64,000 nucleotides of DNA. Source: Salinisphaera sp. (GTDB lineage Bacteria; Pseudomonadota; Gammaproteobacteria; Nevskiales; Salinisphaeraceae). Shown piece by piece: positions 1 to 64,000 of the stretch. The stretch spans positions 1 through 64,000 of the forward strand of contig NZ_PBYA01000051.1 of assembly GCF_002729955.1 (NCBI RefSeq), written 5' to 3'. How positions within the stretch are numbered: the first letter of the stretch is position 1; every line of letters starts with the position of its first letter. The notes beneath the pieces were generated by a model. It worked only from the letters and a program-made list of their open reading frames with translations. It searched no databases and was not told where the DNA came from. The translations under genes and the position numbers were made by a program.

Positions 1-1
1 G

Positions 2-49
2 GGCGATCGTCTGGCGCTGCTCATGGAGCACCTGCACGACGCGCGATAA
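2..49 (+). CDS. C-terminal end of an unidentified protein (partial)
   Basis: An open frame enters from the left edge and stops at a TAA at 47-49. It encodes about 15 residues, rich in Leu, His and Arg (…RLALLMEHLHDAR). This is too short to assign a family; a helical C-terminus such as that of a GntR/FCD-type regulator is possible but unproven. A GC-rich hairpin begins 2 bases after the stop, which supports a real gene end. Confidence 0.45.
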   Translation, partial: GDRLALLMEHLHDAR

Positions 50-50
50 A

Positions 51-70
51 CCGGGCCGTTCCCGGCCCGG
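51..70 (+). terminator. GC hairpin after the left-edge gene
   Basis: CCGGGCC and GGCCCGG pair around a 6-base loop immediately after the stop codon of the partial gene. There is no T-tract behind it, so it may be a weak or Rho-assisted terminator. Nothing else recognisable lies between here and 212. Confidence 0.4.
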
Positions 71-212
71 CCACGGCCGCGCGGCGCCGCGCCCCGGCTG
101 ACCTGCAAGGCATTCCCTGATCGATTTCGAAGCAGCGCGGCAGCGCTGAAATGGCTCTGCGCGCCTTCGTTCCGGGGGTATCACAGGCGCTGTTGCTTTC
201 ACCCCGCCTTTG

Positions 213-240
213 TGACACTGTTTGATGTAACTATTACATC
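213..240 (+). promoter_or_regulatory. Overlapping operator-like sites upstream of the epoxide hydrolase operon
   Basis: Two inverted repeats overlap just before the first gene of the operon. TGACA-N8-TGTAA (213-230) differs by one base from the TGACA-N8-TGTCA sites at 3932, 3959 and 15190. A perfect 7-base palindrome, GATGTAA-CTA-TTACATC, spans 224-240. The sites end only 12-22 bases before the ATG at 252, so a protein bound there would block transcription start or translation. The first site suggests membership in the regulon of the TetR protein at 3247-3921; the second may serve another regulator. Confidence 0.55.
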
Positions 241-251
241 GGACGTGGCCA

Positions 252-1205
252 ATGCCGCAGCAAGACAGCAGAGCCGACAATGCCGACGAGCCCGTCTGGG
301 TTCGCGGCGATGGCGTGAATCTGGCCTGCCATGTCGCAGGCCCATCGGATGCGCCCGTGCTCGTGTTCGTGCACGGCTACCCCGACAACCACGCGGTCTG
401 GGATCGCGTCGTCGCCCATCTGGCCGAGGATTACCGCTGTATTCGCTACGACGTTCGCGGCGCCGGGCGTTCGAGCGCGCCGACCGCGACCTCGGCCTAC
501 CGGCTCGACCACCTGGCCGCCGATCTCGAAGCCGTGATCGACTGGGCCAGCCCCGATGCGCCGGTGCATGTCATCGGCCACGACTGGGGCTCGATCCAGA
601 GCTGGGAGGCCATAACCAACCCGGCACTGGCCACTCGTATCGCCAGCTTCACCTCGATCTCCGGGCCCAGTCTGGACCACGTCGGCCACTGGCTGCGCCA
701 GCAGTGGCAGCGTGATCGCGCTGGTCTGTTCAAACAGCTGCGCAAATCCTGGTACGTGTTCGCGTTTCATCTGCCCGGCCTGCCCTCGCTGCTCTGGCGT
801 GCCGGTCTGGGTCGGCAGTGGCATGCCATCGTCGAGCGCATGGAAGGGGCGCGGCTGGCACGCAACCCCAGCCAGACCGGCGACGGCGCACGCGGCATCG
901 CGCTGTATCGCGCCAACGTCGTGGCCCGCCTTCGCGCCCCGCGAGCGCGCCATGCCCAGATGCCGGTTCAGGTGATCGTGCCCGAACGCGATCCCTTCGT
1001 CGGCCCCGGTTTCGTGGCCGGGCTCGACCGCTGGGTACAAACGCTCACGGTAAAAACCCTCGATGCCGGCCACTGGGCCATACAGAGCGAAGCCGAGACG
1101 GTTGCCGTGCACTGCCGCACGTTCGTCGAGGCCAATCGCGACCGGCTGCCGGCCCCCGGCAGCCGCAAATCATCGCCCACCGAAGCGGCGCGCCCCCGCG
1201 CTTGA
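252..1205 (+). CDS. Epoxide-hydrolase-like alpha/beta hydrolase (EphD type)
   Basis: A 317-residue alpha/beta hydrolase with the epoxide hydrolase hallmarks. The oxyanion motif HGYP lies near residue 40. The nucleophile elbow GHDWGS near residue 110 has Asp as the nucleophile. An acidic residue in ERDPF and the catalytic His in GHW lie near the C-terminus. The lid carries SWYVF and YRAN, where lid tyrosines usually sit in EphD-like enzymes. The expected reaction is opening of an epoxide to a diol; haloalkane dehalogenation is the alternative use of an Asp nucleophile. It is the first gene of a three-gene operon with two PF10118 proteins, the next starting 10 bases downstream. Operator-like repeats sit just upstream. 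No good Shine-Dalgarno precedes the ATG, so the exact start is uncertain. Confidence 0.8.
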   Translation: MPQQDSRADNADEPVWVRGDGVNLACHVAGPSDAPVLVFVHGYPDNHAVWDRVVAHLAEDYRCIRYDVRGAGRSSAPTATSAYRLDHLAADLEAVIDWASPDAPVHVIGHDWGSIQSWEAITNPALATRIASFTSISGPSLDHVGHWLRQQWQRDRAGLFKQLRKSWYVFAFHLPGLPSLLWRAGLGRQWHAIVERMEGARLARNPSQTGDGARGIALYRANVVARLRAPRARHAQMPVQVIVPERDPFVGPGFVAGLDRWVQTLTVKTLDAGHWAIQSEAETVAVHCRTFVEANRDRLPAPGSRKSSPTEAARPRA

Positions 1206-1215
1206 GGAGGTTCTC

Positions 1216-2112
1216 ATGAAGCAGACCACAGTCGACCTGCAACAGGAATTCACCGGTTACAGCGGCCCGGTCATGCCCGAGCGGCGCGACCTGCATTTTC
1301 TGCCGCCGGGCAATCGGATCTGCGACTGGCACCAGGCGGGCCCGAACGTGACCCAGTTCATGAACGCGCTGAGCCTGTTCTTTCCGGCCGGCGAGCGCAT
1401 GTTCATCGATGCCGTGCGAGCCTATCGCGACGAAATCCCCGACCCGGATCTGCGCAAGGCCGCGACCGCTTTCATCGGTCAGGAAGCGATGCACTCGCGC
1501 GAACATATCGAATACAACCGGCTCATGGACGCGGCCGGGCTGCCCGCCAGCGAGCTGGATGCCCAGGTCTGGGCCCATACCGAGTACGTGAAGAACAACA
1601 GCGCGAAAGTCACGCCGCTGCTGATGACCATCGCCCTCGAGCATTTCACCGCGCTCATGGGCGACACCCTGCTGCGTCACCCCGAACAGATGGCCGGCTC
1701 CCAGCCGGACTACGAACGCATGTGGCGCTGGCATGCACTCGAGGAAGTCGAGCACAAGGCCGTGGCCTACGACGTCTACGAAAAATGCGTCGGCCGCGGG
1801 CCGAAAGCCTATGCGATGCGCAGCGCGGTCATGCTGACCACCACGGCCACCTTCTGGCCGCACGTCATGCTGTTCTATCGGCGCCTGGCTGCGGCCGACC
1901 CGGCCTGCGTGAAGGCCGGCTGGCGCGGTCATCTGAAGCTGGCGAACTTCATGCTCGGCCGGCCCGGCTATCTGCGCAAGCTGCTGCCCGAGTATCTGGC
2001 CTATTTCAAATACAGCTTCCATCCCTGGCAACAGAACAACGCGCATCTGCTGGCCGAAATCGACCAGTTGGTGGATGACGCCGAGGCCGCCTACGCCAGC
2101 CACGCGGCCTAG
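1216..2112 (+). CDS. PF10118 protein with di-iron ligand pattern, copy 1
   Basis: A 298-residue member of the family annotated as predicted metal-dependent hydrolase (PF10118). The start is the ATG at 1216, preceded by GAGGAG at 1205-1210. The sequence carries E60, E90xxH93, E142 and E177xxH180, the ligand order of ferritin-like four-helix di-iron oxidases and oxygenases. The motifs read GQEAMHSREH, ALEHFTALMGD and WHALEEVEHK. I infer that an oxygen-activating di-iron role is at least as likely as hydrolysis; no substrate can be read from the sequence. It follows the epoxide hydrolase by 10 bases and precedes a close paralogue, so the three are probably co-transcribed. No signal peptide; a hydrophobic stretch around residues 200-215 could contact membrane or lipid. 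Confidence 0.75.
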   Translation: MKQTTVDLQQEFTGYSGPVMPERRDLHFLPPGNRICDWHQAGPNVTQFMNALSLFFPAGERMFIDAVRAYRDEIPDPDLRKAATAFIGQEAMHSREHIEYNRLMDAAGLPASELDAQVWAHTEYVKNNSAKVTPLLMTIALEHFTALMGDTLLRHPEQMAGSQPDYERMWRWHALEEVEHKAVAYDVYEKCVGRGPKAYAMRSAVMLTTTATFWPHVMLFYRRLAAADPACVKAGWRGHLKLANFMLGRPGYLRKLLPEYLAYFKYSFHPWQQNNAHLLAEIDQLVDDAEAAYASHAA

Positions 2113-2188
2113 TTCATTCACCCCCGCCCCGTTTATCCAGAACACGCCGTATGAAACGGCATACCGACCCCGATCCAAGGAGGGCACC

Positions 2189-3109
2189 ATGAGCAAGAAC
2201 GCTTCCGATGTCGTAAAGAACAACACGAGCGGTGCACAGCGCGAATTCCCGCACAGCGAGAACGTCGCGGTCATGCCCGAGCGGCGCGACCTGCATTTCC
2301 TGCCGCCGGCCGACCGTATCTGCGACTGGCACAAGGAAGGCCCGAACGTCACCCAGTTCATGAACGCGCTGAGCCTGCTCTTCCCGGCCGGTGAGCGCAT
2401 GTTCATCGACGCGGTGCGCAGCTATCGCGACCAGATTCCCGACCCCGATCTCAAGAAGGCCGCGACCGCCTTCATCGGCCAGGAAGCCATGCACTCGCGC
2501 GAGCATATCGAGTACAACGAGCTCATGGCGCAGGCCGGCCTGCCGGCCCACAAGCTCGACCAGTTCACCTGGAACCTGCTCGACTGGATCAAGCAGCGCA
2601 GCCCGAAATCGCTGCCGCTGGCGGCCACCATCGCGCTGGAACACTACACCGCGCTGATGGGCGACATGCTGCTGCGCTATCCGGAAATGATGGCCGGCTC
2701 GCAGGAGGATTTCGAACGCATGTGGCGCTGGCACGCGCTTGAGGAAGTCGAGCACAAGGCCGTGGCCTACGACGTTTACGAAAAATGCATCGGCCGCGGG
2801 CCGCGCAACTGGGCAGAACGCACCTTTGCCATGTCCCTGGCCACCGCGCTGTTCTGGCCCGTGCTGCTCAGCTTCTACTGGCAGATGACCCAGGCCGACG
2901 AGAAGTGTCGCAAGGAAGGCTGGCGCGGCCACCTGAAGATGCTCAACTTCACCCTCGGCAAACAGGGCTTCATCCGCCGCATGGTTCCCGAGTGGCTGAG
3001 CTATTTTCAGTACAGCTTCCACCCCTGGCAGCAGAATAACGCCGATCTGCTGGCCGAGCTGGACGGCCTGGTCGATGATGCCGAGGCGGCCTACGCCACC
3101 CACCACTGA
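2189..3109 (+). CDS. PF10118 protein with di-iron ligand pattern, copy 2
   Basis: A 306-residue tandem paralogue of the preceding gene, with a strong AAGGAGG at 2177-2183 before the ATG. All putative ligands are retained: E69, E99xxH102, E151 and E186xxH189. The core from PERRDLHFLPP to the C-terminal SFHPWQQNN is nearly the same in both copies. The first 25 residues and the segment after the second ligand helix differ (WNLLDWIKQRSPK against WAHTEYVKNNSAK). Retention of every ligand argues against decay; the pair may form a hetero-oligomer or act on different substrates. The operon ends in a strong terminator 35 bases after the stop. Confidence 0.75.
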   Translation: MSKNASDVVKNNTSGAQREFPHSENVAVMPERRDLHFLPPADRICDWHKEGPNVTQFMNALSLLFPAGERMFIDAVRSYRDQIPDPDLKKAATAFIGQEAMHSREHIEYNELMAQAGLPAHKLDQFTWNLLDWIKQRSPKSLPLAATIALEHYTALMGDMLLRYPEMMAGSQEDFERMWRWHALEEVEHKAVAYDVYEKCIGRGPRNWAERTFAMSLATALFWPVLLSFYWQMTQADEKCRKEGWRGHLKMLNFTLGKQGFIRRMVPEWLSYFQYSFHPWQQNNADLLAELDGLVDDAEAAYATHH

Positions 3110-3143
3110 TCGCCCGGCCGGTCACAAGCCCAAAGGCAGTACC

Positions 3144-3174
3144 AATGGCGCGGTGATTACCGCGCCATTTTTTT
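3144..3174 (+). terminator. Strong intrinsic terminator of the hydrolase/PF10118 operon
   Basis: AATGGCGCGGT and ACCGCGCCATT form a perfect 11-base-pair stem with a GATT loop, followed by a T-run to 3174. It lies between two convergent units, the PF10118 operon (+) and the TetR gene (-). It is the clearest rho-independent terminator in the window. Confidence 0.92.
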
Positions 3175-3246
3175 GGGCGCTTATCCACTCGGCACGCACA
3201 CAGATGATCTCTGGGCGGGCGCCGGCCGCTCTGCTTGGGTGCCGGA

Positions 3247-3921
3247 CTAAGAGGCCCTGTCGCTGCCCTGCTCGGCCTGACGTGCCATGGCGACATAAAG
3301 CGCCAGACTCGATTCCACGATCACGTCCAGCGGCTCGCGATAGCGGTTGAGCGTCCAGTACATGGCGATATGAATGGTCGAACCCACCAGCCCGGTGGAC
3401 AGTACGCCGGCATCGGTGCCGCTGTCCTCGCCGAGCACGAAGATGTTGCTGACCAGCGCCTGCAGCGTACGGGTGAAGTTCTGGGTGGTTTCCCGATACA
3501 GGCGATCGATCTCGCCACTGATGCCGAAAATCTCGATCAGCAGGATTCGCGCCGTACCGGGCTGGTGATACATGGTTTCGAAAAACACCCGCAGCCCGGC
3601 CCGCGCGGTCGCCTCTGCGTCGCTGGGCGCGTTATCGATCGCCGCGACCACGTCTTCTTCCAGCCGCCCCACGAGCGCGCGATACACCTCGGCAAACAAG
3701 GCTTCGCTGTTGGCGAATGACTCGTAGAAATAGCGTTCGGTCAGACCCGCCGTCCGGCACAGCGACTTCACCGTGGCGCCGCGAAAACCGTCGCGACCAT
3801 AAACCGCGATCCCGGCTTCGATGAATTGCGCCCGTCGCCGGCTGCGCCGTTCGTCGAGGCTGCGCCCGCCATAGGCACGTCCGTTACCGGCCGCCGGCGC
3901 CGATGAAGATGCATTGCTCAT
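3247..3921 (-). CDS. TetR/AcrR-family repressor of the lipid-oxidation module
   Basis: A 224-residue TetR regulator. The helix-turn-helix lies near residues 25-75 (RRAQFIEAGIAVYGRDGFRGATVKSL, then LTERYFYESFANSEALF). The remainder is an all-helical ligand-binding domain with no similarity I can name. It is divergent from a short-chain dehydrogenase; their shared intergenic region holds two TGACA-N8-TGTCA palindromes. The same sequence, exact or with one mismatch, occurs before three other lipid genes nearby, so I infer that this protein controls itself and those genes. The ligand is unknown; an acyl-CoA or hydroxylated lipid is plausible. The N-terminal 20 residues are Ala/Gly/Ser rich and probably disordered. 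Confidence 0.85.
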   Translation of the reverse strand: MSNASSSAPAAGNGRAYGGRSLDERRSRRRAQFIEAGIAVYGRDGFRGATVKSLCRTAGLTERYFYESFANSEALFAEVYRALVGRLEEDVVAAIDNAPSDAEATARAGLRVFFETMYHQPGTARILLIEIFGISGEIDRLYRETTQNFTRTLQALVSNIFVLGEDSGTDAGVLSTGLVGSTIHIAMYWTLNRYREPLDVIVESSLALYVAMARQAEQGSDRAS

Positions 3922-3931
3922 GCCGCCATAT

Positions 3932-3976
3932 TGACATTATTTGTTGTCAAACGTAATTTGACATCGCGCGTTGTCA
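3932..3976 (+). promoter_or_regulatory. Double TetR operator between the TetR gene and SDR1
   Basis: Two palindromes of identical design, TGACATTATTTGTTGTCA (3932-3949) and TGACATCGCGCGTTGTCA (3959-3976), have centres 27 bases apart. Each is TGACA-N8-TGTCA. TTGACA hexamers overlap them on both strands (for example 3931-3936 on +), so the sites coincide with likely -35 elements of both divergent genes. Binding would repress both. Part of the symmetry could come from divergent -35 boxes, but the identical 8-base spacing and the copy at 15190, which is not a TTGACA, favour an operator. Confidence 0.7.
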
Positions 3977-4083
3977 CTTTGACGATCGCCGAACGGTGGT
4001 GCTGATCGCCCGTCCGGACACGGGCCCGGCCGCTATGAAAAGCGATAGCAGCCACCGCCCACGGTTCACGAAAAGGAACAGGC

Positions 4084-4896
4084 ATGAAGGATTTGAATAA
4101 CAAGGTCGTGGTGATTACCGGCGCCGGCTCCGGCATCGGACGCAGCCTGGCCACTGCCTGCGCACAGCGCGGCGCTCGCCTGGCGCTGTGCGACGTCAAT
4201 ACGACCGGCCTGGAAGAAACACGTCGCGAATGCGGCGATGCCGCGGTGCTGACCGCATCGGTGGACGTATCCGACCGCGCGGCGGTCGAGGCATTTCGTG
4301 ACGAGGTGATCGCCGAGTACCAACAGGTGGATCTGGTGGTCAACAACGCCGGCGTGGCCCACTCCCAGACCATTGAAGACGCCACCTACGAAGACTTCGA
4401 ATGGATCATGGGCATCAATTTCTGGGGCGTGGTGCATGGCACCAAGGCCTTTCTACCGGCGCTGAAGAAAAATTCGGGCAGCGCACTGGTCAACGTATCC
4501 AGCGTGTTCGGACTGATCAGCCTGCCCACCCAGGGGACCTACAACGCCACCAAGTTCGCAGTTCGCGGCTTTACCGAGGCATTGCGTCATGAAACGGCGG
4601 ACAGCGGCCTGCACGTCATGTGCGTTCACCCCGGCGGCATCAAGACCGGAATCGCCCATTCCGCGCGCTTCTATGTCGGCCCCGACGGCAGCGACGACCA
4701 GGAAAAGGCCGCCGGCGACTTCGTCAACAAGCTCGCCCGCACCACCCCCGATCAGGCCGCGCGCAAGATTCTCGACGATCTGGCCAAACGCAAGGGCCGT
4801 TGCCTGATCGGTATCGATGCCCAGATCATCTCGGCGATCTCGCGGCTCATGCCCGTCAACTACTGGCGGGTGATGAACCGGATGATGCCGGGCTAA
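4084..4896 (+). CDS. Short-chain dehydrogenase/reductase (SDR1)
   Basis: A 270-residue classical SDR. The cofactor motif TGAGSGIG is at residues 13-20, NNAG near 88, the catalytic Ser in VSSVFG near 139, and YNATK near 152-156. D38 after the second beta strand suggests NAD(H) preference. The C-terminal extension is hydrophobic (IISAISRLMPVNYWRVMNRMM), as in SDRs that act on lipid or alcohol substrates at membranes. The start ATG has AAGGAAC 9 bases upstream. It is the likely target of the divergent TetR gene and a paralogue of SDR2 at 14301-15152, which has the same operator. Substrate unknown; oxidation of a secondary alcohol or diol from the epoxide hydrolase step is a reasonable guess. Confidence 0.85.
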   Translation: MKDLNNKVVVITGAGSGIGRSLATACAQRGARLALCDVNTTGLEETRRECGDAAVLTASVDVSDRAAVEAFRDEVIAEYQQVDLVVNNAGVAHSQTIEDATYEDFEWIMGINFWGVVHGTKAFLPALKKNSGSALVNVSSVFGLISLPTQGTYNATKFAVRGFTEALRHETADSGLHVMCVHPGGIKTGIAHSARFYVGPDGSDDQEKAAGDFVNKLARTTPDQAARKILDDLAKRKGRCLIGIDAQIISAISRLMPVNYWRVMNRMMPG

Positions 4897-4951
4897 AACG
4901 CCGGCCCGCCGGCCGGGGCATGCCGGACAACGTGCACAGTCCCAAGTGAGC

Positions 4952-4988
4952 AAAAAAACGCCGGGCGCATCGAGCGCACCGGCGTTTT
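4952..4988. terminator. Bidirectional intrinsic terminator
   Basis: AACGCCGG and CCGGCGTT form the outer stem (4957-4986), with an inner GCGC/GCGC pair. An A-run (4952-4958) lies on the left and TTTT (4985-4988) on the right, so it can end transcription from SDR1 (+) and from the thioredoxin-like gene (-). Confidence 0.85.
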
Positions 4989-5047
4989 CGCAGGGGGCGG
5001 GCGGGTCGTTCTACGCCCTGTTCAGGCGCGGCCCACCCTTTCGCGAA

Positions 5048-5611
5048 TCAGGCCGCCTTCCATTTGATGCTGCAGCCCTGACTGGGCACCTGCACGTCTT
5101 CGGGGATCATGTCGCCCTCAAGCAGGGCGTCCAGCGACGCACGCAGTTCGGCACCGGTCACCGCCACCCCGTTCTTGGGGCGCGACTCGTTGAACTGGCC
5201 GCGATAGGCGCATTTGCCGTCGCCGTCGAACACGAAGAAATCGGGCGTGCAGACGGCGTCGTACGCCTTGGCCACCGCCTGGCTTTCATCGTAGAGATAG
5301 GGAAAGGCGAACTCGCGGCTTTCAGCGAACACCTGCATCTGCTCGGGGCCATCCTCGGGGCGCTCGGCCACATCGTTGGAGGAAATCGCCACGAAACCGA
5401 TGCCCTGCGGCTGGTAGTGGTTGGCCACCGCCACAATTTCGTCGACGATATGAAGAACGTAGGGGCAGTGGTTGCAGATGAACATCACCACCGTGCCTTT
5501 TTCGCCCGCGACGTCCTTGAACGAAACCGTCTGGCCGGAGACGGTGTCCGGCAGGGAGAAATCGGGCGCCTTCTTGCCCAGCGGCATCATCGTCGAGTCG
5601 GTTAGCGACAT
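5048..5611 (-). CDS. Thioredoxin-fold redoxin (AhpC/TSA-like), CNHC motif
   Basis: A 187-residue cytoplasmic thioredoxin-superfamily protein. I chose the ATG at 5611 because AAGGA precedes it; a longer frame upstream lacks a site. The redox motif C-N-H-C follows the first core strand near residue 47 (MFICNHCPYV), and the cis-Pro segment CTPDFFVFD lies near residue 120. It belongs to the group usually annotated as thioredoxin family protein or alkyl hydroperoxide reductase/redoxin; its partner is not known. It sits alone between convergent SDR1 and the CoA-transferase-like gene. A link to the oxidative chemistry of the region is only positional. Confidence 0.8.
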   Translation of the reverse strand: MSLTDSTMMPLGKKAPDFSLPDTVSGQTVSFKDVAGEKGTVVMFICNHCPYVLHIVDEIVAVANHYQPQGIGFVAISSNDVAERPEDGPEQMQVFAESREFAFPYLYDESQAVAKAYDAVCTPDFFVFDGDGKCAYRGQFNESRPKNGVAVTGAELRASLDALLEGDMIPEDVQVPSQGCSIKWKAA

Positions 5612-5697
5612 GAGCGATCCTTGTTGGTAAATACTGCTTCGCAGTTTAGCCACTGTGTCCAGCCAACCCAAACCCGCCGCGCCAGCCGCGGCTGGCG

Positions 5698-6879
5698 CTA
5701 GAGAAACCGTTCGTTATCCGCGCCGAGACCCGGACTCGGCGAAAGCCCCTGGCGAGCGTGGCCGTCGAAGCGCAGCGGGCACCCCAGCGCCCCGCCCTGC
5801 TGCATGCCGCGCGCCTGCACCTGCGGATGGGCGAGCGCTTCTTCGAGGGTGAGCACCGGCGTGGTGCAGGCATCCGTATCGGTCAGCAAATTCACCCAGG
5901 CATCGCGGCTACGGGTACGAAACAGCGCCGCCAGCCCCCAGTGGACCGGCTGGGTCAGACGCCGTGCCCGACGCGGATCGGCCAGGGCCGCGTTCAGGCG
6001 ATCGGCCCATGTCGACATCGTGCCGGCGCGCCGCCCTTTTTGGCCCGCCTGCTTCTCGGGATGCCCCGCGGGCTTGGGTGATCTATTCCCCCGGATCGGG
6101 TTCAAGCGATCGAGCAGCCGGGCAAAGAACTTCGGCTCCAGGGCGCCGACCGCCAGATATCGCCCGTCGCGACATTTGTAGACCCGGTAGTTGGGCAGCG
6201 CCCCGGTAAGGGTATCGGCGCCGCGCGGCTGGGTATGGCCGAACTGCTGGCGCGTGGCCATGGCCACGGGCAGCAGCGCGAGCGAGCCGTCGAGCATGGC
6301 CGCATCCACGAACGTACCCTCGCCGCTGTTGCGTGCGCCGATCACCGCCGCCAGCAGCCCCACCGCACAGGTGAGCGCGCCGCCGGCCAGATCCGCGATC
6401 TGGACATTCGACATCGCCGGGGCCGCGCCTGCATTGCCGGTCTGATCGAGCACCCCCGCCAGCGACAGATAGTTCAGATCGTGGCCGGCGGCCGCGGCCA
6501 GGGGCCCACTCTGGCCATAGCCGGTGAGCGCGGCATAGACCAGCTTGGGATTGATCGCCTTGAGCGTTTCATAACCACAGCCCAGACGATCCATCACCCC
6601 GGGCCGAAAGGATTCGATGACCACGTCGGCATCCGCCACCAGCCGCTTGAAAGCTGCCACGTCGTCGGCGCTTCGCAAATCCAGGGTCACCGACGCCTTG
6701 CCACGATTGACCTGTTCGAACAGTGCCGGCGAGAGCTCGCGCGCATAGTCGCCGCCGTCCGGGTCCTCGATCTTGATCACTTCGGCGCCCAGCTGGGCAA
6801 GCAGCTGGGTCGCATGCGGGCCGGGCAGCAGTCGGGTGAGATCGAGTATGCGTACGCCCGCCAGGAGCGGATTGGTCAT
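5698..6879 (-). CDS. CaiB/BaiF family, alpha-methylacyl-CoA racemase-like
   Basis: A 393-residue class III CoA-transferase-fold protein. The N-terminus (LLAGVRILDLTRLLPGP) and the catalytic GHDLNYLSLAG segment, with D134 and H133, match alpha-methylacyl-CoA racemases (AMACR) better than CoA transferases. AMACR inverts the 2-methyl centre of branched acyl-CoAs so that they can enter beta-oxidation, which fits the FadE and FadIJ genes that follow. Residues about 261-288 form an unusual strongly basic insert (PIRGNRSPKP…KGRRAG) before the small-domain helices, as if an extra DNA segment of about 85 bases (6016-6099) had been added in frame. The active-site half is intact. Substrate unproven. Confidence 0.8.
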   Translation of the reverse strand: MTNPLLAGVRILDLTRLLPGPHATQLLAQLGAEVIKIEDPDGGDYARELSPALFEQVNRGKASVTLDLRSADDVAAFKRLVADADVVIESFRPGVMDRLGCGYETLKAINPKLVYAALTGYGQSGPLAAAAGHDLNYLSLAGVLDQTGNAGAAPAMSNVQIADLAGGALTCAVGLLAAVIGARNSGEGTFVDAAMLDGSLALLPVAMATRQQFGHTQPRGADTLTGALPNYRVYKCRDGRYLAVGALEPKFFARLLDRLNPIRGNRSPKPAGHPEKQAGQKGRRAGTMSTWADRLNAALADPRRARRLTQPVHWGLAALFRTRSRDAWVNLLTDTDACTTPVLTLEEALAHPQVQARGMQQGGALGCPLRFDGHARQGLSPSPGLGADNERFL

Positions 6880-6969
6880 GGTCTATCCCTGATTTGTCGA
6901 ATACCTTCAGCTGCCCGTCGAACGTGCAAACACACTCGAACAGGCAGGCCCCTTACGGCGCTGCGCTCC

Positions 6970-7113
6970 AGCAAGCAGGTTGTGCGCGAATGAACGCGAA
7001 AACAGGCGAATGAGATGAAAGACAGATCGTTCGAACGTCGACTGCGCAGCTGTTCGCGCCGCCTGCCGCACTGTGTACATCACCAATCGCTCCTTTATTC
7101 GCGTTCGTTGGCG
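6970..7113. repeat. Two inverted copies of the AATGAACGCGAA dispersed repeat
   Basis: Between the CaiB gene and fadE there is no convincing ORF. The stretch holds one copy of a dispersed repeat (6970-7010, core CAAGCAGGTTGTGCGCGA followed by AATGAACGCGAA) and a second in inverse orientation (7091-7113, core AACGAACGCGAATAAAGG). Related copies occur near 41404, 41680 and 63456. Short frames crossing it are compositional artefacts. Confidence 0.6.
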
Positions 7114-7132
7114 GGCCCATAAAGCGCTGACC

Positions 7133-9379
7133 TTATGCCGCCTCGCGCCGCGCGGCATCGGCCGTATCGACCGCCCGGGCAAAGAATTCGGCTTCGCTGA
7201 ATACGTCGACATCGATCGCGGCCAGACGCGCCGCGCGGGCTTTGGCCACGGCCGCGGCTTCGTCCGCGTTCAGCACGCCGGCATCGGCTGCCTCCTCGGC
7301 CAGCCCGTCCGGATCACCGCCGGGCAAACGCCCATCCTTCTGTGCCGCCTTGATACGATCGACCAGCGGCGCGGCTTCATTGACCTGCTTGAACGCAGCG
7401 AACAACCGCCCCACACCCGACTCGCTGTTTTCCGGCATGAAGATATCGGCGTTGAGTCGCTCGCTCTGGGCATCCAGGCGTTGCGATACGCCGGCACAGG
7501 CCACCGCCATACGATCATCGGGCAGGCGTGCCAGCCGGTTCACCCGCAGCAACGGCAGGGCGACCCAGCGCAGCAGGGTGCCGAGCGGGCCATCGAAGTT
7601 CTCGTAAATGCCTTCGAAGGCCTCCTGCACCCGGGCGAGGCTGAGCCGCAGCGCGTAGTCGACCAGCACCCGATCGCCCGGCTGGCGGCCTTCGGCCTCG
7701 AAACGCTTGAGCGTGGAAAAACCCATCAGCATCCAGGCCAGTGCATCCGCATAGCGGCCGGTGAGATTGCCGCGCTTCTTGAGCCTGCCGCCCACGAAGA
7801 ACAGCGCCAGATCGGTGAACAGGGCAAAGCGCGAGGCGGCCCAACCGAGCTTCTTGTAGTAGCGACGCGTGTGCCGGTCGACGTCGGGCACCCGTACGAA
7901 CGCGCCGCGCGTCAAACCGTGGCCAAGCGTACGCCCCATGTTGGCGAAGAAGTGGCCGACCCAGCCACGCATGCCTTTCGAAAACGCCCGCGCATCGTCG
8001 TTTTCTACCGCCTTGACCACATCCAGCGCATGCGGGTGGCAACGAATCGCGCCCTGACCGAACACCATCAGCGTGCGGGTCATGATGTTGGCGCCTTCCA
8101 CGGTAATCGCCACCGGCGCGCTGCAATAGCCGCGCCCGATGATGTTGTTGGGCCCCTGCATGACGCCGGCCCCGGAAAACACGTCCATGGCATCGGTCGC
8201 GCACTGGCGTGCCAGCTCGGTGGTATAGGCCTTCATCACCCCCGATACGACCGGTGGATTGATCCCGTCATCCACCGCGCTACAGCCGAGCACGCGGGCG
8301 CCTTCGCTCATGTAGGCCAGCGCATTTACACGCCCGACAGGCGTGGCCACGCCTTCCATGCGCCCGATCGCCAGCCCGAACTGCTGGCGGACCATCGAAT
8401 AGGCCCCGGTCGCTGCCGCGATCGTACGCATGCCGCCCACCGCCGAGGCAGGCAGCGACACCATGCGCCCGCCCGCCAGGCTCTCCATGAGCATGCGCCA
8501 GCCGCTGCCGGCCCGTTCGCGCCCGCCCAGGATATTGTCGGCGTTGACCACGACGTTCTCACCGATAAGCGGGCCGTTGGGAAACGCTTCGCCGATCGGC
8601 TCGTGGCGATCGCCCTGCTTGAGGCCCGGCGTACCGGCATGGATGAGTACGACCGTAATACCCGGCGCCTCGCCCTTGCCGAGCAGGTTGTCCGGGTCGC
8701 GCAGGCGACAGGCCAGCGATATCAGATTGGCGACCGGGCCCAGGGTGATATAGCGCTTGGCGAAATTCAGCCGCAGCGAGACGTCGCCCTTGTCGTCGCG
8801 AAAGGCCTCGGCATCGGCGGTGATCGAGGCGGCATCGGAGCCGGCGGTGGGTTCGGTCAGCCCGAAGCACGGCAGATAGTCGCCGCGGGCAAGACGCGGC
8901 AGGTAATGGTCTTTCTGGTCGTCGGTGCCGTACTCGACCAGCAGTTCCGCAGCACCCAGCGTGTTCGGGATGACCACATAGGTCGATAGAATCGCCGAGT
9001 GCGGTGTGACCTTGGCCATGACCGCCGAGCGCGCCAGGGTCGAAAAACCCTTGCCACCGTAAGCCTTGGGGATGATCAGCCCGAAAAACCCCTGTGCTGC
9101 CATGAAGTCGATAAGGTCATCGGGCACCCGCCGGCTCATGGCGATCTGGTTGCAGTCGGCACGCGAGAGCAGCTCGTTGACGGGCCCGTCCATGAACGCC
9201 TGCTCTTCGGCGCTGAGCTGTCCGTAGCGGGCATCGAGCATGCGCTTGAAGTCCGGGTGGCCGGAAAAGAATTCCCCGTCGATCCAGACATCGCCGGCCT
9301 CCAGGGCCTGGCGTTCGGTATCGGAGATACGCGGCAACACCTCGTTGGCCTGCATCCACTTCATCAGTTTTTCGAACAT
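7133..9379 (-). CDS. fadE: Long FadE-type acyl-CoA dehydrogenase
   Basis: A 748-residue FAD-dependent acyl-CoA dehydrogenase of the long FadE class (the E. coli enzyme is about 814). It catalyses the first, alpha-beta desaturation step of beta-oxidation. The ACAD core carries FGLTEPTAGSDAAS near residues 172-186 and the segment VEGANIMTRTLMVFGQGA near 435. A C-terminal DUF1974-type extension of about 290 residues, with hydrophobic helices, marks the family. I chose the ATG at 9379, with GGGAG 8 bases upstream; a GTG three codons earlier is possible. It stands alone: the downstream CaiB gene is 253 bases away and fadIJ starts about 390 bases upstream. No TGACA-N8-TGTCA site is seen before it. 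Confidence 0.87.
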   Translation of the reverse strand: MFEKLMKWMQANEVLPRISDTERQALEAGDVWIDGEFFSGHPDFKRMLDARYGQLSAEEQAFMDGPVNELLSRADCNQIAMSRRVPDDLIDFMAAQGFFGLIIPKAYGGKGFSTLARSAVMAKVTPHSAILSTYVVIPNTLGAAELLVEYGTDDQKDHYLPRLARGDYLPCFGLTEPTAGSDAASITADAEAFRDDKGDVSLRLNFAKRYITLGPVANLISLACRLRDPDNLLGKGEAPGITVVLIHAGTPGLKQGDRHEPIGEAFPNGPLIGENVVVNADNILGGRERAGSGWRMLMESLAGGRMVSLPASAVGGMRTIAAATGAYSMVRQQFGLAIGRMEGVATPVGRVNALAYMSEGARVLGCSAVDDGINPPVVSGVMKAYTTELARQCATDAMDVFSGAGVMQGPNNIIGRGYCSAPVAITVEGANIMTRTLMVFGQGAIRCHPHALDVVKAVENDDARAFSKGMRGWVGHFFANMGRTLGHGLTRGAFVRVPDVDRHTRRYYKKLGWAASRFALFTDLALFFVGGRLKKRGNLTGRYADALAWMLMGFSTLKRFEAEGRQPGDRVLVDYALRLSLARVQEAFEGIYENFDGPLGTLLRWVALPLLRVNRLARLPDDRMAVACAGVSQRLDAQSERLNADIFMPENSESGVGRLFAAFKQVNEAAPLVDRIKAAQKDGRLPGGDPDGLAEEAADAGVLNADEAAAVAKARAARLAAIDVDVFSEAEFFARAVDTADAARREAA

Positions 9380-9768
9380 GGGTCGCACTCCCGAGCCGCT
9401 GTGGGCTTCTCCGTTGAGGCGTTTGGGCGCGGGTTACGCCGAGCACGCCAATAAATCACCCGATCAGTAGCAGACACCCGCGCTGATCGAAGGCATTCCT
9501 GATCTTTCCAACTGCGCTAGCGGCCATTACATGACCTCGAACGCTTAATTCGGCCTCGCTCTTCAAGTCGTTTATCCACAGATTTCGCTGATTGAAGGAT
9601 TTGAAAAATCAGTCGGTCATTCGGCTGTCGAGCGGTCGCCCGATCGAAGGGCGCGGCTACAAAAACGCGCTTCACCTGTATGAATCCATGTCCGCCTGAC
9701 AACCAACTAAATCTGCGGATAGAAGTCTTTGACGAACGAAGCCGTACTACGGTCATCGCCGGCCTGCC
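9380..9768. other. Intergenic region with a DnaA box and repeat-like sequence
   Basis: No gene is apparent. TTATCCACA at 9572-9580 is a perfect DnaA-box consensus. It is part of a CCACAGATTTCGC string that also occurs at 63611. A short inverted repeat, CTGATT…AATCAG, lies at 9588-9612. The fadE promoter must lie in the left part, but I cannot place it with confidence. Confidence 0.4.
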
Positions 9769-12015
9769 CTACACGCTGTAGAAGCGACGATGCGAGTCGC
9801 CGCTCGCCTTGGCCATGGTCACGAGAACGGGCGCCGGATCGAAACGCGGGCCGTGGCGCTCGGCGAGCGCCTGTAGCCGGTCCACCACGTAATCGATGCC
9901 CAGCGTGTCGACATAGCGAAACGGCCCACCGGCGAACGGCAGAAAGCCGAGTCCGAATATGGCGCCAATATCGCCCTGCATCGGATCGTCGATAATGTGC
10001 TCGGAAAGACAGTGCGCGGCTTCGTTGACGAACAGTAGCGTGCAGCGCTCCGCGATTTCCGCCGCGCTCGGCGTGCGGCCCTGCGCTCGCTCATCCCTCA
10101 GCAGCGTGGCCAGCTCGGCGTTGATCGGCCGCTTGCCACCCTTCTTCTTGTTCGCGGTGTAGTCGTAGAACCCCTTGCCGGACTTGCGCCCGAGATAGCC
10201 GGCCTCGATCATCCTTGCCGACGCCGCCGGTGGGGTCATGCGCTCGCCGAAGGCCGCTTCCAGAATCGGGCCGACCTTGACGCCGACATCCACGCCGACC
10301 TCGTCGAGCAGGGCCAGCGGACCCACCGGGAAACCGTAGTCGACCAGCGCTTCATCAACGGCGCCTACGCTCGCACCTTCCGCGAGCAGGCGCGCGGCCT
10401 CGTTGAGATACGGCGACAGCACACGGGTGGTATAGAAACCGGGCCCGTCGCGTACCACGATCACCGTCTTGCCCTGGGCCTTGCCGAAAGCCACGGCGGT
10501 GGCGATGGTCTTTTTCGAGGTCTTGTCGGTGGCAATGATCTCGAGCAGCGGCATTTTCTCGACCGGCGAGAAATAGTGCAGGCCGATGACGTTCTCGGGT
10601 CTTTTTGCCTGAGCGGCGATCTGCGCGATCGGCAACGACGAGGTATTGGTGGCAAAGATACAGTCGGCATTGCCCTGGGCGTCGGCCGCGGCTTCGATAT
10701 CGGCAAGCATGGCCTGCTTGAGTTCGAGATCCTCGAACACGGCTTCGACCACGATATCCGCGGCCCCCATGCCGCTGTAGTCCGTGGTCGCCGTGACCTG
10801 ATTCAGGCAGCGATCGGCCGCGGCCCGTGTCATCGCCTTTTTCGCCACCCGTTTGTCGTAGACGGCGCGTACATGATCCATGCCGCGGGCCAGCCCCTGG
10901 GCGCTGACGTCCTTGAGTCGTACCGGCAAGCCGGCCTTGTCGACGGTGACCGTGGCAATCCCCGCACCCATCAGCCCGGCGCCGAGCACGCCCACCTGGC
11001 GTACCTCGCGTGGCTTGACGTTACGGGCCACGAAGGTAGCTTTCTTGAGCGCTTCGGTGGCGTGATAGACATGGCGCAACGCTTTCGATACCGGGCCCGT
11101 GGCCAGTTCGCCAAAAGCCTGGGCCTCGGCGCCATAGCCGGCCTGCATGCCCCGGGCATAACCGGTGGCCACCACGTCGATAATGCGTTCGGGCGCAGGA
11201 TAGTGGCCATGGGTCTTGGCACGCAGCGTTTTGCGGGCCTGATCGAACAGCAGGCGACGACCGGCCGGATTGTCCTCGAGTGCGGCCTGGCTGAGGCCGG
11301 TGACGCCGGCGCCGAGACGCGCCCGCGCACGGCGCAGGGGCGAGGTCGCGGCGGTCGTCGAGCGCTTGCCGGCGATTCTTGCCTGGCGAATGGCTTCGGC
11401 GAGCAAGGCTTCCGGCGCCACCACCGTGTCGATCAGGCCGATGCGCCGTGCCTGTGCGGGGCGCAGCTTGCGCCCGGTGAGCATCAGGTCGAGCGCGGTG
11501 GCAATTCCCACCAGCCGCGGCAGGCGCTGGGTGCCCCCGGCGGCCGGCAGCAGGCCCAGCATCACTTCCGGCAGCCCGAGCACGGTCGCCTCACTATCGG
11601 CGGCAATACGGACATCGCAGGCCAGGGCCATTTCCAGGCCGCCGCCCAGACAGCTGCCGTCGATCGCGGCGACCACCGGTACATGCAGCTTCGACAGCCG
11701 TCGGTAGCCGGCCTGGCCCCGCTTCGACAGGGCTTCGAACTCGCTGGCGAGATACCCGTGATCGAACAGGCCGATATCCGCACCTGCCATGAACGAACCC
11801 GGCTTGGCCGAGATCAGCACCACGCCAATCACTTCGGTGTTGTGCTCGATCAGCTCGAGCACGCGATCGAAGGCCGCTGCGAAGTCGGCGTTGATGGTGT
11901 TCTGGCGCGCGCCGGGCACGGCGAATCGCAGAATGAGGATGCCATCGTCGCGCTGTTCTAGCTCGAAGAGTTCTTCGGCGGCCGTGGACGATTCTTGGGT
12001 GGCGGTCTTGCTCAT
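9769..12015 (-). CDS. fadJ: FadJ/FadB-type enoyl-CoA hydratase/3-hydroxyacyl-CoA dehydrogenase
   Basis: A 748-residue bifunctional alpha subunit of the beta-oxidation complex. The N-terminal crotonase domain (about 1-200) has GSCLGGGLEMAL with E128 and GLPEVMLG with E150, the two acid/base residues. The NAD-binding domain starts at GAGLMGAGIA (345-354), with catalytic H480 in GLHYFSPVEK. C-terminal dimerisation domains complete it. It hydrates 2-enoyl-CoA and oxidises L-3-hydroxyacyl-CoA. It follows fadI by 44 bases on the same strand, and I infer an operon and a hetero-complex with that thiolase. The order fadI-fadJ and the thiolase type favour FadJ naming over FadB. Confidence 0.9.
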   Translation of the reverse strand: MSKTATQESSTAAEELFELEQRDDGILILRFAVPGARQNTINADFAAAFDRVLELIEHNTEVIGVVLISAKPGSFMAGADIGLFDHGYLASEFEALSKRGQAGYRRLSKLHVPVVAAIDGSCLGGGLEMALACDVRIAADSEATVLGLPEVMLGLLPAAGGTQRLPRLVGIATALDLMLTGRKLRPAQARRIGLIDTVVAPEALLAEAIRQARIAGKRSTTAATSPLRRARARLGAGVTGLSQAALEDNPAGRRLLFDQARKTLRAKTHGHYPAPERIIDVVATGYARGMQAGYGAEAQAFGELATGPVSKALRHVYHATEALKKATFVARNVKPREVRQVGVLGAGLMGAGIATVTVDKAGLPVRLKDVSAQGLARGMDHVRAVYDKRVAKKAMTRAAADRCLNQVTATTDYSGMGAADIVVEAVFEDLELKQAMLADIEAAADAQGNADCIFATNTSSLPIAQIAAQAKRPENVIGLHYFSPVEKMPLLEIIATDKTSKKTIATAVAFGKAQGKTVIVVRDGPGFYTTRVLSPYLNEAARLLAEGASVGAVDEALVDYGFPVGPLALLDEVGVDVGVKVGPILEAAFGERMTPPAASARMIEAGYLGRKSGKGFYDYTANKKKGGKRPINAELATLLRDERAQGRTPSAAEIAERCTLLFVNEAAHCLSEHIIDDPMQGDIGAIFGLGFLPFAGGPFRYVDTLGIDYVVDRLQALAERHGPRFDPAPVLVTMAKASGDSHRRFYSV

Positions 12016-12059
12016 AAAAGATGCTCGCAGTGGAATCGAGATCGGTGGGCGGCTAACGC

Positions 12060-13418
12060 TCAGTCGCGTTCCAGAATCATGGCGGCACCGATGCCGCCGG
12101 CCGCGCAGGCAGTGGCCAGGGCCAGCCCACCGCCACGGCGCTTGAGCTCGTGGGCGGTCTGGATGAGGATGCGTGCGCCGGTGGCACCGAAGGGATGGCC
12201 GAAGGCGATCGAGCCACCGTTGACGTTGAGAATGTCGCGGTCGACCGTGCCCAGCGCTCTGCGCCCCGCCATCTCTTCGAGATAGGTCTTCGATTCCATA
12301 CCACGAATATTGGCCTCGACCTGGGCGGCAAACGCTTCGTGCATATCGATCAGGGTGAGATCGGATAGCGACAGGCCCGCGCGTTCGAGCGCGACGGGAG
12401 CAGCCAGTACCGGGCCCATCAACAGATCGCGGGCCGGCGTCTTCGCAGCAAAGGCATAGCTGCGGATATAAGCCAGCGGCTCGTAGCCGAGCGCCTTCGC
12501 CCGCGCTTCGCTCATGAGGATCATGGCCGCGGCGCCGTCGGTCAGCGGGCTCGAGTTGGCAGCGGTCACACTACCGTTGGCCCGATCGAATATAGGCTCG
12601 AGGCGGTCGTAGCCCGAGCGTTCGCTGTTCGTGCGTACCAGGTTGTCGTCGCTCACGGGAACGGTCCTGCCGTCGGCGGCCACGAACGCGGTCATGCGCT
12701 GGGCGTTGAGACGCCCGTCCGCGAGTGCTGCGGCTGCATTGGCGTGGGAGGCATGGGCGAAGTCGTCCTGTTCGGCACGGCTCACGCCCCAGGTCTTGGC
12801 CATCTGCTCGGCGGATTCACCCATCGTCTTGCCGGTGGAATACTCGGTGATCGACGGCCGGCGGGGGAGAAGGTCGAGCGGGCGCAGCCGCGACAGGATA
12901 CGAAGACGATCACGGCCGTTCTTTGCCTGCGATACGTCCCGCAGCGCATCCGAAAGACGCTTGGACAGGGGCACGGCAATATCGGACGTCGAATCGGTGC
13001 CCCCGGCCATCACCACGTTCGCGTGGCCGAGCGCGATCGCGTCCGCGCCACTGGCCGCGGTCTGAAAACTGGTCGCACAGGCCCGGGTGATGGAATAGGC
13101 ATCGGTCGCCATATCCATGCCCGATGCCAGCACGATTTCGCGGGCGATGAACGGCGCCTCGGGCTTCATGATCGTCATGCCGAAGATCGCCTGTTCGATT
13201 TCGCTGGCGGCCAGTCCCGCTCGTGCCAGCACCTCCGCGGCCGCCATCGCCCCCAGGTCGATCGCATTCTGGTCGCGAAAGGCGGTTGCGATACGCGTGA
13301 ACGGCGTACGCACGCCGGCCACGATCGCGATCCGGCCGTTCGGCCCCCGCATCCCGGGGGCAGGCGCTTTGGCCGTGCTTGTCTTGCTACGGGTCGCGGT
13401 CGCGCTTCTACTGCTCAT
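12060..13418 (-). CDS. fadI: 3-ketoacyl-CoA thiolase (FadI type)
   Basis: A thiolase that cleaves 3-ketoacyl-CoA to acetyl-CoA and a shortened acyl-CoA. The nucleophilic Cys is in ITRACATSF, with GHPFGATGAR for the His and CAAGGIG near the C-terminus for the second Cys. About 452 residues from the ATG at 13418; upstream starts at 13427 (ATG) or 13445 (GTG) would add a Ser/Thr-rich head. I prefer 13418 because a weak GGA lies 8 bases before it and because inverted repeats begin at 13450, very close to the GTG. It is first in the fadIJ operon and divergent from a TetR gene at 13605. Confidence 0.88.
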   Translation of the reverse strand: MSSRSATATRSKTSTAKAPAPGMRGPNGRIAIVAGVRTPFTRIATAFRDQNAIDLGAMAAAEVLARAGLAASEIEQAIFGMTIMKPEAPFIAREIVLASGMDMATDAYSITRACATSFQTAASGADAIALGHANVVMAGGTDSTSDIAVPLSKRLSDALRDVSQAKNGRDRLRILSRLRPLDLLPRRPSITEYSTGKTMGESAEQMAKTWGVSRAEQDDFAHASHANAAAALADGRLNAQRMTAFVAADGRTVPVSDDNLVRTNSERSGYDRLEPIFDRANGSVTAANSSPLTDGAAAMILMSEARAKALGYEPLAYIRSYAFAAKTPARDLLMGPVLAAPVALERAGLSLSDLTLIDMHEAFAAQVEANIRGMESKTYLEEMAGRRALGTVDRDILNVNGGSIAFGHPFGATGARILIQTAHELKRRGGGLALATACAAGGIGAAMILERD

Positions 13419-13449
13419 GGGCGTCATCCAACTTTTTTCAGACACGATC

Positions 13450-13465
13450 TGTAACTTTAATTACA
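13450..13465. promoter_or_regulatory. TGTAA-N6-TTACA inverted repeat before fadI
   Basis: TGTAACTTTAATTACA has 5-base arms with 6 bases between, in the AT-rich gap separating fadI from the divergent TetR gene. A related half, GTGTAATTTTATGTTCAC, lies near the TetR start (13569-13586). These are candidate operators for the local TetR (13605-14219). TGTAA and TTACA also occur in the palindrome at 224-240, with a 3-base spacer. Confidence 0.45.
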
Positions 13466-13514
13466 CTTTAGGATATGGAGAATCATCTCCTGTTCGCGCC
13501 CTATCTTTAGTCAA

Positions 13515-13532
13515 TGCCATTACGCAATGTCA
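13515..13532. promoter_or_regulatory. TGCCA-N8-TGTCA site over the fadIJ -35 region
   Basis: TGCCATTACGCAATGTCA matches the TGACA-N8-TGTCA operator at 9 of 10 fixed positions. Read on the minus strand, its TGTCAA end (13528-13533) is a perfect TTGACA, positioned to serve as the -35 of fadIJ. This places the fad operon in the proposed regulon of the TetR protein at 3247-3921. Confidence 0.5.
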
Positions 13533-13604
13533 ATAATAATTTCGAATAGAACGAATGCCTGATACAAAGTGTAATTTTATGTTCACCGTGAGAGCGCTTT
13601 ATCC

Positions 13605-14219
13605 ATGAGCCATTCGCCCCGTCCTTCCGAAAAAACACGACAGGGCGCAAGTGCAGCCGCTCGCCTGCGTATCGAGGCAGCCGCGCTGGATTTGTTCGCC
13701 GAGCGGGCCTTTCACGAAGTGCGTCTGGATGAGATCGCCCGCGCTGCCCGCTCCTCGCTGCAGACCATCTATCGCCACTACGGCGACAAGCAGGCCCTGC
13801 TCGATGCCTGCGTACTGCATTGGGCGAATGCGCTGGCCGAGCGCATGAGCGATCACCTGATCGGGATCGAGACCTACAAGGACCGGCTACGGAAGGTGTT
13901 CTGGGTGGTACTCGACTTCTTCGAACAGCACCCGAAGGTTGCCCGCATGATTCTGGGATCGGTCTACCCGGGCGCCATGCGCCACGACGTGACCGACCAG
14001 CAGCGCCGCCTGACCAATCTGTTTCTGGAGGTGCTGGCCGACGGGCGCGAGCGCGGCATCCTCAACGATCAGGTCAGCGAGACCATCCTGCTCGACTACT
14101 TCTATGGCGTGCTGGCCCGACTGATCCAGATGCAGAGCATGCGCAGGCAGGAGCCACCGCTGACCGCCCAGGTCAACGTGCTCTTCGATATGCTCTGGCG
14201 AGCCATCGCGAAACCATGA
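13605..14219 (+). CDS. TetR-family regulator divergent from fadIJ
   Basis: A 204-residue TetR protein. The DNA-binding domain covers about residues 18-65 (RIEAAALDLFAERAFHEVRLDEIARAA, then SLQTIYRHYGDKQALLDAC). The C-terminal half is helical, with no recognised ligand signature. Its divergent position next to fadIJ and the TGTAA-type repeats between them suggest control of fatty-acid oxidation, with acyl-CoA as a likely inducer. It is clearly different from the TetR at 3247, so the locus has two regulators. Confidence 0.85.
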   Translation: MSHSPRPSEKTRQGASAAARLRIEAAALDLFAERAFHEVRLDEIARAARSSLQTIYRHYGDKQALLDACVLHWANALAERMSDHLIGIETYKDRLRKVFWVVLDFFEQHPKVARMILGSVYPGAMRHDVTDQQRRLTNLFLEVLADGRERGILNDQVSETILLDYFYGVLARLIQMQSMRRQEPPLTAQVNVLFDMLWRAIAKP

Positions 14220-14300
14220 ATGCACGGGGCAACCGCCCGGCGTCGTACAGCATCCAACGCGGCACCCTGCGGCGGGCGCCGCCGACCTATCGGTACGCCC

Positions 14301-15152
14301 TCAGTCTCGGGCGGTCGTGGCCGACGGGTCCTGCGTCGTGAAACGGTTAATGAAACCCAGGCCTTTTGTATAGCCGGTCGGCAACAGTCGTTTGAGCCGC
14401 CATACGACACGCGCATCCAACTGCGGCAGCACATAGAGCTGGCCGCGATCGAGTCCGGCGAGCGCACTCTTGACCACGCTCTCGGCCGATACGCCGCCCC
14501 AGCGCATCAGATTGTCGGCGATCTTCGAAGACGAGGCGCTGATCCGGCCCGCCTTCATGATGTTGGTCTGTACGAACGTCGGGCACAGCGCGGTCACGCG
14601 AATCGGCGTATCGGCCAGTTCGGCCGCCAGGGTTTCGGTCACCGCCAGTACCGCGGCCTTGCTCGCATTATAGGCGCCCATGCGCGGCGCGGCGGCAAAG
14701 CTGGCAGTGGAAGCCACGTTGATGATGCCGCCCTGGCCGGCTTCGCGCAGGATCGGAGCAAATACGTGACAGCCGTGGATCACGCCCCACATGTTGATGT
14801 CGAGCACCCAGCGCCAGTCGTCCATGGACATGTCGCCGATCGCATCCCCGCCGGCGCCCACGCCAGCATTGTTGATGACCAGATCGGGCCGGCCGTCGAA
14901 CCAGTCGATCGCGGTGTCGGCAAGTTTTTCGACGTCGCTGAGTCGGGTGACGTCGCAGACCGTGGCCAGCGCACGCCCGCCCGCCGCCTCGATCTGGGCG
15001 ACGGTGGCCTCGGCCAGTGCGGCATCGATATCGGAACACACCACCGCACCGCCGCGGGCCGCCAGCGCTACTGCAAAGGCCTGACCGATACCGCTACCGG
15101 CCCCGGTGATCACGGCATGGGCGCCGTCGGAAAGTCGCTTGGATCGAAACAT
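14301..15152 (-). CDS. Short-chain dehydrogenase/reductase (SDR2)
   Basis: A 283-residue classical SDR. TGAGSGIG lies at residues 16-23, D41 after beta-2 suggests NAD(H), NNAG is near 94-97, Ser is in VASTAS and the catalytic pair in YNASK near 160. Like SDR1 it ends with a basic and hydrophobic tail (VVWRLKRLLPTGYTKGLGFINRF), suggesting a lipid or membrane-associated substrate. The promoter holds the best TGACA-N8-TGTCA palindrome of the window. I infer co-regulation with SDR1 and the PF10118 operon. Confidence 0.85.
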   Translation of the reverse strand: MFRSKRLSDGAHAVITGAGSGIGQAFAVALAARGGAVVCSDIDAALAEATVAQIEAAGGRALATVCDVTRLSDVEKLADTAIDWFDGRPDLVINNAGVGAGGDAIGDMSMDDWRWVLDINMWGVIHGCHVFAPILREAGQGGIINVASTASFAAAPRMGAYNASKAAVLAVTETLAAELADTPIRVTALCPTFVQTNIMKAGRISASSSKIADNLMRWGGVSAESVVKSALAGLDRGQLYVLPQLDARVVWRLKRLLPTGYTKGLGFINRFTTQDPSATTARD

Positions 15153-15189
15153 GCTGCTCCCGCTGGCCGTTGCAACGACCTGTTTATTC

Positions 15190-15207
15190 TGACATCAATC
15201 GATGTCA
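15190..15207. promoter_or_regulatory. TetR-type operator of SDR2 (perfect 7-base arms)
   Basis: TGACATC-AATC-GATGTCA is a perfect palindrome with a 4-base centre, 38-55 bases before the SDR2 start. Its fixed positions equal those of the two operators at 3932-3976, about 11 kb away. It is not built on a TTGACA hexamer, so it is independent evidence that the sequence is a protein-binding site. Confidence 0.7.
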
Positions 15208-15473
15208 CATTAACCTTAGCGACCGCGGCCCGCAACGCCGCACCTTGCGATGTCGCCACATCCCGAGCCTGCCTATATCCCACCACGAGCCAAAACACCG
15301 TTTTCAGCCAACGCTTCGAGCGCTGGGCAGCCCCACGGCCGATCGCGCGCAAGCGCACGCCGTGAAAGCATTTTTTCAAACAAGCAATTCATCGGTGGAA
15401 GCCGGGTTGCCACACGCCCACCATGACAACGGCCGAACATCGGCGACGCGCTACGCTGATCGTCGATTTGTCG

Positions 15474-15502
15474 TGGAAACCGCAATAACGCTTGCGTATA
15501 CT
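15474..15502 (+). promoter_or_regulatory. Candidate sigma-70 promoter of metK
   Basis: TGGAAA (15474-15479), a 17-base spacer and TATACT (15497-15502) lie 35 bases before the metK start. The rest of the 15153-15537 gap holds the SDR2 operator and no ORF. No known SAM or SAH riboswitch core was recognised here. Confidence 0.5.
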
Positions 15503-15537
15503 TTCATCCGTTCATCCGGATAGAGAGATAACGTCTT

Positions 15538-16713
<1,176 letters not shown>

Positions 16714-16714
16714 A

Positions 16715-16758
16715 CCCGACAACCCAAGGTCGGGCCGTTCAACGCGTGGCAGCACGCG
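16715..16758 (+). other. Two hairpins in the metK-ahcY spacer
   Basis: CCCGAC/GTCGGG (16715-16734) and CGCGTG-GCAG-CACGCG (16743-16758) fold into adjacent small hairpins in the 83-base spacer. There is no T-tract. The sequence does not match the SAH riboswitch core I know. The hairpins may limit readthrough or stabilise mRNA ends. Confidence 0.4.
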
Positions 16759-16796
16759 CCGGCTCGACGACTCCCCCGACTTAACAGGAAACGAAC

Positions 16797-18218
16797 ATGA
16801 GCACCCCCGCAGAAAAGATCGACCAGGACTACGTCGTCGCCGATATTTCGCTGGCCCCCTGGGGCCGGCGCGAAATCGAGATCGCCGAAACCGAAATGCC
16901 GGGCCTGGTGGCCCTGCGCGAAGAATTCGGCGAATCGCAGCCGCTCAAGGGTGCGCGTATTGCCGGCTCGCTGCACATGACCATTCAGACCGCGGTGCTG
17001 ATCGAAACGCTGGTCGCCCTCGGCGCGGAAGTGCGCTGGGCCTCCTGTAACGTGTTTTCGACCCAGGATCACGCCGCCGCCGCGATCGCCGAATCCGGCG
17101 TGCCGGTGTATGCGTTCAAGGGCGAATCGGCCGAGGAATACTGGGAGTACTGCCACGCCATCATGGATTGGCACGACGGCGGCCTGCCCAACCTGATCCT
17201 CGACGACGGTGGCGATGCCACCACGCTGGCCACCTTCGGCGTGAAGGCCACGCAGGACCCGTCGCTGCTCGACAACCCGACCTCGAACGAGGAAAAAGCC
17301 CTGTTCAAGGTGATGAAGAAGCGCCTGGCCGAACAGCCGGACTTCTATACCAAGCTCGGCAAGGCAATCACCGGCGTTTCCGAAGAAACCACCACCGGCG
17401 TGCATCGTCTCTATCATCTGGCCAAGGAAGGCGGCCTGACCTTCCCGGCGATCAACGTCAACGACTCGGTGACCAAGTCCAAGTTCGACAACCTATACGG
17501 CTGTCGTGAATCGTTGGTGGACGGTATCAAGCGGGCCACCGACGTGATGATCGCCGGCAAGGTCGCCATCGTCTGTGGCTACGGCGACGTCGGCAAGGGC
17601 AGCGTCCAGTCGCTGCGCGGCCTGGGCGCGACCGTCTGCGTGACCGAAATCGACCCGATCAACGCCCTGCAGGCGGCCATGGAAGGCCTGCGCGTGGTGG
17701 ATATGGAAGACCCGGGCGTGGTCGAACAGGCCGACATCTTCGTGACCGCCACCGGCAACTACCACGTGATCAACCACGATCATCTCAAGCGGATGAAGAA
17801 CGAGGCGATCGTGTGCAACATCGGTCACTTCGACAACGAGATCGACGTGGCATCGCTCGAACAGTACGAGTGGGAAGAGATCAAGCCGCAGGTCGACCAC
17901 ATCACCTTCCCCGACGGCAAGAAGATCATCCTGCTGGCCGAAGGCCGTCTGGTGAACCTCGGCTGTGCCACCGGCCATCCGAGCTACGTGATGTCGAACT
18001 CGTTCACCAACCAGGTGCTGGCCCAGATCGAGCTCTGGAAGCATCCCGAACGCTACGAAAACAAGGTCTATGTGCTGCCCAAGCATCTGGACGAGAAGGT
18101 CGCTGCCCTGCATCTGGCGCGCGTGAACGCCAAGCTCACCAAGCTGACCCAGGAACAGGCGGACTATCTAGGCGTACCGGCCGAAGGCCCGTTCAAGCCG
18201 GATCACTACCGCTACTAA
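16797..18218 (+). CDS. ahcY: S-adenosylhomocysteine hydrolase
   Basis: A 473-residue NAD-dependent enzyme that reversibly splits S-adenosylhomocysteine into adenosine and homocysteine, relieving product inhibition of methyltransferases. [18 protein letters not shown] near 261 is the NAD-binding motif. The C-terminal KPDHYRY provides the conserved Lys and Tyr of the NAD pocket. The insert near residues 150-190 is typical of the long bacterial form. AGGAAAC precedes the ATG. Second gene of the methyl-cycle block, closed by a strong terminator. Confidence 0.97.
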
Positions 18219-18252
18219 AACGCTAGCGACCCAATAAACCGGGCCCTGAGCA

Positions 18253-18287
18253 GACCCGGCCCGCCGACCACGCGGGCCGGGTCTTTT
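18253..18287 (+). terminator. Intrinsic terminator after ahcY
   Basis: GACCCGGCCCGC and GCGGGCCGGGTC form a 12-base-pair stem with a 7-base loop, followed by TTTT. A partly complementary ACCGGGCC lies just upstream (about 18238-18245), so an alternative fold that would loosen the terminator is conceivable. metF lies 68 bases beyond. Confidence 0.88.
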
Positions 18288-18354
18288 CATGTCACGGCAA
18301 ACACGCCGCAGCAGCCGGTCGAGGGATCGACGCACCGACAGTGGACGTATCGGC

Positions 18355-19230
18355 ATGACGCACGTATCGCAGAACTCTTTCAGTATCGAATTCTTTCCGC
18401 CCAAGGGGCCGAAAGGTGCCGCACGGCTGGACAAGGCACGTGCCCGGCTGGCGACTCTTGGCCCGGATTTCTTTTCGGTGACCTTCGGCGCCGGCGGCAC
18501 CACCCGCTCGGGCACCCTCGAAACCGTGGCCGCAACGATGAAGGCCACCGGTATCGCCGCGGCCCCGCACCTGTCCTGTATCGAAGGCACGAAAGAGTCG
18601 ATTAACGAGCTGCTCGACAGCTACAAGGCGGCCGGGGTCGATCGTATTGTTGCTCTGCGCGGCGATCTGCCGAAGGGCATGGACGAGCCCGGCGTGTTCA
18701 GCTATGCCAACGAACTGGTCGCCCATATCAAGCAGCGTCACGGCGACGATTTCCATATCGAGGTCGGCTGCTATCCGGAATACCATCCGCAGGCGCCCTC
18801 GCCCGCTGCCGACATCGAGAACTTCGTGCGCAAGGTACGCGCCGGCGCGGATTCGGCGATGACCCAGTATTTTTACAACGCCGACGCCTATTTCAATTTC
18901 GTAGAAGAGGTCGCCGCTCAGGGCGTGGATATCCCGATCGTGCCCGGCATCATGCCGATCACCGACTTCGGCCAGGTATCGCGCTTCTCGGCCATGTGCG
19001 GGGCCGATATCCCGCGCTGGATACGCCAGAAGATGGAGGGCTACGGCGACGACCAGACCGCGGTCCAGGCTTTTGGACGCGAGGTGGTGGCACGCATGTG
19101 CGAACAGCTGCTGGCCGGCGGCGCACCGGGGCTGCATTTCTACAGCCTCAACAAGGCCCAGCCAACGATCGATCTATGGCACGACCTCGGCCTGCCGTTA
19201 CCGGCAGGCCGGATCGTCGAAACCGGTTGA
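18355..19230 (+). CDS. metF: 5,10-methylenetetrahydrofolate reductase
   Basis: A 291-residue FAD-dependent reductase that makes 5-methyltetrahydrofolate for methionine synthesis. SIEFFPPKG near the N-terminus carries the catalytic Glu. FSVTFGAGG, VALRGDLP and the C-terminal GLHFYSLNKA are family motifs. I start at ATG 18355, which aligns with known MetF N-termini; the frame is open further upstream, but that stretch overlaps the terminator. The Shine-Dalgarno is weak (GTGGAC). Confidence 0.94.
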   Translation: MTHVSQNSFSIEFFPPKGPKGAARLDKARARLATLGPDFFSVTFGAGGTTRSGTLETVAATMKATGIAAAPHLSCIEGTKESINELLDSYKAAGVDRIVALRGDLPKGMDEPGVFSYANELVAHIKQRHGDDFHIEVGCYPEYHPQAPSPAADIENFVRKVRAGADSAMTQYFYNADAYFNFVEEVAAQGVDIPIVPGIMPITDFGQVSRFSAMCGADIPRWIRQKMEGYGDDQTAVQAFGREVVARMCEQLLAGGAPGLHFYSLNKAQPTIDLWHDLGLPLPAGRIVETG

Positions 19231-19239
19231 AGCAGTCAC

Positions 19240-19260
19240 CTTCGCGGGGCAGCCGCGAAG
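19240..19260. terminator. Hairpin between convergent metF and MarR gene
   Basis: CTTCGCGG and CCGCGAAG pair around a 5-base loop, 9 bases after metF and 13 before the MarR stop. No T-tract on either side; a modest bidirectional termination signal. Confidence 0.5.
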
Positions 19261-19273
19261 CTGATCGGGTCGA

Positions 19274-19762
19274 TCAGGCTTCGTTGAGCGCGTCCCGCAT
19301 GGCGTCGTTGAAGCGGGCGGTCAGCCGTGCGAACTCGGCGCGCTCGGCTTCCGACCAATCGTCGAAACCTTTTTCCACGCGCTCCAGGCGGCGATCACGC
19401 ACGCGCGCGGCGGCATCGCGTCCGGCTTCGGTGATGGTCACGAAGCCGCCGCGACGGTCGTCGGGGTTGTCGAGCTTGTCGACCAGTCCAGCCTGCTTCA
19501 TCGCCGCGACCTGACGCGTGACCGTCGACGCATCCAGGTTCACCTGCTCGGCCAGAGCGCCCACCGACTGTCGGTCCTTGCGTTCCAGCAGGATCAACAA
19601 CAGATAGTGAGCGCGCTCTAGACCGAAATTGAAACGCCGGCGCGCGGCTTCGAGGCGACGCACCAGAAAGGCGAGTTCATATTCCAGCGCTTCCACGGAT
19701 GGGCAGGTCTGAGGCAGATGCTTGCCCAGAGATTCATCTTGCTGTTCTGTCCTGCGGATCAT
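19274..19762 (-). CDS. MarR-family regulator next to hprA
   Basis: A winged-helix regulator of about 162 residues from the ATG at 19762; a GTG at 19813 would add 17. The DNA-binding segment SVGALAEQVNLDASTVTRQVAAMKQAG, with the wing LDNPDDRRGGFVTITEAG, is typical MarR. It is divergent from hprA, and an ACAACA-N6-TGTTGT palindrome lies between them. I infer autoregulation and control of hprA. The ligand is unknown. Confidence 0.83.
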   Translation of the reverse strand: MIRRTEQQDESLGKHLPQTCPSVEALEYELAFLVRRLEAARRRFNFGLERAHYLLLILLERKDRQSVGALAEQVNLDASTVTRQVAAMKQAGLVDKLDNPDDRRGGFVTITEAGRDAAARVRDRRLERVEKGFDDWSEAERAEFARLTARFNDAMRDALNEA

Positions 19763-19863
19763 GTGATTCTTCAGCCTTGGTTGAGAACCCGATAGGGAAC
19801 AGTCGCGCCACAAAGCGCGAACCCATGCATCTTACACGTTAGGTATAAAACCGCATTTTACTC

Positions 19864-19881
19864 ACAACAAGTCTATGTTGT
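19864..19881. promoter_or_regulatory. MarR-type operator candidate
   Basis: ACAACA-AGTCTA-TGTTGT is a perfect 6-base inverted repeat of 18 bases total, the size MarR dimers bind. It lies in the AT-rich gap between the MarR gene and hprA. Confidence 0.55.
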
Positions 19882-19969
19882 CCGAGAAAAATCGCTACCC
19901 GTACCACGCATAGACGGTTCGTCGGTTAGGCTATCGCTCATATATATCGATAATTAAGAAGGAATTACC

Positions 19970-20923
19970 ATGCGAGGCTGTTTTCTGGATGTCGGCTCGA
20001 TGGGCGACGGGCTCGACTGGGACGCGCTGACCGGCGCCGTTGACGATTGGCAGTGTCACCACAACACCACGCGTGAACAGGTGGCCGAACGGGTCGCCGG
20101 AGCGGATATCGTGGTCACCAACAAGGTGGTACTCGACGCAGACACTCTCGAGAACGCCGACAAGCTCAAGCTGGTCTGCGTTGCCGCGACCGGCTTCAAC
20201 AACGTGGATGTCGACGCTGCGGCACGCTGCGGCATTGCCGTAGTCAACGTCACCGGCTATGCGACCCCGGCCGTTTCCCAGCATGTGCTGGCGCTAATGC
20301 TTGCCCACGCCACCCGCTGGGCCAGCTACGACACGGCGGTCAAGCGCGGCGACTGGGCGGCCAGCGAATTTTTCTGCCTGCTCGACTATCCGATCGAAGA
20401 GCTCGCGGGCCAGACGCTGGGCCTGATCGGCCACGGCGAACTCGGCCAGGCGGTCGGCCGCCTCGCCGAGGCCTTCGGGATGAGCGTGCTGGTTGGCGAA
20501 CGACCGGGGGCAACAAGCATCCGCGATGGCCGCGTGGCGGTCGACGAGCTGCTCGAGCGCTCGGACATGATCAGCCTGCACTGCCCGTTAACCGACGACA
20601 CCCGCCACCTCATCGATGCCGATGCCCTGGCCCGGATGAAAAACACCGCATTCCTGGTCAACACCGCCCGCGGTGCGATCGTCGACAGCGCGGCGTTGAT
20701 TGCCGCACTCAAGGACGGCGAGATCGGCGGCGCGGCACTGGACGTGCTCGATCAGGAGCCGCCGCCGGCCGATCATCCTCTGCTGGATCCCGCTATTCCG
20801 AACCTGATCGTGACCCCGCATAGCGCCTGGGGCAGCCGCGGCGCGCGCCAGCGTATGCTCGAAGGCGTGACCGCCAACATTCAGGCCTTTCTGGACGGCG
20901 AGATTCGCAACCGGGTCAACTAG
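19970..20923 (+). CDS. hprA: D-2-hydroxyacid dehydrogenase (hydroxypyruvate reductase type)
   Basis: A 317-residue NAD(H)-dependent enzyme. VVTNKVVLD near 50 and GLIGHGELGQAV near 152 (Rossmann) are present. The catalytic triad comprises Arg in NTARG, Glu in DQEPP and His in TPHSAW. It best resembles glycerate dehydrogenase/hydroxypyruvate reductase, which interconverts hydroxypyruvate or glyoxylate and the D-hydroxyacid. AAGGAA precedes the ATG. Substrate range in this group is broad, so the symbol is provisional. Confidence 0.8.
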   Translation: MRGCFLDVGSMGDGLDWDALTGAVDDWQCHHNTTREQVAERVAGADIVVTNKVVLDADTLENADKLKLVCVAATGFNNVDVDAAARCGIAVVNVTGYATPAVSQHVLALMLAHATRWASYDTAVKRGDWAASEFFCLLDYPIEELAGQTLGLIGHGELGQAVGRLAEAFGMSVLVGERPGATSIRDGRVAVDELLERSDMISLHCPLTDDTRHLIDADALARMKNTAFLVNTARGAIVDSAALIAALKDGEIGGAALDVLDQEPPPADHPLLDPAIPNLIVTPHSAWGSRGARQRMLEGVTANIQAFLDGEIRNRVN

Positions 20924-21022
20924 CGGCGCTTTTTGCCCCGGCACGAAACAGATAATGCCCGGGCCGAGCAAGGGCTTCGGCGCACGCTTACGCGCTTTCG
21001 CCACGGGCGGCGGGTGGCTGCA

Positions 21023-21045
21023 AGCGGCTGACATGGACAGCCGCT
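21023..21045. terminator. Hairpin between convergent hprA and methyltransferase
   Basis: AGCGGCTG and CAGCCGCT form a perfect 8-base-pair stem with a 7-base loop, ending 11 bases before the methyltransferase stop. No T-tract. Confidence 0.45.
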
Positions 21046-21056
21046 GCGATGCCGAA

Positions 21057-21668
21057 TCAAAAACTGCGGTCGCCGCTTTTCTGCCAGATCAGCAGGCGGT
21101 TGTCGCTGGGCATGGCGATATCGTCGAGCGCCACCAGGCCTTGCTGTTGCGCGAGCGCGTTGAGCGCCTCGATCTCGCGCAATCCCATGGCCGGGTCTCG
21201 ATCGCGTAGCGCGGCATCGAAAGTCGCGTTTCCGGGCCGGGGCGTTTCACCCCGGCGCAGAAACGGGCCGTAAAGACATAGGCGCCCGGCGGGTCGCAGT
21301 ACCGTCGCCGCCCCTGCGAACAGCGCTTCGACCGCGGCCCAATCCATGATGTGGGCCACGTTCGCGCCGAACACGGCGTCGTAGGGCCCCGCCGGCCAGG
21401 CAGCCCTCACGTCCAGCGCAAGCGGGCGCGGCAGCCGGTGATCGGCACTGTCGGCCAACGCGGCGACCAGACGTCGATGATGTCCCGGCGCTTCGCTGGT
21501 CTGCCAGACACAGTGCGGCAGACGTTCGAGCGCATAGCGGGCATGCGTGGCATCGCCCGCGCCGACCTCGAGCACCGCACGCGCCTGCGACAGGTGTTCG
21601 ACCAGCGCCTCGAATATCGGCCGCTTGTTGCGCTCGGCCGCGCTGTAGTCGCCAATGCGTTCGCTCAT
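21057..21668 (-). CDS. DUF938-type SAM-dependent methyltransferase
   Basis: A 203-residue protein of the DUF938 group. AAERNKRPI at the N-terminus and VLEVGAGDATHARY (motif I, residues 33-46) are the family marks. GANVAHIMDW is motif IV-like. Substrate unknown. Its ATG overlaps the stop of the upstream O-methyltransferase by 4 bases, so the two are translationally coupled. The pair lies near metK-ahcY but on the other strand. Confidence 0.8.
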   Translation of the reverse strand: MSERIGDYSAAERNKRPIFEALVEHLSQARAVLEVGAGDATHARYALERLPHCVWQTSEAPGHHRRLVAALADSADHRLPRPLALDVRAAWPAGPYDAVFGANVAHIMDWAAVEALFAGAATVLRPAGRLCLYGPFLRRGETPRPGNATFDAALRDRDPAMGLREIEALNALAQQQGLVALDDIAMPSDNRLLIWQKSGDRSF

Positions 21669-22309
21669 CGCTTGCGCGCCACGCTCAGGCCGTCGCCGAT
21701 CGGCACCAGGCTCATGTCGACTCGCTCGTCGGCATGGACATGCTGGTTGAACGCACGGATCGCCTGGGTGTCGGTGCTTTCATCGGCCATGTCGATAACG
21801 CGCCCATGCCAAAGCGTATTGTCCGCGATGATCAGTCCCCCGGCTGCGACGAGCGCCAGCCCGCGCTCGTAGTAGTCGATATAGCCGGCCTTGTCGGCAT
21901 CGATGAACATGAAATCGTAGGCTCCCGCCATGCCGGCCGCGATTTCGGCATCCAGGGTCGCGAGCGCGGGGCCGATACGCAGCTCGATTCGATCGGCCAC
22001 GCCGGCCGTGGCCCAGTCGCGTTGCGCGCGTTCGGTGATCTCGGCATCGGTGTCGCAGGCCAGCAGGTGCCCGCTGGCGGGCAGGCTGTGGGCGATCCAC
22101 AGGCTCGAATAGCCGGCATACACGCCTACCTCGATGCCGCGCCTTGCACCTGCCAGACGCAGCAACAGTCCGATGAGCTGTCCCTGTTCGGGATCGATCT
22201 GCAGGTTGGCATCGGCCTCGCGTGCCGTGGTCCGGCGGTTGGCGGCCATGACCTCGGTTTCACGCAGGCTGACATCGCGCAGATAGCCGAGCAGTTCCGG
22301 GTCGATCAT
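21665..22309 (-). CDS. CCoAOMT-like O-methyltransferase
   Basis: A 214-residue class I O-methyltransferase (PF01596). IEVGVYAGYSSLWIA is motif I; DFMFIDADKAGYIDYYE gives the metal-binding Asp; IIADNTLWHGRV provides the second metal ligand region; the C-terminal PIGDGLSVARK is characteristic. It transfers methyl from SAM to a catechol-like hydroxyl with a divalent metal. Coupled to the downstream DUF938 gene by an ATGA overlap. Bacterial homologues act on varied small phenolics. Confidence 0.85.
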   Translation of the reverse strand: MIDPELLGYLRDVSLRETEVMAANRRTTAREADANLQIDPEQGQLIGLLLRLAGARRGIEVGVYAGYSSLWIAHSLPASGHLLACDTDAEITERAQRDWATAGVADRIELRIGPALATLDAEIAAGMAGAYDFMFIDADKAGYIDYYERGLALVAAGGLIIADNTLWHGRVIDMADESTDTQAIRAFNQHVHADERVDMSLVPIGDGLSVARKR

Positions 22310-22409
22310 CGTGCTCTCTCGTCATTCATCGGGTCGTGGCCCGCACCGCGGGCATGGCAGCTGGCGCCAAGGCAGGTTCTGCATAACCGCTCGCGGTTCG
22401 CGTTCGAGT

Positions 22410-22496
22410 CTCACAGACGGTGCGGCAAGGCGTCCAGGCGCAGCGCCTGCCTGGTTGGCAGGTCAAGCCCGGCAACGCAGCCGCAGCGTCTGTGAG
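22410..22496. repeat. 87-base structured inverted repeat
   Basis: CTCACAGACGGTGCGGC (22410-22426) and GCCGCAGCGTCTGTGAG (22480-22496) pair over 17 bases with one mismatch. Between them lie AGGCGC-A-GCGCCT and CTGCC-TGGTT-GGCAG, so the transcript would fold into a branched structure. It lies in the gap between the O-methyltransferase (starts leftward) and cpdA. It could be a REP/BIME-like element or a small structured RNA. No ORF is credible here. Confidence 0.55.
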
Positions 22497-22665
22497 GCCG
22501 CCCCCTTTCGGGCTGCCGGCCTTGCGCGCGCTTGATCAGCGCCAGTGTTCGCTACCGTGCAGCAAGCAGGCTACGCTCTCAGCTGGCTACCAATCGCGCG
22601 CAAAGCACGCCAGCGCGACCGTGACAGGTTATGCAGAGCTTCCCACGCCAGACCAAAGCAAACCA

Positions 22666-23424
22666 ATGCCCGCAATATACCAACTCATTCATCTGACCGA
22701 TCTGCACCTGCTGGCAGACCCCGAGGCGCGGCTGCACGGCTGGCCGGTGGAAAAGACCTTTCAACACCTGCTCGCAGCCGCACTCGCCGAAACCCCGAAG
22801 CCGGACGCGATCGTACTCGGCGGTGATCTCGTCGATGACGAAAGCGAGCGTGGCTATGCGCGGCTCGATGCCACCCTCGCGCGCCTGCCCTGTCCGGTGC
22901 TGGCCATGGCCGGCAATCATGACGATCCGGCCCGCATGGCGCGCCGGCTCCAACATGCAGTGGTCCACGAACGGCTTACGGTGGGCGACTGGCAATTGAT
23001 CGCGCTCGATAGCCATATCCAGGGCAGCGACGCGGGTGCGCTGGGCCACGACGCGATCGAGCGGCTCGACAGCTGGTTGCACGCCCATACCGCGCCCACC
23101 CTGGTATGCCTGCACCATCCGCCGGTCGACGTGGGCGCGGCCTGGATCGACGCGATCGGCCTGCGCGATCGCGAGGCGCTGGAAGACGTCATCAGCCGTC
23201 ATCCGCAGGTACGTGCGATCCTTTGCGGCCATGCCCATCAGGCAGCGGAGCTGGAGTTTGCCGGGCGGCCCTGCCTGATCACCCCGAGCACGATGCGCCA
23301 GTTCGCCCCCGGCTCACGGGATTTTGCCGAAGACACGAGTCGCAGCCCCGGCTACCGGCGTATCGAACTCGGCCACGGCGGCAGGTTTTCAAGCGCTGTC
23401 CAACGCGTTCCCTACCCGATCTAA
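22666..23424 (+). CDS. cpdA: CpdA-type cyclic nucleotide phosphodiesterase
   Basis: A 252-residue class III (calcineurin-like) phosphodiesterase. All metal motifs are present: LTDLHL, LGGDLVDD, AGNHDD, LHHPP and GHAH. The family hydrolyses 3',5'-cAMP and so tunes CRP-type control. The start ATG at 22666 aligns with CpdA N-termini (YQLIHLTDLHL); the upstream frame is non-coding. The Shine-Dalgarno is weak. An 87-base inverted repeat lies 170 bases upstream and may sit in its leader. Confidence 0.87.
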   Translation: MPAIYQLIHLTDLHLLADPEARLHGWPVEKTFQHLLAAALAETPKPDAIVLGGDLVDDESERGYARLDATLARLPCPVLAMAGNHDDPARMARRLQHAVVHERLTVGDWQLIALDSHIQGSDAGALGHDAIERLDSWLHAHTAPTLVCLHHPPVDVGAAWIDAIGLRDREALEDVISRHPQVRAILCGHAHQAAELEFAGRPCLITPSTMRQFAPGSRDFAEDTSRSPGYRRIELGHGGRFSSAVQRVPYPI

Positions 23425-23941
23425 CCTGTGGATAAATCTGGGGACGGAACGGGGACGCGCAGCCCCCTCCGGCGAATGGCCCGGAATGGGATTGGACGTT
23501 TTTTGTCACCCGAATAATTTTTATTTACAGATCAGTAAATTACATCTGCCAGGAAACTGACGAAGCTCGGCATAACAAACTGATGGCCCGACCACAAGCG
23601 GGTTGACACTGTGTATAACCCGCCACGTAGAACAGGCGATTCCTCAAGTAATCGGGCTAAACGATTGACCGTAAACGCGAAAGACAAGAAATACACAGAG
23701 GCTGTGGATAACTCTGTGGAAACTGTTTCGATAAGCGCCTTCAAGCGGCATGTTTTCAACGGTTTCGCCAAAGCGGCGATTTCGTAACCATACCGACACA
23801 CTCCTTTCGAATCATGGACTTAGGGACGACCACCGCCTACGCGATTCTACCGATGAAAAAATTTTCGCAAGCGCTCGCACGGCCATATTTTTCATTGTGC
23901 ATAACACAAAGCCATACCCCGCGGGTGTTAGACTCCGCGCC
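23425..23941. other. AT-richer intergenic region with two DnaA boxes
   Basis: A 517-base gap between cpdA and thiD, visibly richer in A+T than its surroundings. It holds two perfect DnaA boxes (TGTGGATAA at 23427-23435 and 23703-23711). A palindrome ATTTAC-AGATCA-GTAAAT with a central GATC lies at 23523-23540. A GCGGGTT/AACCCGC inverted repeat spans 23598-23623. I see no TPP riboswitch core before thiD and no believable gene; an 89-residue frame on the minus strand has no family features. Confidence 0.5.
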
Positions 23942-24721
23942 ATGACACGACCCAATATCCTGGTCGTTGCCGGGCACGATCCGAGCGGCGGCGCGGGCAT
24001 TCAAGCCGACATCGAGGCAGCGGCCGCCCATGGCGTGCATGCAGCGGCGGTGATCTCTGTTCTTACCTGCCAGGACACGCATAACGTGTATGGCGTAAAG
24101 CCGGTCGACGCCGACTTCTTCAGCGAATGTCTGGACGCGGTGGTGGCCGATATGTCCATAGACGCCGTCAAGCTCGGGGTAATCGCGAGCGCCGAGCACG
24201 TGGCAATCATCGCCACCCTGATGGATCGGCTGCCCGATACGCCGCTGGTGATCGACCCGGTGCTGGTGGCGGCGGGTGGTGGCACCCTCGCCGACGACAC
24301 GGTGGGCCGGGCGCTGCAGGACCGGCTGTTCGAGCGCGCCACCGTCATTACGCCCAACGCCCGCGAGACGCGCGCGTTGTGTGACGGCGAAACCGACCTG
24401 GATCGCTGCGGAGAAACGTTGAGCCAGCACAGCGCCAACGTGCTGATTACCGGCGGCGACGAAGACAGCCCCGAAGTCGTCAACCGCCGCTATGCACAGG
24501 GCCGCGCGATCCAGCGCTATCAGTGGCCGCGTATCGACGGCGTGTTTCACGGCTCCGGCTGCACCCTGGCCAGCGCGATCGCTGCCCGGCTCGCCCTGGG
24601 CCACGATCCCGACGAGGCGTTGCAGCACGCCCAGCAGTACACCTGGGAGACCCTGGACCGGGCGTTTGCCGCCGGCCAGGGTCAGCGTATCCCTGCCCGC
24701 ATCGCCACCGAAACACCGTGA
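23942..24721 (+). CDS. thiD: Hydroxymethylpyrimidine (phosphate) kinase
   Basis: A 259-residue ribokinase-fold kinase that phosphorylates HMP and HMP-P in thiamine synthesis. AGHDPSGGAGIQAD near residue 10 is the substrate motif, DPVLVAAGGG lies mid-protein, and the C-terminal GVFHGSGCTLASAIA carries the anion hole and catalytic region, with Ser in place of the more usual Thr-Gly. Its stop overlaps the GTG start of thiE (GTGA), so the pair is coupled. The ATG at 23942 is the only start that fits the family. Confidence 0.93.
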   Translation: MTRPNILVVAGHDPSGGAGIQADIEAAAAHGVHAAAVISVLTCQDTHNVYGVKPVDADFFSECLDAVVADMSIDAVKLGVIASAEHVAIIATLMDRLPDTPLVIDPVLVAAGGGTLADDTVGRALQDRLFERATVITPNARETRALCDGETDLDRCGETLSQHSANVLITGGDEDSPEVVNRRYAQGRAIQRYQWPRIDGVFHGSGCTLASAIAARLALGHDPDEALQHAQQYTWETLDRAFAAGQGQRIPARIATETP

Positions 24722-25335
24722 GCGTGCGCGGGCTTTATGCCATCTATGACCGCACCACACTGGCCGACGACGCGCTGGAAGCCGTGGCGGCGGTACTCGC
24801 CGGTGGCGCCTGCTGGTTGCAATACCGCGACAAGCGCGCGACCGGCCCCGATGCCGCGTTGCTCGGCGAGCTGCGCGCGCTTACCCGCGCCTACGATGCG
24901 CGCCTGATCGTCAACGACGACTGGCGTCTGGCCCAGGCCGTCGCCGCCGACGGGGTCCATCTCGGCCAGAGCGACGGCAGCCTTGCGCGTGCGCGCGCCG
25001 CGCTCGGTGAGCAGGCGATCATCGGTATCAGCTGTTCCGGCTCGGTCGAACGCGCCCGTGCCGGCATTGCCGAGGGCGCAAGCTATGTCAGCTTCGGCCG
25101 ATTCTTCGATTCGGCCACCAAACCCGATGCCCCCCTCGCCGACCCGGCCGTGCTCGCCCAGGCACGCACGCTCGGCGTGCCGGTGGTGGCGATCGGCGGT
25201 ATCGACCGCGATAACGCGGCCGATATCATTGCCGCCGGCGCCGATCTGATCGCCGTCTCGGGCGCCCTGTTTCATGCCGCCGACAGCGGTGCGGCAGCCC
25301 GCGCCCTGGCAGCCCTTTTTCAACGGGCCGGCTAA
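24718..25335 (+). CDS. thiE: Thiamine-phosphate synthase
   Basis: A 205-residue TIM-barrel enzyme joining HMP-PP and thiazole phosphate to thiamine monophosphate. It shows WLQYRDK near residue 32, LIVNDDWRLA, GVHLGQSD, IGISC and the C-terminal AIGGID. The GTG at 24718 is the start, overlapping the thiD stop by 4 bases; homologues begin with a similar GLYAI segment. It lies 42 bases before hemL on the same strand. Confidence 0.93.
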   Translation: MSVRGLYAIYDRTTLADDALEAVAAVLAGGACWLQYRDKRATGPDAALLGELRALTRAYDARLIVNDDWRLAQAVAADGVHLGQSDGSLARARAALGEQAIIGISCSGSVERARAGIAEGASYVSFGRFFDSATKPDAPLADPAVLAQARTLGVPVVAIGGIDRDNAADIIAAGADLIAVSGALFHAADSGAAARALAALFQRAG

Positions 25336-25377
25336 CTGGCCAGCCCGCATGGTTCAATCTTCGCAGGAGTATTTTCG

Positions 25378-26700
25378 ATGAGCGCATCCGAGACACAGTG
25401 GCAGCGCCCCGGCCCGCGTTCAGCCCAGCTGTTCGAACGTGCCTCGCGGGTAACGCCCGGCGGCGTGAACTCGCCGGTGCGTGCGTTCGCCGGCGTCGGC
25501 GGCACCCCCGCCTTCATCGAACGCGCCCGGGGCGCCTATATTTACGACGTCGACGGCAATGAATACGTCGACTACGTCGGCTCGTTCGGGCCGATGATCC
25601 TCGGCCATGCGCATCCCGATGTGGTCGATGCCGTTCAGAAGCAGGCGGCCAAGGGGCTGTCCTTCGGTGCGCCCACCGGCCTGGAAACCGAACTCGCGGA
25701 ACTGGTGTGTTCCATGGTCGACTCGATCGAGTCGGTACGCATGGTCAACTCCGGTACCGAGGCTGCGATGACGGCGCTGCGCCTGGCGCGCGGCTATACC
25801 GGTCGCAAGAAGATCCTCAAGTTCAAGGGCAACTACCACGGCCATGTCGATGCGCTGCTGGTGGATGCCGGCTCGGGCGCGCTCACCCTCGGCATCCCCG
25901 GCTCGCCGGGCGTGCCCCAGGCCGTGGTCGAGGACACGCTTTCGGCCACTTATAACGATCTGGATTCGGTCGTGCAGGCGTTCGATGCCCACGGCGACGA
26001 TATCGCCTGCGTGATGGTCGAGCCGGTGGCCGGCAACATGAACTGCGTGCCCCCGGCCGAAGGTTTTCTCGAAGGTCTGCGCGAACTGTGCGACCGCTAC
26101 GGCGCCCTGCTGATCTTCGACGAGGTGATGACGGGCTTTCGCGTGCACCCGGGCTGTGCCCAGGCGCATTTCGGCGTCACCCCGGACGTGACCGCGCTGG
26201 GCAAGATCGTGGGCGGTGGCATGCCCGTGGGCGCGGTCGGCGGCCCGGCCAAGGTCATGGAAACCCTGGCACCGACCGGCCCGGTCTATCAGGCGGGCAC
26301 GCTGAGCGGGCATCCGCTGGGTATGGCCGCTGGGATCGCCACGCTCTCGCGCATCAAGAACGGCGAGGTACACGAAGCTATCGCGCCGCAGCTCGACAAG
26401 CTGCTCGCCGGTCTGGACGAACGCGCCGCCAAACACGGCGTCCCGTTCATGACCCAGCGCGTGGGCGCCATGTTCGGCATGTTCTTCACCGACGCCAAGC
26501 AGGTCAGCCGCTTCGATGACGTGGCCGCCTGCAATACCGATGCCTTCTCGCGTTTCTTCCACGAGATGCTCGATCACGGCGTGTATCTGGCACCGTCGGC
26601 GTTCGAGGCGGCCTTCATTTCGCATGCCCACGACAACGTGGCGATCGCGCGCACGCTCGATGCCGCCGATGCGGCATTCGCCGCGCTCGCGCGCGACTAG
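25378..26700 (+). CDS. hemL: Glutamate-1-semialdehyde 2,1-aminomutase
   Basis: A 440-residue PLP enzyme that converts glutamate-1-semialdehyde to 5-aminolevulinate in the C5 heme pathway. The PLP Lys is K276 in [32 protein letters not shown] and [10 protein letters not shown] are class III aminotransferase motifs. GCAGGAG lies before the ATG. Probably co-transcribed with thiDE. About 14 residues longer than the E. coli enzyme. Confidence 0.96.
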
Positions 26701-26856
26701 GGCGCAGGCTTTCGATGCGTCGCATCCCGCGCGCTTCGTTGACGCCGCCATGCCCGCCGGCACGGTCCGTGGACGCAGGGGCCGCCCGCGGGTCATGGCA
26801 TCGTCACGCGGCGCATGTGACGCTCGGCATACGCGCTACCGCCGGGCGCTAGCACA

Positions 26857-28902
26857 ATGGGGCACGAGCTGTTCGCCGCCCTGCTGGGCTGGGTCGAAGC
26901 CCACCCGCTGGCCGCACTCGCGCTGGTCTTTGCCGTCGCCCTGGGCGAGTCGCTGTTCCTGTTCGGGCTGCTGGTGCCCGGCGCCCTGTTCATGTTCGCC
27001 TTCGGCGCGCTGATCGGGGCCAATCTGCTGCCACTCGGCGCCACGTTCGTGGTGGCCATCATCGGCACGCTGGTCGGCGACGGCGCGAGCTTCGCCCTGG
27101 GTCGACGCTATCGCGGGCGGGTGTCGTCGCTGCCCGGTTTTGCGCGTGCGCCGGCGCTGGTCGCCCGCGGCGAACGTTTTCTGGCCGACCACGGCGGCAA
27201 GGCCATCATCATGGGCCGGCTGATCGGCGCCCTGCGTCCGGTGGTACCGACCGTAGCCGGCGCGGCCGGCCTGTCCACCACCCGTTTCGTGATCATGGAC
27301 CTGATCGCAACCGCGATCTGGGCGCCCTGCTATATCCTGCCCGGCGTGGTGTTCGGCGCATCGCTGGATCTGGCGGCCCAGGTGGCCACCCGTCTGGCGA
27401 TTCTGCTGGTTGCGGTCGTCGCCATCGTCTGGATCACCACGATCTGCGTACGCTTCGTACTGGTCGCAGGCCGCGTCGCCCTGCGTCGCTATGCCGGCCG
27501 GCTGCTGGCCTGGAGCCGTCGTCATCGCCGCCGCGGGCGTCTGGGCAATGTCCTGGCCGACCCGCGCCAGCCCGAGATCCCGGCCCTGGCGATCGGCGCC
27601 GGCGTATTGATGCTGGCCACGGCCCTGGCCTATCTGCTGATGTGGGGCTGGCAACGCCCGGTCTACCCCGGCAAGTTCGATGCGCTGGCTTTCTATATCG
27701 TACAAAGCCTGCAGACGCCGATATCGGATCAGATCGCCTTCGCCATCGCCCAGATGGGGTCGCCGCTGATCTATCTTCCGTTCGCGGCGGTACTGGCCGC
27801 GGTGCTTGCCCTACTGGGCAACGGGCGCGCCGCTGCGCACTGGATCGTGGCTCTGGGTTTTTCTGCGCTGGTCACGCTGGGGCTGCGCTGGTGGCTGGCC
27901 ATTCCTGCCCCCAGCGACTATTTCCACGGCGATGCCACCGACCCGCTTTTTCTGGCCGGCGGCGGTCAGGACCTCATGCTCTGTGCCACCGTCTACGGCA
28001 TGGCGGGGCTGATGATCGCAGCCGGCCAGCCGCTGACCGCGCGGCCCTACTATCACTCGCTGACCGTGGCCGGCGTGGTACTGCTGGCGCTGGCCCGTCT
28101 CTATCTGGGCCTGGACTGGGCCAGCGATCTGCTCATCGGCCTGGCGATCGCCTTCGTCTGGCTGAACATGCTGGTGCTCAGCTATCGCCGCCAGCGCCCG
28201 GCACGCGTGAACGGTGCACCGGTACTCACGGTACTGGCCGGCTTTGCCATGATCGCGGTGGTCGCCGGCATCCTGCCGGATACCACTTATCGGGCCTGGG
28301 CCAAGGCCGAGGCCCAACGCACGCCCGATCTCGTCGAGCGCTGGGATATCGACGGCTATCACCAGCTCGAGGCCCGTATCAAGGACATCGCCGGGCGCGA
28401 CAGCGCGCCGCTGAATGTACAGGTGGCCGCCCACGCGCCGGAGCTGCGCCGCCTGCTCGGCCAGGCCGGCTGGCAGCCCGCGCCAGCGCTGGGCATGAGC
28501 CAGCCGTTGCACTGGCTGGTCAGCGATAGCGATATCCACCAGCTCGCGGTGCTGCCGCGTATCCACGACGGCCGCCAGCCCACGTTGACGCTCGTGCACG
28601 AGCAGGCCGGGGCCGAACAGAGCCGCCGGGTGCTGCGGCTGTGGCCGACCGGGCGCGAGCGCGACTCGGACCGCCGCCCCCTGTGGGTGGGCATGACCGA
28701 TATCCAGCAGGTCGTGCATCGCTTCCATCTGCTGGCCACGGCGGCCGACCAGCATCGCTATGCCGCGGCCCAGGCCGCGCTGGCGGCCGATCTCGATGCA
28801 GCCGGGGTGCAGGCACGCGTTGTCGAAACCGGTGAAGGCACTATCGTGCTCATCGACACGCCCCGAGGCGCGGGCGATGCTAAAGTAACGCCCGATCCGT
28901 AA
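26857..28902 (+). CDS. DedA - PAP2-like - LssY C-terminal fusion membrane protein
   Basis: A 681-residue inner-membrane fusion. Residues 1-200 are a DedA/SNARE-associated domain, with E31 and GRLIGALRPVVPTVAG (120-135), the lipid-transporter signature. Residues about 240-440 resemble PAP2 phosphatase by their membrane segments and an ARLYLGLDWASD motif (412-424). The usual His of that motif is Asp (D420) and no PSGH motif is visible, so phosphatase activity looks lost. Residues about 455-665 form a soluble LssY-type domain with a WVG…DIQ core. Likely a lipid flippase or envelope stress protein. The 156 bases upstream hold no recognisable element. Confidence 0.82.
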   Translation: MGHELFAALLGWVEAHPLAALALVFAVALGESLFLFGLLVPGALFMFAFGALIGANLLPLGATFVVAIIGTLVGDGASFALGRRYRGRVSSLPGFARAPALVARGERFLADHGGKAIIMGRLIGALRPVVPTVAGAAGLSTTRFVIMDLIATAIWAPCYILPGVVFGASLDLAAQVATRLAILLVAVVAIVWITTICVRFVLVAGRVALRRYAGRLLAWSRRHRRRGRLGNVLADPRQPEIPALAIGAGVLMLATALAYLLMWGWQRPVYPGKFDALAFYIVQSLQTPISDQIAFAIAQMGSPLIYLPFAAVLAAVLALLGNGRAAAHWIVALGFSALVTLGLRWWLAIPAPSDYFHGDATDPLFLAGGGQDLMLCATVYGMAGLMIAAGQPLTARPYYHSLTVAGVVLLALARLYLGLDWASDLLIGLAIAFVWLNMLVLSYRRQRPARVNGAPVLTVLAGFAMIAVVAGILPDTTYRAWAKAEAQRTPDLVERWDIDGYHQLEARIKDIAGRDSAPLNVQVAAHAPELRRLLGQAGWQPAPALGMSQPLHWLVSDSDIHQLAVLPRIHDGRQPTLTLVHEQAGAEQSRRVLRLWPTGRERDSDRRPLWVGMTDIQQVVHRFHLLATAADQHRYAAAQAALAADLDAAGVQARVVETGEGTIVLIDTPRGAGDAKVTPDP

Positions 28903-28979
28903 CGTCTGCCCTTCGCTGTTCGCAGCGATCGCGCGGTGCGTTTTCGTCCACGTTCAACAGCCCAAGCAGCGCATTCTCC

Positions 28980-29945
28980 ATGGCCCAAGATCCCAAGGCG
29001 CGCAAGTCCTCGAAACTCAAGCAGCCGGGCTTTTTCACCCGGATGCGAGCCAGCCTCAACAAGGGCGACTCGTGGCTGACCTACGACCTGCGCAACCTGT
29101 TGCCCGGCGAAACCGTCGACCAGGATGCCCTCGACGAACTCGAAACCCAGCTGCTGCTCGCCGATGTCGGCGTCGAAGCTACCGGCCAGGTCATGCACCG
29201 GCTGCAGGTCATGTTCGACGGCGGGCGCCTGCGTACCGGCAAGGATCTGGGCAAGGCGCTGCGCGAACATCTGGGCGCGATCCTCACGCCCTGTGAAGAG
29301 CCGCTGTCCATTCCCGAACACACGCGCCCGTTCGTGATCCTCATGGTGGGCGTGAACGGCGTGGGCAAGACCACCACCATCGGCAAGCTGGCGAAGAAAT
29401 TCCAGGACGCCGGCCAGTCGGTCATGCTCGCCGCCGGCGACACCTTTCGTGCGGCCGCGGTCGAACAGCTGCAGGGCTGGGGCGAGCGCAACCACGTGCC
29501 CGTGGTGGCCCAGGGCAGCGGCTCGGATTCGGCTTCGGTGGTATTCGACGCGTTCTCGCGCGCCAAGGCGCGGGGCATCGACGTATTGATCGCGGATACG
29601 GCCGGACGCCTGCATACGCAGGGCCATCTCATGGATGAGCTCAAGAAGATCAAGCGCGTGCTCGGCAAGCAGGACGAATTCGCTCCGCACGAAGTCATGC
29701 TGGTGGTGGATGCCACCACCGGCGGCAACGCCCTGCAGCAGGCCGTGGCCTTCCACGAAGCGGTGGGGCTGACCGGCATTACCATCACCAAACTCGACGG
29801 CACCGCCTCCGGCGGCATCGTGTTCGCGATCGCCAAGCGGCTGGGCCTGCCGTTGCGTTTCATCGGCATCGGCGAGAAAGTCGAGGATCTGGGCGTGTTC
29901 GAGTCCGAACACTTCATGGACGCCCTGTTCGATCGCAGCAAGTAG
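28980..29945 (+). CDS. ftsY: Signal recognition particle receptor FtsY
   Basis: A 321-residue SRP GTPase. The N domain is followed by [15 protein letters not shown] (G1), DTFRAAA, DTAGR (G3) and [10 protein letters not shown] (G4). It docks ribosome-SRP complexes to the membrane translocon. The long acidic A domain of E. coli FtsY is missing; only about 30 basic residues precede the N domain. First of a compact ftsY-ftsE-ftsX-rpoH set; rsmD, its usual upstream neighbour, is not here. Confidence 0.96.
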
Positions 29946-29964
29946 GACCGCCTACGTTTCGCCC

Positions 29965-30630
29965 ATGACCGATATCGTCGCCTTCAAGAACGTCGTCAAA
30001 CGCTACCCCGGTGGCAAGATTGCGCTCGACGGCATATCGCTGCATCTGGAGCGCGGCGAGATGGCGTTTCTGACCGGACACTCCGGCGCCGGCAAATCGA
30101 CGCTCATGAAGCTCATCGGCCTGATCGAGCGCCCGACCCGTGGCCAGGTGGTGATTAACGGCACCAATCTGGCTGCCGTCAAGCGTCGCCAGATCCCGCG
30201 CTATCGCCAGCGCCTGGGTCTGATCTTTCAGAACTACAACCTTTTGTTTGATCGCACCGTGTTCGACAACGTGGCGCTACCGCTGGTCATTCGCGGCCTG
30301 GGGCATGCCGATATCGCCCGCCGGGTACGCGCCGCGCTCGATACGGTTGGCCTGCTGTCACTGGAACGCAAGTTCCCGATCACCCTCTCCGGCGGTGAAC
30401 AGCAGCGTGTGGGCATTGCCCGGGCCGTGGTCGACCGCCCCTATCTGCTGCTCGCCGACGAGCCGACCGGCAACCTGGACCCGGCCCTGTCGGCCGATAT
30501 CATGCGCCTGTTCACGCGCCTGAACGAAGCCGGCACCAGCATCATGATCGCCACCCACGCCATCGATCTGGTCGAACGCATGGGCCATCGCCGCATTCGC
30601 CTGGATCACGGCCATCTGGAGAACGGTTAG
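29965..30630 (+). CDS. ftsE: Cell division ATP-binding protein FtsE
   Basis: A 221-residue ABC ATPase. Walker A is GHSGAGKST (39-47), the signature LSGGEQQRVGIARA and Walker B LLADEPTGNLD. With FtsX it activates septal peptidoglycan hydrolases during division. It starts 19 bases after ftsY and ends 4 bases before ftsX. Confidence 0.96.
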   Translation: MTDIVAFKNVVKRYPGGKIALDGISLHLERGEMAFLTGHSGAGKSTLMKLIGLIERPTRGQVVINGTNLAAVKRRQIPRYRQRLGLIFQNYNLLFDRTVFDNVALPLVIRGLGHADIARRVRAALDTVGLLSLERKFPITLSGGEQQRVGIARAVVDRPYLLLADEPTGNLDPALSADIMRLFTRLNEAGTSIMIATHAIDLVERMGHRRIRLDHGHLENG

Positions 30631-30634
30631 CGCC

Positions 30635-31630
30635 ATGGCACGCAGCAGCGACAACCCGAACCGCCAGGCGGCCCAGAGCAACCGTCGACGTACCCTGCCC
30701 AGCACCCTGGCCGCGCCGGCCCAGGGCTGGGCCAGCTCGCACGTGCGCTGCCTGGTCGAGAGCCTCGGCCGCCTGCACCGGCGCTGGTTGGCCAGCCTGC
30801 TGACCGCGACGGTCATCGGTATTGCCCTGGCCCTGCCGGCCGGGTTGTACGTGCTGATGAGCAATCTCGATACGCTGTCGCAGAGCTGGCATCGCGCGGT
30901 ACAGGCCTCGCTGTATCTGCAGGACGATCTATCGGTCACCGAAGGCCAGGCCCTGGCCGAGCGTCTGGGCGAGCGCGAGGAGGTCGATGCCAGCACCTAT
31001 ATTTCCGCGGCCGCGGGGCTGGAACAGTTTCGTGAATCCTCGGGCTTCGGCGCTGCAATCGACGCGCTCGAGGACAACCCCCTGCCGGCTGTGATCACCA
31101 TCAATCCACGCTCGGACATGTCGCGCGCCGAAATCGGGGCCCTGCTGGTATCGCTTGAAGACGAACCCGGCGTGGCCCGGGCCGAGCTCGACCAGGCCTG
31201 GCTCGAGCGCCTGTATGCCATTCTGTCGGTGATCGAGCGTTCGGCCTGGGTGATCGGCCTGCTGCTCTCGGCCGCGGTGCTGTTCATCGTCGGCAACACC
31301 ATCCGCCTGGACATCGAAAACCGGCGCGAGGAAATCGAGGTGATGAAGCTGCTCGGCGCCTCGGATGCTTTCATCCGTCGGCCGTTTCTCTATAGCGGCT
31401 TCTGGTACGGACTGATCGGCGCCGTGCTCGCGCTGGTGCTGCTGGGCATCTGTTTTCTTGCCCTGGCCGAGCCCCTGGGCGCGCTGACCCGATCCTACGA
31501 CGGCGCCCTGGCCATGCACGGGCTGGGCTTCGATGGCGTGTTGATGCTGCTTGGCATCGGCGTGGCGCTGGGCTGGCTGGGCTGCGTTCTCACCGTGAAC
31601 CGACGCCTGGCGGCCATCGAACCGCTCTAG
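30635..31630 (+). CDS. ftsX: Cell division permease-like protein FtsX
   Basis: A 331-residue membrane partner of FtsE. A cytoplasmic head of about 70 basic residues leads into TM1 (WLASLLTATVIGIALALPAGLY). A periplasmic loop follows, then three C-terminal TM segments that include SAAVLFIVGNTIRLDIENRREEIEVMKLLGAS, the FtsX motif. The head is longer than usual and rich in Arg, Gln and Asn. Confidence 0.94.
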   Translation: MARSSDNPNRQAAQSNRRRTLPSTLAAPAQGWASSHVRCLVESLGRLHRRWLASLLTATVIGIALALPAGLYVLMSNLDTLSQSWHRAVQASLYLQDDLSVTEGQALAERLGEREEVDASTYISAAAGLEQFRESSGFGAAIDALEDNPLPAVITINPRSDMSRAEIGALLVSLEDEPGVARAELDQAWLERLYAILSVIERSAWVIGLLLSAAVLFIVGNTIRLDIENRREEIEVMKLLGASDAFIRRPFLYSGFWYGLIGAVLALVLLGICFLALAEPLGALTRSYDGALAMHGLGFDGVLMLLGIGVALGWLGCVLTVNRRLAAIEPL

Positions 31631-31642
31631 GCGCCGATAGAG

Positions 31643-31670
31643 GGAACCTAACGTGCGCCCAGAGGTCTTA
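31643..31670 (+). promoter_or_regulatory. Sigma-E-type promoter of rpoH
   Basis: GGAACCT (31643-31649), exactly 16 bases, then TCTTA (31666-31670) matches the extracytoplasmic-stress sigma-E pattern GGAACTT-N16-TCTGA with few changes. Sigma-E control of rpoH is known in E. coli and Pseudomonas. The start would be near 31677, giving a leader of about 80 bases. Confidence 0.55.
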
Positions 31671-31711
31671 ACGTCATTCCTATGATTGCTGCATCAACAG
31701 CCGCCAATTTT

Positions 31712-31720
31712 TGCTAGACT
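31712..31720 (+). promoter_or_regulatory. Extended -10 promoter of rpoH
   Basis: TGC-TAGACT is an extended -10 element (TG at 31712-31713, hexamer 31715-31720) with only a poor -35 (CATCAA). Initiation near 31727-31731 would give a leader of about 30 bases made almost entirely of the hairpin at 31732-31755. Confidence 0.4.
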
Positions 31721-31731
31721 GTCTGTAATAG

Positions 31732-31755
31732 GCAAAAGTCCAAAGGAGGCTTTGC
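31732..31755 (+). promoter_or_regulatory. Hairpin masking the rpoH ribosome binding site (possible RNA thermometer)
   Basis: GCAAA (31732-31736) pairs with TTTGC (31751-31755), G31738 with C31750, and TCC (31739-31741) with GGA (31745-31747) across an AAA loop. One A and two G bulges interrupt the stem. The Shine-Dalgarno AAGGAGG (31743-31749) is thus inside an imperfect 9-base-pair hairpin that ends 2 bases before the ATG. Small bulged hairpins over the ribosome site are the design of RNA thermometers. This is my fold by eye and is unlike the E. coli rpoH element, which lies in the coding region. Confidence 0.5.
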
Positions 31756-31757
31756 AC

Positions 31758-32634
<877 letters not shown>

Positions 32635-32636
<2 letters not shown>

Positions 32637-32665
32637 TCGCCCGATACGGCCTGCGGGCCGCGACT
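32635..32665 (+). terminator. Hairpin after rpoH
   Basis: AGTCGC and GCGACT close a stem that contains an inner GGCC-TGCG-GGCC hairpin, starting at the rpoH stop codon and ending 16 bases before opgD. There is no T-tract; it may separate the two genes only partly. Confidence 0.35.
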
Positions 32666-32681
32666 GCGCCACTGGCCGCGC

Positions 32682-34295
32682 ATGACAATCGATCGCAGTA
32701 GAAGACGCCTGCTTGTGTCGGCAACGGCACTGGCAGGCGTTTCTTTTTTGCCCTCCTGGGCTCGGGCCGACATCGTTGCCCCACTGCCGGCCGACGGCGA
32801 AACCTTCGATTTCGAGACCCTGGTCGCGCATGCGCGCAGCCTTTCACAACAGCCCTATCAGGCGCCCGATGAGCGCTATGGTGAGCTGCTGAACGAAATC
32901 GGCTATGAGGCCTTCATGGGTATTCATGCCCGCAAGGAGGCCGCGCTCTGGGCCGACGCCGAGACCCCGGTCACGGTCGAGTTCTTTCATCTCGACCAGA
33001 ACGCCCGGAAGCCGGTGGCGATCCACGTGGTCGAGTCCGGACGCAGTCGGCGTATCGCATACGACGGCAATCTGTTTCGCTACGACGACCCGGCGCTTGC
33101 CGAACGCCTGCCGGCCGATCTGGGTTTTTCCGGCTTTCGCATGCTCGGCCGCGGCGAACCCGCCCGCGAATGGCTGGCCTTCAAGGGGGCGAGCTATTTT
33201 CGCAGCCCGGGCGCACTCGATCAGTACGGCCTGTCGGCCCGCGGCGTGGCCATCGATACCGGCTACGACAGCGACGAGGCGTTTCCGGACTTTAGCCAGT
33301 ACTGGCTGATCAAACCCGAACCGAACGCGTCGACCCTCACGATCTGTGCGCTGCTTGAAGGCGAACACATCACCGGCGCATATCGCATCGTGCTGAGCCG
33401 GCCTGACGACGTCATCCTCGATATCGAAACCCGGCTGTTCCAGCGCCGCGACGTACAGCGCCTGGGCATCGCGCCTTTGACCAGCATGTTCTGGTTTTCC
33501 GAAACCAATGCCCGCCGCGGCGTCGACTGGCGCCCGGAAATACACGACAGTGACGGCCTGGCCATGACCACCGGCAACGACGAGCGGCTCTGGCGCGCCC
33601 TGGTGAACCCGCCCCGTACCCAGTACAGCGCTTTTCAGGACAACAATCCCAAAGGCTTTGGCCTGCTCCAGCGCGATCGCGTGTTCGATCATTACCAGGA
33701 TCCGGACGTCGCCTTCGAAAATCGCCCCAGCCTCTGGGTCGAGCCGCTGCACGATTGGGGGCGCGGTCATGTCGGCCTGCTCGAATTGCCGACCGACGAA
33801 GAGGTCTACGACAACATCAACGTGTTCTGGGTGCCGGCCGGCAAGGCAGCCGCCGGCGATGCGTGGCAGTTCGACTATCGCCTGCACTGGGGCGCCGACC
33901 AGCCGAACCCGACTGCCCTGGCCCGGGTTATGTCCACGCGCACCGGCCGAGCGGGCGCGCCGGGCACCTATGAAGACCAGTCGGTGCTGGCGCGCAAGTT
34001 CGTCATCGATTTCGCCGGCGCCACGCTCGACGAGTTCAACGAGGACAATCCGCCCGAGCCCAGCGTGCAAGCCAGTCACGGCCAGATCGACAATCCCTAT
34101 GTCCAGCACGTGGAGCAAACCGGGCGCTGGCGGGTATTCTTCGACTGGAAAGGCGCGCTGCCGCCCAACGATACGCCGGTCGATCTTCAGGCCACGCTAC
34201 GCCGTGGCGATCGCCGGATCAGCGAAACCTGGCTGTATGCCTATTATCCCGAGGCCCTGCCGCGCCAGCTGCATGCCGAGGCTGCCACCGACTGA
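32682..34295 (+). CDS. opgD: Periplasmic glucan biosynthesis protein OpgD (Tat-exported)
   Basis: A 537-residue MdoG/OpgG-family protein involved in making osmoregulated periplasmic glucans. The N-terminus RSRRRLLVSATALAGVSF, then a cleavage-type ARA near residue 29, is a twin-arginine signal, which separates OpgD from Sec-exported OpgG. Family segments include DFETLVAHARSLSQQPY, LTSMFWFSETNARR and NPPRTQYSAFQDNNPKGFGLLQRDR. Start ATG 32682. No opgH or opgG is nearby. Confidence 0.9.
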   Translation: MTIDRSRRRLLVSATALAGVSFLPSWARADIVAPLPADGETFDFETLVAHARSLSQQPYQAPDERYGELLNEIGYEAFMGIHARKEAALWADAETPVTVEFFHLDQNARKPVAIHVVESGRSRRIAYDGNLFRYDDPALAERLPADLGFSGFRMLGRGEPAREWLAFKGASYFRSPGALDQYGLSARGVAIDTGYDSDEAFPDFSQYWLIKPEPNASTLTICALLEGEHITGAYRIVLSRPDDVILDIETRLFQRRDVQRLGIAPLTSMFWFSETNARRGVDWRPEIHDSDGLAMTTGNDERLWRALVNPPRTQYSAFQDNNPKGFGLLQRDRVFDHYQDPDVAFENRPSLWVEPLHDWGRGHVGLLELPTDEEVYDNINVFWVPAGKAAAGDAWQFDYRLHWGADQPNPTALARVMSTRTGRAGAPGTYEDQSVLARKFVIDFAGATLDEFNEDNPPEPSVQASHGQIDNPYVQHVEQTGRWRVFFDWKGALPPNDTPVDLQATLRRGDRRISETWLYAYYPEALPRQLHAEAATD

Positions 34296-34308
34296 GACAC
34301 GTCCCCTG

Positions 34309-34322
34309 CGGCCCGCGGGCCG
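34309..34322. terminator. GC palindrome between convergent opgD and MscK-like gene
   Basis: CGGCCCGCGGGCCG is a perfect 14-base palindrome in the 28-base gap between the two convergent stops. It could fold into a short hairpin acting both ways; there is no T-tract. Confidence 0.35.
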
Positions 34323-34323
34323 T

Positions 34324-37300
34324 TCAACGGCTCGTGCTGGGCGTCGGCGCCGAATCGCTGGCGTTTTCGTCCGATGATTGTGCCTGCCTCGGCGGCCCCT
34401 TGAACACCTTGGCAAAGGAGTCGTCGACCGAGCGCAGGTGCAGATCCTGCTGCGGGAACGACACGACCACGTCGTTGGCCCGGAATGCTGCATGCATACC
34501 CTTATAGATCGCATGCTGCAGCGGCAGCAAGTTGTAGAGATCGTGGTAGAAGATACGCGCTTCGTAGATCAGCGCGCTGTCGTCGTAGCCGACGAAGAAT
34601 ACCGTCGGCGCCGGATTCTCGAGCGCCACCGGCTCGTCCTTGATGACGTCCATGATCAGTCGTTCGGCCAGCTCGGTATCGGTATCCAGCGCCAGATGCA
34701 CGCGCAGGATCAGGCGGGTGATGTCGTCGGTAAGCGTCCAGTTGATCACCGTTTCGGTGATGAACGTCTTGTTCGGGATCACCACTTCCTTGTTGTCCCA
34801 GTCCGTGACCGTGGTGGCACGAATACGGATACGCGACACCGTGCCCGTCAGGGTACCCACGGTGACCGTATCACCCACCCGCACCGGGCGCTCGAACAGA
34901 ATGACGATACCCGAGACGAAGTTCGCGAAGATCTCCTGCAAACCAAAGCCCAGGCCGACACCGACGGCGGCGACCAGCCACTGGATCGACGACCAGCGAA
35001 AACCGATCAGCGCGACCGCGCCGAGCATGCCGATAATCACGATCGCATACTGGAACAGGGTCGCCATGGCATAGCGACTGCCCGCGTCCATGGAAAACCG
35101 CCGCAGCACGGTAATCTCGAGAAAGCCCGGCAGGTTGCGTCCGGCCAGAGCGGTAACCACGCCCAGTGCAAGCGCAAGCAGCAGCGCGCCGAGCGTGACC
35201 TGGGTGAGCTGGGTTCGGCCATCGACTTCGTTGGCGTACTGCCAGAGGGTGATGTTGTCCAGCAGCTGAAGCGCCGGCAGCGTATCGGACCAGATCAGCC
35301 ACAGGGCGCCCATGGCCAGCAGTGCGATCACCACCTTGATCAGGCCACGCGTCTGCTCGCTGATCTGGACGAGATCGATTTCAAGTGTATCCAGGTTCTC
35401 GGGGGTACTCTCGCCGGCCGCGGCAGCGGCATCGCGGGTCGCCCTGGCCTCGCGCGCTTCTTCACGCCGTCGCAGTGCCCGCGTCAACGCCAGACGCCGC
35501 TCGGCGACCGTCAGCCAGCGGACGATCAGCGCATAGAGCACGAAGCCGCCGCCGAGCAGACCCGCCGAATAGAAGAAGCGACTCTGCAGCTGCAGGGCGG
35601 TGTAGTAGTAGCCCATGCCCGCTAGGCCGAACAGCAACAGCGGCAGGCCCACCGCGATCGGCAACCACAGATAGCCGAGCCGCCAGGAGGAGCCCTCTTC
35701 CGAATTGATCACCCCGGCGAGCTCGCCGCGTGTCGGATGTAGCAGCCGCCATCCAAACGCAGCGATCATCAGCGAGCTGACCATGAACGCGCCGCGGCCG
35801 ATCGTTTCCCGCTTGCTGTCGTCGTCGAAGGCTTCCGTGAAGCTGATCAGCATGGTGGGGATCAGCAGCATGGCCAGCAGCCAGCGCAGCATTCGATACA
35901 AGCCGGCCCGCGCCTCTTCGGGCCACTGGAAATGGCTCTCCGCGAGGCCATACCTGCGACAGACCTGGGCAAAAGGCTCCAGAAAAAGCACAAGAATAGC
36001 GACCCGAATGAAGACTTCCGCCACTGCCATGGTGAACACGTCACCGTTGGCGGCCGTGCGTACCAGATAACCCGCCAGCAACAAGGTCGCCACCGGCGGT
36101 ATGAACAGCAGCACGGTGGCCAGGGCCGCGCGCAGCGTGACCCAGAAAGTATCGTGCTGCACCTTGCCGACCGGCTCGGCCAGTCGCCGCAGACGGCTGC
36201 GCAGCGGCGCGCGTAGTAGCAACAGACCGACGATCAGCGTCAGGCCGACCGCGGTCATGAACGGCCGTGCCCGGGCCCCGTCGGCCAGCCGTTGCAGTAC
36301 GTTCACCCACGACGACCATTGGAACGCCCAGGGCAAGTCGCTGATGGCGCGGCCAAACCAGTCCAGCCTCAGGGCGCCGAACGAAGGCAGCCAGAACAGA
36401 CGCTCGTTGAGCAGTCGGTTGAACGAATCGACGGTCTGACTGTATTCCGATGACAGCCGCCGCAGATCCCGACCGATCTCGATGAAGCGCCCTTCCGCGC
36501 TAATCAGCAGATCAAGGATCTCGCGCCGATGTCGCAGCAGCCCGGCCAGCGACTGCTGCTCGCCTTCGCTAAGCTCGGGGTTTTCGGCCACGAGCTGCGC
36601 GACGCGCCGGTCGATGTCTTCCAGGTCCGCCCGCTGCTGCTGGAGTTGAAAACGCTGCAGTTCGGCCGAGGCAATCTGCGGCTGGGTGGCATCCGTGCTG
36701 CTTCGGGTGGTCGTGGACAGCAGCCCCGGCTTGGCGACCTCGCGGCGCTGGGCGCGCAGCACGTCACCGAGCGCAACCGACGAGCCGCCGATTTCGAGCT
36801 GGCGCTGCACCAGGCTCAGCCGCCGCTGAATATCGTCGACCCGGGTGTGCTGACGCACCTGCTCGTTGGTCAGCGCTTCCGTTTGCGTGGTGATCTGGGT
36901 GAGCTGGTCGGCGAGTTCGACGTTGCGTTGCGCGGCGTCGCTGACCGGCTCGGCGGCGGTCCGCAGCTCGCTGAGCTTGTTTTCGCTGGCCGAGCGCAGC
37001 TCGATCGCACTCTGATTCTGGCGCTGGCCGAGTGCCAGCTGCAGCGCGGCCAATAGTTCGGTGTCGTAGGCCTGGCGCGCCTCGGTGAGCGCACGCCGTG
37101 CTTCGAGCTCGCGCTGACGCTCGTCCTGACTACTTATTTCCTGCTGCAGACGCTCGATTTCGGCAGTCAGCGCCTCACGCCGCGCCGCCTGTGCAGCGCT
37201 TTTTGCCTCTACCAGCTGGCTGGGTTGATCACGCTCGATCGGACTGGTTTCGCCGTCCAGCGATCGCAGCGACTCGCGCGCATCGGCCAGGGCTTCGCGT

Positions 37301-37806
37301 GCGGCGTCCGGCCGCTGGGCGAGGCGGTTGAGCTGATCGCGCAAATCGGTCAGTCGTGCCTGATTGTCCGCAAGGCGCGAACTGGTCGCATCGACCCGGC
37401 TGGACAGCGCGCTGGCCGACAGGTCGCTCAGCGCTTCGCTCGAGGGGGGCGCCTGGATCTGCTGAAGTTCGTCGGTCAGTTCGCGAATACGTGCCGGGGC
37501 CTGTTCGGCCTGGCTGCGCATCTCGCGCGTTTGCTGGCGCGCGTTACGCGCGGTTTCGAGAGACGAGATTGCCTGGCGGTAGGTATCCACCACCTGCTCG
37601 CGCAGGGCCGCATCCATGTTGCTCTGGGAGGGCACCGCGTCAACGCGACTGCGCAGATCCTCGATGCGCTTGTCCAGACTCTGCTGCGAGTCCGCGACCT
37701 GGGCGCCGGCCGGCATCGCCGCGACAAGGCATAACAGCAACCAGCACAGCACTGCACCGGCCAGCCGCTGGGGCCCGCATCGACGCATAAACACCGGTAC
37801 CGTCAT
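34324..37806 (-). CDS. mscK: Large mechanosensitive channel, MscK/KefA type
   Basis: A 1160-residue MscS-superfamily channel that releases solutes under hypo-osmotic shock. A signal peptide (LAGAVLCWLLLCLVAAMPAGAQ) leads into about 440 residues of heptad-rich, Gln/Arg/Asp-rich periplasmic coiled coil (MscS_porin-like). A multi-TM region starts near 515. The pore helix and beta domain near 960-1030 read VGVGLGFGLQEIFANFVSGIVILFERPVRVGDTVTVG. An acidic C-terminal tail ends the protein. Convergent with opgD, another osmotic-adaptation gene. Confidence 0.92.
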   Translation of the reverse strand: MTVPVFMRRCGPQRLAGAVLCWLLLCLVAAMPAGAQVADSQQSLDKRIEDLRSRVDAVPSQSNMDAALREQVVDTYRQAISSLETARNARQQTREMRSQAEQAPARIRELTDELQQIQAPPSSEALSDLSASALSSRVDATSSRLADNQARLTDLRDQLNRLAQRPDAAREALADARESLRSLDGETSPIERDQPSQLVEAKSAAQAARREALTAEIERLQQEISSQDERQRELEARRALTEARQAYDTELLAALQLALGQRQNQSAIELRSASENKLSELRTAAEPVSDAAQRNVELADQLTQITTQTEALTNEQVRQHTRVDDIQRRLSLVQRQLEIGGSSVALGDVLRAQRREVAKPGLLSTTTRSSTDATQPQIASAELQRFQLQQQRADLEDIDRRVAQLVAENPELSEGEQQSLAGLLRHRREILDLLISAEGRFIEIGRDLRRLSSEYSQTVDSFNRLLNERLFWLPSFGALRLDWFGRAISDLPWAFQWSSWVNVLQRLADGARARPFMTAVGLTLIVGLLLLRAPLRSRLRRLAEPVGKVQHDTFWVTLRAALATVLLFIPPVATLLLAGYLVRTAANGDVFTMAVAEVFIRVAILVLFLEPFAQVCRRYGLAESHFQWPEEARAGLYRMLRWLLAMLLIPTMLISFTEAFDDDSKRETIGRGAFMVSSLMIAAFGWRLLHPTRGELAGVINSEEGSSWRLGYLWLPIAVGLPLLLFGLAGMGYYYTALQLQSRFFYSAGLLGGGFVLYALIVRWLTVAERRLALTRALRRREEAREARATRDAAAAAGESTPENLDTLEIDLVQISEQTRGLIKVVIALLAMGALWLIWSDTLPALQLLDNITLWQYANEVDGRTQLTQVTLGALLLALALGVVTALAGRNLPGFLEITVLRRFSMDAGSRYAMATLFQYAIVIIGMLGAVALIGFRWSSIQWLVAAVGVGLGFGLQEIFANFVSGIVILFERPVRVGDTVTVGTLTGTVSRIRIRATTVTDWDNKEVVIPNKTFITETVINWTLTDDITRLILRVHLALDTDTELAERLIMDVIKDEPVALENPAPTVFFVGYDDSALIYEARIFYHDLYNLLPLQHAIYKGMHAAFRANDVVVSFPQQDLHLRSVDDSFAKVFKGPPRQAQSSDENASDSAPTPSTSR

Positions 37807-37983
37807 TGGGATCCCGCTCGGCTATGATTCGCGGGCGATTTTACGCGTTCGCGCCTGCCACGGCGAACCGAACGTTCGTTCCTGGGGCCTGTCTTCGCAG
37901 CCCACGGCGGACGCTGCATCACGGCGGCCGCATCCAAGGGCTCGCGGCCGGGTCAGGCATCCTGCAAGTAACGATTCCGGCAA

Positions 37984-38298
37984 TCAGGATTCGCGATCGG
38001 AGCGCTTGGAAGCGGACGGCTTGTCGGCCTCGCGACGCGCACGGGCATCGTCGATGATTTCGAAAAGGTCGGTACCGAACTCGCCGATTTCGCGGTTCAC
38101 GCCACGAATCACGTCGTAAATACTGGCGCGCCCGTGGTCGGTCGTCTGCGATGCTTCAGGCTTGGCCTGGCCGCGCACGCGACGGGCTCGATCACCGACA
38201 TAGCCGCCGATCAGGCGGTGTACGTTCTCCACGCGCAAGGCGGCCGAGTCGAAGGTCGACTCGGCCGAGTCCTTGAGTGTTTCAAGCAGCTTCAGCAT
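37984..38298 (-). CDS. Small conserved-looking protein downstream of the desaturase
   Basis: A 104-residue soluble protein from the ATG at 38298; an in-frame start at 38310 adds four. It overlaps the desaturase stop by 17 bases, so it is likely translated with that operon. It is helical, with an amphipathic N-terminus (MLKLLETLKDSAESTFDSAALRVENVHRLIGGYVGDRARR) and an acidic/basic second half (DLFEIIDDARARREADK). I do not recognise a family. Position suggests a role with the desaturase pair. Confidence 0.6.
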   Translation of the reverse strand: MLKLLETLKDSAESTFDSAALRVENVHRLIGGYVGDRARRVRGQAKPEASQTTDHGRASIYDVIRGVNREIGEFGTDLFEIIDDARARREADKPSASKRSDRES

Positions 38299-39400
38299 AA
38301 ACAGGCGCATCCGTGGACGGCGTAGCCTCGAGCGTATTGCGTTTACGCCGATTGGGCAACGACATGCGCAGAATACGCTTGACCACGCCGCCGAACTGCT
38401 TGGTGAGCGGGCCGGTGTTGTAGTTCAGGCCGTAGCGCTCGCAGATTTCCTGAATCTTGGGCGCGACTTCGCGATAGCGATGCGAAGGCATGTCCGGGAA
38501 CAGATGATGTTCGATCTGATAGCTCAGATGGCCGGTCAGGATATGAAACGGCACGCTGCCGGTGAGGTTCGACGAACCCAGCAGCTGGCGCAGATACCAC
38601 TGGCCCCGGGTTTCCTCGCGCGTCTCTTCCACATCGTACATTTCCACCTCGTCGGTAAAATGGCCGCAGAAGATGATCAGAAACGACCACAGGTTGCGGT
38701 TGAGATTCGCGGTGATGTTGCCCGCGAGCACCGGGGCGAACATCGGCCCGGCCAGCGCCGGGAACAGCAGATAGTCCTTGAGCACCTGCTTGCGGGCCTT
38801 GGCCCAGATCTCGCGTGCCTGAACGGCGGCTTCCTTGAAGGTCTTGTCCTTGCCCAGACGTTCGACTTCCAGATCGTGCAGGGCCACGCCCCACTGGAAG
38901 AAAGTGGCCAGCGTGGCCGCGGTCAACGGCTGGGCCAGATGCTGGGGCCGCCAGGCCTGGTCTTCGCTCATGCGCAGGATGCCGTAGCCCACATCGCGAT
39001 CCAGATCGACGATGTTGGTGAAGGTGTGGTGCATGTAATTGTGCGAATGCTTCCACTGATGCGCCGGGCAGGTGTTGTCCCAGTCGTAGGTCGCCGAGTC
39101 GATGGAGGGGTCGTTCATCCAGTCCCACTGACCGTGCATCACGTTATGCCCGATCTCCATGTTCTCGAGAATCTTGGACAACGACAGCAGGCCAACGCCG
39201 CTGAGCCATGCCGGCGGCAGAAAGCCCGCCATCAGCAACGCCCGGCCGGCGACTTCGCTATAGCGCTGGGTCTTGAGAATGCTGCGGATATAGCGGGCAT
39301 CGCGCTCACCGAGGTCGTTCATGACTTCGTCGCGAACCGCATCGATTTCGCGGCCGAACGCTTCGATATCTTCCTTGCTCAAATGTGTCGGCTTACCCAT
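38282..39400 (-). CDS. Membrane fatty-acid desaturase (DesB type)
   Basis: A 372-residue di-iron membrane desaturase (PF00487). The three histidine boxes are HNVMH, HSHNYMHH and QIEHHLFP. It introduces a double bond in acyl chains using electrons from the ferredoxin reductase encoded 65 bases upstream. The arrangement with a divergent DesT/FabR-type repressor matches the Pseudomonas desCB-desT locus. TM segments lie near 55-75 and 225-245. The C-terminal tail is basic then Thr/Ser-rich. Confidence 0.9.
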   Translation of the reverse strand: MGKPTHLSKEDIEAFGREIDAVRDEVMNDLGERDARYIRSILKTQRYSEVAGRALLMAGFLPPAWLSGVGLLSLSKILENMEIGHNVMHGQWDWMNDPSIDSATYDWDNTCPAHQWKHSHNYMHHTFTNIVDLDRDVGYGILRMSEDQAWRPQHLAQPLTAATLATFFQWGVALHDLEVERLGKDKTFKEAAVQAREIWAKARKQVLKDYLLFPALAGPMFAPVLAGNITANLNRNLWSFLIIFCGHFTDEVEMYDVEETREETRGQWYLRQLLGSSNLTGSVPFHILTGHLSYQIEHHLFPDMPSHRYREVAPKIQEICERYGLNYNTGPLTKQFGGVVKRILRMSLPNRRKRNTLEATPSTDAPVYAEAA

Positions 39401-39465
39401 GTCCTACTCCATGACGCCTTGGCGTCGATCGTGAGAATTTCTTCAACTCGCAGCCGAACCGCTTT

Positions 39466-40527
39466 CTAGAGTTCGACCGCCACGTCACCCGCGGCGGCGT
39501 GGATACAAAGCTGTATGTCGCTGTCGCGTACGTCGCGAACCCGGTTGGTACGCAGATCGCGTACGCTGCCTTCGGCCACGCGGCACTTGCAGGCATGGCA
39601 GATCCCCATGCGACAGCCGTAGTTGGGCTTCAGGCCTGCGCCTTCGGCCACTTCCAGCAGGGAACCGCTTTCGCCCGAGGCAGCGATATCGCTTTTGAGA
39701 AAACGTACCGAGCCTTCGCCGTGCGCGGCTTCACGACGGGTGGCCGCGAACTGTTCGCGATGCAGCGGCAGATCGCTGGCCGCCGTCACGAGCGCGTCGG
39801 CCACGTCCATGAAGCCTGCCGGACCACACAGCCAGGTTTCGCGCGTAGCCAGATCAGGCACCAGCCGCGTGAGAGACGCTTCGCTGATTCGATCGCCGCC
39901 ATCGGCCGTGAACACCGTTTCCACCCGCAGCCCGTCGTGGCGCTGTGCCAGCGCTTCGAGCTCGTCGGCATAGATCATGTCGGCCCGCGTGCGCGCGTAG
40001 TGGATGAACACCACGTCACGCAGCTGTCGATTCGTGATCCAGTAGCGCAGCACGCTCATCACCGGGGTGATGCCGCTGCCGGCACTGAGCAGCAGCGCCG
40101 GGTGCGCCGTGCGCGCCTCGGGATAGAATTCGCCCTCGGCCGGGCTCAGATAGACCAGCTGACCACGGGCTGCTTGGTCGACCAGATAGTTGCTTACCCG
40201 GCCCTCGCCGTTGCGCTTGACCGTGATCTCGAGCGTGGCCTGATCCGGTGCGCTCGCCACCGAGAAACAGCGGCTGTGACGCACGCCGTCCAGATCCACG
40301 CCCAGCAGCACGTGCTGGCCGGGACGATGCCCCTGCCAGTTGTCGTTGGGCGCGATTACGAGGGTGACGCTGTCGGGCGTCTGGCGTATTGCCTGCGTGA
40401 CGCGGCCACGCGGCTCGGAGAGCGACAGACGCCCATCGATGAGGGCCAGATAGTCGTCCACGGACAGCGGGCTGGTCAGCGCACCAACCACCGAACTGCC
40501 GAGGACCTTCTTAACCACGGGGTTCAT
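39466..40527 (-). CDS. Ferredoxin-fused flavin reductase for the desaturase (DesC type)
   Basis: A 353-residue electron-transfer protein. The FAD-binding region carries SRCFSVASAP (residues about 85-95). An NAD(P)H domain follows with LLSAGSGITPVMSVLRY and the C-terminal WLCGPAGFMD. A plant-type [2Fe-2S] ferredoxin domain ends the protein, CRMGICHACKC with the fourth Cys in QLCIHAA. It passes electrons from NAD(P)H to the desaturase. AGGAAG precedes the ATG. Confidence 0.9.
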   Translation of the reverse strand: MNPVVKKVLGSSVVGALTSPLSVDDYLALIDGRLSLSEPRGRVTQAIRQTPDSVTLVIAPNDNWQGHRPGQHVLLGVDLDGVRHSRCFSVASAPDQATLEITVKRNGEGRVSNYLVDQAARGQLVYLSPAEGEFYPEARTAHPALLLSAGSGITPVMSVLRYWITNRQLRDVVFIHYARTRADMIYADELEALAQRHDGLRVETVFTADGGDRISEASLTRLVPDLATRETWLCGPAGFMDVADALVTAASDLPLHREQFAATRREAAHGEGSVRFLKSDIAASGESGSLLEVAEGAGLKPNYGCRMGICHACKCRVAEGSVRDLRTNRVRDVRDSDIQLCIHAAAGDVAVEL

Positions 40528-40545
40528 CGACGCTTCCTCATGAAT

Positions 40546-40600
40546 GTGAACACGTGTACACTTTAGGCCGGTTATCGACCTTAAGTCAACACTTGTTCAC
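40546..40600 (-). promoter_or_regulatory. Desaturase promoter with two DesT-like operators
   Basis: On the minus strand TTGACT (complement of 40584-40589), an 18-base spacer and TAAAGT (complement of 40560-40565) form a good promoter. The inverted repeat GTCAACACTTGTTCAC (40585-40600) covers the -35. GTGAACACGTGTACAC (40546-40561) follows the -10. Both contain the GTGAACA half-site and resemble the DesT operator of Pseudomonas as I recall it. Confidence 0.6.
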
Positions 40601-40716
40601 ACGACATTTCGCGCCTGAGATCACGCCCTGGCCGACCGCTGTTTTCAAGCGCCCTGCAAGCGGCTAAGGTCGCTACCCATGCCTGTCATGCATTCATGCC
40701 GTTACCATCGAATACC

Positions 40717-41370
40717 ATGAGCCGCGACGAGAAAATCCCGTCCTCACGTGCGCGCGGCGCGCCACGTCGAGGCGAAGCGCGGGAAGCGCTCATGCACGCG
40801 GCTCTCGAGCTCGTATCCAGCGAAGCGAACTTCTCAGCCATTTCCCTGCGTCGCATCGCACGCCAGGCCGGCGTGGTGCCGACCGCCTTCTATCGGCATT
40901 TCGAAGACCTCGACGCGCTCGGGCTGACGCTGATCGAGGACACGTTCCGATCGCTTCGCCAGATTCTTGGCGACGCGGCGCTCGCCTCGATGCCGCTCAA
41001 GGGTCTGGTTCGCTATTCGGTGGAACTGTTCGCCCACTACGTGCGCGACAACCGGCTGCTGTTCCAGTTCGTGGTCAAGGAGCGATTCGCCGGCACGGTG
41101 GCCATGCGCGAGGCCATTCATAACGAAATCGTGCTGCTCACGAACGCCCTGGCCGCCGACCTGGCCCGCTTCGACGAGTTTTCGCATATCTCGCAGGACG
41201 ATCTGCGCGTAATCTCCGACCTCGTGGTCAATACGGTCATCACGCTGTCCGAGCGCATCCTCGACGTCGATCCGGATAACGCCGAAGACGATGCGCTGAT
41301 GCTGCGCGCCGAAAAACAGCTGCGCCTGATCTTCATGGGCGTGGGACGCTGGGAAAGCCGGTCTGCATAA
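40717..41370 (+). CDS. TetR-family repressor, DesT/FabR type
   Basis: A 217-residue regulator. The helix-turn-helix reads FSAISLRRIARQAGVVPTAFYRHFEDLDALG (about 43-75), closely resembling FabR and DesT, which sense the saturated to unsaturated acyl-CoA ratio. The start is ATG 40717; an upstream in-frame ATG at 40696 is possible. It is divergent from the desaturase operon, whose promoter carries two fitting operators. I infer acyl-CoA-dependent repression of membrane lipid desaturation. Confidence 0.85.
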   Translation: MSRDEKIPSSRARGAPRRGEAREALMHAALELVSSEANFSAISLRRIARQAGVVPTAFYRHFEDLDALGLTLIEDTFRSLRQILGDAALASMPLKGLVRYSVELFAHYVRDNRLLFQFVVKERFAGTVAMREAIHNEIVLLTNALAADLARFDEFSHISQDDLRVISDLVVNTVITLSERILDVDPDNAEDDALMLRAEKQLRLIFMGVGRWESRSA

Positions 41371-41788
41371 AGCGTCGGCACGTTATCGTGCAAGACCGTC
41401 CGCCAATGAACGCAGATTCACGCGAATAAAACGCACCTGTTCGCGCCGGTTGCGCTATCCAAGGACACGCACGCCCCGGCTACGGGCTGCGCCTGACGAG
41501 GTATTCGGCGCTTGCTGCAAACGTCGACCGGATTCGGCCCGCGCCGATTCGCCTCACTTAGCGCAGCGGCGCTTGGACCCACGAACGCCGTCGTGTCGAC
41601 ACCATTGCGGTTGCCTGTGTACAAAAATCACCCGGCGGCGCGCACATCAGGCCACTTGGGCTTCGAGCCATCCGTGTTTGCCTTATTTGCGTATCTTCGC
41701 GTTCATTTGCGGACCACCTGCTTGCTTAAGAGCAGCCCGCTGGCCCGCTAGCCCGACGCGTTTCATGCGTCATCAAGACCCGGATCGA
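41371..41788. repeat. Intergenic region with an inverted pair of the AATGAACGC repeat
   Basis: No gene is visible in 418 bases. A repeat copy at about 41392-41436 (GTCCGCC then AATGAACGC, later ACGCGAATAAAACGC) faces an inverse copy at about 41675-41723. The complement of the second reads CAAGCAGGTGGTCCGCAA and then ATGAACGCGAAGATACGC. The two flank about 240 bases, as also seen on a smaller scale at 6970-7113. The desT-like gene ends at the left side, the DUF2059 gene at the right. Confidence 0.5.
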
Positions 41789-42370
41789 TCACTCGTCCAG
41801 ACGCGACTGCACCCGCTCCATGATCTCCGGTACCAGCGACAGGCCCCATTCGCGGCCCAGCGCGAGCGATTCGCTCAGCAGTTCGGGAGACACGCGTACC
41901 AGCTTCTGGCCGAGCGGCGACTGGTAGAACTCGACCAGCTGGTTGAGCTCGAAGATATTGAAGTGCTTCTCGTACACCGGGTAGAGCACGGAATACAACG
42001 CATCGCCCGACTCGATACGTTCGCGGATGACCGCCGTGGCTTCCTGGCGGATGACGCGCATGGTGGCCGGATCCATATCCGGTCGAAACAGCGCCACGGC
42101 ATTGGCCACGCGATCGATGAACTGGCGCGAGAAGATCGCTTCCAGCTGCTCGGCATCCGTGAGCGCGATCAGCTCACGGATGATGTCGTCCTTGTCCTGT
42201 TGCGCGGCCGGACTGCCGGCCGAGTCGGCACGAGTCGTCGCCGACGTGCCGCCCTGAGCCAGCAGCGGCGGTGCAGCACAAAACAGCAGGAACAGCGCGG
42301 GCGCGAGCCATCGGCCCGCGCCGCTCAGACGATGGGTATCAGGCCGCTTCTGGGGAGCCGACGTTTTCAT
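41789..42370 (-). CDS. DUF2059 exported protein
   Basis: A 193-residue protein from the ATG at 42368-42370. It has an N-terminal hydrophobic segment ([18 protein letters not shown]), probably a signal peptide or anchor. The DUF2059 core reads [28 protein letters not shown]. Function unknown for the family; likely periplasmic. Its start lies 32 bases inside the end of cysI, so it is coupled to sulfite reductase expression. Confidence 0.78.
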
Positions 42371-44087
42371 GGAAGAACCGTCCTTCGGTGGTTTCGGCAA
42401 TAATACCGGCCCGAATGACGAAATCCCCGAACGGTTCGCCGGCTTCGCGCTCGGCGGCGTACTGCTCGATGATCGGCGTGAGCTCGGCGAGGATTTCCTG
42501 CTCGTCGATGTTCTCGCGATAGAGCTTGTTGAGCCGCGCGCCGTCGTGGCCCGCCCCCAGATACAGGTTGTACTTGCCGGGGGCTTTGCCGACGAAGCCG
42601 ATCTCGCCGAGAAACGGCCGTGCGCAGCCGTTGGGGCAGCCGGTCATGCGGATGACGATCGGCTGATCCTTGATACCGGCGTCGTCGACGATCTTCTCGA
42701 TCTTGGTCACCAGCGTCGGCAGATAGCGCTCGGATTCGGCCATGGCCAGCGCGCAGGTCGGAAACGCGACACAGGCCATCGCGGAATGACGCAGCGTGGA
42801 ATACTTCTGGCCGTCGTCGAGGCCGTAGTGGGCCACCAGCTCTTCAACCGCGGCCTTGTCCTCGGGCTTGACGTTGGCGACGATCACGTTGTGATTGCCG
42901 GTCAGCCGGAACTCGCCGGTATGGATCTTCGCCAGTTCCCGCAGGCCAGTCATGAGCTTGTAGCCGGGCGGGCCCTGATACTGACCATAGTGGGCGGTGC
43001 CGTTGTCGTCGAAATCCGCGATACGGCCGTTTTCGATGAACAGGGTCAGATGCCAGTTGCCGTTATCGCCCTCGGCCCAGCCCAGCGGGTCGCCGTTGCG
43101 CTCGAACTTGTATTCACGGGCGGGCTTGAGCTTGATGCCGGCACGCTCGTCGAGCTGCTCGTGAATCCAGCCCAGACCGTGGTCGTCGATGGTGTACTTG
43201 AAGCGCGCGTGCTTGCGGTTGACGCGATCACCATGATCGCGCTGGATCTTGACCAGCTCTTCGACCACCTCGAGCGTATCTTCCGGCGTGGCGAAACCGA
43301 TCACCGAACCCAGCCGTGGGTAGGTGGCCTCGTCGCCGTGGGTCGAGCCCATGCCGCCGCCGATGGCGATATTGAAGCCGACCAGCTTGTCGTTCTCGAC
43401 GATGGCGATCAGCCCGATATCGTTGGCGAAGACGTCGACATCGTTTTCCGGCGGGATGGCGATGGCGATCTTGAACTTGCGCGGCAGATAGGTGGTGCCA
43501 TAGATCGGTTCGTGGTCCTCGCCCTGAGGCGGCTGCTGCAGGAAGATCTCTTCATAGGCACGGGACTTCCAAGCCAGATGCTCGGAAATCTTCACCGACC
43601 AGTCATGCACTTCGCCATGCAGGGCGGACAGATCCGGGTTGGCCGAGGCCATGACGTTGCGATTGACGTCGCCACAGGCACCGCGGGCATCCACGCCCAC
43701 CTCGTAGGCGCCCTGGAGCAGCGGGCGCAGGTGCTTTTTGAGCACACCGTGATACTGAAAGGTCTGACGGGTAGTCAGGCGCAGCGTGCCGTTGGCATAG
43801 CGATGCGCCAGATCGTCGATCTTGAGCCACTGCTCGCCGGTGACCACGCCTGCCGGCAAACGCAGGCGCAGCATGAACTGGTAGTGCGGCTCCAGCTTCG
43901 AGGCCTTGCGCTCGGAGCGCAGGTCGCGGTCGTCCTGCTGATAGAAACCGTGAAACTTGGTCAGCTGGGTATCGTCTTCGGCGATCGAACCCGTGAGTTC
44001 ATCGGCCAGCCCCTCGGCAATGGTGCCCCGCAGGTAGTTGCTGGCGGTCTTGATGTGTTCGACGGCGGATAGTTCTTTATCGCTCAT
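42339..44087 (-). CDS. cysI: Sulfite reductase hemoprotein, beta subunit
   Basis: A 582-residue siroheme/[4Fe-4S] enzyme that reduces sulfite to sulfide with electrons from CysJ. The cluster ligands are C439-x5-C445 and C484-x3-C488 (GCPNGC). Substrate and siroheme Arg/Lys residues lie in [12 protein letters not shown] and NVMASANP. It follows cysJ by 68 bases. No cysG or cysH is in this window. Confidence 0.96.
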
Positions 44088-44155
44088 GAGGGAACTCGAA
44101 ATCGGTGGTGTCGGTAAAGCAGGTCGCCTGACGCGTACAAGGGCGCGGGCGCTGC

Positions 44156-45991
44156 TTAATAGACGTCGCGCTGATAGCGCTTTTCTTTCTGCAGGTTCTT
44201 GAGATAGTCGGCAGCGCCGTCGGCGTCGAGGCCTGCGTTTTCGCCGATCAGCTCGAGCAGCGCTTCATGCACGTCATGGGCCATGGCATTGGCATCGCCA
44301 CAGACATAGACGGTCGCGCCCCGCTCGATCCACTCGAAGACTTCCTTGCCTGCGGCACGGATCTTGTCCTGTACGTAGATCTTTTCTTCCTGGTCGCGAG
44401 AGAACGCCACATCCATGCGCGTGAGCAGGCCTTCCTTGCGCCAGCGCAGCCAGTCGGTCTGATAGTAGAAGTCGGTCAGAAAATGCTGGGCACCGAAGAA
44501 CAGCCAGTTGTCGCCGGCGGCCTCACGTTCTTCGCGTTCTTCGAGAAACGCCCGGAACGGGGCCACGCCGGTGCCCGGCCCGATCATGATGATGGGCGCG
44601 TCGTCGTTGTCGGGCAGCTTGAAGTTCTTGTTGTGGTCGATATAGATCGGCAGCTTCACATCTTCGCTGCGATCCGCGAGCTGGATCGACGCCACGCCGC
44701 TACGTGCCCGCCCAAAGGTTTCATAGCGCACCGCGGCCACGGTGAGATGAATCTCGTCCGGGTTGGCGGCATGGCTCGAGGCGATGGAATACAGCCGCGG
44801 CGGCAGCTTGCGCAGCAGGCGTACGAAATCCTGGCCGGTCATGGCTTCGATCGGATAATCCTCGACCAGATCGATCAGGAATCGACCGTGCATGTATTCG
44901 GCCAGGGCTTCGCGCTGATCTTCGGCGAGCAGCGCATCGAGCGATTCGTTCTGGGCCTGGACCGCGTACTTCTCGATCAACGGGCGCGTGAGCGTGGTGA
45001 TTTCGTACTGATGCGTGAGCGCATGCTGCAGCGTCACTTCGCCATCGATGCCCGTCACCTTCTCTTCCGGCGAGAGGTTCAGCGCGGCGATCAGTTCCTC
45101 GACCACGGCGGGATCGTTCTCGGGGATGATGCCCAGCGAATCGCCCGGCTCCCAGACAAGCCCCGAGTCTTCGGTGTCCATCTCGATGTGATGGACTTCC
45201 TTGTCCGATCCACGGCCGTTGAGCACCACGTTTTCCAGCACTTCGGCCGAGTACGGGTTCTTGCGCGAGTAGTTCGCACCTTCGGCCGCCGGCGCCGCGC
45301 CAGGCATGGCGGTCACGGTGGGGTGCGGCGTGTCGCCGCCGCCAAGTTCCTGCTTGTACTTGTCGATCGTGCTTTCGATCCAGGCTTCGGCGGCCTCGTC
45401 GAAATCCACGTCCAGATCCACGCGATCGGTCACGCGGGTGCCGCCCAGCTTTTCGAGCTGAGCATCGAAATCCTTGCCGGTCTGGCAGAAATGTTCGTAG
45501 CTGGTATCGCCAAAGGCGAGCACGGAAAACTTCAAGCCGTCGAGCTTGGGCGCCTTCTTGCCAAAGATGAAGGCATGCAGTTCTTCGGCATTGTCCGGCG
45601 GATCGCCCTCACCGTGCGTGGACACGCAGACAATGACGTTCTTCTCTTTCTTGAGATCCTTGGGCTTGTAGTCGAGCATGTCGTAGGCGGTGGCATTCAG
45701 CCCCGCCGCCTCGGCGCGCTCGCGCAGGCTCTCCGCGATGTCTTCCGCATTGCCCGTCTGCGAACCATAAAGAATAGTCAACGGCTCGCTCGCATCGCCC
45801 TGGGCGGCCGGCGCGGCAGCCTCGGCTGGCGCGGCGACTTCGCCCGTAGCGGCGCTCGCATTGATGCCGGCCAGATAACCGCTGATCCAGGTCACCTGCA
45901 TGGGCGTGAGCGTCTCGATCAACGCCGACAGCTGCTGGGCCTGTTGGGCATCGAGCGGGCTGGTGTGTTCTTGAATGGGGGAGACCTTCAT
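44156..45991 (-). CDS. cysJ: Sulfite reductase flavoprotein, alpha subunit
   Basis: A 611-residue NADPH reductase. The flavodoxin (FMN) domain, about 70-215, has [15 protein letters not shown]. The FAD domain, about 245-460, contains RLYSIASS. The NADPH domain carries [18 protein letters not shown] near 475 and [14 protein letters not shown]. The start is the ATG at 45991; TTG codons just upstream are less likely. An Ala/Glu-rich linker joins the short N-terminal segment to the flavodoxin domain. First gene of cysJ-cysI-DUF2059. Confidence 0.95.
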
Positions 45992-46359
45992 CAACAATCC
46001 GCAAAAGGTGGGTTCTTCAGACCGCCGGCCTGCGCCGCGCAGGTTAGCCGCCCGCGATCTATCTTAAAACGTCTGAATTTTTATTTTCTTATAACTTTTC
46101 GACATGGGCGCGCCCGCTGCAACGCTTCGAGCCGCACGCAGGGCGCCGCATTATACCCGTGTCGGGCGCTACGGTCTTAGCCGGCGTGCCTATGCGGTCG
46201 GCTCGGCCCGGTTCGCCTCCCGCGCCGCGAACCGCCGGACAACCCGGAGCAGAGCATCGAGCGTGTCCCCTGCGCACTTCGTACTGTCACGACGACTTCC
46301 GAGTCTTGTCCGCCCTGCCACCGGGCGACCGTATCCGAAAGCTCTGCTACGCTTTGCGC
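45992..46359. other. Intergenic region between cysJ and a divergent lipoprotein gene
   Basis: The left part holds an AT-rich tract at about 46060-46105 (TTTTTATTTTCTTATAAC and flanks). It is the likely cysJ promoter and a plausible site for CysB-type activation, though I cannot place hexamers. The rest, to 46359, shows no clear element. Confidence 0.4.
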
Positions 46360-46965
46360 ATGCATCGTCTTGTTCTGATCTGCGTGGCCGTCGTGCTCAG
46401 CGGCTGTGTCACCGCGCCGCCGCGTTCGCCCGGCAATGTCTGCGATATTTTCTACGAGAAGAACGGCTGGTTCGATGCGGCCGACTCGGCCTTCGATCGC
46501 TGGGGCGCGCCGATTCATGTACAGATGGCCATCATCTATCAGGAGTCCGCGTTCGTTGGCGACGCGCGTCCGCCGCGTCGGCGCCTGCTGTGGTTCATCC
46601 CCTGGACCCATATCACCTCGGCCTATGGCTACACCCAGGCGCTCGACAGCACCTGGGACTGGTACAAGACCGATACGGGCAACGGCTGGGCCAGCCGCGA
46701 CGACTTTGCCGACGCCACCGATTTCGTGGGCTGGTATGTTGCCAAGAGCAACGCCATGCTCGGCATTTCCAAGTGGGATGCCTATAGCCAGTACCTGGCC
46801 TATCACGAAGGCCAGACCGGTTTTAAGCGCGGCAGCTATCGCCGCAAACCCTGGCTCGAACGAACCGCCGGCCGGGTCAACGCCCGTGCCGACCGCTATG
46901 CCGGCCAGCTGCGGGGCTGTCGTGCCGACCTGGAAAACCCCGGCCACTGGTGGTGGCCGTTCTGA
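46360..46965 (+). CDS. SLT-like transglycosylase lipoprotein
   Basis: A 201-residue lipoprotein. The N-terminus MHRLVLICVAVVLSGC has a lipobox with Cys16. The body shows IYQESAF near residue 60, where Glu is placed like the catalytic residue of lysozyme-like transglycosylases, then SAYGYTQALDSTWDWYK, DATDFVGWY and a YHEGQTG segment. This fits the SLT_4 type of peptidoglycan lytic transglycosylases. The start ATG was chosen because it begins the signal peptide; upstream frame is non-coding. Confidence 0.78.
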   Translation: MHRLVLICVAVVLSGCVTAPPRSPGNVCDIFYEKNGWFDAADSAFDRWGAPIHVQMAIIYQESAFVGDARPPRRRLLWFIPWTHITSAYGYTQALDSTWDWYKTDTGNGWASRDDFADATDFVGWYVAKSNAMLGISKWDAYSQYLAYHEGQTGFKRGSYRRKPWLERTAGRVNARADRYAGQLRGCRADLENPGHWWWPF

Positions 46966-46995
46966 ACCGCGCCTCGCCCGATTCGTCCTGCCCTT

Positions 46996-47340
46996 ATGCC
47001 TGAAAACGAGATGAAGCAATTACACCAGCTTGCCGACCTGATGCTAGCGATCGAGCAGAGCATGCGCGCCGCCGATCTCTGGCATGCGAACGCGCCCTCA
47101 CCGGCCGCCATGGCCAGCCGTACGCCGTTCTGTGCGGATACGCTGGATTTCAGCGAGTGGCTACAGTTCGTGTTCATACCGCGCATGCGCGAGATCATCG
47201 AACACAATGGTGAACTGCCGGGCGCCAGCGCGATCGCGCCGCTGGCAGAAGAAGCGCTGGCCGAGCAGCCGGGCAAACAGGCGGTCGTTGATCGTCTGCG
47301 CGAATTCGACCGCGCGATCAGCGGCACGGACCCGGCCTGA
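46996..47340 (+). CDS. YqcC-family small protein
   Basis: A 114-residue acidic helical protein matching the YqcC/DUF446 family: ADLMLAIEQSMRAADLW, then PFCADTLDFSEWLQFVFIPRMREIIE. Its role is unknown; in other genomes it lies near truC. It starts 30 bases after the lipoprotein gene. Its TGA abuts the ctaB stop on the opposite strand with no base between, so the two transcripts must overlap at their ends. Confidence 0.8.
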   Translation: MPENEMKQLHQLADLMLAIEQSMRAADLWHANAPSPAAMASRTPFCADTLDFSEWLQFVFIPRMREIIEHNGELPGASAIAPLAEEALAEQPGKQAVVDRLREFDRAISGTDPA

Positions 47341-48261
47341 TCAGACCCCGAAGATCGCCGGCACGTAGTGGTCGACGAGCAGCGCGCTGAACAGCGCCAT
47401 AAGGTAAAGAATCGAGTAGCCGAAGGTCCGCATGGCCAACCCGGGCTTCGGCGCATACTTGAGCCGAATCGCGTAGACCAAGAACCAGCCCGATAGCCCG
47501 ATCGCGCTGACCAGGTACAGCGGCCCGCTCATGCCGGTCACGAACGGCAGCAGCGAGACGATGAACAGCAGCACGGTATAGAGCAGTACCTGGGTGCGGG
47601 TGTACTCGAGGCCGTGGGTCACCGGCAGCATCGGAATATCCACTTCCGCATATTCGCGGTGGCGTTCGATCGCCAGCGCCCAGAAATGTGGCGGGGTCCA
47701 GATGAAGATGATCAGAAACAGGATCAGCGCGTGCGCGTCGACGCTCCCCGTAACCGCCACCCAGCCCAGTAGCGGCGGCGCCGCGCCGGCCGCCCCGCCG
47801 ATCACGATGTTCTGGGGCGTGGCGCGCTTGAGATAGACCGTATAGATACCGGCATAGCCGACCAGCGTGATCAGCGTCAGCCAGGCGGTGAGCGGATTGA
47901 CCAGCCAGAGCAGGATCGCCATGCCCAGCAGGCCGATCGCGGCCGCGAATCTTGCCGACTGGGCCATATCCAGATGGCCGGTCACCAGCGGGCGCTTGCG
48001 CGTGCGCGCCATGCGCTGATCGGCCTTGCGGTCGAGCATCTGGTTGACGGCGGCCGCCGAAGCGGCCATCAGGCCGATGCCGAGCGTACCGAACAGCAGC
48101 GCATCAATCGGCACCATGCCCGGCGTGGCCAGGAACATGCCGACCATGGCAGTGAACACGATCAGCAGCACCACGCGCGGTTTGCACAGCTCGTAGTAAT
48201 CCGACAGACGCTGGGACAGCGTCGCACGGTCGAACGTTGTTGAGCTGGAGGAGCTAGACAT
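47341..48261 (-). CDS. ctaB: Protoheme IX farnesyltransferase (heme O synthase)
   Basis: A 306-residue polytopic UbiA-type prenyltransferase that adds farnesyl to heme b. [20 protein letters not shown] (near 75) is the Asp-rich motif, and [26 protein letters not shown] the second conserved loop. Its start overlaps the ctaA stop by 8 bases. Last gene of the surf1-ctaA-ctaB run; supplies heme O to CtaA and thus heme a to the oxidase. Confidence 0.95.
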
Positions 48262-49258
48262 GATCGCGCGCTTTCCAGACTGCGTGGTTGATGGCCATAA
48301 GCGTCAATAATAACAGGGCAGCGCCGCCGTTGTGGGCGACGGCGACCGGCAGCGGCAGGTGGAAGACCACCACCGAAATGCCGATCGTCACCTGCAGCGC
48401 CAGCGCCGCGACCAGGGTCAGCGCCATGGCCCGCCAGCGCCGGTCGACCCGGCCCTGGCGCCAGAGCAGCACTGCGAGCCCCAGCATGACCCCGGTAATC
48501 GCCACCGCCCCGAGTCGATGCGCCCAGTGAATGGTCGCACGAGGCACGCTGTCGAGGATGCCGTATTCATAGTTGATGCCCAGCCCATGCCAGAGGGTGA
48601 AGGCCGTGGACCAGTCCGTAGGCGGCCACCAGTAGGTCTGACAGGTGGGAAAATCCGGGCAGGCCATGGCCGCATAGTTGGTCGAGGTCCAGGCGCCAAG
48701 AAAAATCTGGCCGACCAGCAGCGCGAGCGCCGTGCCCGCGGCAACACGCAGGCCTCGGCGCATGGCCAGAGCATAGCCCTGGAACAGCGCCCCCTCACGA
48801 AACAGACACCAGCCCAGCAGCGCGAACGTGGCCATGCCACCAAGCAGGTGGGCGGTCACGATCAACGGTTTGAGCAGCAGGGTCACCGTCCACATGCCGA
48901 GCAGCGCCTGAAATATCACCAGCGCGAGAATCACCCAAGGCAGTCGTCGCTGCTGATGCGGGTTGCTGCTGCGTTTGAGGGTGAGCAGCGCCATCGCCAG
49001 TATCAGCAGGCCCAGGGCGCCGGCCGCATAGCGATGAATCATCTCCTTCCAGGCCTTGGGCGCTTCCACGGGGCGATGGGCAAAGCGCTCGTTGGCGCGC
49101 GCCACATCGGCCTCTGCCGTGGGCACATCGAGATGGCCGTAGCAGCCGGGCCAGTCCGGGCAGCCCAGCCCGGCATCCGACAGGCGCACAAACGCGCCGA
49201 GGGTGATCACAACGAAGGTCAGACAGACCACGATCAGATTGAGACGAAAACGGGTCAT
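48254..49258 (-). CDS. ctaA: Heme A synthase (CtaA/COX15)
   Basis: A 334-residue eight-helix membrane enzyme that oxidises the methyl of heme O to formyl, making heme A. Ligand histidines lie in [25 protein letters not shown] and VAHNGGAA. Two cysteine pairs (GCPDWPGC near 32 and ACPDFPTC near 200) match the disulfide type of CtaA. Follows the SCO-like gene by 14 bases. Confidence 0.94.
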
Positions 49259-49272
49259 GGCAGATTCCCGGC

Positions 49273-49845
49273 CTAACCGATATGGGAGAGCTTGAGCAGG
49301 TGCTTGACGTCCTTGAACAGCGCCGAGCCGTCACCGCCGGGCGGATAGTAAAGCATCCAGTTGCCCAGCGGATCGATCAGATACACCGTGCCCGGGGTCG
49401 CCGCGTCCTGGCTTTCGAACATGGCGCTGAATTCGTCCAGCGGCGCGCGATACAGACTCAGGTCGGGCTGTTCCGGCATATCCGGCAGCGTGGAGGCATC
49501 GGTAAGCAGAATGCGCTGCACGCGGGTCGCGCGCCGATGCAGCAGCGCACGAATCTGGCGCGTTTCCTTCAGCGATTCGATGCATGCGGCTTCGCAGCCG
49601 CCCGGCGCGACCTGCAGAATCGTCCATTTCTGTTCGAACAGCGCGCCGCCCGGCTGCGTGTTGCCGGCCGCATCAGTCAGGGTGACGTCGGGCACCCGCA
49701 TGGCCGGGTCGATCAAGGTTCCACCGTTGGTGCCCGCCCCGCCGTACGACAGGCCGTAGTAGAGCAGATAGGCCAGCGCGAGCGGACCCACGAAAACCAT
49801 CATCACGCCGATAAGCTTGAGACGGGCGCGTGTCTGTGTCGTCAT
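49273..49845 (-). CDS. Membrane-anchored SCO-like thioredoxin-fold protein, CxxxC
   Basis: A 190-residue protein with one N-terminal TM helix (LIGVMMVFVGPLALAYLLYYGLSYG) and a periplasmic domain. VAPGGCEAACIESLKETRQI holds a C-x3-C motif like the copper site of SCO proteins. The later PGTVYLIDPLGNWMLYYPPG is typical of SCO/thioredoxin folds. The distal His of true SCO1 is not clearly present; the only late His residues are in KHLLKLSHIG. Starting with an ATGA overlap on surf1, it sits in the assembly block. I infer a role in copper delivery or thiol redox of the oxidase. Confidence 0.72.
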   Translation of the reverse strand: MTTQTRARLKLIGVMMVFVGPLALAYLLYYGLSYGGAGTNGGTLIDPAMRVPDVTLTDAAGNTQPGGALFEQKWTILQVAPGGCEAACIESLKETRQIRALLHRRATRVQRILLTDASTLPDMPEQPDLSLYRAPLDEFSAMFESQDAATPGTVYLIDPLGNWMLYYPPGGDGSALFKDVKHLLKLSHIG

Positions 49846-50582
49846 CGAATACGCCTTGTGTTGAGAACCACGAAGATCACGGCCACCGCCAGCGCCATGG
49901 CGAACCATTGCAGCGCATAGCCGAAATGGCGAACCGGTGGCATCTGCTCGAACTGGTTCTGCCAGTTGCGGGCAAACCCGCGCGGGTCGGCCTCATCCAG
50001 CAGCAACAGCCCGTTGGCCACATCGCCGTCGTACTGGCAGCGCAGCTGTTCGACGTCGGGATAGTTGAGGACCCGCGGCCAACCCTCGAGCTGACACACG
50101 CCGTCACCGCCGAGCCGCATGCCCGGGCGTGGCAGGTCGCGCCAAACGCCCACCATCGTGACCTCACCGGTGGGCGCCGCGGGATCGGGGGGTTGGCTTC
50201 GCCCGCCCGGGCCCAGCGGCACCCAGCCCCGATCGACCATGACCCGACCGCCGTCTTCAAGCACCAGCGGCGTCCAGACGTGGTAGCCGATACGCTCGTT
50301 GCGCACCTGATTATCGAACAGCACCTGCCGATCCGCATCCAAACGCCCGGTCACGGTGTATCGCAGGCCATATGCCGGTGTTGACCCGCCCTCGGCACGC
50401 CGTGCGGCCATGAAATCATGCGCGGGGTTTTTGCCCGCGGCCTGGCGCTGCGCTAGCATCGCCTGCTTGCTCTCGCCGCGCTGGATCTGCCACAGGCCGA
50501 GGCTGGACAGTGCCGTCACGCCGACGATTACGATCACCCAACCCCACAAAGGGGGCGCAAACCGATAGCGCCCTAACCGCAT
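49842..50582 (-). CDS. SURF1 family oxidase assembly protein
   Basis: A 246-residue assembly factor with a TM helix at each end (GWVIVIVGVTALSSLGLWQIQR and ALQWFAMALAVAVIFVVLN). WQIQRGESK, VDRGWVPLG and FGYALQWFAMA are family motifs. SURF1 handles heme a insertion into subunit I. Its ATG is back to back with the ATG of the divergent DUF2909 gene, with no base between, and no Shine-Dalgarno is visible, so translation may be leaderless or the gene read from the cox operon. Confidence 0.9.
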   Translation of the reverse strand: MRLGRYRFAPPLWGWVIVIVGVTALSSLGLWQIQRGESKQAMLAQRQAAGKNPAHDFMAARRAEGGSTPAYGLRYTVTGRLDADRQVLFDNQVRNERIGYHVWTPLVLEDGGRVMVDRGWVPLGPGGRSQPPDPAAPTGEVTMVGVWRDLPRPGMRLGGDGVCQLEGWPRVLNYPDVEQLRCQYDGDVANGLLLLDEADPRGFARNWQNQFEQMPPVRHFGYALQWFAMALAVAVIFVVLNTRRIR

Positions 50583-50789
50583 ATGGTCAAGATTTTCATC
50601 GTTGTGTTCCTGTTCGCCATCATCGCGGCCCTGGCCTCGGGGCTGGTGTTTCTCGTACGCGACAGCGGCGACACCAGACGCACGGTCAAGGCACTGACCT
50701 GGCGGATCAGCCTGTCCCTGGCGCTTATCGCGCTACTGGTGCTCGGCTACCTGACCGGCATCGTACAGCCGCACAATCTAGGCCAGTAA
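50583..50789 (+). CDS. DUF2909 twin transmembrane protein
   Basis: A 68-residue protein with two TM helices (IFIVVFLFAIIAALASGLVFLV and ISLSLALIALLVLGYLTGIV) joined by a charged loop RDSGDTRRTVKALTW. This is the small DUF2909 family found in cytochrome oxidase loci; role unknown. It is the only gene of the cluster on the plus strand. Its start codon touches that of surf1, and it converges on ctaE. Confidence 0.8.
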   Translation: MVKIFIVVFLFAIIAALASGLVFLVRDSGDTRRTVKALTWRISLSLALIALLVLGYLTGIVQPHNLGQ

Positions 50790-50810
50790 CCACGGCCCGC
50801 TGAACGACGA

Positions 50811-50859
50811 CGGGCGGCCCGCAGGCCGCCCGCAATGGTTAGAGCTGCCTTTCGGCAGC
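50811..50859. terminator. Two hairpins between DUF2909 and ctaE
   Basis: CGGGCGGCC-CGCA-GGCCGCCCG (50811-50832) and GCTGCC-TTTC-GGCAGC (50844-50859) lie in the gap of two convergent genes. They lack T-tracts but would fold stably and may end or attenuate both transcripts, including readthrough from ctaE into surf1. Confidence 0.55.
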
Positions 50860-50884
50860 CTGACCGTACCCCGTCGCTAATCCT

Positions 50885-51763
50885 TCAGAGGATATAGACG
50901 AAGATAAACAGGCCCAGCCAGACCACGTCGACAAAGTGCCAGTACCAGGCGACGGCTTCGAAGCCGAAATGATCGTGGGAACTGAAGTGGCCCTTCAGGC
51001 AACGCAGCAGAATGACGATGAGCATGATCGTGCCCAGCGTCACGTGCATGCCGTGAAAGCCGGTCAGCAGGAAGAACGTCGAGCCGTAGATACCCGAACC
51101 CAGGGTCAGGCCGAGATGCTGATAGGCCTCGATATATTCGACCGCCTGCCAATACAGGAAGAACGCGCCCAGTGCGGCCGTGGCGGCAAGGCCCAGGCAC
51201 AGCTTCCAGCGATTGTCCTCTTTCAGCCCCCAGTGCGCCCAGGTGATGGTCACCGACGAGGTCAGCAGGAGCAGCGTATTGATCAGCGGCAGATGCCAAG
51301 CGTTGACGGTTTCGAACTCGCCGCCGATATTGCCCGGGCCGTTGGTGGGCCAGGCGCCTTCGAACTGGGGCCACAGGTAGACGTTGGTGAAGAACTTCTC
51401 GCCCTCGCCGTTCAGCCAGGGCAGCGCGATCATGCGGGTATAGAACAGCGCGCCGAAGAATGCGGCGAAGAACATCACTTCCGAGAAGATGAACCACATC
51501 ATCGCGTAGCGATAGGTGCGGTCTTCCTGTACGCCGTAGGCGCCGGTGCGGTTCTCGTGCACCACGTCACGGAACCAGATGAACACCATGACGAGCACCA
51601 TGGCCAGGCCGATGGCAGCGATATACGGCGCCACCCCGGTATGGCCATTCAGCCAGAAGCCGGCGGCGCCCAGCATGAGAAACAGTGCGACCGTGAGCAT
51701 GAACGGCCACGGCGACGGTTCCGGTACGTAATACTTGTGGTGTTCGCTGGTATGCGTGGCCAT
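50885..51763 (-). CDS. ctaE: Cytochrome c oxidase subunit III
   Basis: A 292-residue seven-helix subunit III of the aa3-type oxidase. MWFIFSEVMFFAAFFGALFY near 90 carries the conserved Glu, and FFLLTGFHGMHVTLGT plus the C-terminal WYWHFVDVVWLGLFIFVYI are diagnostic. AAGGA precedes the ATG. The spacer to the next upstream ORF is about 100 bases and holds no ctaG. Confidence 0.96.
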   Translation of the reverse strand: MATHTSEHHKYYVPEPSPWPFMLTVALFLMLGAAGFWLNGHTGVAPYIAAIGLAMVLVMVFIWFRDVVHENRTGAYGVQEDRTYRYAMMWFIFSEVMFFAAFFGALFYTRMIALPWLNGEGEKFFTNVYLWPQFEGAWPTNGPGNIGGEFETVNAWHLPLINTLLLLTSSVTITWAHWGLKEDNRWKLCLGLAATAALGAFFLYWQAVEYIEAYQHLGLTLGSGIYGSTFFLLTGFHGMHVTLGTIMLIVILLRCLKGHFSSHDHFGFEAVAWYWHFVDVVWLGLFIFVYIL

Positions 51764-51867
51764 AACGATCGGTCCTTGCTTCTATTCTTGCTGCCTTGCA
51801 CCCGCTCTACGGGCTCGGCCGTTGCAGGGCACGCCGCAGCGCGCCCCTCTCCCCTGACTACTTTCGG

Positions 51868-51966
51868 CTAGCGGGCCGCCATCTCGAAGAAGAAGGCGAC
51901 ATACACGCCGACCGCGATGCCCGCGAGGGCGATCGCGAGCAGCGCGTTCTTGCGCTTGGGCGACAT
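51868..51966 (-). CDS. 32-residue single-helix membrane protein between ctaD and ctaE
   Basis: A short ORF from ATG (complement 51964-51966) to TAG (complement 51868-51870). It starts MSPKRKN, continues with one hydrophobic helix of about 20 residues (ALLAIALAGIAVGVYVAFFF) and ends EMAAR. The basic head, single helix and location 18 bases after the ctaD stop resemble the tiny assembly proteins found beside ctaG in other proteobacteria. The Shine-Dalgarno is weak. Proposed as a real gene; a role in subunit I assembly is inference. Confidence 0.65.
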   Translation of the reverse strand: MSPKRKNALLAIALAGIAVGVYVAFFFEMAAR

Positions 51967-51984
51967 GTCGAGCAGCCCGCCCGC

Positions 51985-53616
51985 TTACGCCAGCTCGCGC
52001 GGGTCGATCTTCGGCGGCTGCTCGAAGGTGTGGTACGGCGCCGGCGAGGCCACCGTCCACTCGAGCCCGCGCGCGCCTTCCCAGACGCGACCCGTGGCCT
52101 TCTTACCCGAGCCGCGCATGCACATGATCATGTTGTAGATGAACACGAACTGCCCGAGGAAGAACATCAGCGCACCGATCGACGAAATCACGTTGAAATC
52201 GGTGAACTGGGTGGCGTAGTCGGGAATACGACGCGGCGTGCCGGCCAGACCCAGGAAGTGCTGCGGGAAGAAAAGCACGTTGATCCAGATCGCGCTCCAC
52301 CAGAAGTGGAACTGACCGAGCTTTTCGTTGTACATCACGCCGGTCCACTTCGGAATCCAGTAGTAGATCGCAGCGATGATGGAGAAGATCGCGCCCGGCA
52401 CCAGCACGTAGTGGAAATGGGCCACCACGAAGTAGGAGTCGTGGTACTGGAAGTCCACGGGGGTGAGCGCGAGCATCAGCCCGGAAAAGCCGCCGATGGT
52501 GAACAGCACCACGAAGCCCAGCGCGAACAGCATCGGCGTTTCGAAGGTCATCGAGCCGCGCCACATGGTGGCAACCCAGTTGAACACCTTCACGCCCGTG
52601 GGCACGGCGATGAGCATGGTCGCGAACATGAAGAACAGTTCGGCCGAGACCGGCATGCCCACGGTGAACATGTGATGCGCCCAGACGATGAACGACAGAA
52701 AGGCGATCGAGGCCACGGCGTACACCATCGAGTCATGCCCGAACAGCGGCTTGCGCGCAAAGGCCGGGATGATCGTGGAGACAATGCCGAAGGCCGGCAG
52801 AATCATGATGTAGACCTCGGGGTGACCGAAGAACCAGAAGATATGCTGGAACAGCACCGGGTCACCGCCGCCGGCCGCGTCGAAGAAGGTGGTACCGAAG
52901 AAGTGGTCGGTCAGGATCATGGTGACCGCACCCGCCAGCACCGGCATCACCGCGATCAGCAGGTAGGCAGTGATCAGCCAGGTCCACACGAACAGCGGCA
53001 TCTTGAGCAGCGGCATGTCCGGCGCACGCATGTTCAGGATGGTGACCACGATGTTGATGGCACCGGTGATGGACGAAATACCGGCCAGATGGATGGCGAA
53101 TACCATCAGCGGCAAGGCATTACCGGTCTGCATGACCAGCGGCGGGTACATGGTCCAGCCCGAGGCCGGCGCACCGCCGGAGACGAACAACGTACCCAGG
53201 AGCATGGTGAACGCGAACGGCAGAATCCAGAACCCCCAGTTGTTCACGCGTGGCAGCGCCAGATCGGAGCAGCCGATCATCATCGGCACCATCCAGTTGG
53301 CCAGGCCCACGAAGGCGGGCATGACGCCACCAAAGATCATCACCAGCGCATGCAGGGTGATCATCTCGTTATAGAAACCGGGGTCGACGAACTGGATGCC
53401 CGGCGCGAACAACTCGGCACGGATCACCAGCGACATCAGGCCGCCGATAAACAGCATGGTGAACGAAAAGATCAGGTACAGCGTACCCAGATCCTTGTGG
53501 TTGGTCGTACCGATCCAACGCTTCATCCACGGCCACACGCCGTCGGCCAGAGTGACCGGGCCGTGGTGGTGATCGTGATGATCGTGGTGGGTATCAGTCG
53601 GATTGACAGTGCTCAT
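51985..53616 (-). CDS. ctaD: Cytochrome c oxidase subunit I
   Basis: A 543-residue heme-copper oxidase subunit I, aa3 type. The CuB and cross-link motif FGHPEVYIMILPAFGI (near 265), WAHHMFTVG, and the heme ligands in VVAHFHYVL are all present. Four-electron reduction of O2 drives proton pumping. The N-terminus has an unusual His cluster (THHDHHDHHHG, residues 9-19), which might bind metal. AGGAG lies before the ATG. It follows coxB by 34 bases. Confidence 0.97.
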   Translation of the reverse strand: MSTVNPTDTHHDHHDHHHGPVTLADGVWPWMKRWIGTTNHKDLGTLYLIFSFTMLFIGGLMSLVIRAELFAPGIQFVDPGFYNEMITLHALVMIFGGVMPAFVGLANWMVPMMIGCSDLALPRVNNWGFWILPFAFTMLLGTLFVSGGAPASGWTMYPPLVMQTGNALPLMVFAIHLAGISSITGAINIVVTILNMRAPDMPLLKMPLFVWTWLITAYLLIAVMPVLAGAVTMILTDHFFGTTFFDAAGGGDPVLFQHIFWFFGHPEVYIMILPAFGIVSTIIPAFARKPLFGHDSMVYAVASIAFLSFIVWAHHMFTVGMPVSAELFFMFATMLIAVPTGVKVFNWVATMWRGSMTFETPMLFALGFVVLFTIGGFSGLMLALTPVDFQYHDSYFVVAHFHYVLVPGAIFSIIAAIYYWIPKWTGVMYNEKLGQFHFWWSAIWINVLFFPQHFLGLAGTPRRIPDYATQFTDFNVISSIGALMFFLGQFVFIYNMIMCMRGSGKKATGRVWEGARGLEWTVASPAPYHTFEQPPKIDPRELA

Positions 53617-53629
53617 CGCAAACTCCTGA

Positions 53630-53646
53630 ACCGCCGTGCGGGCGGT
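53630..53646 (-). other. Hairpin between ctaC and ctaD
   Basis: ACCGCC and GGCGGT pair around a 5-base loop in the short spacer between subunits II and I. It ends 13 bases before the ctaD start codon, next to the AGGAG site, and may tune the subunit ratio or mRNA decay. Confidence 0.35.
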
Positions 53647-53650
53647 CTAC

Positions 53651-55078
53651 TTATCGCTGCGCCGCAACCTGGGAAGGCTGCACCACGTCGCCGGTATCGT
53701 TACCAAATGCGTTGCGCTCATACGTCACAACCGCCGCTATCTGCTTGTCGTCGAGCGTGCCCTTGTAAGGCGGCATCGCGCCCTTGCCATTGAGGATCTG
53801 GCCGATGTGCGTATTGATATCGCCGGTGGCGACCGCACTTCCCTTCATGGCCGGGAAGCCCGCCGCGGGCATGCCGCTGCCATCGGGCTGATGACAGGCG
53901 GCGCAAAGGTTGCCGTAGACTTCCTTGCCCTGGCTCATCAGCGCATCGCGCGGCATTTCGTCACCCGTAGCGGCCGAGCCGTCCTGCTCGCTATCGTCGG
54001 CGGAGGATTGATCCTGCTCGTCCGGATCCGGCACCTTCGGCGAACCGCGATCATCGGAAGCCTCGGCCTCGCGCTGGTCGGCGTCGTCGGCGCCTTCGTT
54101 GTTGGATTCGCCGGTGCCGACAATGCTCTCTTCGGCGGCCTGCGGATCGTTGGTGCTGCCGTCCTCGGTACGCGCCTCGGTGGCGTTGCCGGCGGTCGCG
54201 CTTTCGTCGGCCGACGTCTGTGCCTCGGCATTGGCCTCGTTGGTACTCGGCTGACCGGTGGCCAGCTCGGAGTCGGAATTCGGGTTGCCGCCCTGCTCAC
54301 GCACCCAGGCGTCGTAATCGCTCTGCGAGACCACCTTGACCACGATCGGCATGAAGGCGTGGCCGCGGCCGCACAGCTCGGCGCACTGCCCACGATAAAC
54401 GCCGGTCTTGTTCGCCTGGAACCACATATCGTTGATATAGCCCGGAATCGCGTCCTTCTTGCCACCCAGTTCCGGCACCCACCAGGAATGGATGACGTCG
54501 CTCGCGGTCAGCAGCAGGCGCACCTTGGTATCGACCGGCACCACCATCGGGTTGTCGACGTTGCGCAGATAGTTGTCGACCGTATTCGGGTCGATACCGG
54601 AGTTGAGTCGACGCGCGTTGTCGCTATCGCGGTCGAGACGGCTGAAGAAATGCACGTCGGCATCAACGTAGTCGTATTCCCAGAGCCACTGATGGCCGGT
54701 CACACGAATCGTCATGTCGGGATTGCTGGAATCCTCGATCTGGAGCAGCGTGCCGGCGGCCGGGATCGCGACCGCGATCAGAATGATGAAGGGCACGATC
54801 GTCCAGGCGATTTCCACCACCGTCGACTCGTGAAAATGCGATGCCTCGAAGCCGCGCGACTTGCGATGCACGATCACCGAATAGAGCATCACGCCGAACA
54901 CGCCGATGCCGATGACCACGCAGATCCAGAAAATCAGCATGTGCAGGCCGAAGACCTTGCTGGTCAGATCGGTGACGCCCTCGTTCATGTTGAGCGTCCA
55001 CGCCGCGTGTGCCGGCGACATGGCCAACGCCCCCAGCGCGACCAGGCCCGATCGAGACAGAATGCTGATTTTATTCAT
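53651..55078 (-). CDS. ctaC: Cytochrome c oxidase subunit II with acidic linker and fused cytochrome c
   Basis: A 475-residue subunit II. Signal peptide to residue 25, two TM helices (about 45-68 and 88-110), then a CuA domain with H197, C232, E234, C236, H240 and M243. Residues 262-375 form a low-complexity linker very rich in Asp, Glu, Ser, Asn, Thr and Ala with almost no hydrophobic residue. A class I cytochrome c domain follows with C392AACH396. This is the caa3-like fusion that takes electrons directly. The first gene of the oxidase operon; the DUF2244 gene ends 9 bases downstream of its start. Confidence 0.95.
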   Translation of the reverse strand: MNKISILSRSGLVALGALAMSPAHAAWTLNMNEGVTDLTSKVFGLHMLIFWICVVIGIGVFGVMLYSVIVHRKSRGFEASHFHESTVVEIAWTIVPFIILIAVAIPAAGTLLQIEDSSNPDMTIRVTGHQWLWEYDYVDADVHFFSRLDRDSDNARRLNSGIDPNTVDNYLRNVDNPMVVPVDTKVRLLLTASDVIHSWWVPELGGKKDAIPGYINDMWFQANKTGVYRGQCAELCGRGHAFMPIVVKVVSQSDYDAWVREQGGNPNSDSELATGQPSTNEANAEAQTSADESATAGNATEARTEDGSTNDPQAAEESIVGTGESNNEGADDADQREAEASDDRGSPKVPDPDEQDQSSADDSEQDGSAATGDEMPRDALMSQGKEVYGNLCAACHQPDGSGMPAAGFPAMKGSAVATGDINTHIGQILNGKGAMPPYKGTLDDKQIAAVVTYERNAFGNDTGDVVQPSQVAAQR

Positions 55079-55087
55079 AATCGCTCT

Positions 55088-55606
55088 CTATAAAACACGT
55101 TGCCGGCTATCGTCGCGCGATGACGACAGCTGCGGCGCGGTCACCCACGACTTCAGCCTCTGGGCAACCTTCTCCCGTTCTTCCTCGCTCAGGCAGCGAC
55201 CCAGTTCACAGCCGTGGCCATGACGGGTCAACAGCAAGCGTGACGGACTGTTCCGATACACGCCCGGACTCAGCCGGACCTGGGTCAGCAGGCGCGGAAA
55301 CTCCCAACGCCGCTCGGGCTCGTTGAGGCCGGCTTCGACCTCGATACGATCCTCGTATACCGATATGACCTCGCGGTAACCGTTGTCGCGCAAACTCAGG
55401 TAGAGACCTGCCCCAAGCGCGGCCATTTCCAGCCCGGCGAACGGCCATATCAGCCATAAACCGAACACTGTCATGAAGGCCGCGATACCGAATGACACGC
55501 TACACATGCCGAGAAAAAACCATTGCGCCTGTGCGACCGACAACGACCCGTTCGGGGCGATGACCAACCGGCGCATGGGTTCGGTGATTTCGTATCGACT
55601 CGACAT
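55088..55606 (-). CDS. DUF2244 membrane protein
   Basis: A 172-residue protein with two TM helices (FFLGMCSVSFGIAAFMTVFGLWLIWPFAGLEMAALGAGLYLSLR) and a C-terminal cytosolic domain, the DUF2244 family. It often sits beside cox genes. Here its stop is 9 bases before the ctaC start, so it may be the first gene of the oxidase transcript. Function unknown. Confidence 0.83.
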   Translation of the reverse strand: MSSRYEITEPMRRLVIAPNGSLSVAQAQWFFLGMCSVSFGIAAFMTVFGLWLIWPFAGLEMAALGAGLYLSLRDNGYREVISVYEDRIEVEAGLNEPERRWEFPRLLTQVRLSPGVYRNSPSRLLLTRHGHGCELGRCLSEEEREKVAQRLKSWVTAPQLSSSRDDSRQRVL

Positions 55607-55670
55607 CCCGCCGTGTCCTCCGGCCGAGAGTTTATGCGAAGCGCTATTGTGCTGGCAAACGATTCAGCCT

Positions 55671-56354
55671 TCATTCACGCCTGTTCATACGCACGAACCA
55701 CGGCGCGGGATTCAGCGCGAGATCGGCGCGCGCATCGCAGGCCACACGGGCGCACAGAGGCGCGGCGATCGCCTGCTCCAGGCAGGCGATATTTTCTTCC
55801 AGCCGCGGCTGGATCGGCGGCAGCGTATTCGCTATCCAGCCGATGAATGGCGTGGCGGCGGCGATCGCACGAGCGCTGAGCACGGCATGATTCACACAGC
55901 CCAGACGCATGCCGACCACCAGCAGCGTCGGCCATCCGTGGCCACCCACCCAGTCGGCGAAATCGACACGGGCGCGCAGCGGTACATGCCAGCCGCCCGC
56001 GCCTTCGACCACGACCCAGTCGCTGGCGGCCGCCAGGCGTGCATGGCCGTCATCGAGCACCTCGGTATCAATCGTCACCCCCGCCTCGGCCGCGGCGATA
56101 TGCGGGGCAATGGGCTCGGCAAGCGCGATCGGATTGATGGCGCCGTAGTCCCACCCCGGCGTGCTCGCGGCCTGTAGCGCCAGGGCATCCTCGTTGCGCA
56201 GACCGGCGGAGGTGGCCTCGCAGCCGCTGGCCACCGGCTTGTAACCCACCGCCGAAAAACCCGCGGCCCGCAGCCCGTGCAGCAGGGCGACCGCGATACG
56301 CGTCTTGCCGATACCGGTATCGGTGCCGGTCACGAACAGCGTTTGTGCCGTCAT
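55671..56354 (-). CDS. bioD: Dethiobiotin synthetase
   Basis: A 227-residue P-loop enzyme that carboxylates and cyclises diaminopelargonate. FVTGTDTGIGKT (7-18) is the P-loop, YKPVASG binds substrate and VVVEGAGGWHVP is the Walker-B-like loop. Overlaps bioH by 4 bases. Last gene of bioB-bioF-bioH-bioD. Confidence 0.94.
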   Translation of the reverse strand: MTAQTLFVTGTDTGIGKTRIAVALLHGLRAAGFSAVGYKPVASGCEATSAGLRNEDALALQAASTPGWDYGAINPIALAEPIAPHIAAAEAGVTIDTEVLDDGHARLAAASDWVVVEGAGGWHVPLRARVDFADWVGGHGWPTLLVVGMRLGCVNHAVLSARAIAAATPFIGWIANTLPPIQPRLEENIACLEQAIAAPLCARVACDARADLALNPAPWFVRMNRRE

Positions 56355-57136
56355 CCGGCCTGCCCGCCCTGCACGCAGGCATCCACGAACGTAGCCAGCC
56401 GGTCAGCGAACGGTTTTTCGTGCGAGATGAACGGCGCATGCGCGGCCCGCTCCACGCGCCAGAACTGGGCGTTGGGCATTGCATCGGCCATGGCGGCCAT
56501 GCCATCAGGATGGGCCATGCGATCGCGCGCGCCAGCGATGACCAACGCCGGCGCCTCGATATCGCCCAGCGCATCGCGGAAATCCGCCTCGAAAAGAATA
56601 TCCAGTCCGCGTTCGAGCGCCTCCTGGGCCGGCGGCTGGTCCATGAGGTCGTTGCGCAGGCTGCGCACCGCGCGGGCCGCCCCCGGCTCGCCGAGTACCT
56701 GCTGCATCAGAAACTCGCTCAACGTGGTCGAAAAATCCTCGCTCAGGCCCCGCCGGGTCGCTTCGATGGCGCTTTGCTTCATGCCGTAGTCGTTGCCGCG
56801 CTCACGAATGAAGCGCGCCAGGGTGGCCACCAGCACCAGCCCCTGCAGGCGTTCGGGATAGCGACGCGCCGCTCCCAGGGCGATGAGACCGCCCAGCGAC
56901 CAGCCGACGAAAACCGCCGGTCGATCAATCCGCTCCACCACGGCATCGAGCCAGTTGTTGAGCCCGGTCGCGCCGGCCGGGCTTTCGCCATGGCCGGGCA
57001 AATCCACCAGATGACAACGAAAACGGTTCTTCAACCGCCCCGCCAGCGATTCCCAGATGCGTGCCGACAGACCCCAGCCGTGCAGAAAGACGATATCCGG
57101 GCCCTGTGTACCCACGCTTTGGATATGCAAACTCAT
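56351..57136 (-). CDS. bioH: Pimeloyl-ACP methyl ester carboxylesterase BioH
   Basis: A 261-residue alpha/beta hydrolase that frees pimeloyl-ACP from its methyl ester. Oxyanion HGWG, nucleophile Ser in GWSLGG (near 80), acid Asp in GARDRM and His in AAHAPF complete the triad. ATGA overlaps with bioF and bioD. Its partner methyltransferase bioC is not in the cluster. Confidence 0.92.
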   Translation of the reverse strand: MSLHIQSVGTQGPDIVFLHGWGLSARIWESLAGRLKNRFRCHLVDLPGHGESPAGATGLNNWLDAVVERIDRPAVFVGWSLGGLIALGAARRYPERLQGLVLVATLARFIRERGNDYGMKQSAIEATRRGLSEDFSTTLSEFLMQQVLGEPGAARAVRSLRNDLMDQPPAQEALERGLDILFEADFRDALGDIEAPALVIAGARDRMAHPDGMAAMADAMPNAQFWRVERAAHAPFISHEKPFADRLATFVDACVQGGQAG

Positions 57137-58323
57137 GCGCTACGCCGGCTGTCGGCCGCGGGCAGCACCGCGGCGAGCGCGCCCAGCAAGGCATCGACCT
57201 GTGCCTCGTCATGACCCGCGGTCAAGGTGATGCGTAGCCGCGACGTGCCGGGCGCCACGGTGGGCGGACGAATCGCACCGACCAGAACCCCCCGGGCCAG
57301 CAGGGCATTGCTGACCGCTACGGCCTGGGCTTCGCCACCCAGCAGCAGCGGCTGAATGGGGCTGTCCGATGGTTCGATCGGCAGCCCGAGCTCGACCGCG
57401 CCCTGGCGAAAGCGCTCGATCAGCCCCATGAGATGGCCACGACGATAATCACCGGCACGGGCCAACGCCACGCCTTCACGCGCGGCGGCGGCCACGGCCG
57501 GCGGCGGCGCGGTGGAAAAGATCAGCGAACGCGCGCTTTGCAGAATCGCTTCGATGACCACATCGTCGCCGGCCACGAAGGCGCCGGCCGCGCCCACCGA
57601 CTTGCCCAGCGTTGCCAGCAGCAGCGGCACCCGATTGCTGCCCAGACCGGCCTCGGCCACCCGCCCGGCGCCCTGGGCACCGAATACGCCCAGCCCATGG
57701 GCATCGTCGACCGCCATCCAGGCACCCTGCGCCTGGGCAGTCTCGGCCAAGGCACACAGCGGGGCCGTATCGCCGTCCATTGAAAACACGCTGTCGGTGA
57801 TCAGCAGCCGATTGCCCGTCTCGCAGGCGGCCAGCTTGACCGCCGCGTCGGCGGCATCGCCGTGGCGATAGACATGCTTGTGCGCACCGGACAGTCGTGC
57901 GCCGTCGATCAACGATGCATGATTGAGCGCGTCGGCCACGATATGATCCCCGCGGGTCATCAGCGCACTCACCACGCCCACATTGGCCGCATAGCCGGTC
58001 GAAAAAACCAGCGCGCGTTCACGGCCAACCCAGTCGGCCAGTTCTGCTTCGAGCGCGGCATGCTCGGCGTTATGGCCGGTCACCAGCTGCGAGGCAGCGC
58101 TGCCGGTACCCAGGCGTTCGCCCGCCCGGGCCATGCGCTGTGCCAGCGCCGGTTCGGCGGCCAATCCCAGATAGTCGTTGCTGCAGAAATTCACGCAGCG
58201 CTGGCCGTCGGCAACCACCACCGGTGCATGCGCGCCTTCGATCACCCTCCGTCGCCGAAAGCGCTCGGCCGCGCGCACCGCCGCCACCCGTTCATGGCAA
58301 TAGGATGCGAGCGTGGGGCTCAC
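57133..58323 (-). CDS. bioF: 8-amino-7-oxononanoate synthase
   Basis: A 396-residue PLP enzyme condensing pimeloyl-ACP and alanine. PLP Lys is K241 in [34 protein letters not shown] and [10 protein letters not shown] are family motifs. Overlaps bioB and bioH by 4 bases each. Confidence 0.95.
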
Positions 58324-59381
58324 GATACGGCGGCGCTTTCGCTCGCCTGCCGGCAGCCCCGCGGCGCGGCATCGGCGCTGGGCGCCTGCCCGACCGCGAT
58401 ATCGGTGTATTTGGGTGAAGCCTCGGGCTTCATGCCGAGCTTTTCGAGCAGGGCCAGGTCCTTGAGATGCGCGGGGTTCGAGGTGGTCAGCAGCTGATCA
58501 CCGTAGAAGATCGAGTTCGCGCCGGCGAGGAAGCACAGCGTCTGGGTCGCCTCCGACATCTGTTCGCGCCCGGCGGAGAGCCGCACATAGGAGGCCGGCA
58601 TCATGATCTTGGCCACGGCGATGGTGCGCACGAAGTCCAGCTCGTCGATGGGGTCGACCCCGTGCAGGGGCGTGCCTTCGACCTGCACCAGGTTGTTGAT
58701 CGGCACGCTCTGCGGGTGTTCGGGCAGGTTCGCCAGCTGGCAGAGCAGCTCGGCGCGATCCAGCGGTGTTTCGCCCATGCCGACGATGCCGCCGCAGCAG
58801 ACCTTGATGCCCGCATCGCGCACATGGCCGAGCGTATCCAGCCGGTCTTCATACGTGCGCGTGGTGATGATGTCCTGGTAATACTCGGGCGAGGTATCCA
58901 GATTGTGGTTGTAGTAGTCGAGCCCGGCGGCCTTGAGCTTCTCGGCCTGACGGGCCTTGAGCATGCCCAGCGTCACGCAGGTCTCCAGACCTTCATCCTT
59001 GACCGCCTGCACCATGTCGATGACCTTTTCCAGGTCGCGATCCTTGGGGCTGCGCCAGGCTGCGCCCATGCAAAAGCGCGTGGCACCGGCGGCGCGTGCG
59101 CGCTGGGCCGCGTCTCGTACCTGTTCCAGTGGCAGCAGGGCCTCGCGCTCGAGCCCGGTATCGAAGCGCACGCTCTGCGGACAATAGGCACAGTCTTCGG
59201 GACAGGCGCCGGTCTTGATCGACATGAGGGTCGACAACTGCACCGCGTTGGCATCGAAATGCGCACGGTGAGCGCTCTGTGCGCGATAAATCAGGTCCGC
59301 GAACGGCAGCGCGAACAAGGCCTGCACCTCGTCGGCGCGCCAGTCGTGGCGAAGAACGGCGGTATCCGCAGATTCGGTCAT
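58320..59381 (-). CDS. bioB: Biotin synthase
   Basis: A 353-residue radical SAM enzyme inserting sulfur into dethiobiotin. The [4Fe-4S] motif is C60-x3-C64-x2-C67 ([10 protein letters not shown]). The [2Fe-2S] site is served by [12 protein letters not shown] and YVRLSAGR. The last 25 residues are an Ala/Ser-rich tail. First gene of the bio operon, divergent from comF. Confidence 0.96.
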
Positions 59382-59451
59382 GGCAGTATCGACTCACAAA
59401 TGTAAGAGCGGAAAGGGTTGGTCAACGGCCACCCCCTGTCAAGCTGGAAAC
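59382..59451. promoter_or_regulatory. bioB-comF divergent promoter region
   Basis: A short intergenic region serves both genes. On the minus strand TTGACA (complement of about 59437-59442) and TTGACC (complement of about 59420-59425) are candidate -35 boxes for bioB, with poor -10 matches. I see no BirA-type TTGTAAACC inverted repeat, so repression by BirA is not supported. Confidence 0.4.
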
Positions 59452-60156
59452 ATGCCTTTCCTTTACAGATGGTCAAAAAGCATACAATCGGCCCTGCTCG
59501 GGCCCGCCTGCGTGCTATGCCATGCGCCGGCACCCTTGACGCAGGATATCTGTGCCGACTGCAAGGCCGAGCTGCCCTGGTTGCAGGCGGCCTGCCAACA
59601 CTGCGCGCTGGCGCTATCGGAGCTGGCCGCTGACCGCGTCTGTCCGGATTGCCGAAAGCGCCCGCTCGCAGATCGGGCCATCGCGGCTCTGCACTATCGC
59701 CCACCGGCGGACTGGCTGGTCACCCGACTTAAATTCGGTGCGCGTATGCCGCATGCGCGACTGCTGGGCGATCTGCTGGCCGAGCGCATCAGCGCGGTCG
59801 ACAGCCCTCGCCCCGACTGGCTGGTGCCCGTGCCCCTGCACCCGAGCAATCTGCGCAAACGCGGTTTCAATCAGGCCGAGCGCATCGCCCGCCGGCTCGC
59901 CGAGCCGCTGGCGGTGCCAATCGCGGTCGGCGGCATCGAACGACGTCTGGCCACCGAGCGCCAGAGCACGCTGGCCGCGAGCGCGCGCCGTGCCAATGTG
60001 CGCAACGCCTTTGCATGCGATCGCGACCTGGGCGATGCCCATGTCGCCATCGTCGACGACGTGGTTACCACCGGCCATACGGCGCGCGCGCTGGCCGCCT
60101 GCCTGCGTCACGCGGGCGCGCGCCGCGTGGATCTGTATGCGGTCGCACGTGCCTAG
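59452..60156 (+). CDS. comF: ComF/GntX-type phosphoribosyltransferase-fold protein
   Basis: A 234-residue ComF-family protein. The N-terminus has four CxxC pairs (CVLC, CADC, CQHC, CPDC), a double zinc-ribbon. The C-terminal phosphoribosyltransferase fold has KRGFNQAERIAR and VAIVDDVVTTGHT, the PRPP-binding loop. Linked to DNA uptake or Fe-S/gluconate functions in other bacteria; the biochemical role is unsettled. Start at ATG 59452, with GGA 6 bases upstream. Confidence 0.88.
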   Translation: MPFLYRWSKSIQSALLGPACVLCHAPAPLTQDICADCKAELPWLQAACQHCALALSELAADRVCPDCRKRPLADRAIAALHYRPPADWLVTRLKFGARMPHARLLGDLLAERISAVDSPRPDWLVPVPLHPSNLRKRGFNQAERIARRLAEPLAVPIAVGGIERRLATERQSTLAASARRANVRNAFACDRDLGDAHVAIVDDVVTTGHTARALAACLRHAGARRVDLYAVARA

Positions 60157-60215
60157 CCGGCTTGCATGAACTCTGGCGCTTGACGCGCGCACAGCGGCGT
60201 TGAAGGCTTTAGGCC

Positions 60216-61322
60216 ATGCTGCGTCATATCCGTATCCGCCACCCCAAGCCGGGCACACGCCCCGGCGCCCTCGTCGAGCATGCCGATACCGGTGACGCGC
60301 TGACCATTCATGCGCTGTCGCTCGATGCAGGCCAGCCAACCCGCGAGCACACCGCCGCCACGCTCGATGAGGCGCTCGCTGCCCTGGCCGAGGACAGCAC
60401 GCTGCACTGGCTGCATTTCGAGGGCGACTTGCCGTCGGCGGACCTCACCCGCCTGGGCGAGCGCTTTCACCTGCATCCGCTCGCCCTGGAAGATGTGCAC
60501 AACCACGGCCAGCGGCCCAAGCTCGACCCCTATCGCAACCTGGTCTTCATTACGCTCGCGCTGCCGGTGATCCCGACCTCGGGTGCCCGCGGCCAGCCCG
60601 ACACACGGCTGACGATCGAACAGGTGAGCCTGTTCATCGGCGACGGCTTCGTACTGAGCTTTCATGCCGGCCGGCACGATCTGTTCGCCCCGGTGCGCGA
60701 GCACCTGGCGAGCGACCCGATCACGTTGGGCGAAAGCAGCGCCCGTGCCGAGCATCTGGGTCATGCCCTGGCCGATGTCGTGGTCGATAGCGGGTTCGAC
60801 GTTGTCGCCGCCTACGGCGAGCGCCTCGATCGCCTTGAAGACGAGATATTCGAAACGCGCAGGCACAACATGATCGGCACCATCCACGACCTGCGCCGTG
60901 CCCTGAGCACGCTCGGCAAGACGCTGCGTGCCCAGCACGAGATGATCCAGCGCTGGCTGACCAGCGATCACCCGGCGCTGCATATCGAAAACCGGCCCTA
61001 TATCCGCGACATGCAGGATCATGCCCGTCGCGTGGTGGACCTCATCGACAGCTATCACGATGCCACCGGCGCGCTGCTGGATACGCATCTGTCGCTGGCC
61101 TCCATGCGGCTCAACGACATCATGCGCGTGCTCACGCTTATCGCCACCGTGTTCATGCCGCTGTCGTTCATCGTCGGGCTCTATGGCATGAACTTCGATA
61201 CCGCCAGCCCCTGGAACATGCCGGAGCTGGGCTGGCGCTACGGCTATCCGATCGTACTCGGGCTCATGGGCGCGCTGGTGGTGGCCATGCTCGTGTTCTT
61301 TCGGCGCAGGCGCTGGCTCTAG
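60216..61322 (+). CDS. CorA/ZntB-family divalent metal transporter
   Basis: A 368-residue CorA-family protein. A soluble alpha/beta N-terminus is followed by a long helix (near 195-300) and two C-terminal TM helices. The loop between them has the YGMN motif (VGLYGMNFD). It ends in a positively charged RRRRWL tail. Mg2+ or Zn2+ transport is expected; the sequence does not tell which. The His-rich N-terminus (RHIRIRHPKP) may bind metal. Confidence 0.87.
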   Translation: MLRHIRIRHPKPGTRPGALVEHADTGDALTIHALSLDAGQPTREHTAATLDEALAALAEDSTLHWLHFEGDLPSADLTRLGERFHLHPLALEDVHNHGQRPKLDPYRNLVFITLALPVIPTSGARGQPDTRLTIEQVSLFIGDGFVLSFHAGRHDLFAPVREHLASDPITLGESSARAEHLGHALADVVVDSGFDVVAAYGERLDRLEDEIFETRRHNMIGTIHDLRRALSTLGKTLRAQHEMIQRWLTSDHPALHIENRPYIRDMQDHARRVVDLIDSYHDATGALLDTHLSLASMRLNDIMRVLTLIATVFMPLSFIVGLYGMNFDTASPWNMPELGWRYGYPIVLGLMGALVVAMLVFFRRRRWL

Positions 61323-61349
61323 GGCCTGTCGTCACAAGAAAGGCTCGCG

Positions 61350-63317
61350 TCAACCCACCTCAGCCCCGCTCAGCGACGCAGCCGGCACCGCCAGCACCAC
61401 CAGTTCGTCCCCGGCCTTGAGGTTGAGTGGGGCGTGTTTATCGCGCACGTTGAGCTGCAGCCGCGGCTGCGCCGTTTCCGGGCCACGCATGACGCCGAGC
61501 AGAATTTCGTCTTCGCTGGCACGGGCCCGGCGCAGCGTTTCAAAACTCTCGTCGCCACCCACAAAGCCCAGACGGGACGCGTCGCGAAATACCACTTCGG
61601 CGCCGCCCGCACCGAAGAGCTCCTCCATCACCCAGTGCAGTTCGCGGCGTAGCGCGACCTGGGTCAACAGGCTGGACTGGATGGCTGGCGAAATCAGGCG
61701 CTCGACATGGGGGGCGTCGAACAACGCCGCGTTCTCAGCGGACATGGTTTCGACCAGGGTGAAAGGTGGCTGCTCGACCTTTTCCAGCTGGCGGGCCAGC
61801 ACCAGATAGCCCATTACCATGCGTGCATCGGCGGCCTCGGCCGAGCCCAGCCAGTCGCTGGCCAGCAGAATGATGTTGTCGTAGTCGGCAAGTGAGAGCC
61901 GACCGAGATCGTGATAAGAGGTGAAATCGCCCTCGATCTGGCGCACGCTCGCATGCGAGAACCCGACCCCCTGGCGGGCCAGCAGCGTTTCGCGCTCGGC
62001 GATCGGGCGCAGCGAGAACACGTCGATGGTCACACTTTCCCGGCGATAGGCTTCGAACTCCGCCAGCAGCGATGGCAGCTTGCGGTTCCACCCCAGCACG
62101 AGCACGCGTCGATGCCCGCGGTTGCGAGCGGCCCGCTCGCGGCGCTCGACCGGGCTGGCCGTGACCACCGCCTCCGGCGCGCCGGTGGGCGCACAATCAT
62201 CGAAGGCCCGGGCAATGAACGCCAGTCGATCGCCGTCGCGAACGCGCTCGTCATCCTCGCGATGCACCGGAATGAGCGCCCCATCGCGCGCCGCCCCGAG
62301 CAGCACCGCCTTGTCGAAACAGCCGGCCACGTCGACCAGGCGTTCGCCTACCAGACTCGGGCATTCGCGCACGAAGATCTGTTCATCCCTGCCGTTGAGC
62401 AATTCACCATAGACCCAGGACAGGCCACGATTACGGGCGTTCTGAGCGAGCAGGCGGGCGACGATGCGCCCGGCGCCGATCACCTCCGCTTCGCCGGCAT
62501 AGGCCCGGGCCGCCGTGCCCAGGTGGTTGGCGTCGAATATTTCCGCCACCACCAGCGGCAGGTCGTCTTCGCTGCTGCCGTTGGCGTTGATTAACGTCTT
62601 GATGGTCGCTTCGTCGCCGCCCCCGTCACTGTCGAACTCGCGGCCGGCCAGAATAACCGCGGCCGCATGCTCGAAATCGACGCGGCGCAGATGATCGGCA
62701 CGCAGGGGCGTGCCGGAGCGCAGCGTGATACGCCGGGCGTCGTAGCGGCGGCCCAGCCGATCCTTGAGCTCCTGAGCCATGCCGGTGTTGACCCGCTCGG
62801 CCAGGATCACGATATGCAGCCGCCCCCCGCCGTGCCGGTCCAGAAAACGCTTCACCCGCGCCTGCGACTGCATGAGGTTTTCGACCATGCCCGCGGTCCG
62901 GCTACTCCAGCCCAGGATGAGGATATGGTTATTCTTGGCGATCGGCGTATAGCCGGCTTCGAGCGTTTCGATGGTGTCGTCAAGCCACTGGGTCATGGTG
63001 GCGATCAGCGCGCCCACAAACAGCACGACGCCCAGTATGGTCAGCGTGGTCGATACCGTTCGCAGCAGCGGGCCTTCGTCGTCGCCGAGATAGCCGGAAT
63101 CGGTCAGCCGTAGAAACGCCCACCAGATCGCAGAGCCGGGATCCCCCTCTTCGCCGGCCTCGCCGATATGCGGCAGGTTGTAGACAAGCAGCCCGGCGCT
63201 TACGGCAATAAGCACCATCGCACAGGCGATGACCAGCAGCCGCGAAAGCACGCCCCGCAGCATGAACTGTTCGAGCTGGAACTGAAGCAGATTACGTAGA
63301 CGAACGAGCAGTTTCAC
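61350..63317 (-). CDS. CASTOR/POLLUX-like ion channel with TrkA-type RCK domains
   Basis: A 655-residue membrane protein of the CASTOR/POLLUX/DMI1-like group. TM1 (LLVIACAMVLIAVSAGLLVYNL), a pore loop with AFLRLTDSGYLGDD, and TM2 (TILGVVLFVGALIATMTQWLDD) are followed by two NAD-binding-like RCK domains (HILILGWSSRTAGMVENL near 131 and RVLVLGWNRKLPSLLAEFE near 405). The filter region differs from the K+ GYG motif. In plants such channels act on K+ or Ca2+ at the nuclear envelope; the bacterial role is unknown. Convergent with the CorA-type gene, 27 bases apart. Confidence 0.8.
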   Translation of the reverse strand: MKLLVRLRNLLQFQLEQFMLRGVLSRLLVIACAMVLIAVSAGLLVYNLPHIGEAGEEGDPGSAIWWAFLRLTDSGYLGDDEGPLLRTVSTTLTILGVVLFVGALIATMTQWLDDTIETLEAGYTPIAKNNHILILGWSSRTAGMVENLMQSQARVKRFLDRHGGGRLHIVILAERVNTGMAQELKDRLGRRYDARRITLRSGTPLRADHLRRVDFEHAAAVILAGREFDSDGGGDEATIKTLINANGSSEDDLPLVVAEIFDANHLGTAARAYAGEAEVIGAGRIVARLLAQNARNRGLSWVYGELLNGRDEQIFVRECPSLVGERLVDVAGCFDKAVLLGAARDGALIPVHREDDERVRDGDRLAFIARAFDDCAPTGAPEAVVTASPVERRERAARNRGHRRVLVLGWNRKLPSLLAEFEAYRRESVTIDVFSLRPIAERETLLARQGVGFSHASVRQIEGDFTSYHDLGRLSLADYDNIILLASDWLGSAEAADARMVMGYLVLARQLEKVEQPPFTLVETMSAENAALFDAPHVERLISPAIQSSLLTQVALRRELHWVMEELFGAGGAEVVFRDASRLGFVGGDESFETLRRARASEDEILLGVMRGPETAQPRLQLNVRDKHAPLNLKAGDELVVLAVPAASLSGAEVG

Positions 63318-63930
63318 GCCAGGCTTTTCCGGTCTCGATACGGTTGGAGTTCAGTAGCGGCAGCAGGCGCTGATGGCCCATGCGCTAGCCTATCTGTCGC
63401 CTCGATTATGTATGAAACGCATTTGGCCGTGTTCAAGCACGCAGTGTGTCCGGCAATGAACGCGAAGATACGCGAGCAGTGCGCAAGACAGAGCGCGCGA
63501 AATCCGGCCGCTCTGACGTTTGCGCCGCACTCATAGGTAGTCCGCAGGGGGCACCGATGTGGGGCGGCTTCGTTGGTTGACCTGCCCGGCGGCTCCGTTC
63601 TTCAAGAGGAACCACAGATTTCGCAGATTTCGCAGACGAGCAGGAGCACCGGACGCATGCGCCAGGCGACGACGAACGATCAGGATTTCCTGCCTTTGAT
63701 CTGTGTGATCTGCGTCGATCTGCGGACTGTTCCTTTTCGCTAATACCACCCCACCCACGGCGCCAACGCAGTCGATCACCCGCCCCACGCCGGCGCGATC
63801 AATCAATCGGCGCAATCCGTGGATCAGCGGTTTTCGGGTATGGATGAAACGCAGTCGCCTTTTCCCTATCAAGTCGTCGCTTGAACGCGGCCGGCTGAGT
63901 TTCATGCGTCACTGCGTCTGCCGTTCGTTG
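63318..63930. repeat. Non-coding region with both dispersed repeat families
   Basis: A 613-base gap with no credible ORF. About 63440-63475 holds the AATGAACGCGAAGATACGC repeat. At 63606-63635 ACCACAGATTTCGCAG and the following TTTCGCAGA are tandem CAGATTTCG units. At 63699-63730 TGATCTGTGTGATCTGCG and the following units form the inverse set, so the two blocks make an imperfect inverted repeat of about 130 bases. The channel gene promoter must lie near the left end. Confidence 0.5.
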
Positions 63931-64000
63931 TCAGACGCCGGCATAGCCGCCGCGCCCGCCGGCCCAGCGCTCGATGAGCGTGGCGGCTTCGCGGGGGTGA
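63931..64000 (-). CDS. C-terminal end of an unidentified protein (partial)
   Basis: A frame enters from the right edge on the minus strand and stops at TGA (complement of 63931-63933). It encodes about 22 residues ending EAATLIERWAGGRGGYAGV. The composition and codon use look coding. The family cannot be told from this fragment. Confidence 0.5.
   Translation of the reverse strand, partial: HPREAATLIERWAGGRGGYAGV

Follow-up and report, generated by a model that had tools for sequence, protein, structure and literature searches.

The palindrome TGACA-N8-TGTCA recurs upstream of several putative lipid-oxidation genes in a 64,000-nucleotide stretch of Salinisphaera DNA (hereafter, the window), which raises the question of which protein reads it and whether the genes that follow it form a regulon. 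The five sites pointed out in an earlier note were all recovered on re-checking, with the same coordinates and mismatches, and are listed in Table 1 together with the genes of the region. Two of them had been said to flank the start of the tetR1 gene; instead, both fall within the 162 bp that separate the start of TetR1 (3921) from that of the divergent SDR1 gene (4084). The site at 13515-13532 had been placed in the fadI promoter gap, a correct but incomplete description, as this gap is also the promoter of a second TetR gene.

Table 1. Palindrome sites and genes of the window.
Feature	Position	Strand	Remarks
Operator	213..230		One-mismatch form TGACA-N8-TGTAA; upstream of the alpha/beta-hydrolase (EH)-PF10118 operon
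Operator	3932..3949		Exact; TetR1/SDR1 gap, nearer tetR1; kept in the genus and beyond
Operator	3959..3976		Exact; second site in the TetR1/SDR1 gap, starting 27 bp after the 3932..3949 site
Operator	13515..13532		Weak one-mismatch form; fadI/tetR2 gap
Operator	15190..15207		Exact; 37 bp ahead of the SDR2 start codon
Alpha/beta-fold hydrolase ("epoxide hydrolase")	252..1205	+	Abhydrolase_1; hydrolase half of the fused NCBIfam PRK05855, below cut-off
PF10118 "predicted metal-dependent hydrolase", copy 1	1216..2112	+	
PF10118 "predicted metal-dependent hydrolase", copy 2	2189..3109	+	
TetR1, proposed operator reader	3247..3921	-	PF00440; recognition helix AGLTERYFYESF; pLDDT 89.2
SDR1, short-chain dehydrogenase	4084..4896	+	Divergent from tetR1
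FadE-type acyl-CoA dehydrogenase	7133..9379	-	Context gene
FadJ	9769..12015	-	Context gene
FadI thiolase	12060..13445	-	Codon model favours a start at 13352
TetR2	13605..14219	+	PF00440; rival reader, itself a possible target
SDR2, short-chain dehydrogenase	14301..15152	-	

Distribution of the palindrome in Salinisphaera

The exact palindrome occurs three times in the window, against a mean of 0.07 in shuffled sequences, and none of the 100 shuffles contained three or more copies. When one mismatch was allowed, six sites were found (mean 0.87; six or more in 0 of 100 shuffles), and the sixth, at 20041-20058, is located in a coding frame and probably arose by chance. With up to two mismatches there was no enrichment (14 sites, 15.63 expected). 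The proposal that such a pattern is expected well below once in 64 kb was thus borne out for the exact form, but not for the one-mismatch form.

The complete assembly (3,837,150 bases, 3.84 Mb, in 58 contigs) contains six exact copies, three of them in the first 15.2 kb of the window and one, on another contig, upstream of the Baeyer-Villiger-type monooxygenase (BVMO) gene FMO1. The reversed pattern ACTGT-N8-ACAGT, which was used as a control, was found four times. We take this control to resemble the LexA box, and for that reason its counts (36 in 14 Salinisphaera genomes) probably inflate the estimate of chance. With at most one mismatch the genome has 35 sites versus 25 for the control; counts so near the control level are uninformative by themselves, and conservation is required before a one-mismatch site is believed. 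There are 29 such inexact sites, three in the window, and 19 were examined together with their surroundings. The one upstream of FMO2 has an exact counterpart in genome G005, and hence is better supported. Another, C3:10018, shows the TGTAA form of the hydrolase site, but lies about 420 bp from the next downstream start and was left as chance.

In the 14 Salinisphaera genomes, the placement of the exact sites is not random, as 41 of the 51 precede recurring targets, a sorting done after the sites had been inspected, and the other 10 have no recognised target. FMO1 carries an exact site in 13 of the 14 genomes, and the second recurring exact-site target is the TetR1/SDR1 gap. The double site upstream of SDR1 is present in all nine genomes in which SDR1 was found (both copies exact in seven; one exact and one with a mismatch in two). 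In all 12 genomes for which the hydrolase start was available, its site was observed in the one-mismatch form, with TGTAA as the right half in 11; it lies at −38 to −44 relative to that start, whose position was extrapolated in cases of an alignment beginning further in. Of the seven genomes in which tetR2 has an orthologue, six carry a one-mismatch site in the fadI/tetR2 gap, and G006 shows only a two-mismatch version there; neither this site nor the hydrolase site is exact in any genome. The SDR2 site is exact in both genomes with the SDR2 start in hand (G000 and G011). The palindromes are retained upstream of orthologous genes while their spacers vary, and most are no more than some 100 bp away from the start codon. 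Neither random placement nor a lack of such conservation, two outcomes that the earlier note would have taken as refuting, was thus observed. As exceptions, G001 and G010 have TetR1, yet no palindrome at tetR1, and the search for TetR1 was negative in G006 (87% complete), which has the sites.

The sites might be chance palindromes or coincidences with TTGACA −35 boxes. In line with the caution voiced on this point, TTGACA is present at two sites, and the one-mismatch sites are without a clear genome-wide excess. However, the inverted TGTCA half and a spacer of exactly 8 are retained over several classes although the spacer sequence is variable (69 distinct spacers among 91 exact sites), and other spacer lengths are nearly absent: at 80 loci with TetR1 homologues (described below), spacers of 0-7 and 9-20 gave two matches altogether and the reversed pattern none. 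Because of this specificity for spacer length we rejected chance and −35 coincidence, whose probability we regard as practically negligible.

Candidate readers of the palindrome

TetR1 matches the N-terminal helix-turn-helix domain TetR_N (26.8 bits, cut-off 24), and its predicted structure is all-helical, with nine helices and good confidence (mean pLDDT 89.2, pTM 0.84); comparison of the model with solved TetR proteins gave Z scores of up to 20.8. The 80 homologue loci, from four classes, were chosen by a protein scan for the peptide AGLTERYF, so the helix that they share is no evidence by itself. The helix was also found in the sets collected without this selection, in 13 of 13 loci from Salinisphaera and in all 30 from the Acinetobacter family. 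TetR-family proteins bind palindromic operators in their own promoter regions, and the palindrome would be a candidate for such an operator: an exact copy is located within 350 bp upstream of 63 of the 80 homologues (56 of 71 outside Salinisphaera); 17 homologues lack it, and 10 of these are also without a one-mismatch form. Neighbouring sites at these loci are spaced 27 bp start-to-start in 28 of 40 pairs.

Relatives were also found in plasmid records, of which 6 of 21 matching records were read. The two with the helix LTERYFYESF, from A. baumannii and Cupriavidus, have the exact palindrome, and the remaining four, from two Rhodococcus, one Burkholderia and one Nocardia, have different helices and lack it, so that helix and operator match in these records. 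The presence of the palindrome at distant homologues, its absence with other recognition helices, and a small pattern of joint loss at almA (see below) support the idea, put forward in the earlier note, that TetR1 would be the natural reader.

Two rival readings had to be weighed against TetR1. It might be TetR2, or a paralogue of it encoded at another locus of the genome, that reads the palindromes, TetR1 being only one of the targets; in favour of this, TetR2 adjoins fatty-acid genes and has a weak site in the gap shared with fadI. However, a TetR2 orthologue (at least 55%) is present in only 7 of 14 genomes; G003 retains a stop-broken remnant, and G001, G009, G010 and G012 have only a paralogue at 46-51%. 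The FMO1 site, and the hydrolase site where its start is in hand, persists in genomes in which TetR2 is missing or broken. In addition, the palindrome is found with homologues of TetR1 in other classes, and a separate pair, TTACAC...GTGTAA, is present in the tetR2 gap of three of six genomes. TetR2 is thus largely excluded, mainly by its loss or decay where the sites persist, and we consider this reading extremely unlikely.

The same question applies to another regulator, either a non-TetR protein or TetR3, a paralogue with the similar helix VSTRHFYEQF encoded beside acyl-CoA synthetase genes. A TetR3-type protein occurs in all 14 genomes, and exact sites were observed upstream of a DUF445 gene near tetR3 in four of them. 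In contrast, the tetR3 loci themselves (with VSTRHFYEQF where the helix was read) have an exact site in none of the 14 genomes and a one-mismatch site nearby (C53:56306) in four (G000, G005, G007 and G011). TetR3 is an unlikely reader given the lack of exact sites at its loci, and a regulator other than TetR1 would leave unexplained both the association with homologues of TetR1 in other classes and the almA pattern; this reading as a whole seems to us quite improbable.

Targets outside Salinisphaera and the case of almA

In other genera, we inspected 27 stretches with sites away from tetR1 promoters. A BVMO, SDR, PF10118, acyl-CoA dehydrogenase or TetR1-like gene starts at 8 of them, versus 0 of 20 controls (Fisher p 0.014, ignoring genome relatedness), and no recognised target was seen at the other 19. 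Twenty of these stretches were a first choice made by eye among 28 sites, with the genes still unseen, and all the hits come from this group (8/20, p 0.003; 0/7 in the remainder). The controls were 20 of 65 reversed-pattern sites from nine genomes, the 20 coming from six. In the A. baumannii record, three of eight exact sites inspected (nine in total) have a recognised target. Sequence set A2 kept 40 of an initial 47 sequences; one was dropped for a stop, with six others alongside.

FMO1 is related to solved BVMOs, among them phenylacetone monooxygenase (1w4x, E 4.5e-79). The type I fingerprint of these enzymes, FxGxxxHxxxW[PD], is present at 13 of 13 FMO1 loci and 25 of 30 almA loci, and missing at the FMO2 locus L068 and the SDR-FMO loci L059 and L072. 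Within the Acinetobacter family, the 30 best-matching loci were examined for almA and likewise for TetR1. An exact palindrome lies upstream of almA at 27 of the 30 loci, counting L295, where it is 45 bp before the aligned almA start. Two of the 30 almA genomes gave no TetR1 match, and in both the palindrome is missing at almA as well; G123 has TetR1 and lacks the palindrome at both almA and tetR1. In A. baumannii, the palindrome ahead of almA spans TTGTGT, which PMC11784139 reports as the −35 hexamer of almA in A. venetianus RAG-1.

This arrangement bears on the possibility that TetR1 reads the sites as an activator, or in both ways. FasR, one of its fold relatives, is named an activator in NCBIfam; however, the A. 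baumannii palindrome covers the inferred almA −35, and the short distance of most sites from the start codon also argues against activation, which makes this mode rather unlikely.

A proposed regulon for long-chain ketone oxidation

Taking the sequence comparisons together, we consider it highly probable that TetR1 is the protein that binds the palindromes. It would most likely repress its own gene and a regulon of BVMO, SDR, PF10118 and hydrolase genes, the connection to beta-oxidation being weaker. TetR1 would belong to a Proteobacteria-wide TetR subfamily with the recognition helix LTERYFYESF, and TGACA-N8-TGTCA (in its fuller form, TGACAWYRNNYRWTGTCA) would be its operator, each 18-bp palindrome being read by one dimer. 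Since a single palindrome, or a pair spaced by about 27 bp, is the usual finding in the tetR1 promoter, TetR1 may control itself and, often, a divergent SDR or BVMO gene. Through the same operator it may act on dispersed targets: a flavin monooxygenase of the BVMO type (FMO1 for Salinisphaera and almA for Acinetobacter), SDRs, PF10118 proteins and the alpha/beta hydrolase. The fadI/tetR2 gap would be an added, weak target; the tie to beta-oxidation suggested earlier thus holds in that this site is conserved, but it is always weak and inexact. The sites coincide in part with promoter elements or lie next to them, which makes repression, lifted by a compound of the pathway, the likeliest mode. 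The gene set would fit subterminal alkane oxidation, in which long-chain secondary alcohols and ketones are converted to an ester, then to fatty acids that enter beta-oxidation.

The solved folds closest to the TetR1 model, among the matches listed, are Rv0078 (EthR2, Z 20.8), Bacillus FadR (Z 20.3) and mycobacterial FasR (Z 19.1); the structure-entry titles describe FadR with stearoyl-CoA and FasR with C20-CoA. Identity to these proteins is 16-22% in the structural-match alignments, and TetR1 falls far below the NCBIfam equivalogue cut-offs for FasR (42 bits versus 330) and FadR (29.1 versus 200). In EthR-EthA and MekR-MekA, a TetR gene adjoins a Baeyer-Villiger monooxygenase gene, and EthR is also among the fold matches of TetR1. 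The genes of the proposed regulon, by contrast, lie at scattered loci, and the regulon reaches across several classes.

PMC11784139 describes the regulation of almA, which serves the use of long-chain alkanes, as little studied, and names AlmR as a reported repressor in Alcanivorax dieselolei and APR1 as an activator in A. venetianus. Both are reported to regulate a gene that here bears the palindrome, but they differ from TetR1, a member of the TetR family: APR1 is of the AraC/XylS type, and AlmR is described as having an Ig-like domain. A study of A. oleivorans DR1 (PMC5658608) judged the share of almA in long-chain alkane use there to be negligible. In Thalassolituus oleivorans, a BVMO, an esterase and an alcohol dehydrogenase rise together on n-C28, as reported in the accessible part of PMC6304351, and these are enzyme classes of the proposed regulon; that part of the account mentions neither a regulator nor an operator, and the phrase "metal-dependent hydrolase" is absent from its text. 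Among the matches listed in our text searches of the literature, there was no study of PF10118 function and, in a search mostly without subscription papers, no prior report of a TGACA-N8-TGTCA operator.

In its broadest form, the proposal is that one TetR subfamily and one operator govern long-chain ketone (subterminal) oxidation across the Proteobacteria, that almA in Acinetobacter is directly repressed through the operator enclosing its −35, that PF10118 is a step of the pathway, and that the operator has held the regulon together while its genes became scattered; we see the odds for and against this extension as evenly balanced. A candidate repressor of almA, its proposed operator base by base and a list of putatively co-regulated genes are now available for testing in laboratory strains, and PF10118 joins the BVMO, SDR and hydrolase genes as a member of one proposed circuit. 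Many distant bacteria have kept this palindrome, probably a binding site for a TetR-type switch protein, before the switch gene and genes for the breakdown of long fatty chains, so that a whole circuit has become testable.

Putative operator sites in the window and across Salinisphaera

All five sites of the putative 18 bp operator TGACA-N8-TGTCA that the earlier note had described in the lipid-oxidation region were confirmed as described (see table). The exact palindrome was observed three times in the window, and the note's expectation of less than one chance occurrence per 64 kb stands clearly for this form (0.07); with up to one mismatch, six matches were observed and the expectation rises to 0.87. 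Allowing two mismatches gave no excess in the window (14 observed, 15.63 expected). The sixth one-mismatch match lies inside a coding frame and is probably a chance occurrence. The whole 3.84 Mb genome, whose contig C51 begins with the 64 kb of the window, holds six exact palindromes, three of them within the first 15.2 kb of the window; for six randomly placed sites, the probability that at least three fall in that stretch, which was chosen after the fact, is about 1e-6. One exact site on contig C2 lies upstream of the flavin monooxygenase gene FMO1, and gene context revealed no convincing target for the two on contig C56. We also observed a one-mismatch site on contig C3, between bacterioferritin-like and RppH-like genes, that has the TGTAA form of the hydrolase operator.

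Operator matches and related features of the Salinisphaera sp. genome (window positions unless a contig is named) and exact sites per target among 14 genomes of the genus
Feature	Position	Form	Exact genus sites (of 51)
Hydrolase/PF10118 operon	213-230	one mismatch	
tetR1 (gap to SDR1)	3932-3949; 3959-3976	exact	17
fadI/tetR2 gap	13515-13532	one mismatch	
Inverted pair, fadI/tetR2 gap	13457-13467; 13567-13577	AATTACACTTT / AAAGTGTAATT	
SDR2	15190-15207	exact	2
Match in coding frame 19970-20923	20041-20058	one mismatch	
Contig C3 site	G000:C3:10018-10035	one mismatch	
FMO1	contig C2	exact	13
DUF445 gene near third TetR and acyl-CoA synthetase			4
SDR-FMO operon			2
SDR/saccharopine-dehydrogenase-like pair			2
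FMO2			1
No recurring target			10

The scan of related genomes, in which hits were to be sought near orthologous genes, supported the proposed regulon: judged by gene context, 41 of the 51 exact occurrences in the 14 Salinisphaera genomes are at recurring targets. Thirteen of these genomes have an FMO1 site among their few exact sites, the count being stated in this way because the FMO1 loci were retrieved for holding one. When sites were sought by gene, the hydrolase operon had a one-mismatch site in 12/12 cases (right half TGTAA in 11), SDR1 had upstream sites in 9/9, and tetR1 had one or more exact sites in 10/13 genomes, a one-mismatch site in G009 and no upstream site in G001 and G010. 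For tetR2, a one-mismatch site was found in 6/6 orthologues, and a seventh (G006) had a two-mismatch match only. TetR1 orthologues (56-100% identity) are present in 13 of the 14 genomes, none being found in G006, which is 87% complete; the named homologues of highest identity include those of S. shabanensis, S. halophila and S. orenii, which assigns the source genome to this genus.

In four genomes, the exact palindrome precedes the DUF445 gene of a conserved run (L062, L065, L080, L085) that continues with another short gene (in L062, Abi_alpha, PF14337) and then with genes for a long-chain acyl-CoA synthetase, the paralogue TetR3 and a large acyl-CoA dehydrogenase. The operator also lies upstream of FMO2, an additional flavin monooxygenase, at L068 and L009; the BVMO fingerprint was not found in the complete copy of this gene (L068). 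The genus set also includes a record named Endozoicomonas sp. G2_2 (L112) that carries the locus and whose name looks wrong.

TetR1 homologues and the choice of reader

Named genomes were scanned with an alignment of TetR1, without use of the DNA pattern, and 80 loci were obtained; most of their records bear names of gamma-, beta-, alpha- and deltaproteobacteria. The scan picks by short peptides, and AGLTERYF is in all 80. The exact palindrome lies within 350 bp upstream of 63/80 homologues (56/71 outside Salinisphaera), and up to one mismatch gives 70/80, with two such sites in 41/80, counts that are not independent since the loci include many close relatives (e.g., several Limnobacter). The 91 exact sites comprise 69 distinct sequences, and 28 of 40 pairs of neighbouring sites are spaced 27 bp. 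At these loci the reversed pattern, ACTGT-N8-ACAGT, was absent upstream, and other spacers from 0 to 20 gave one match each for 3 and 16 and none otherwise. Several Moraxellaceae loci carry TGGCA-N8-TGTCA instead. By tblastn with the window genes, an FMO/BVMO relative was detected at 24/80 loci and an SDR at 40/80. A record named Pedobacter sp. MAG (L125) has a TetR1/SDR locus of proteobacterial type, which a binning error probably explains.

The recognition helix LTERYFYESF is shared by 13/13 Salinisphaera TetR1 proteins (whole-protein search) and by 30/30 TetR1 loci from the family of Acinetobacter. Among six more distant relatives on plasmid records, the helix and the exact palindrome occur together in those of Acinetobacter and Cupriavidus, and the palindrome is absent from the four with LSRRQFYEEF, LNDRYFYAAF, LSSRQFYEEF or LSAKYFYETF. 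The last, from a Rhodococcus pyridinivorans plasmid (L196), has TGGAAAC-N4-GTTTCCA in its place; its TetR gene adjoins an FMO-SRPBCC-SDR-hydrolase run. TetR3, whose helix differs in kind (VSTRHFYEQF), had the exact site at 0/14 loci.

TetR2 is not needed as a reader of the palindromes. The fadI/tetR2 gap also holds an inverted pair separated by about 100 bp, with TTACAC...GTGTAA there in 3/6 relatives read (window included); this pair is possibly the operator of TetR2 itself.

Targets in other genera and almA

Mapping the exact pattern in 12 non-Salinisphaera genomes gave 48 sites. Position assigns 20 of them to the tetR1 promoter; the other 28 were all inspected, as 27 stretches. A BVMO, SDR, PF10118, acyl-CoA dehydrogenase or TetR1-like start lies within about 350 bp in 8/27, against 0/20 reversed-pattern control stretches (Fisher p 0.014). 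Sites precede SDR2-like, PF10118 and FMO-SDR genes in Limnobacter parvus and PF10118 in Zhongshania, and a double site precedes an FMO in Hydrocarboniphaga effusa. At L127, a further site, with an SDR on one side and an FMO relative on the other, falls outside the distance rule. In several genomes, those of Zavarzinia aquatilis and Archangium violaceum among them, no exact sites occur beyond the two at tetR1, so the wide regulon is not universal.

An A. baumannii record has nine exact sites, eight of them inspected: one lies between TetR1 and an SDR, one before a weakly related SDR (26%), one upstream of a gene that we take, by the N-terminus typical of AlmA, to encode an AlmA-like protein, and five near no recognised target. 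For A. venetianus RAG-1, PMC11784139 gives an almA start mapped by 5' RACE, with -35 TTGTGT and -10 TTTAAT. In A. baumannii these elements are 16 bp apart, and TTGTGT lies within the palindrome.

A family search centred on Perlucidibaca aquatica returned a near-identical A. baumannii AlmA, so the family includes Acinetobacter; it is presumably Moraxellaceae in GTDB, and NCBI assigns Perlucidibaca to Perlucidibacaceae. Of 119 genomes, 80 have an AlmA match with E of 1e-100 or better, the lowest identities being about 48-50%. TetR1 is matched (1e-25 or better) in 48 genomes, all among those 80. The exact palindrome is upstream in 27 of the best 30 of the 80 AlmA loci (26/29 with a start found, plus L295) and in 24 of the best 30 of the 48 TetR1 loci. 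The three almA loci lacking it are in G041 and G118, the only two of the 30 without a TetR1 match, and in G123, where TetR1 is present and neither almA nor tetR1 has a palindrome (association with TetR1, Fisher p 0.007, ignoring relatedness).

Proposed regulation and pathway

Operators at most targets lie 20-100 bp before the start codon (about 60-155 bp at SDR1) and overlap promoter-like elements at tetR1 and almA, which makes repression the likeliest mode from sequence. Binding of two dimers, at sites spaced by about 27 bp, may render the regulator's own promoter sensitive. The proposed beta-oxidation link is favoured by conservation of the fadI/tetR2 site, but this site, like that of the hydrolase operon, is conserved in a weak form; both may serve a graded response. 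The TetR1 model has a TetR fold predicted with confidence, and its nearest structures are Rv0078/EthR2, Bacillus FadR and FasR, a likeness of fold and not of function. Among the matches listed, from a collection with few subscription papers, no title or abstract start on the operator, TetR/Baeyer-Villiger, PF10118/COG3687 or almA/TetR describes this regulator; an earlier description is possible.

According to PMC5658608, AlkB enzymes were what A. oleivorans DR1 depended on, which argues against almA having a large role in every Acinetobacter. Subterminal oxidation has been proposed from proteomics in Thalassolituus (PMC6304351). FMO1, a relative of phenylacetone monooxygenase, has the BVMO fingerprint, and its predicted association with SDR, hydrolase and beta-oxidation genes would fit subterminal oxidation.
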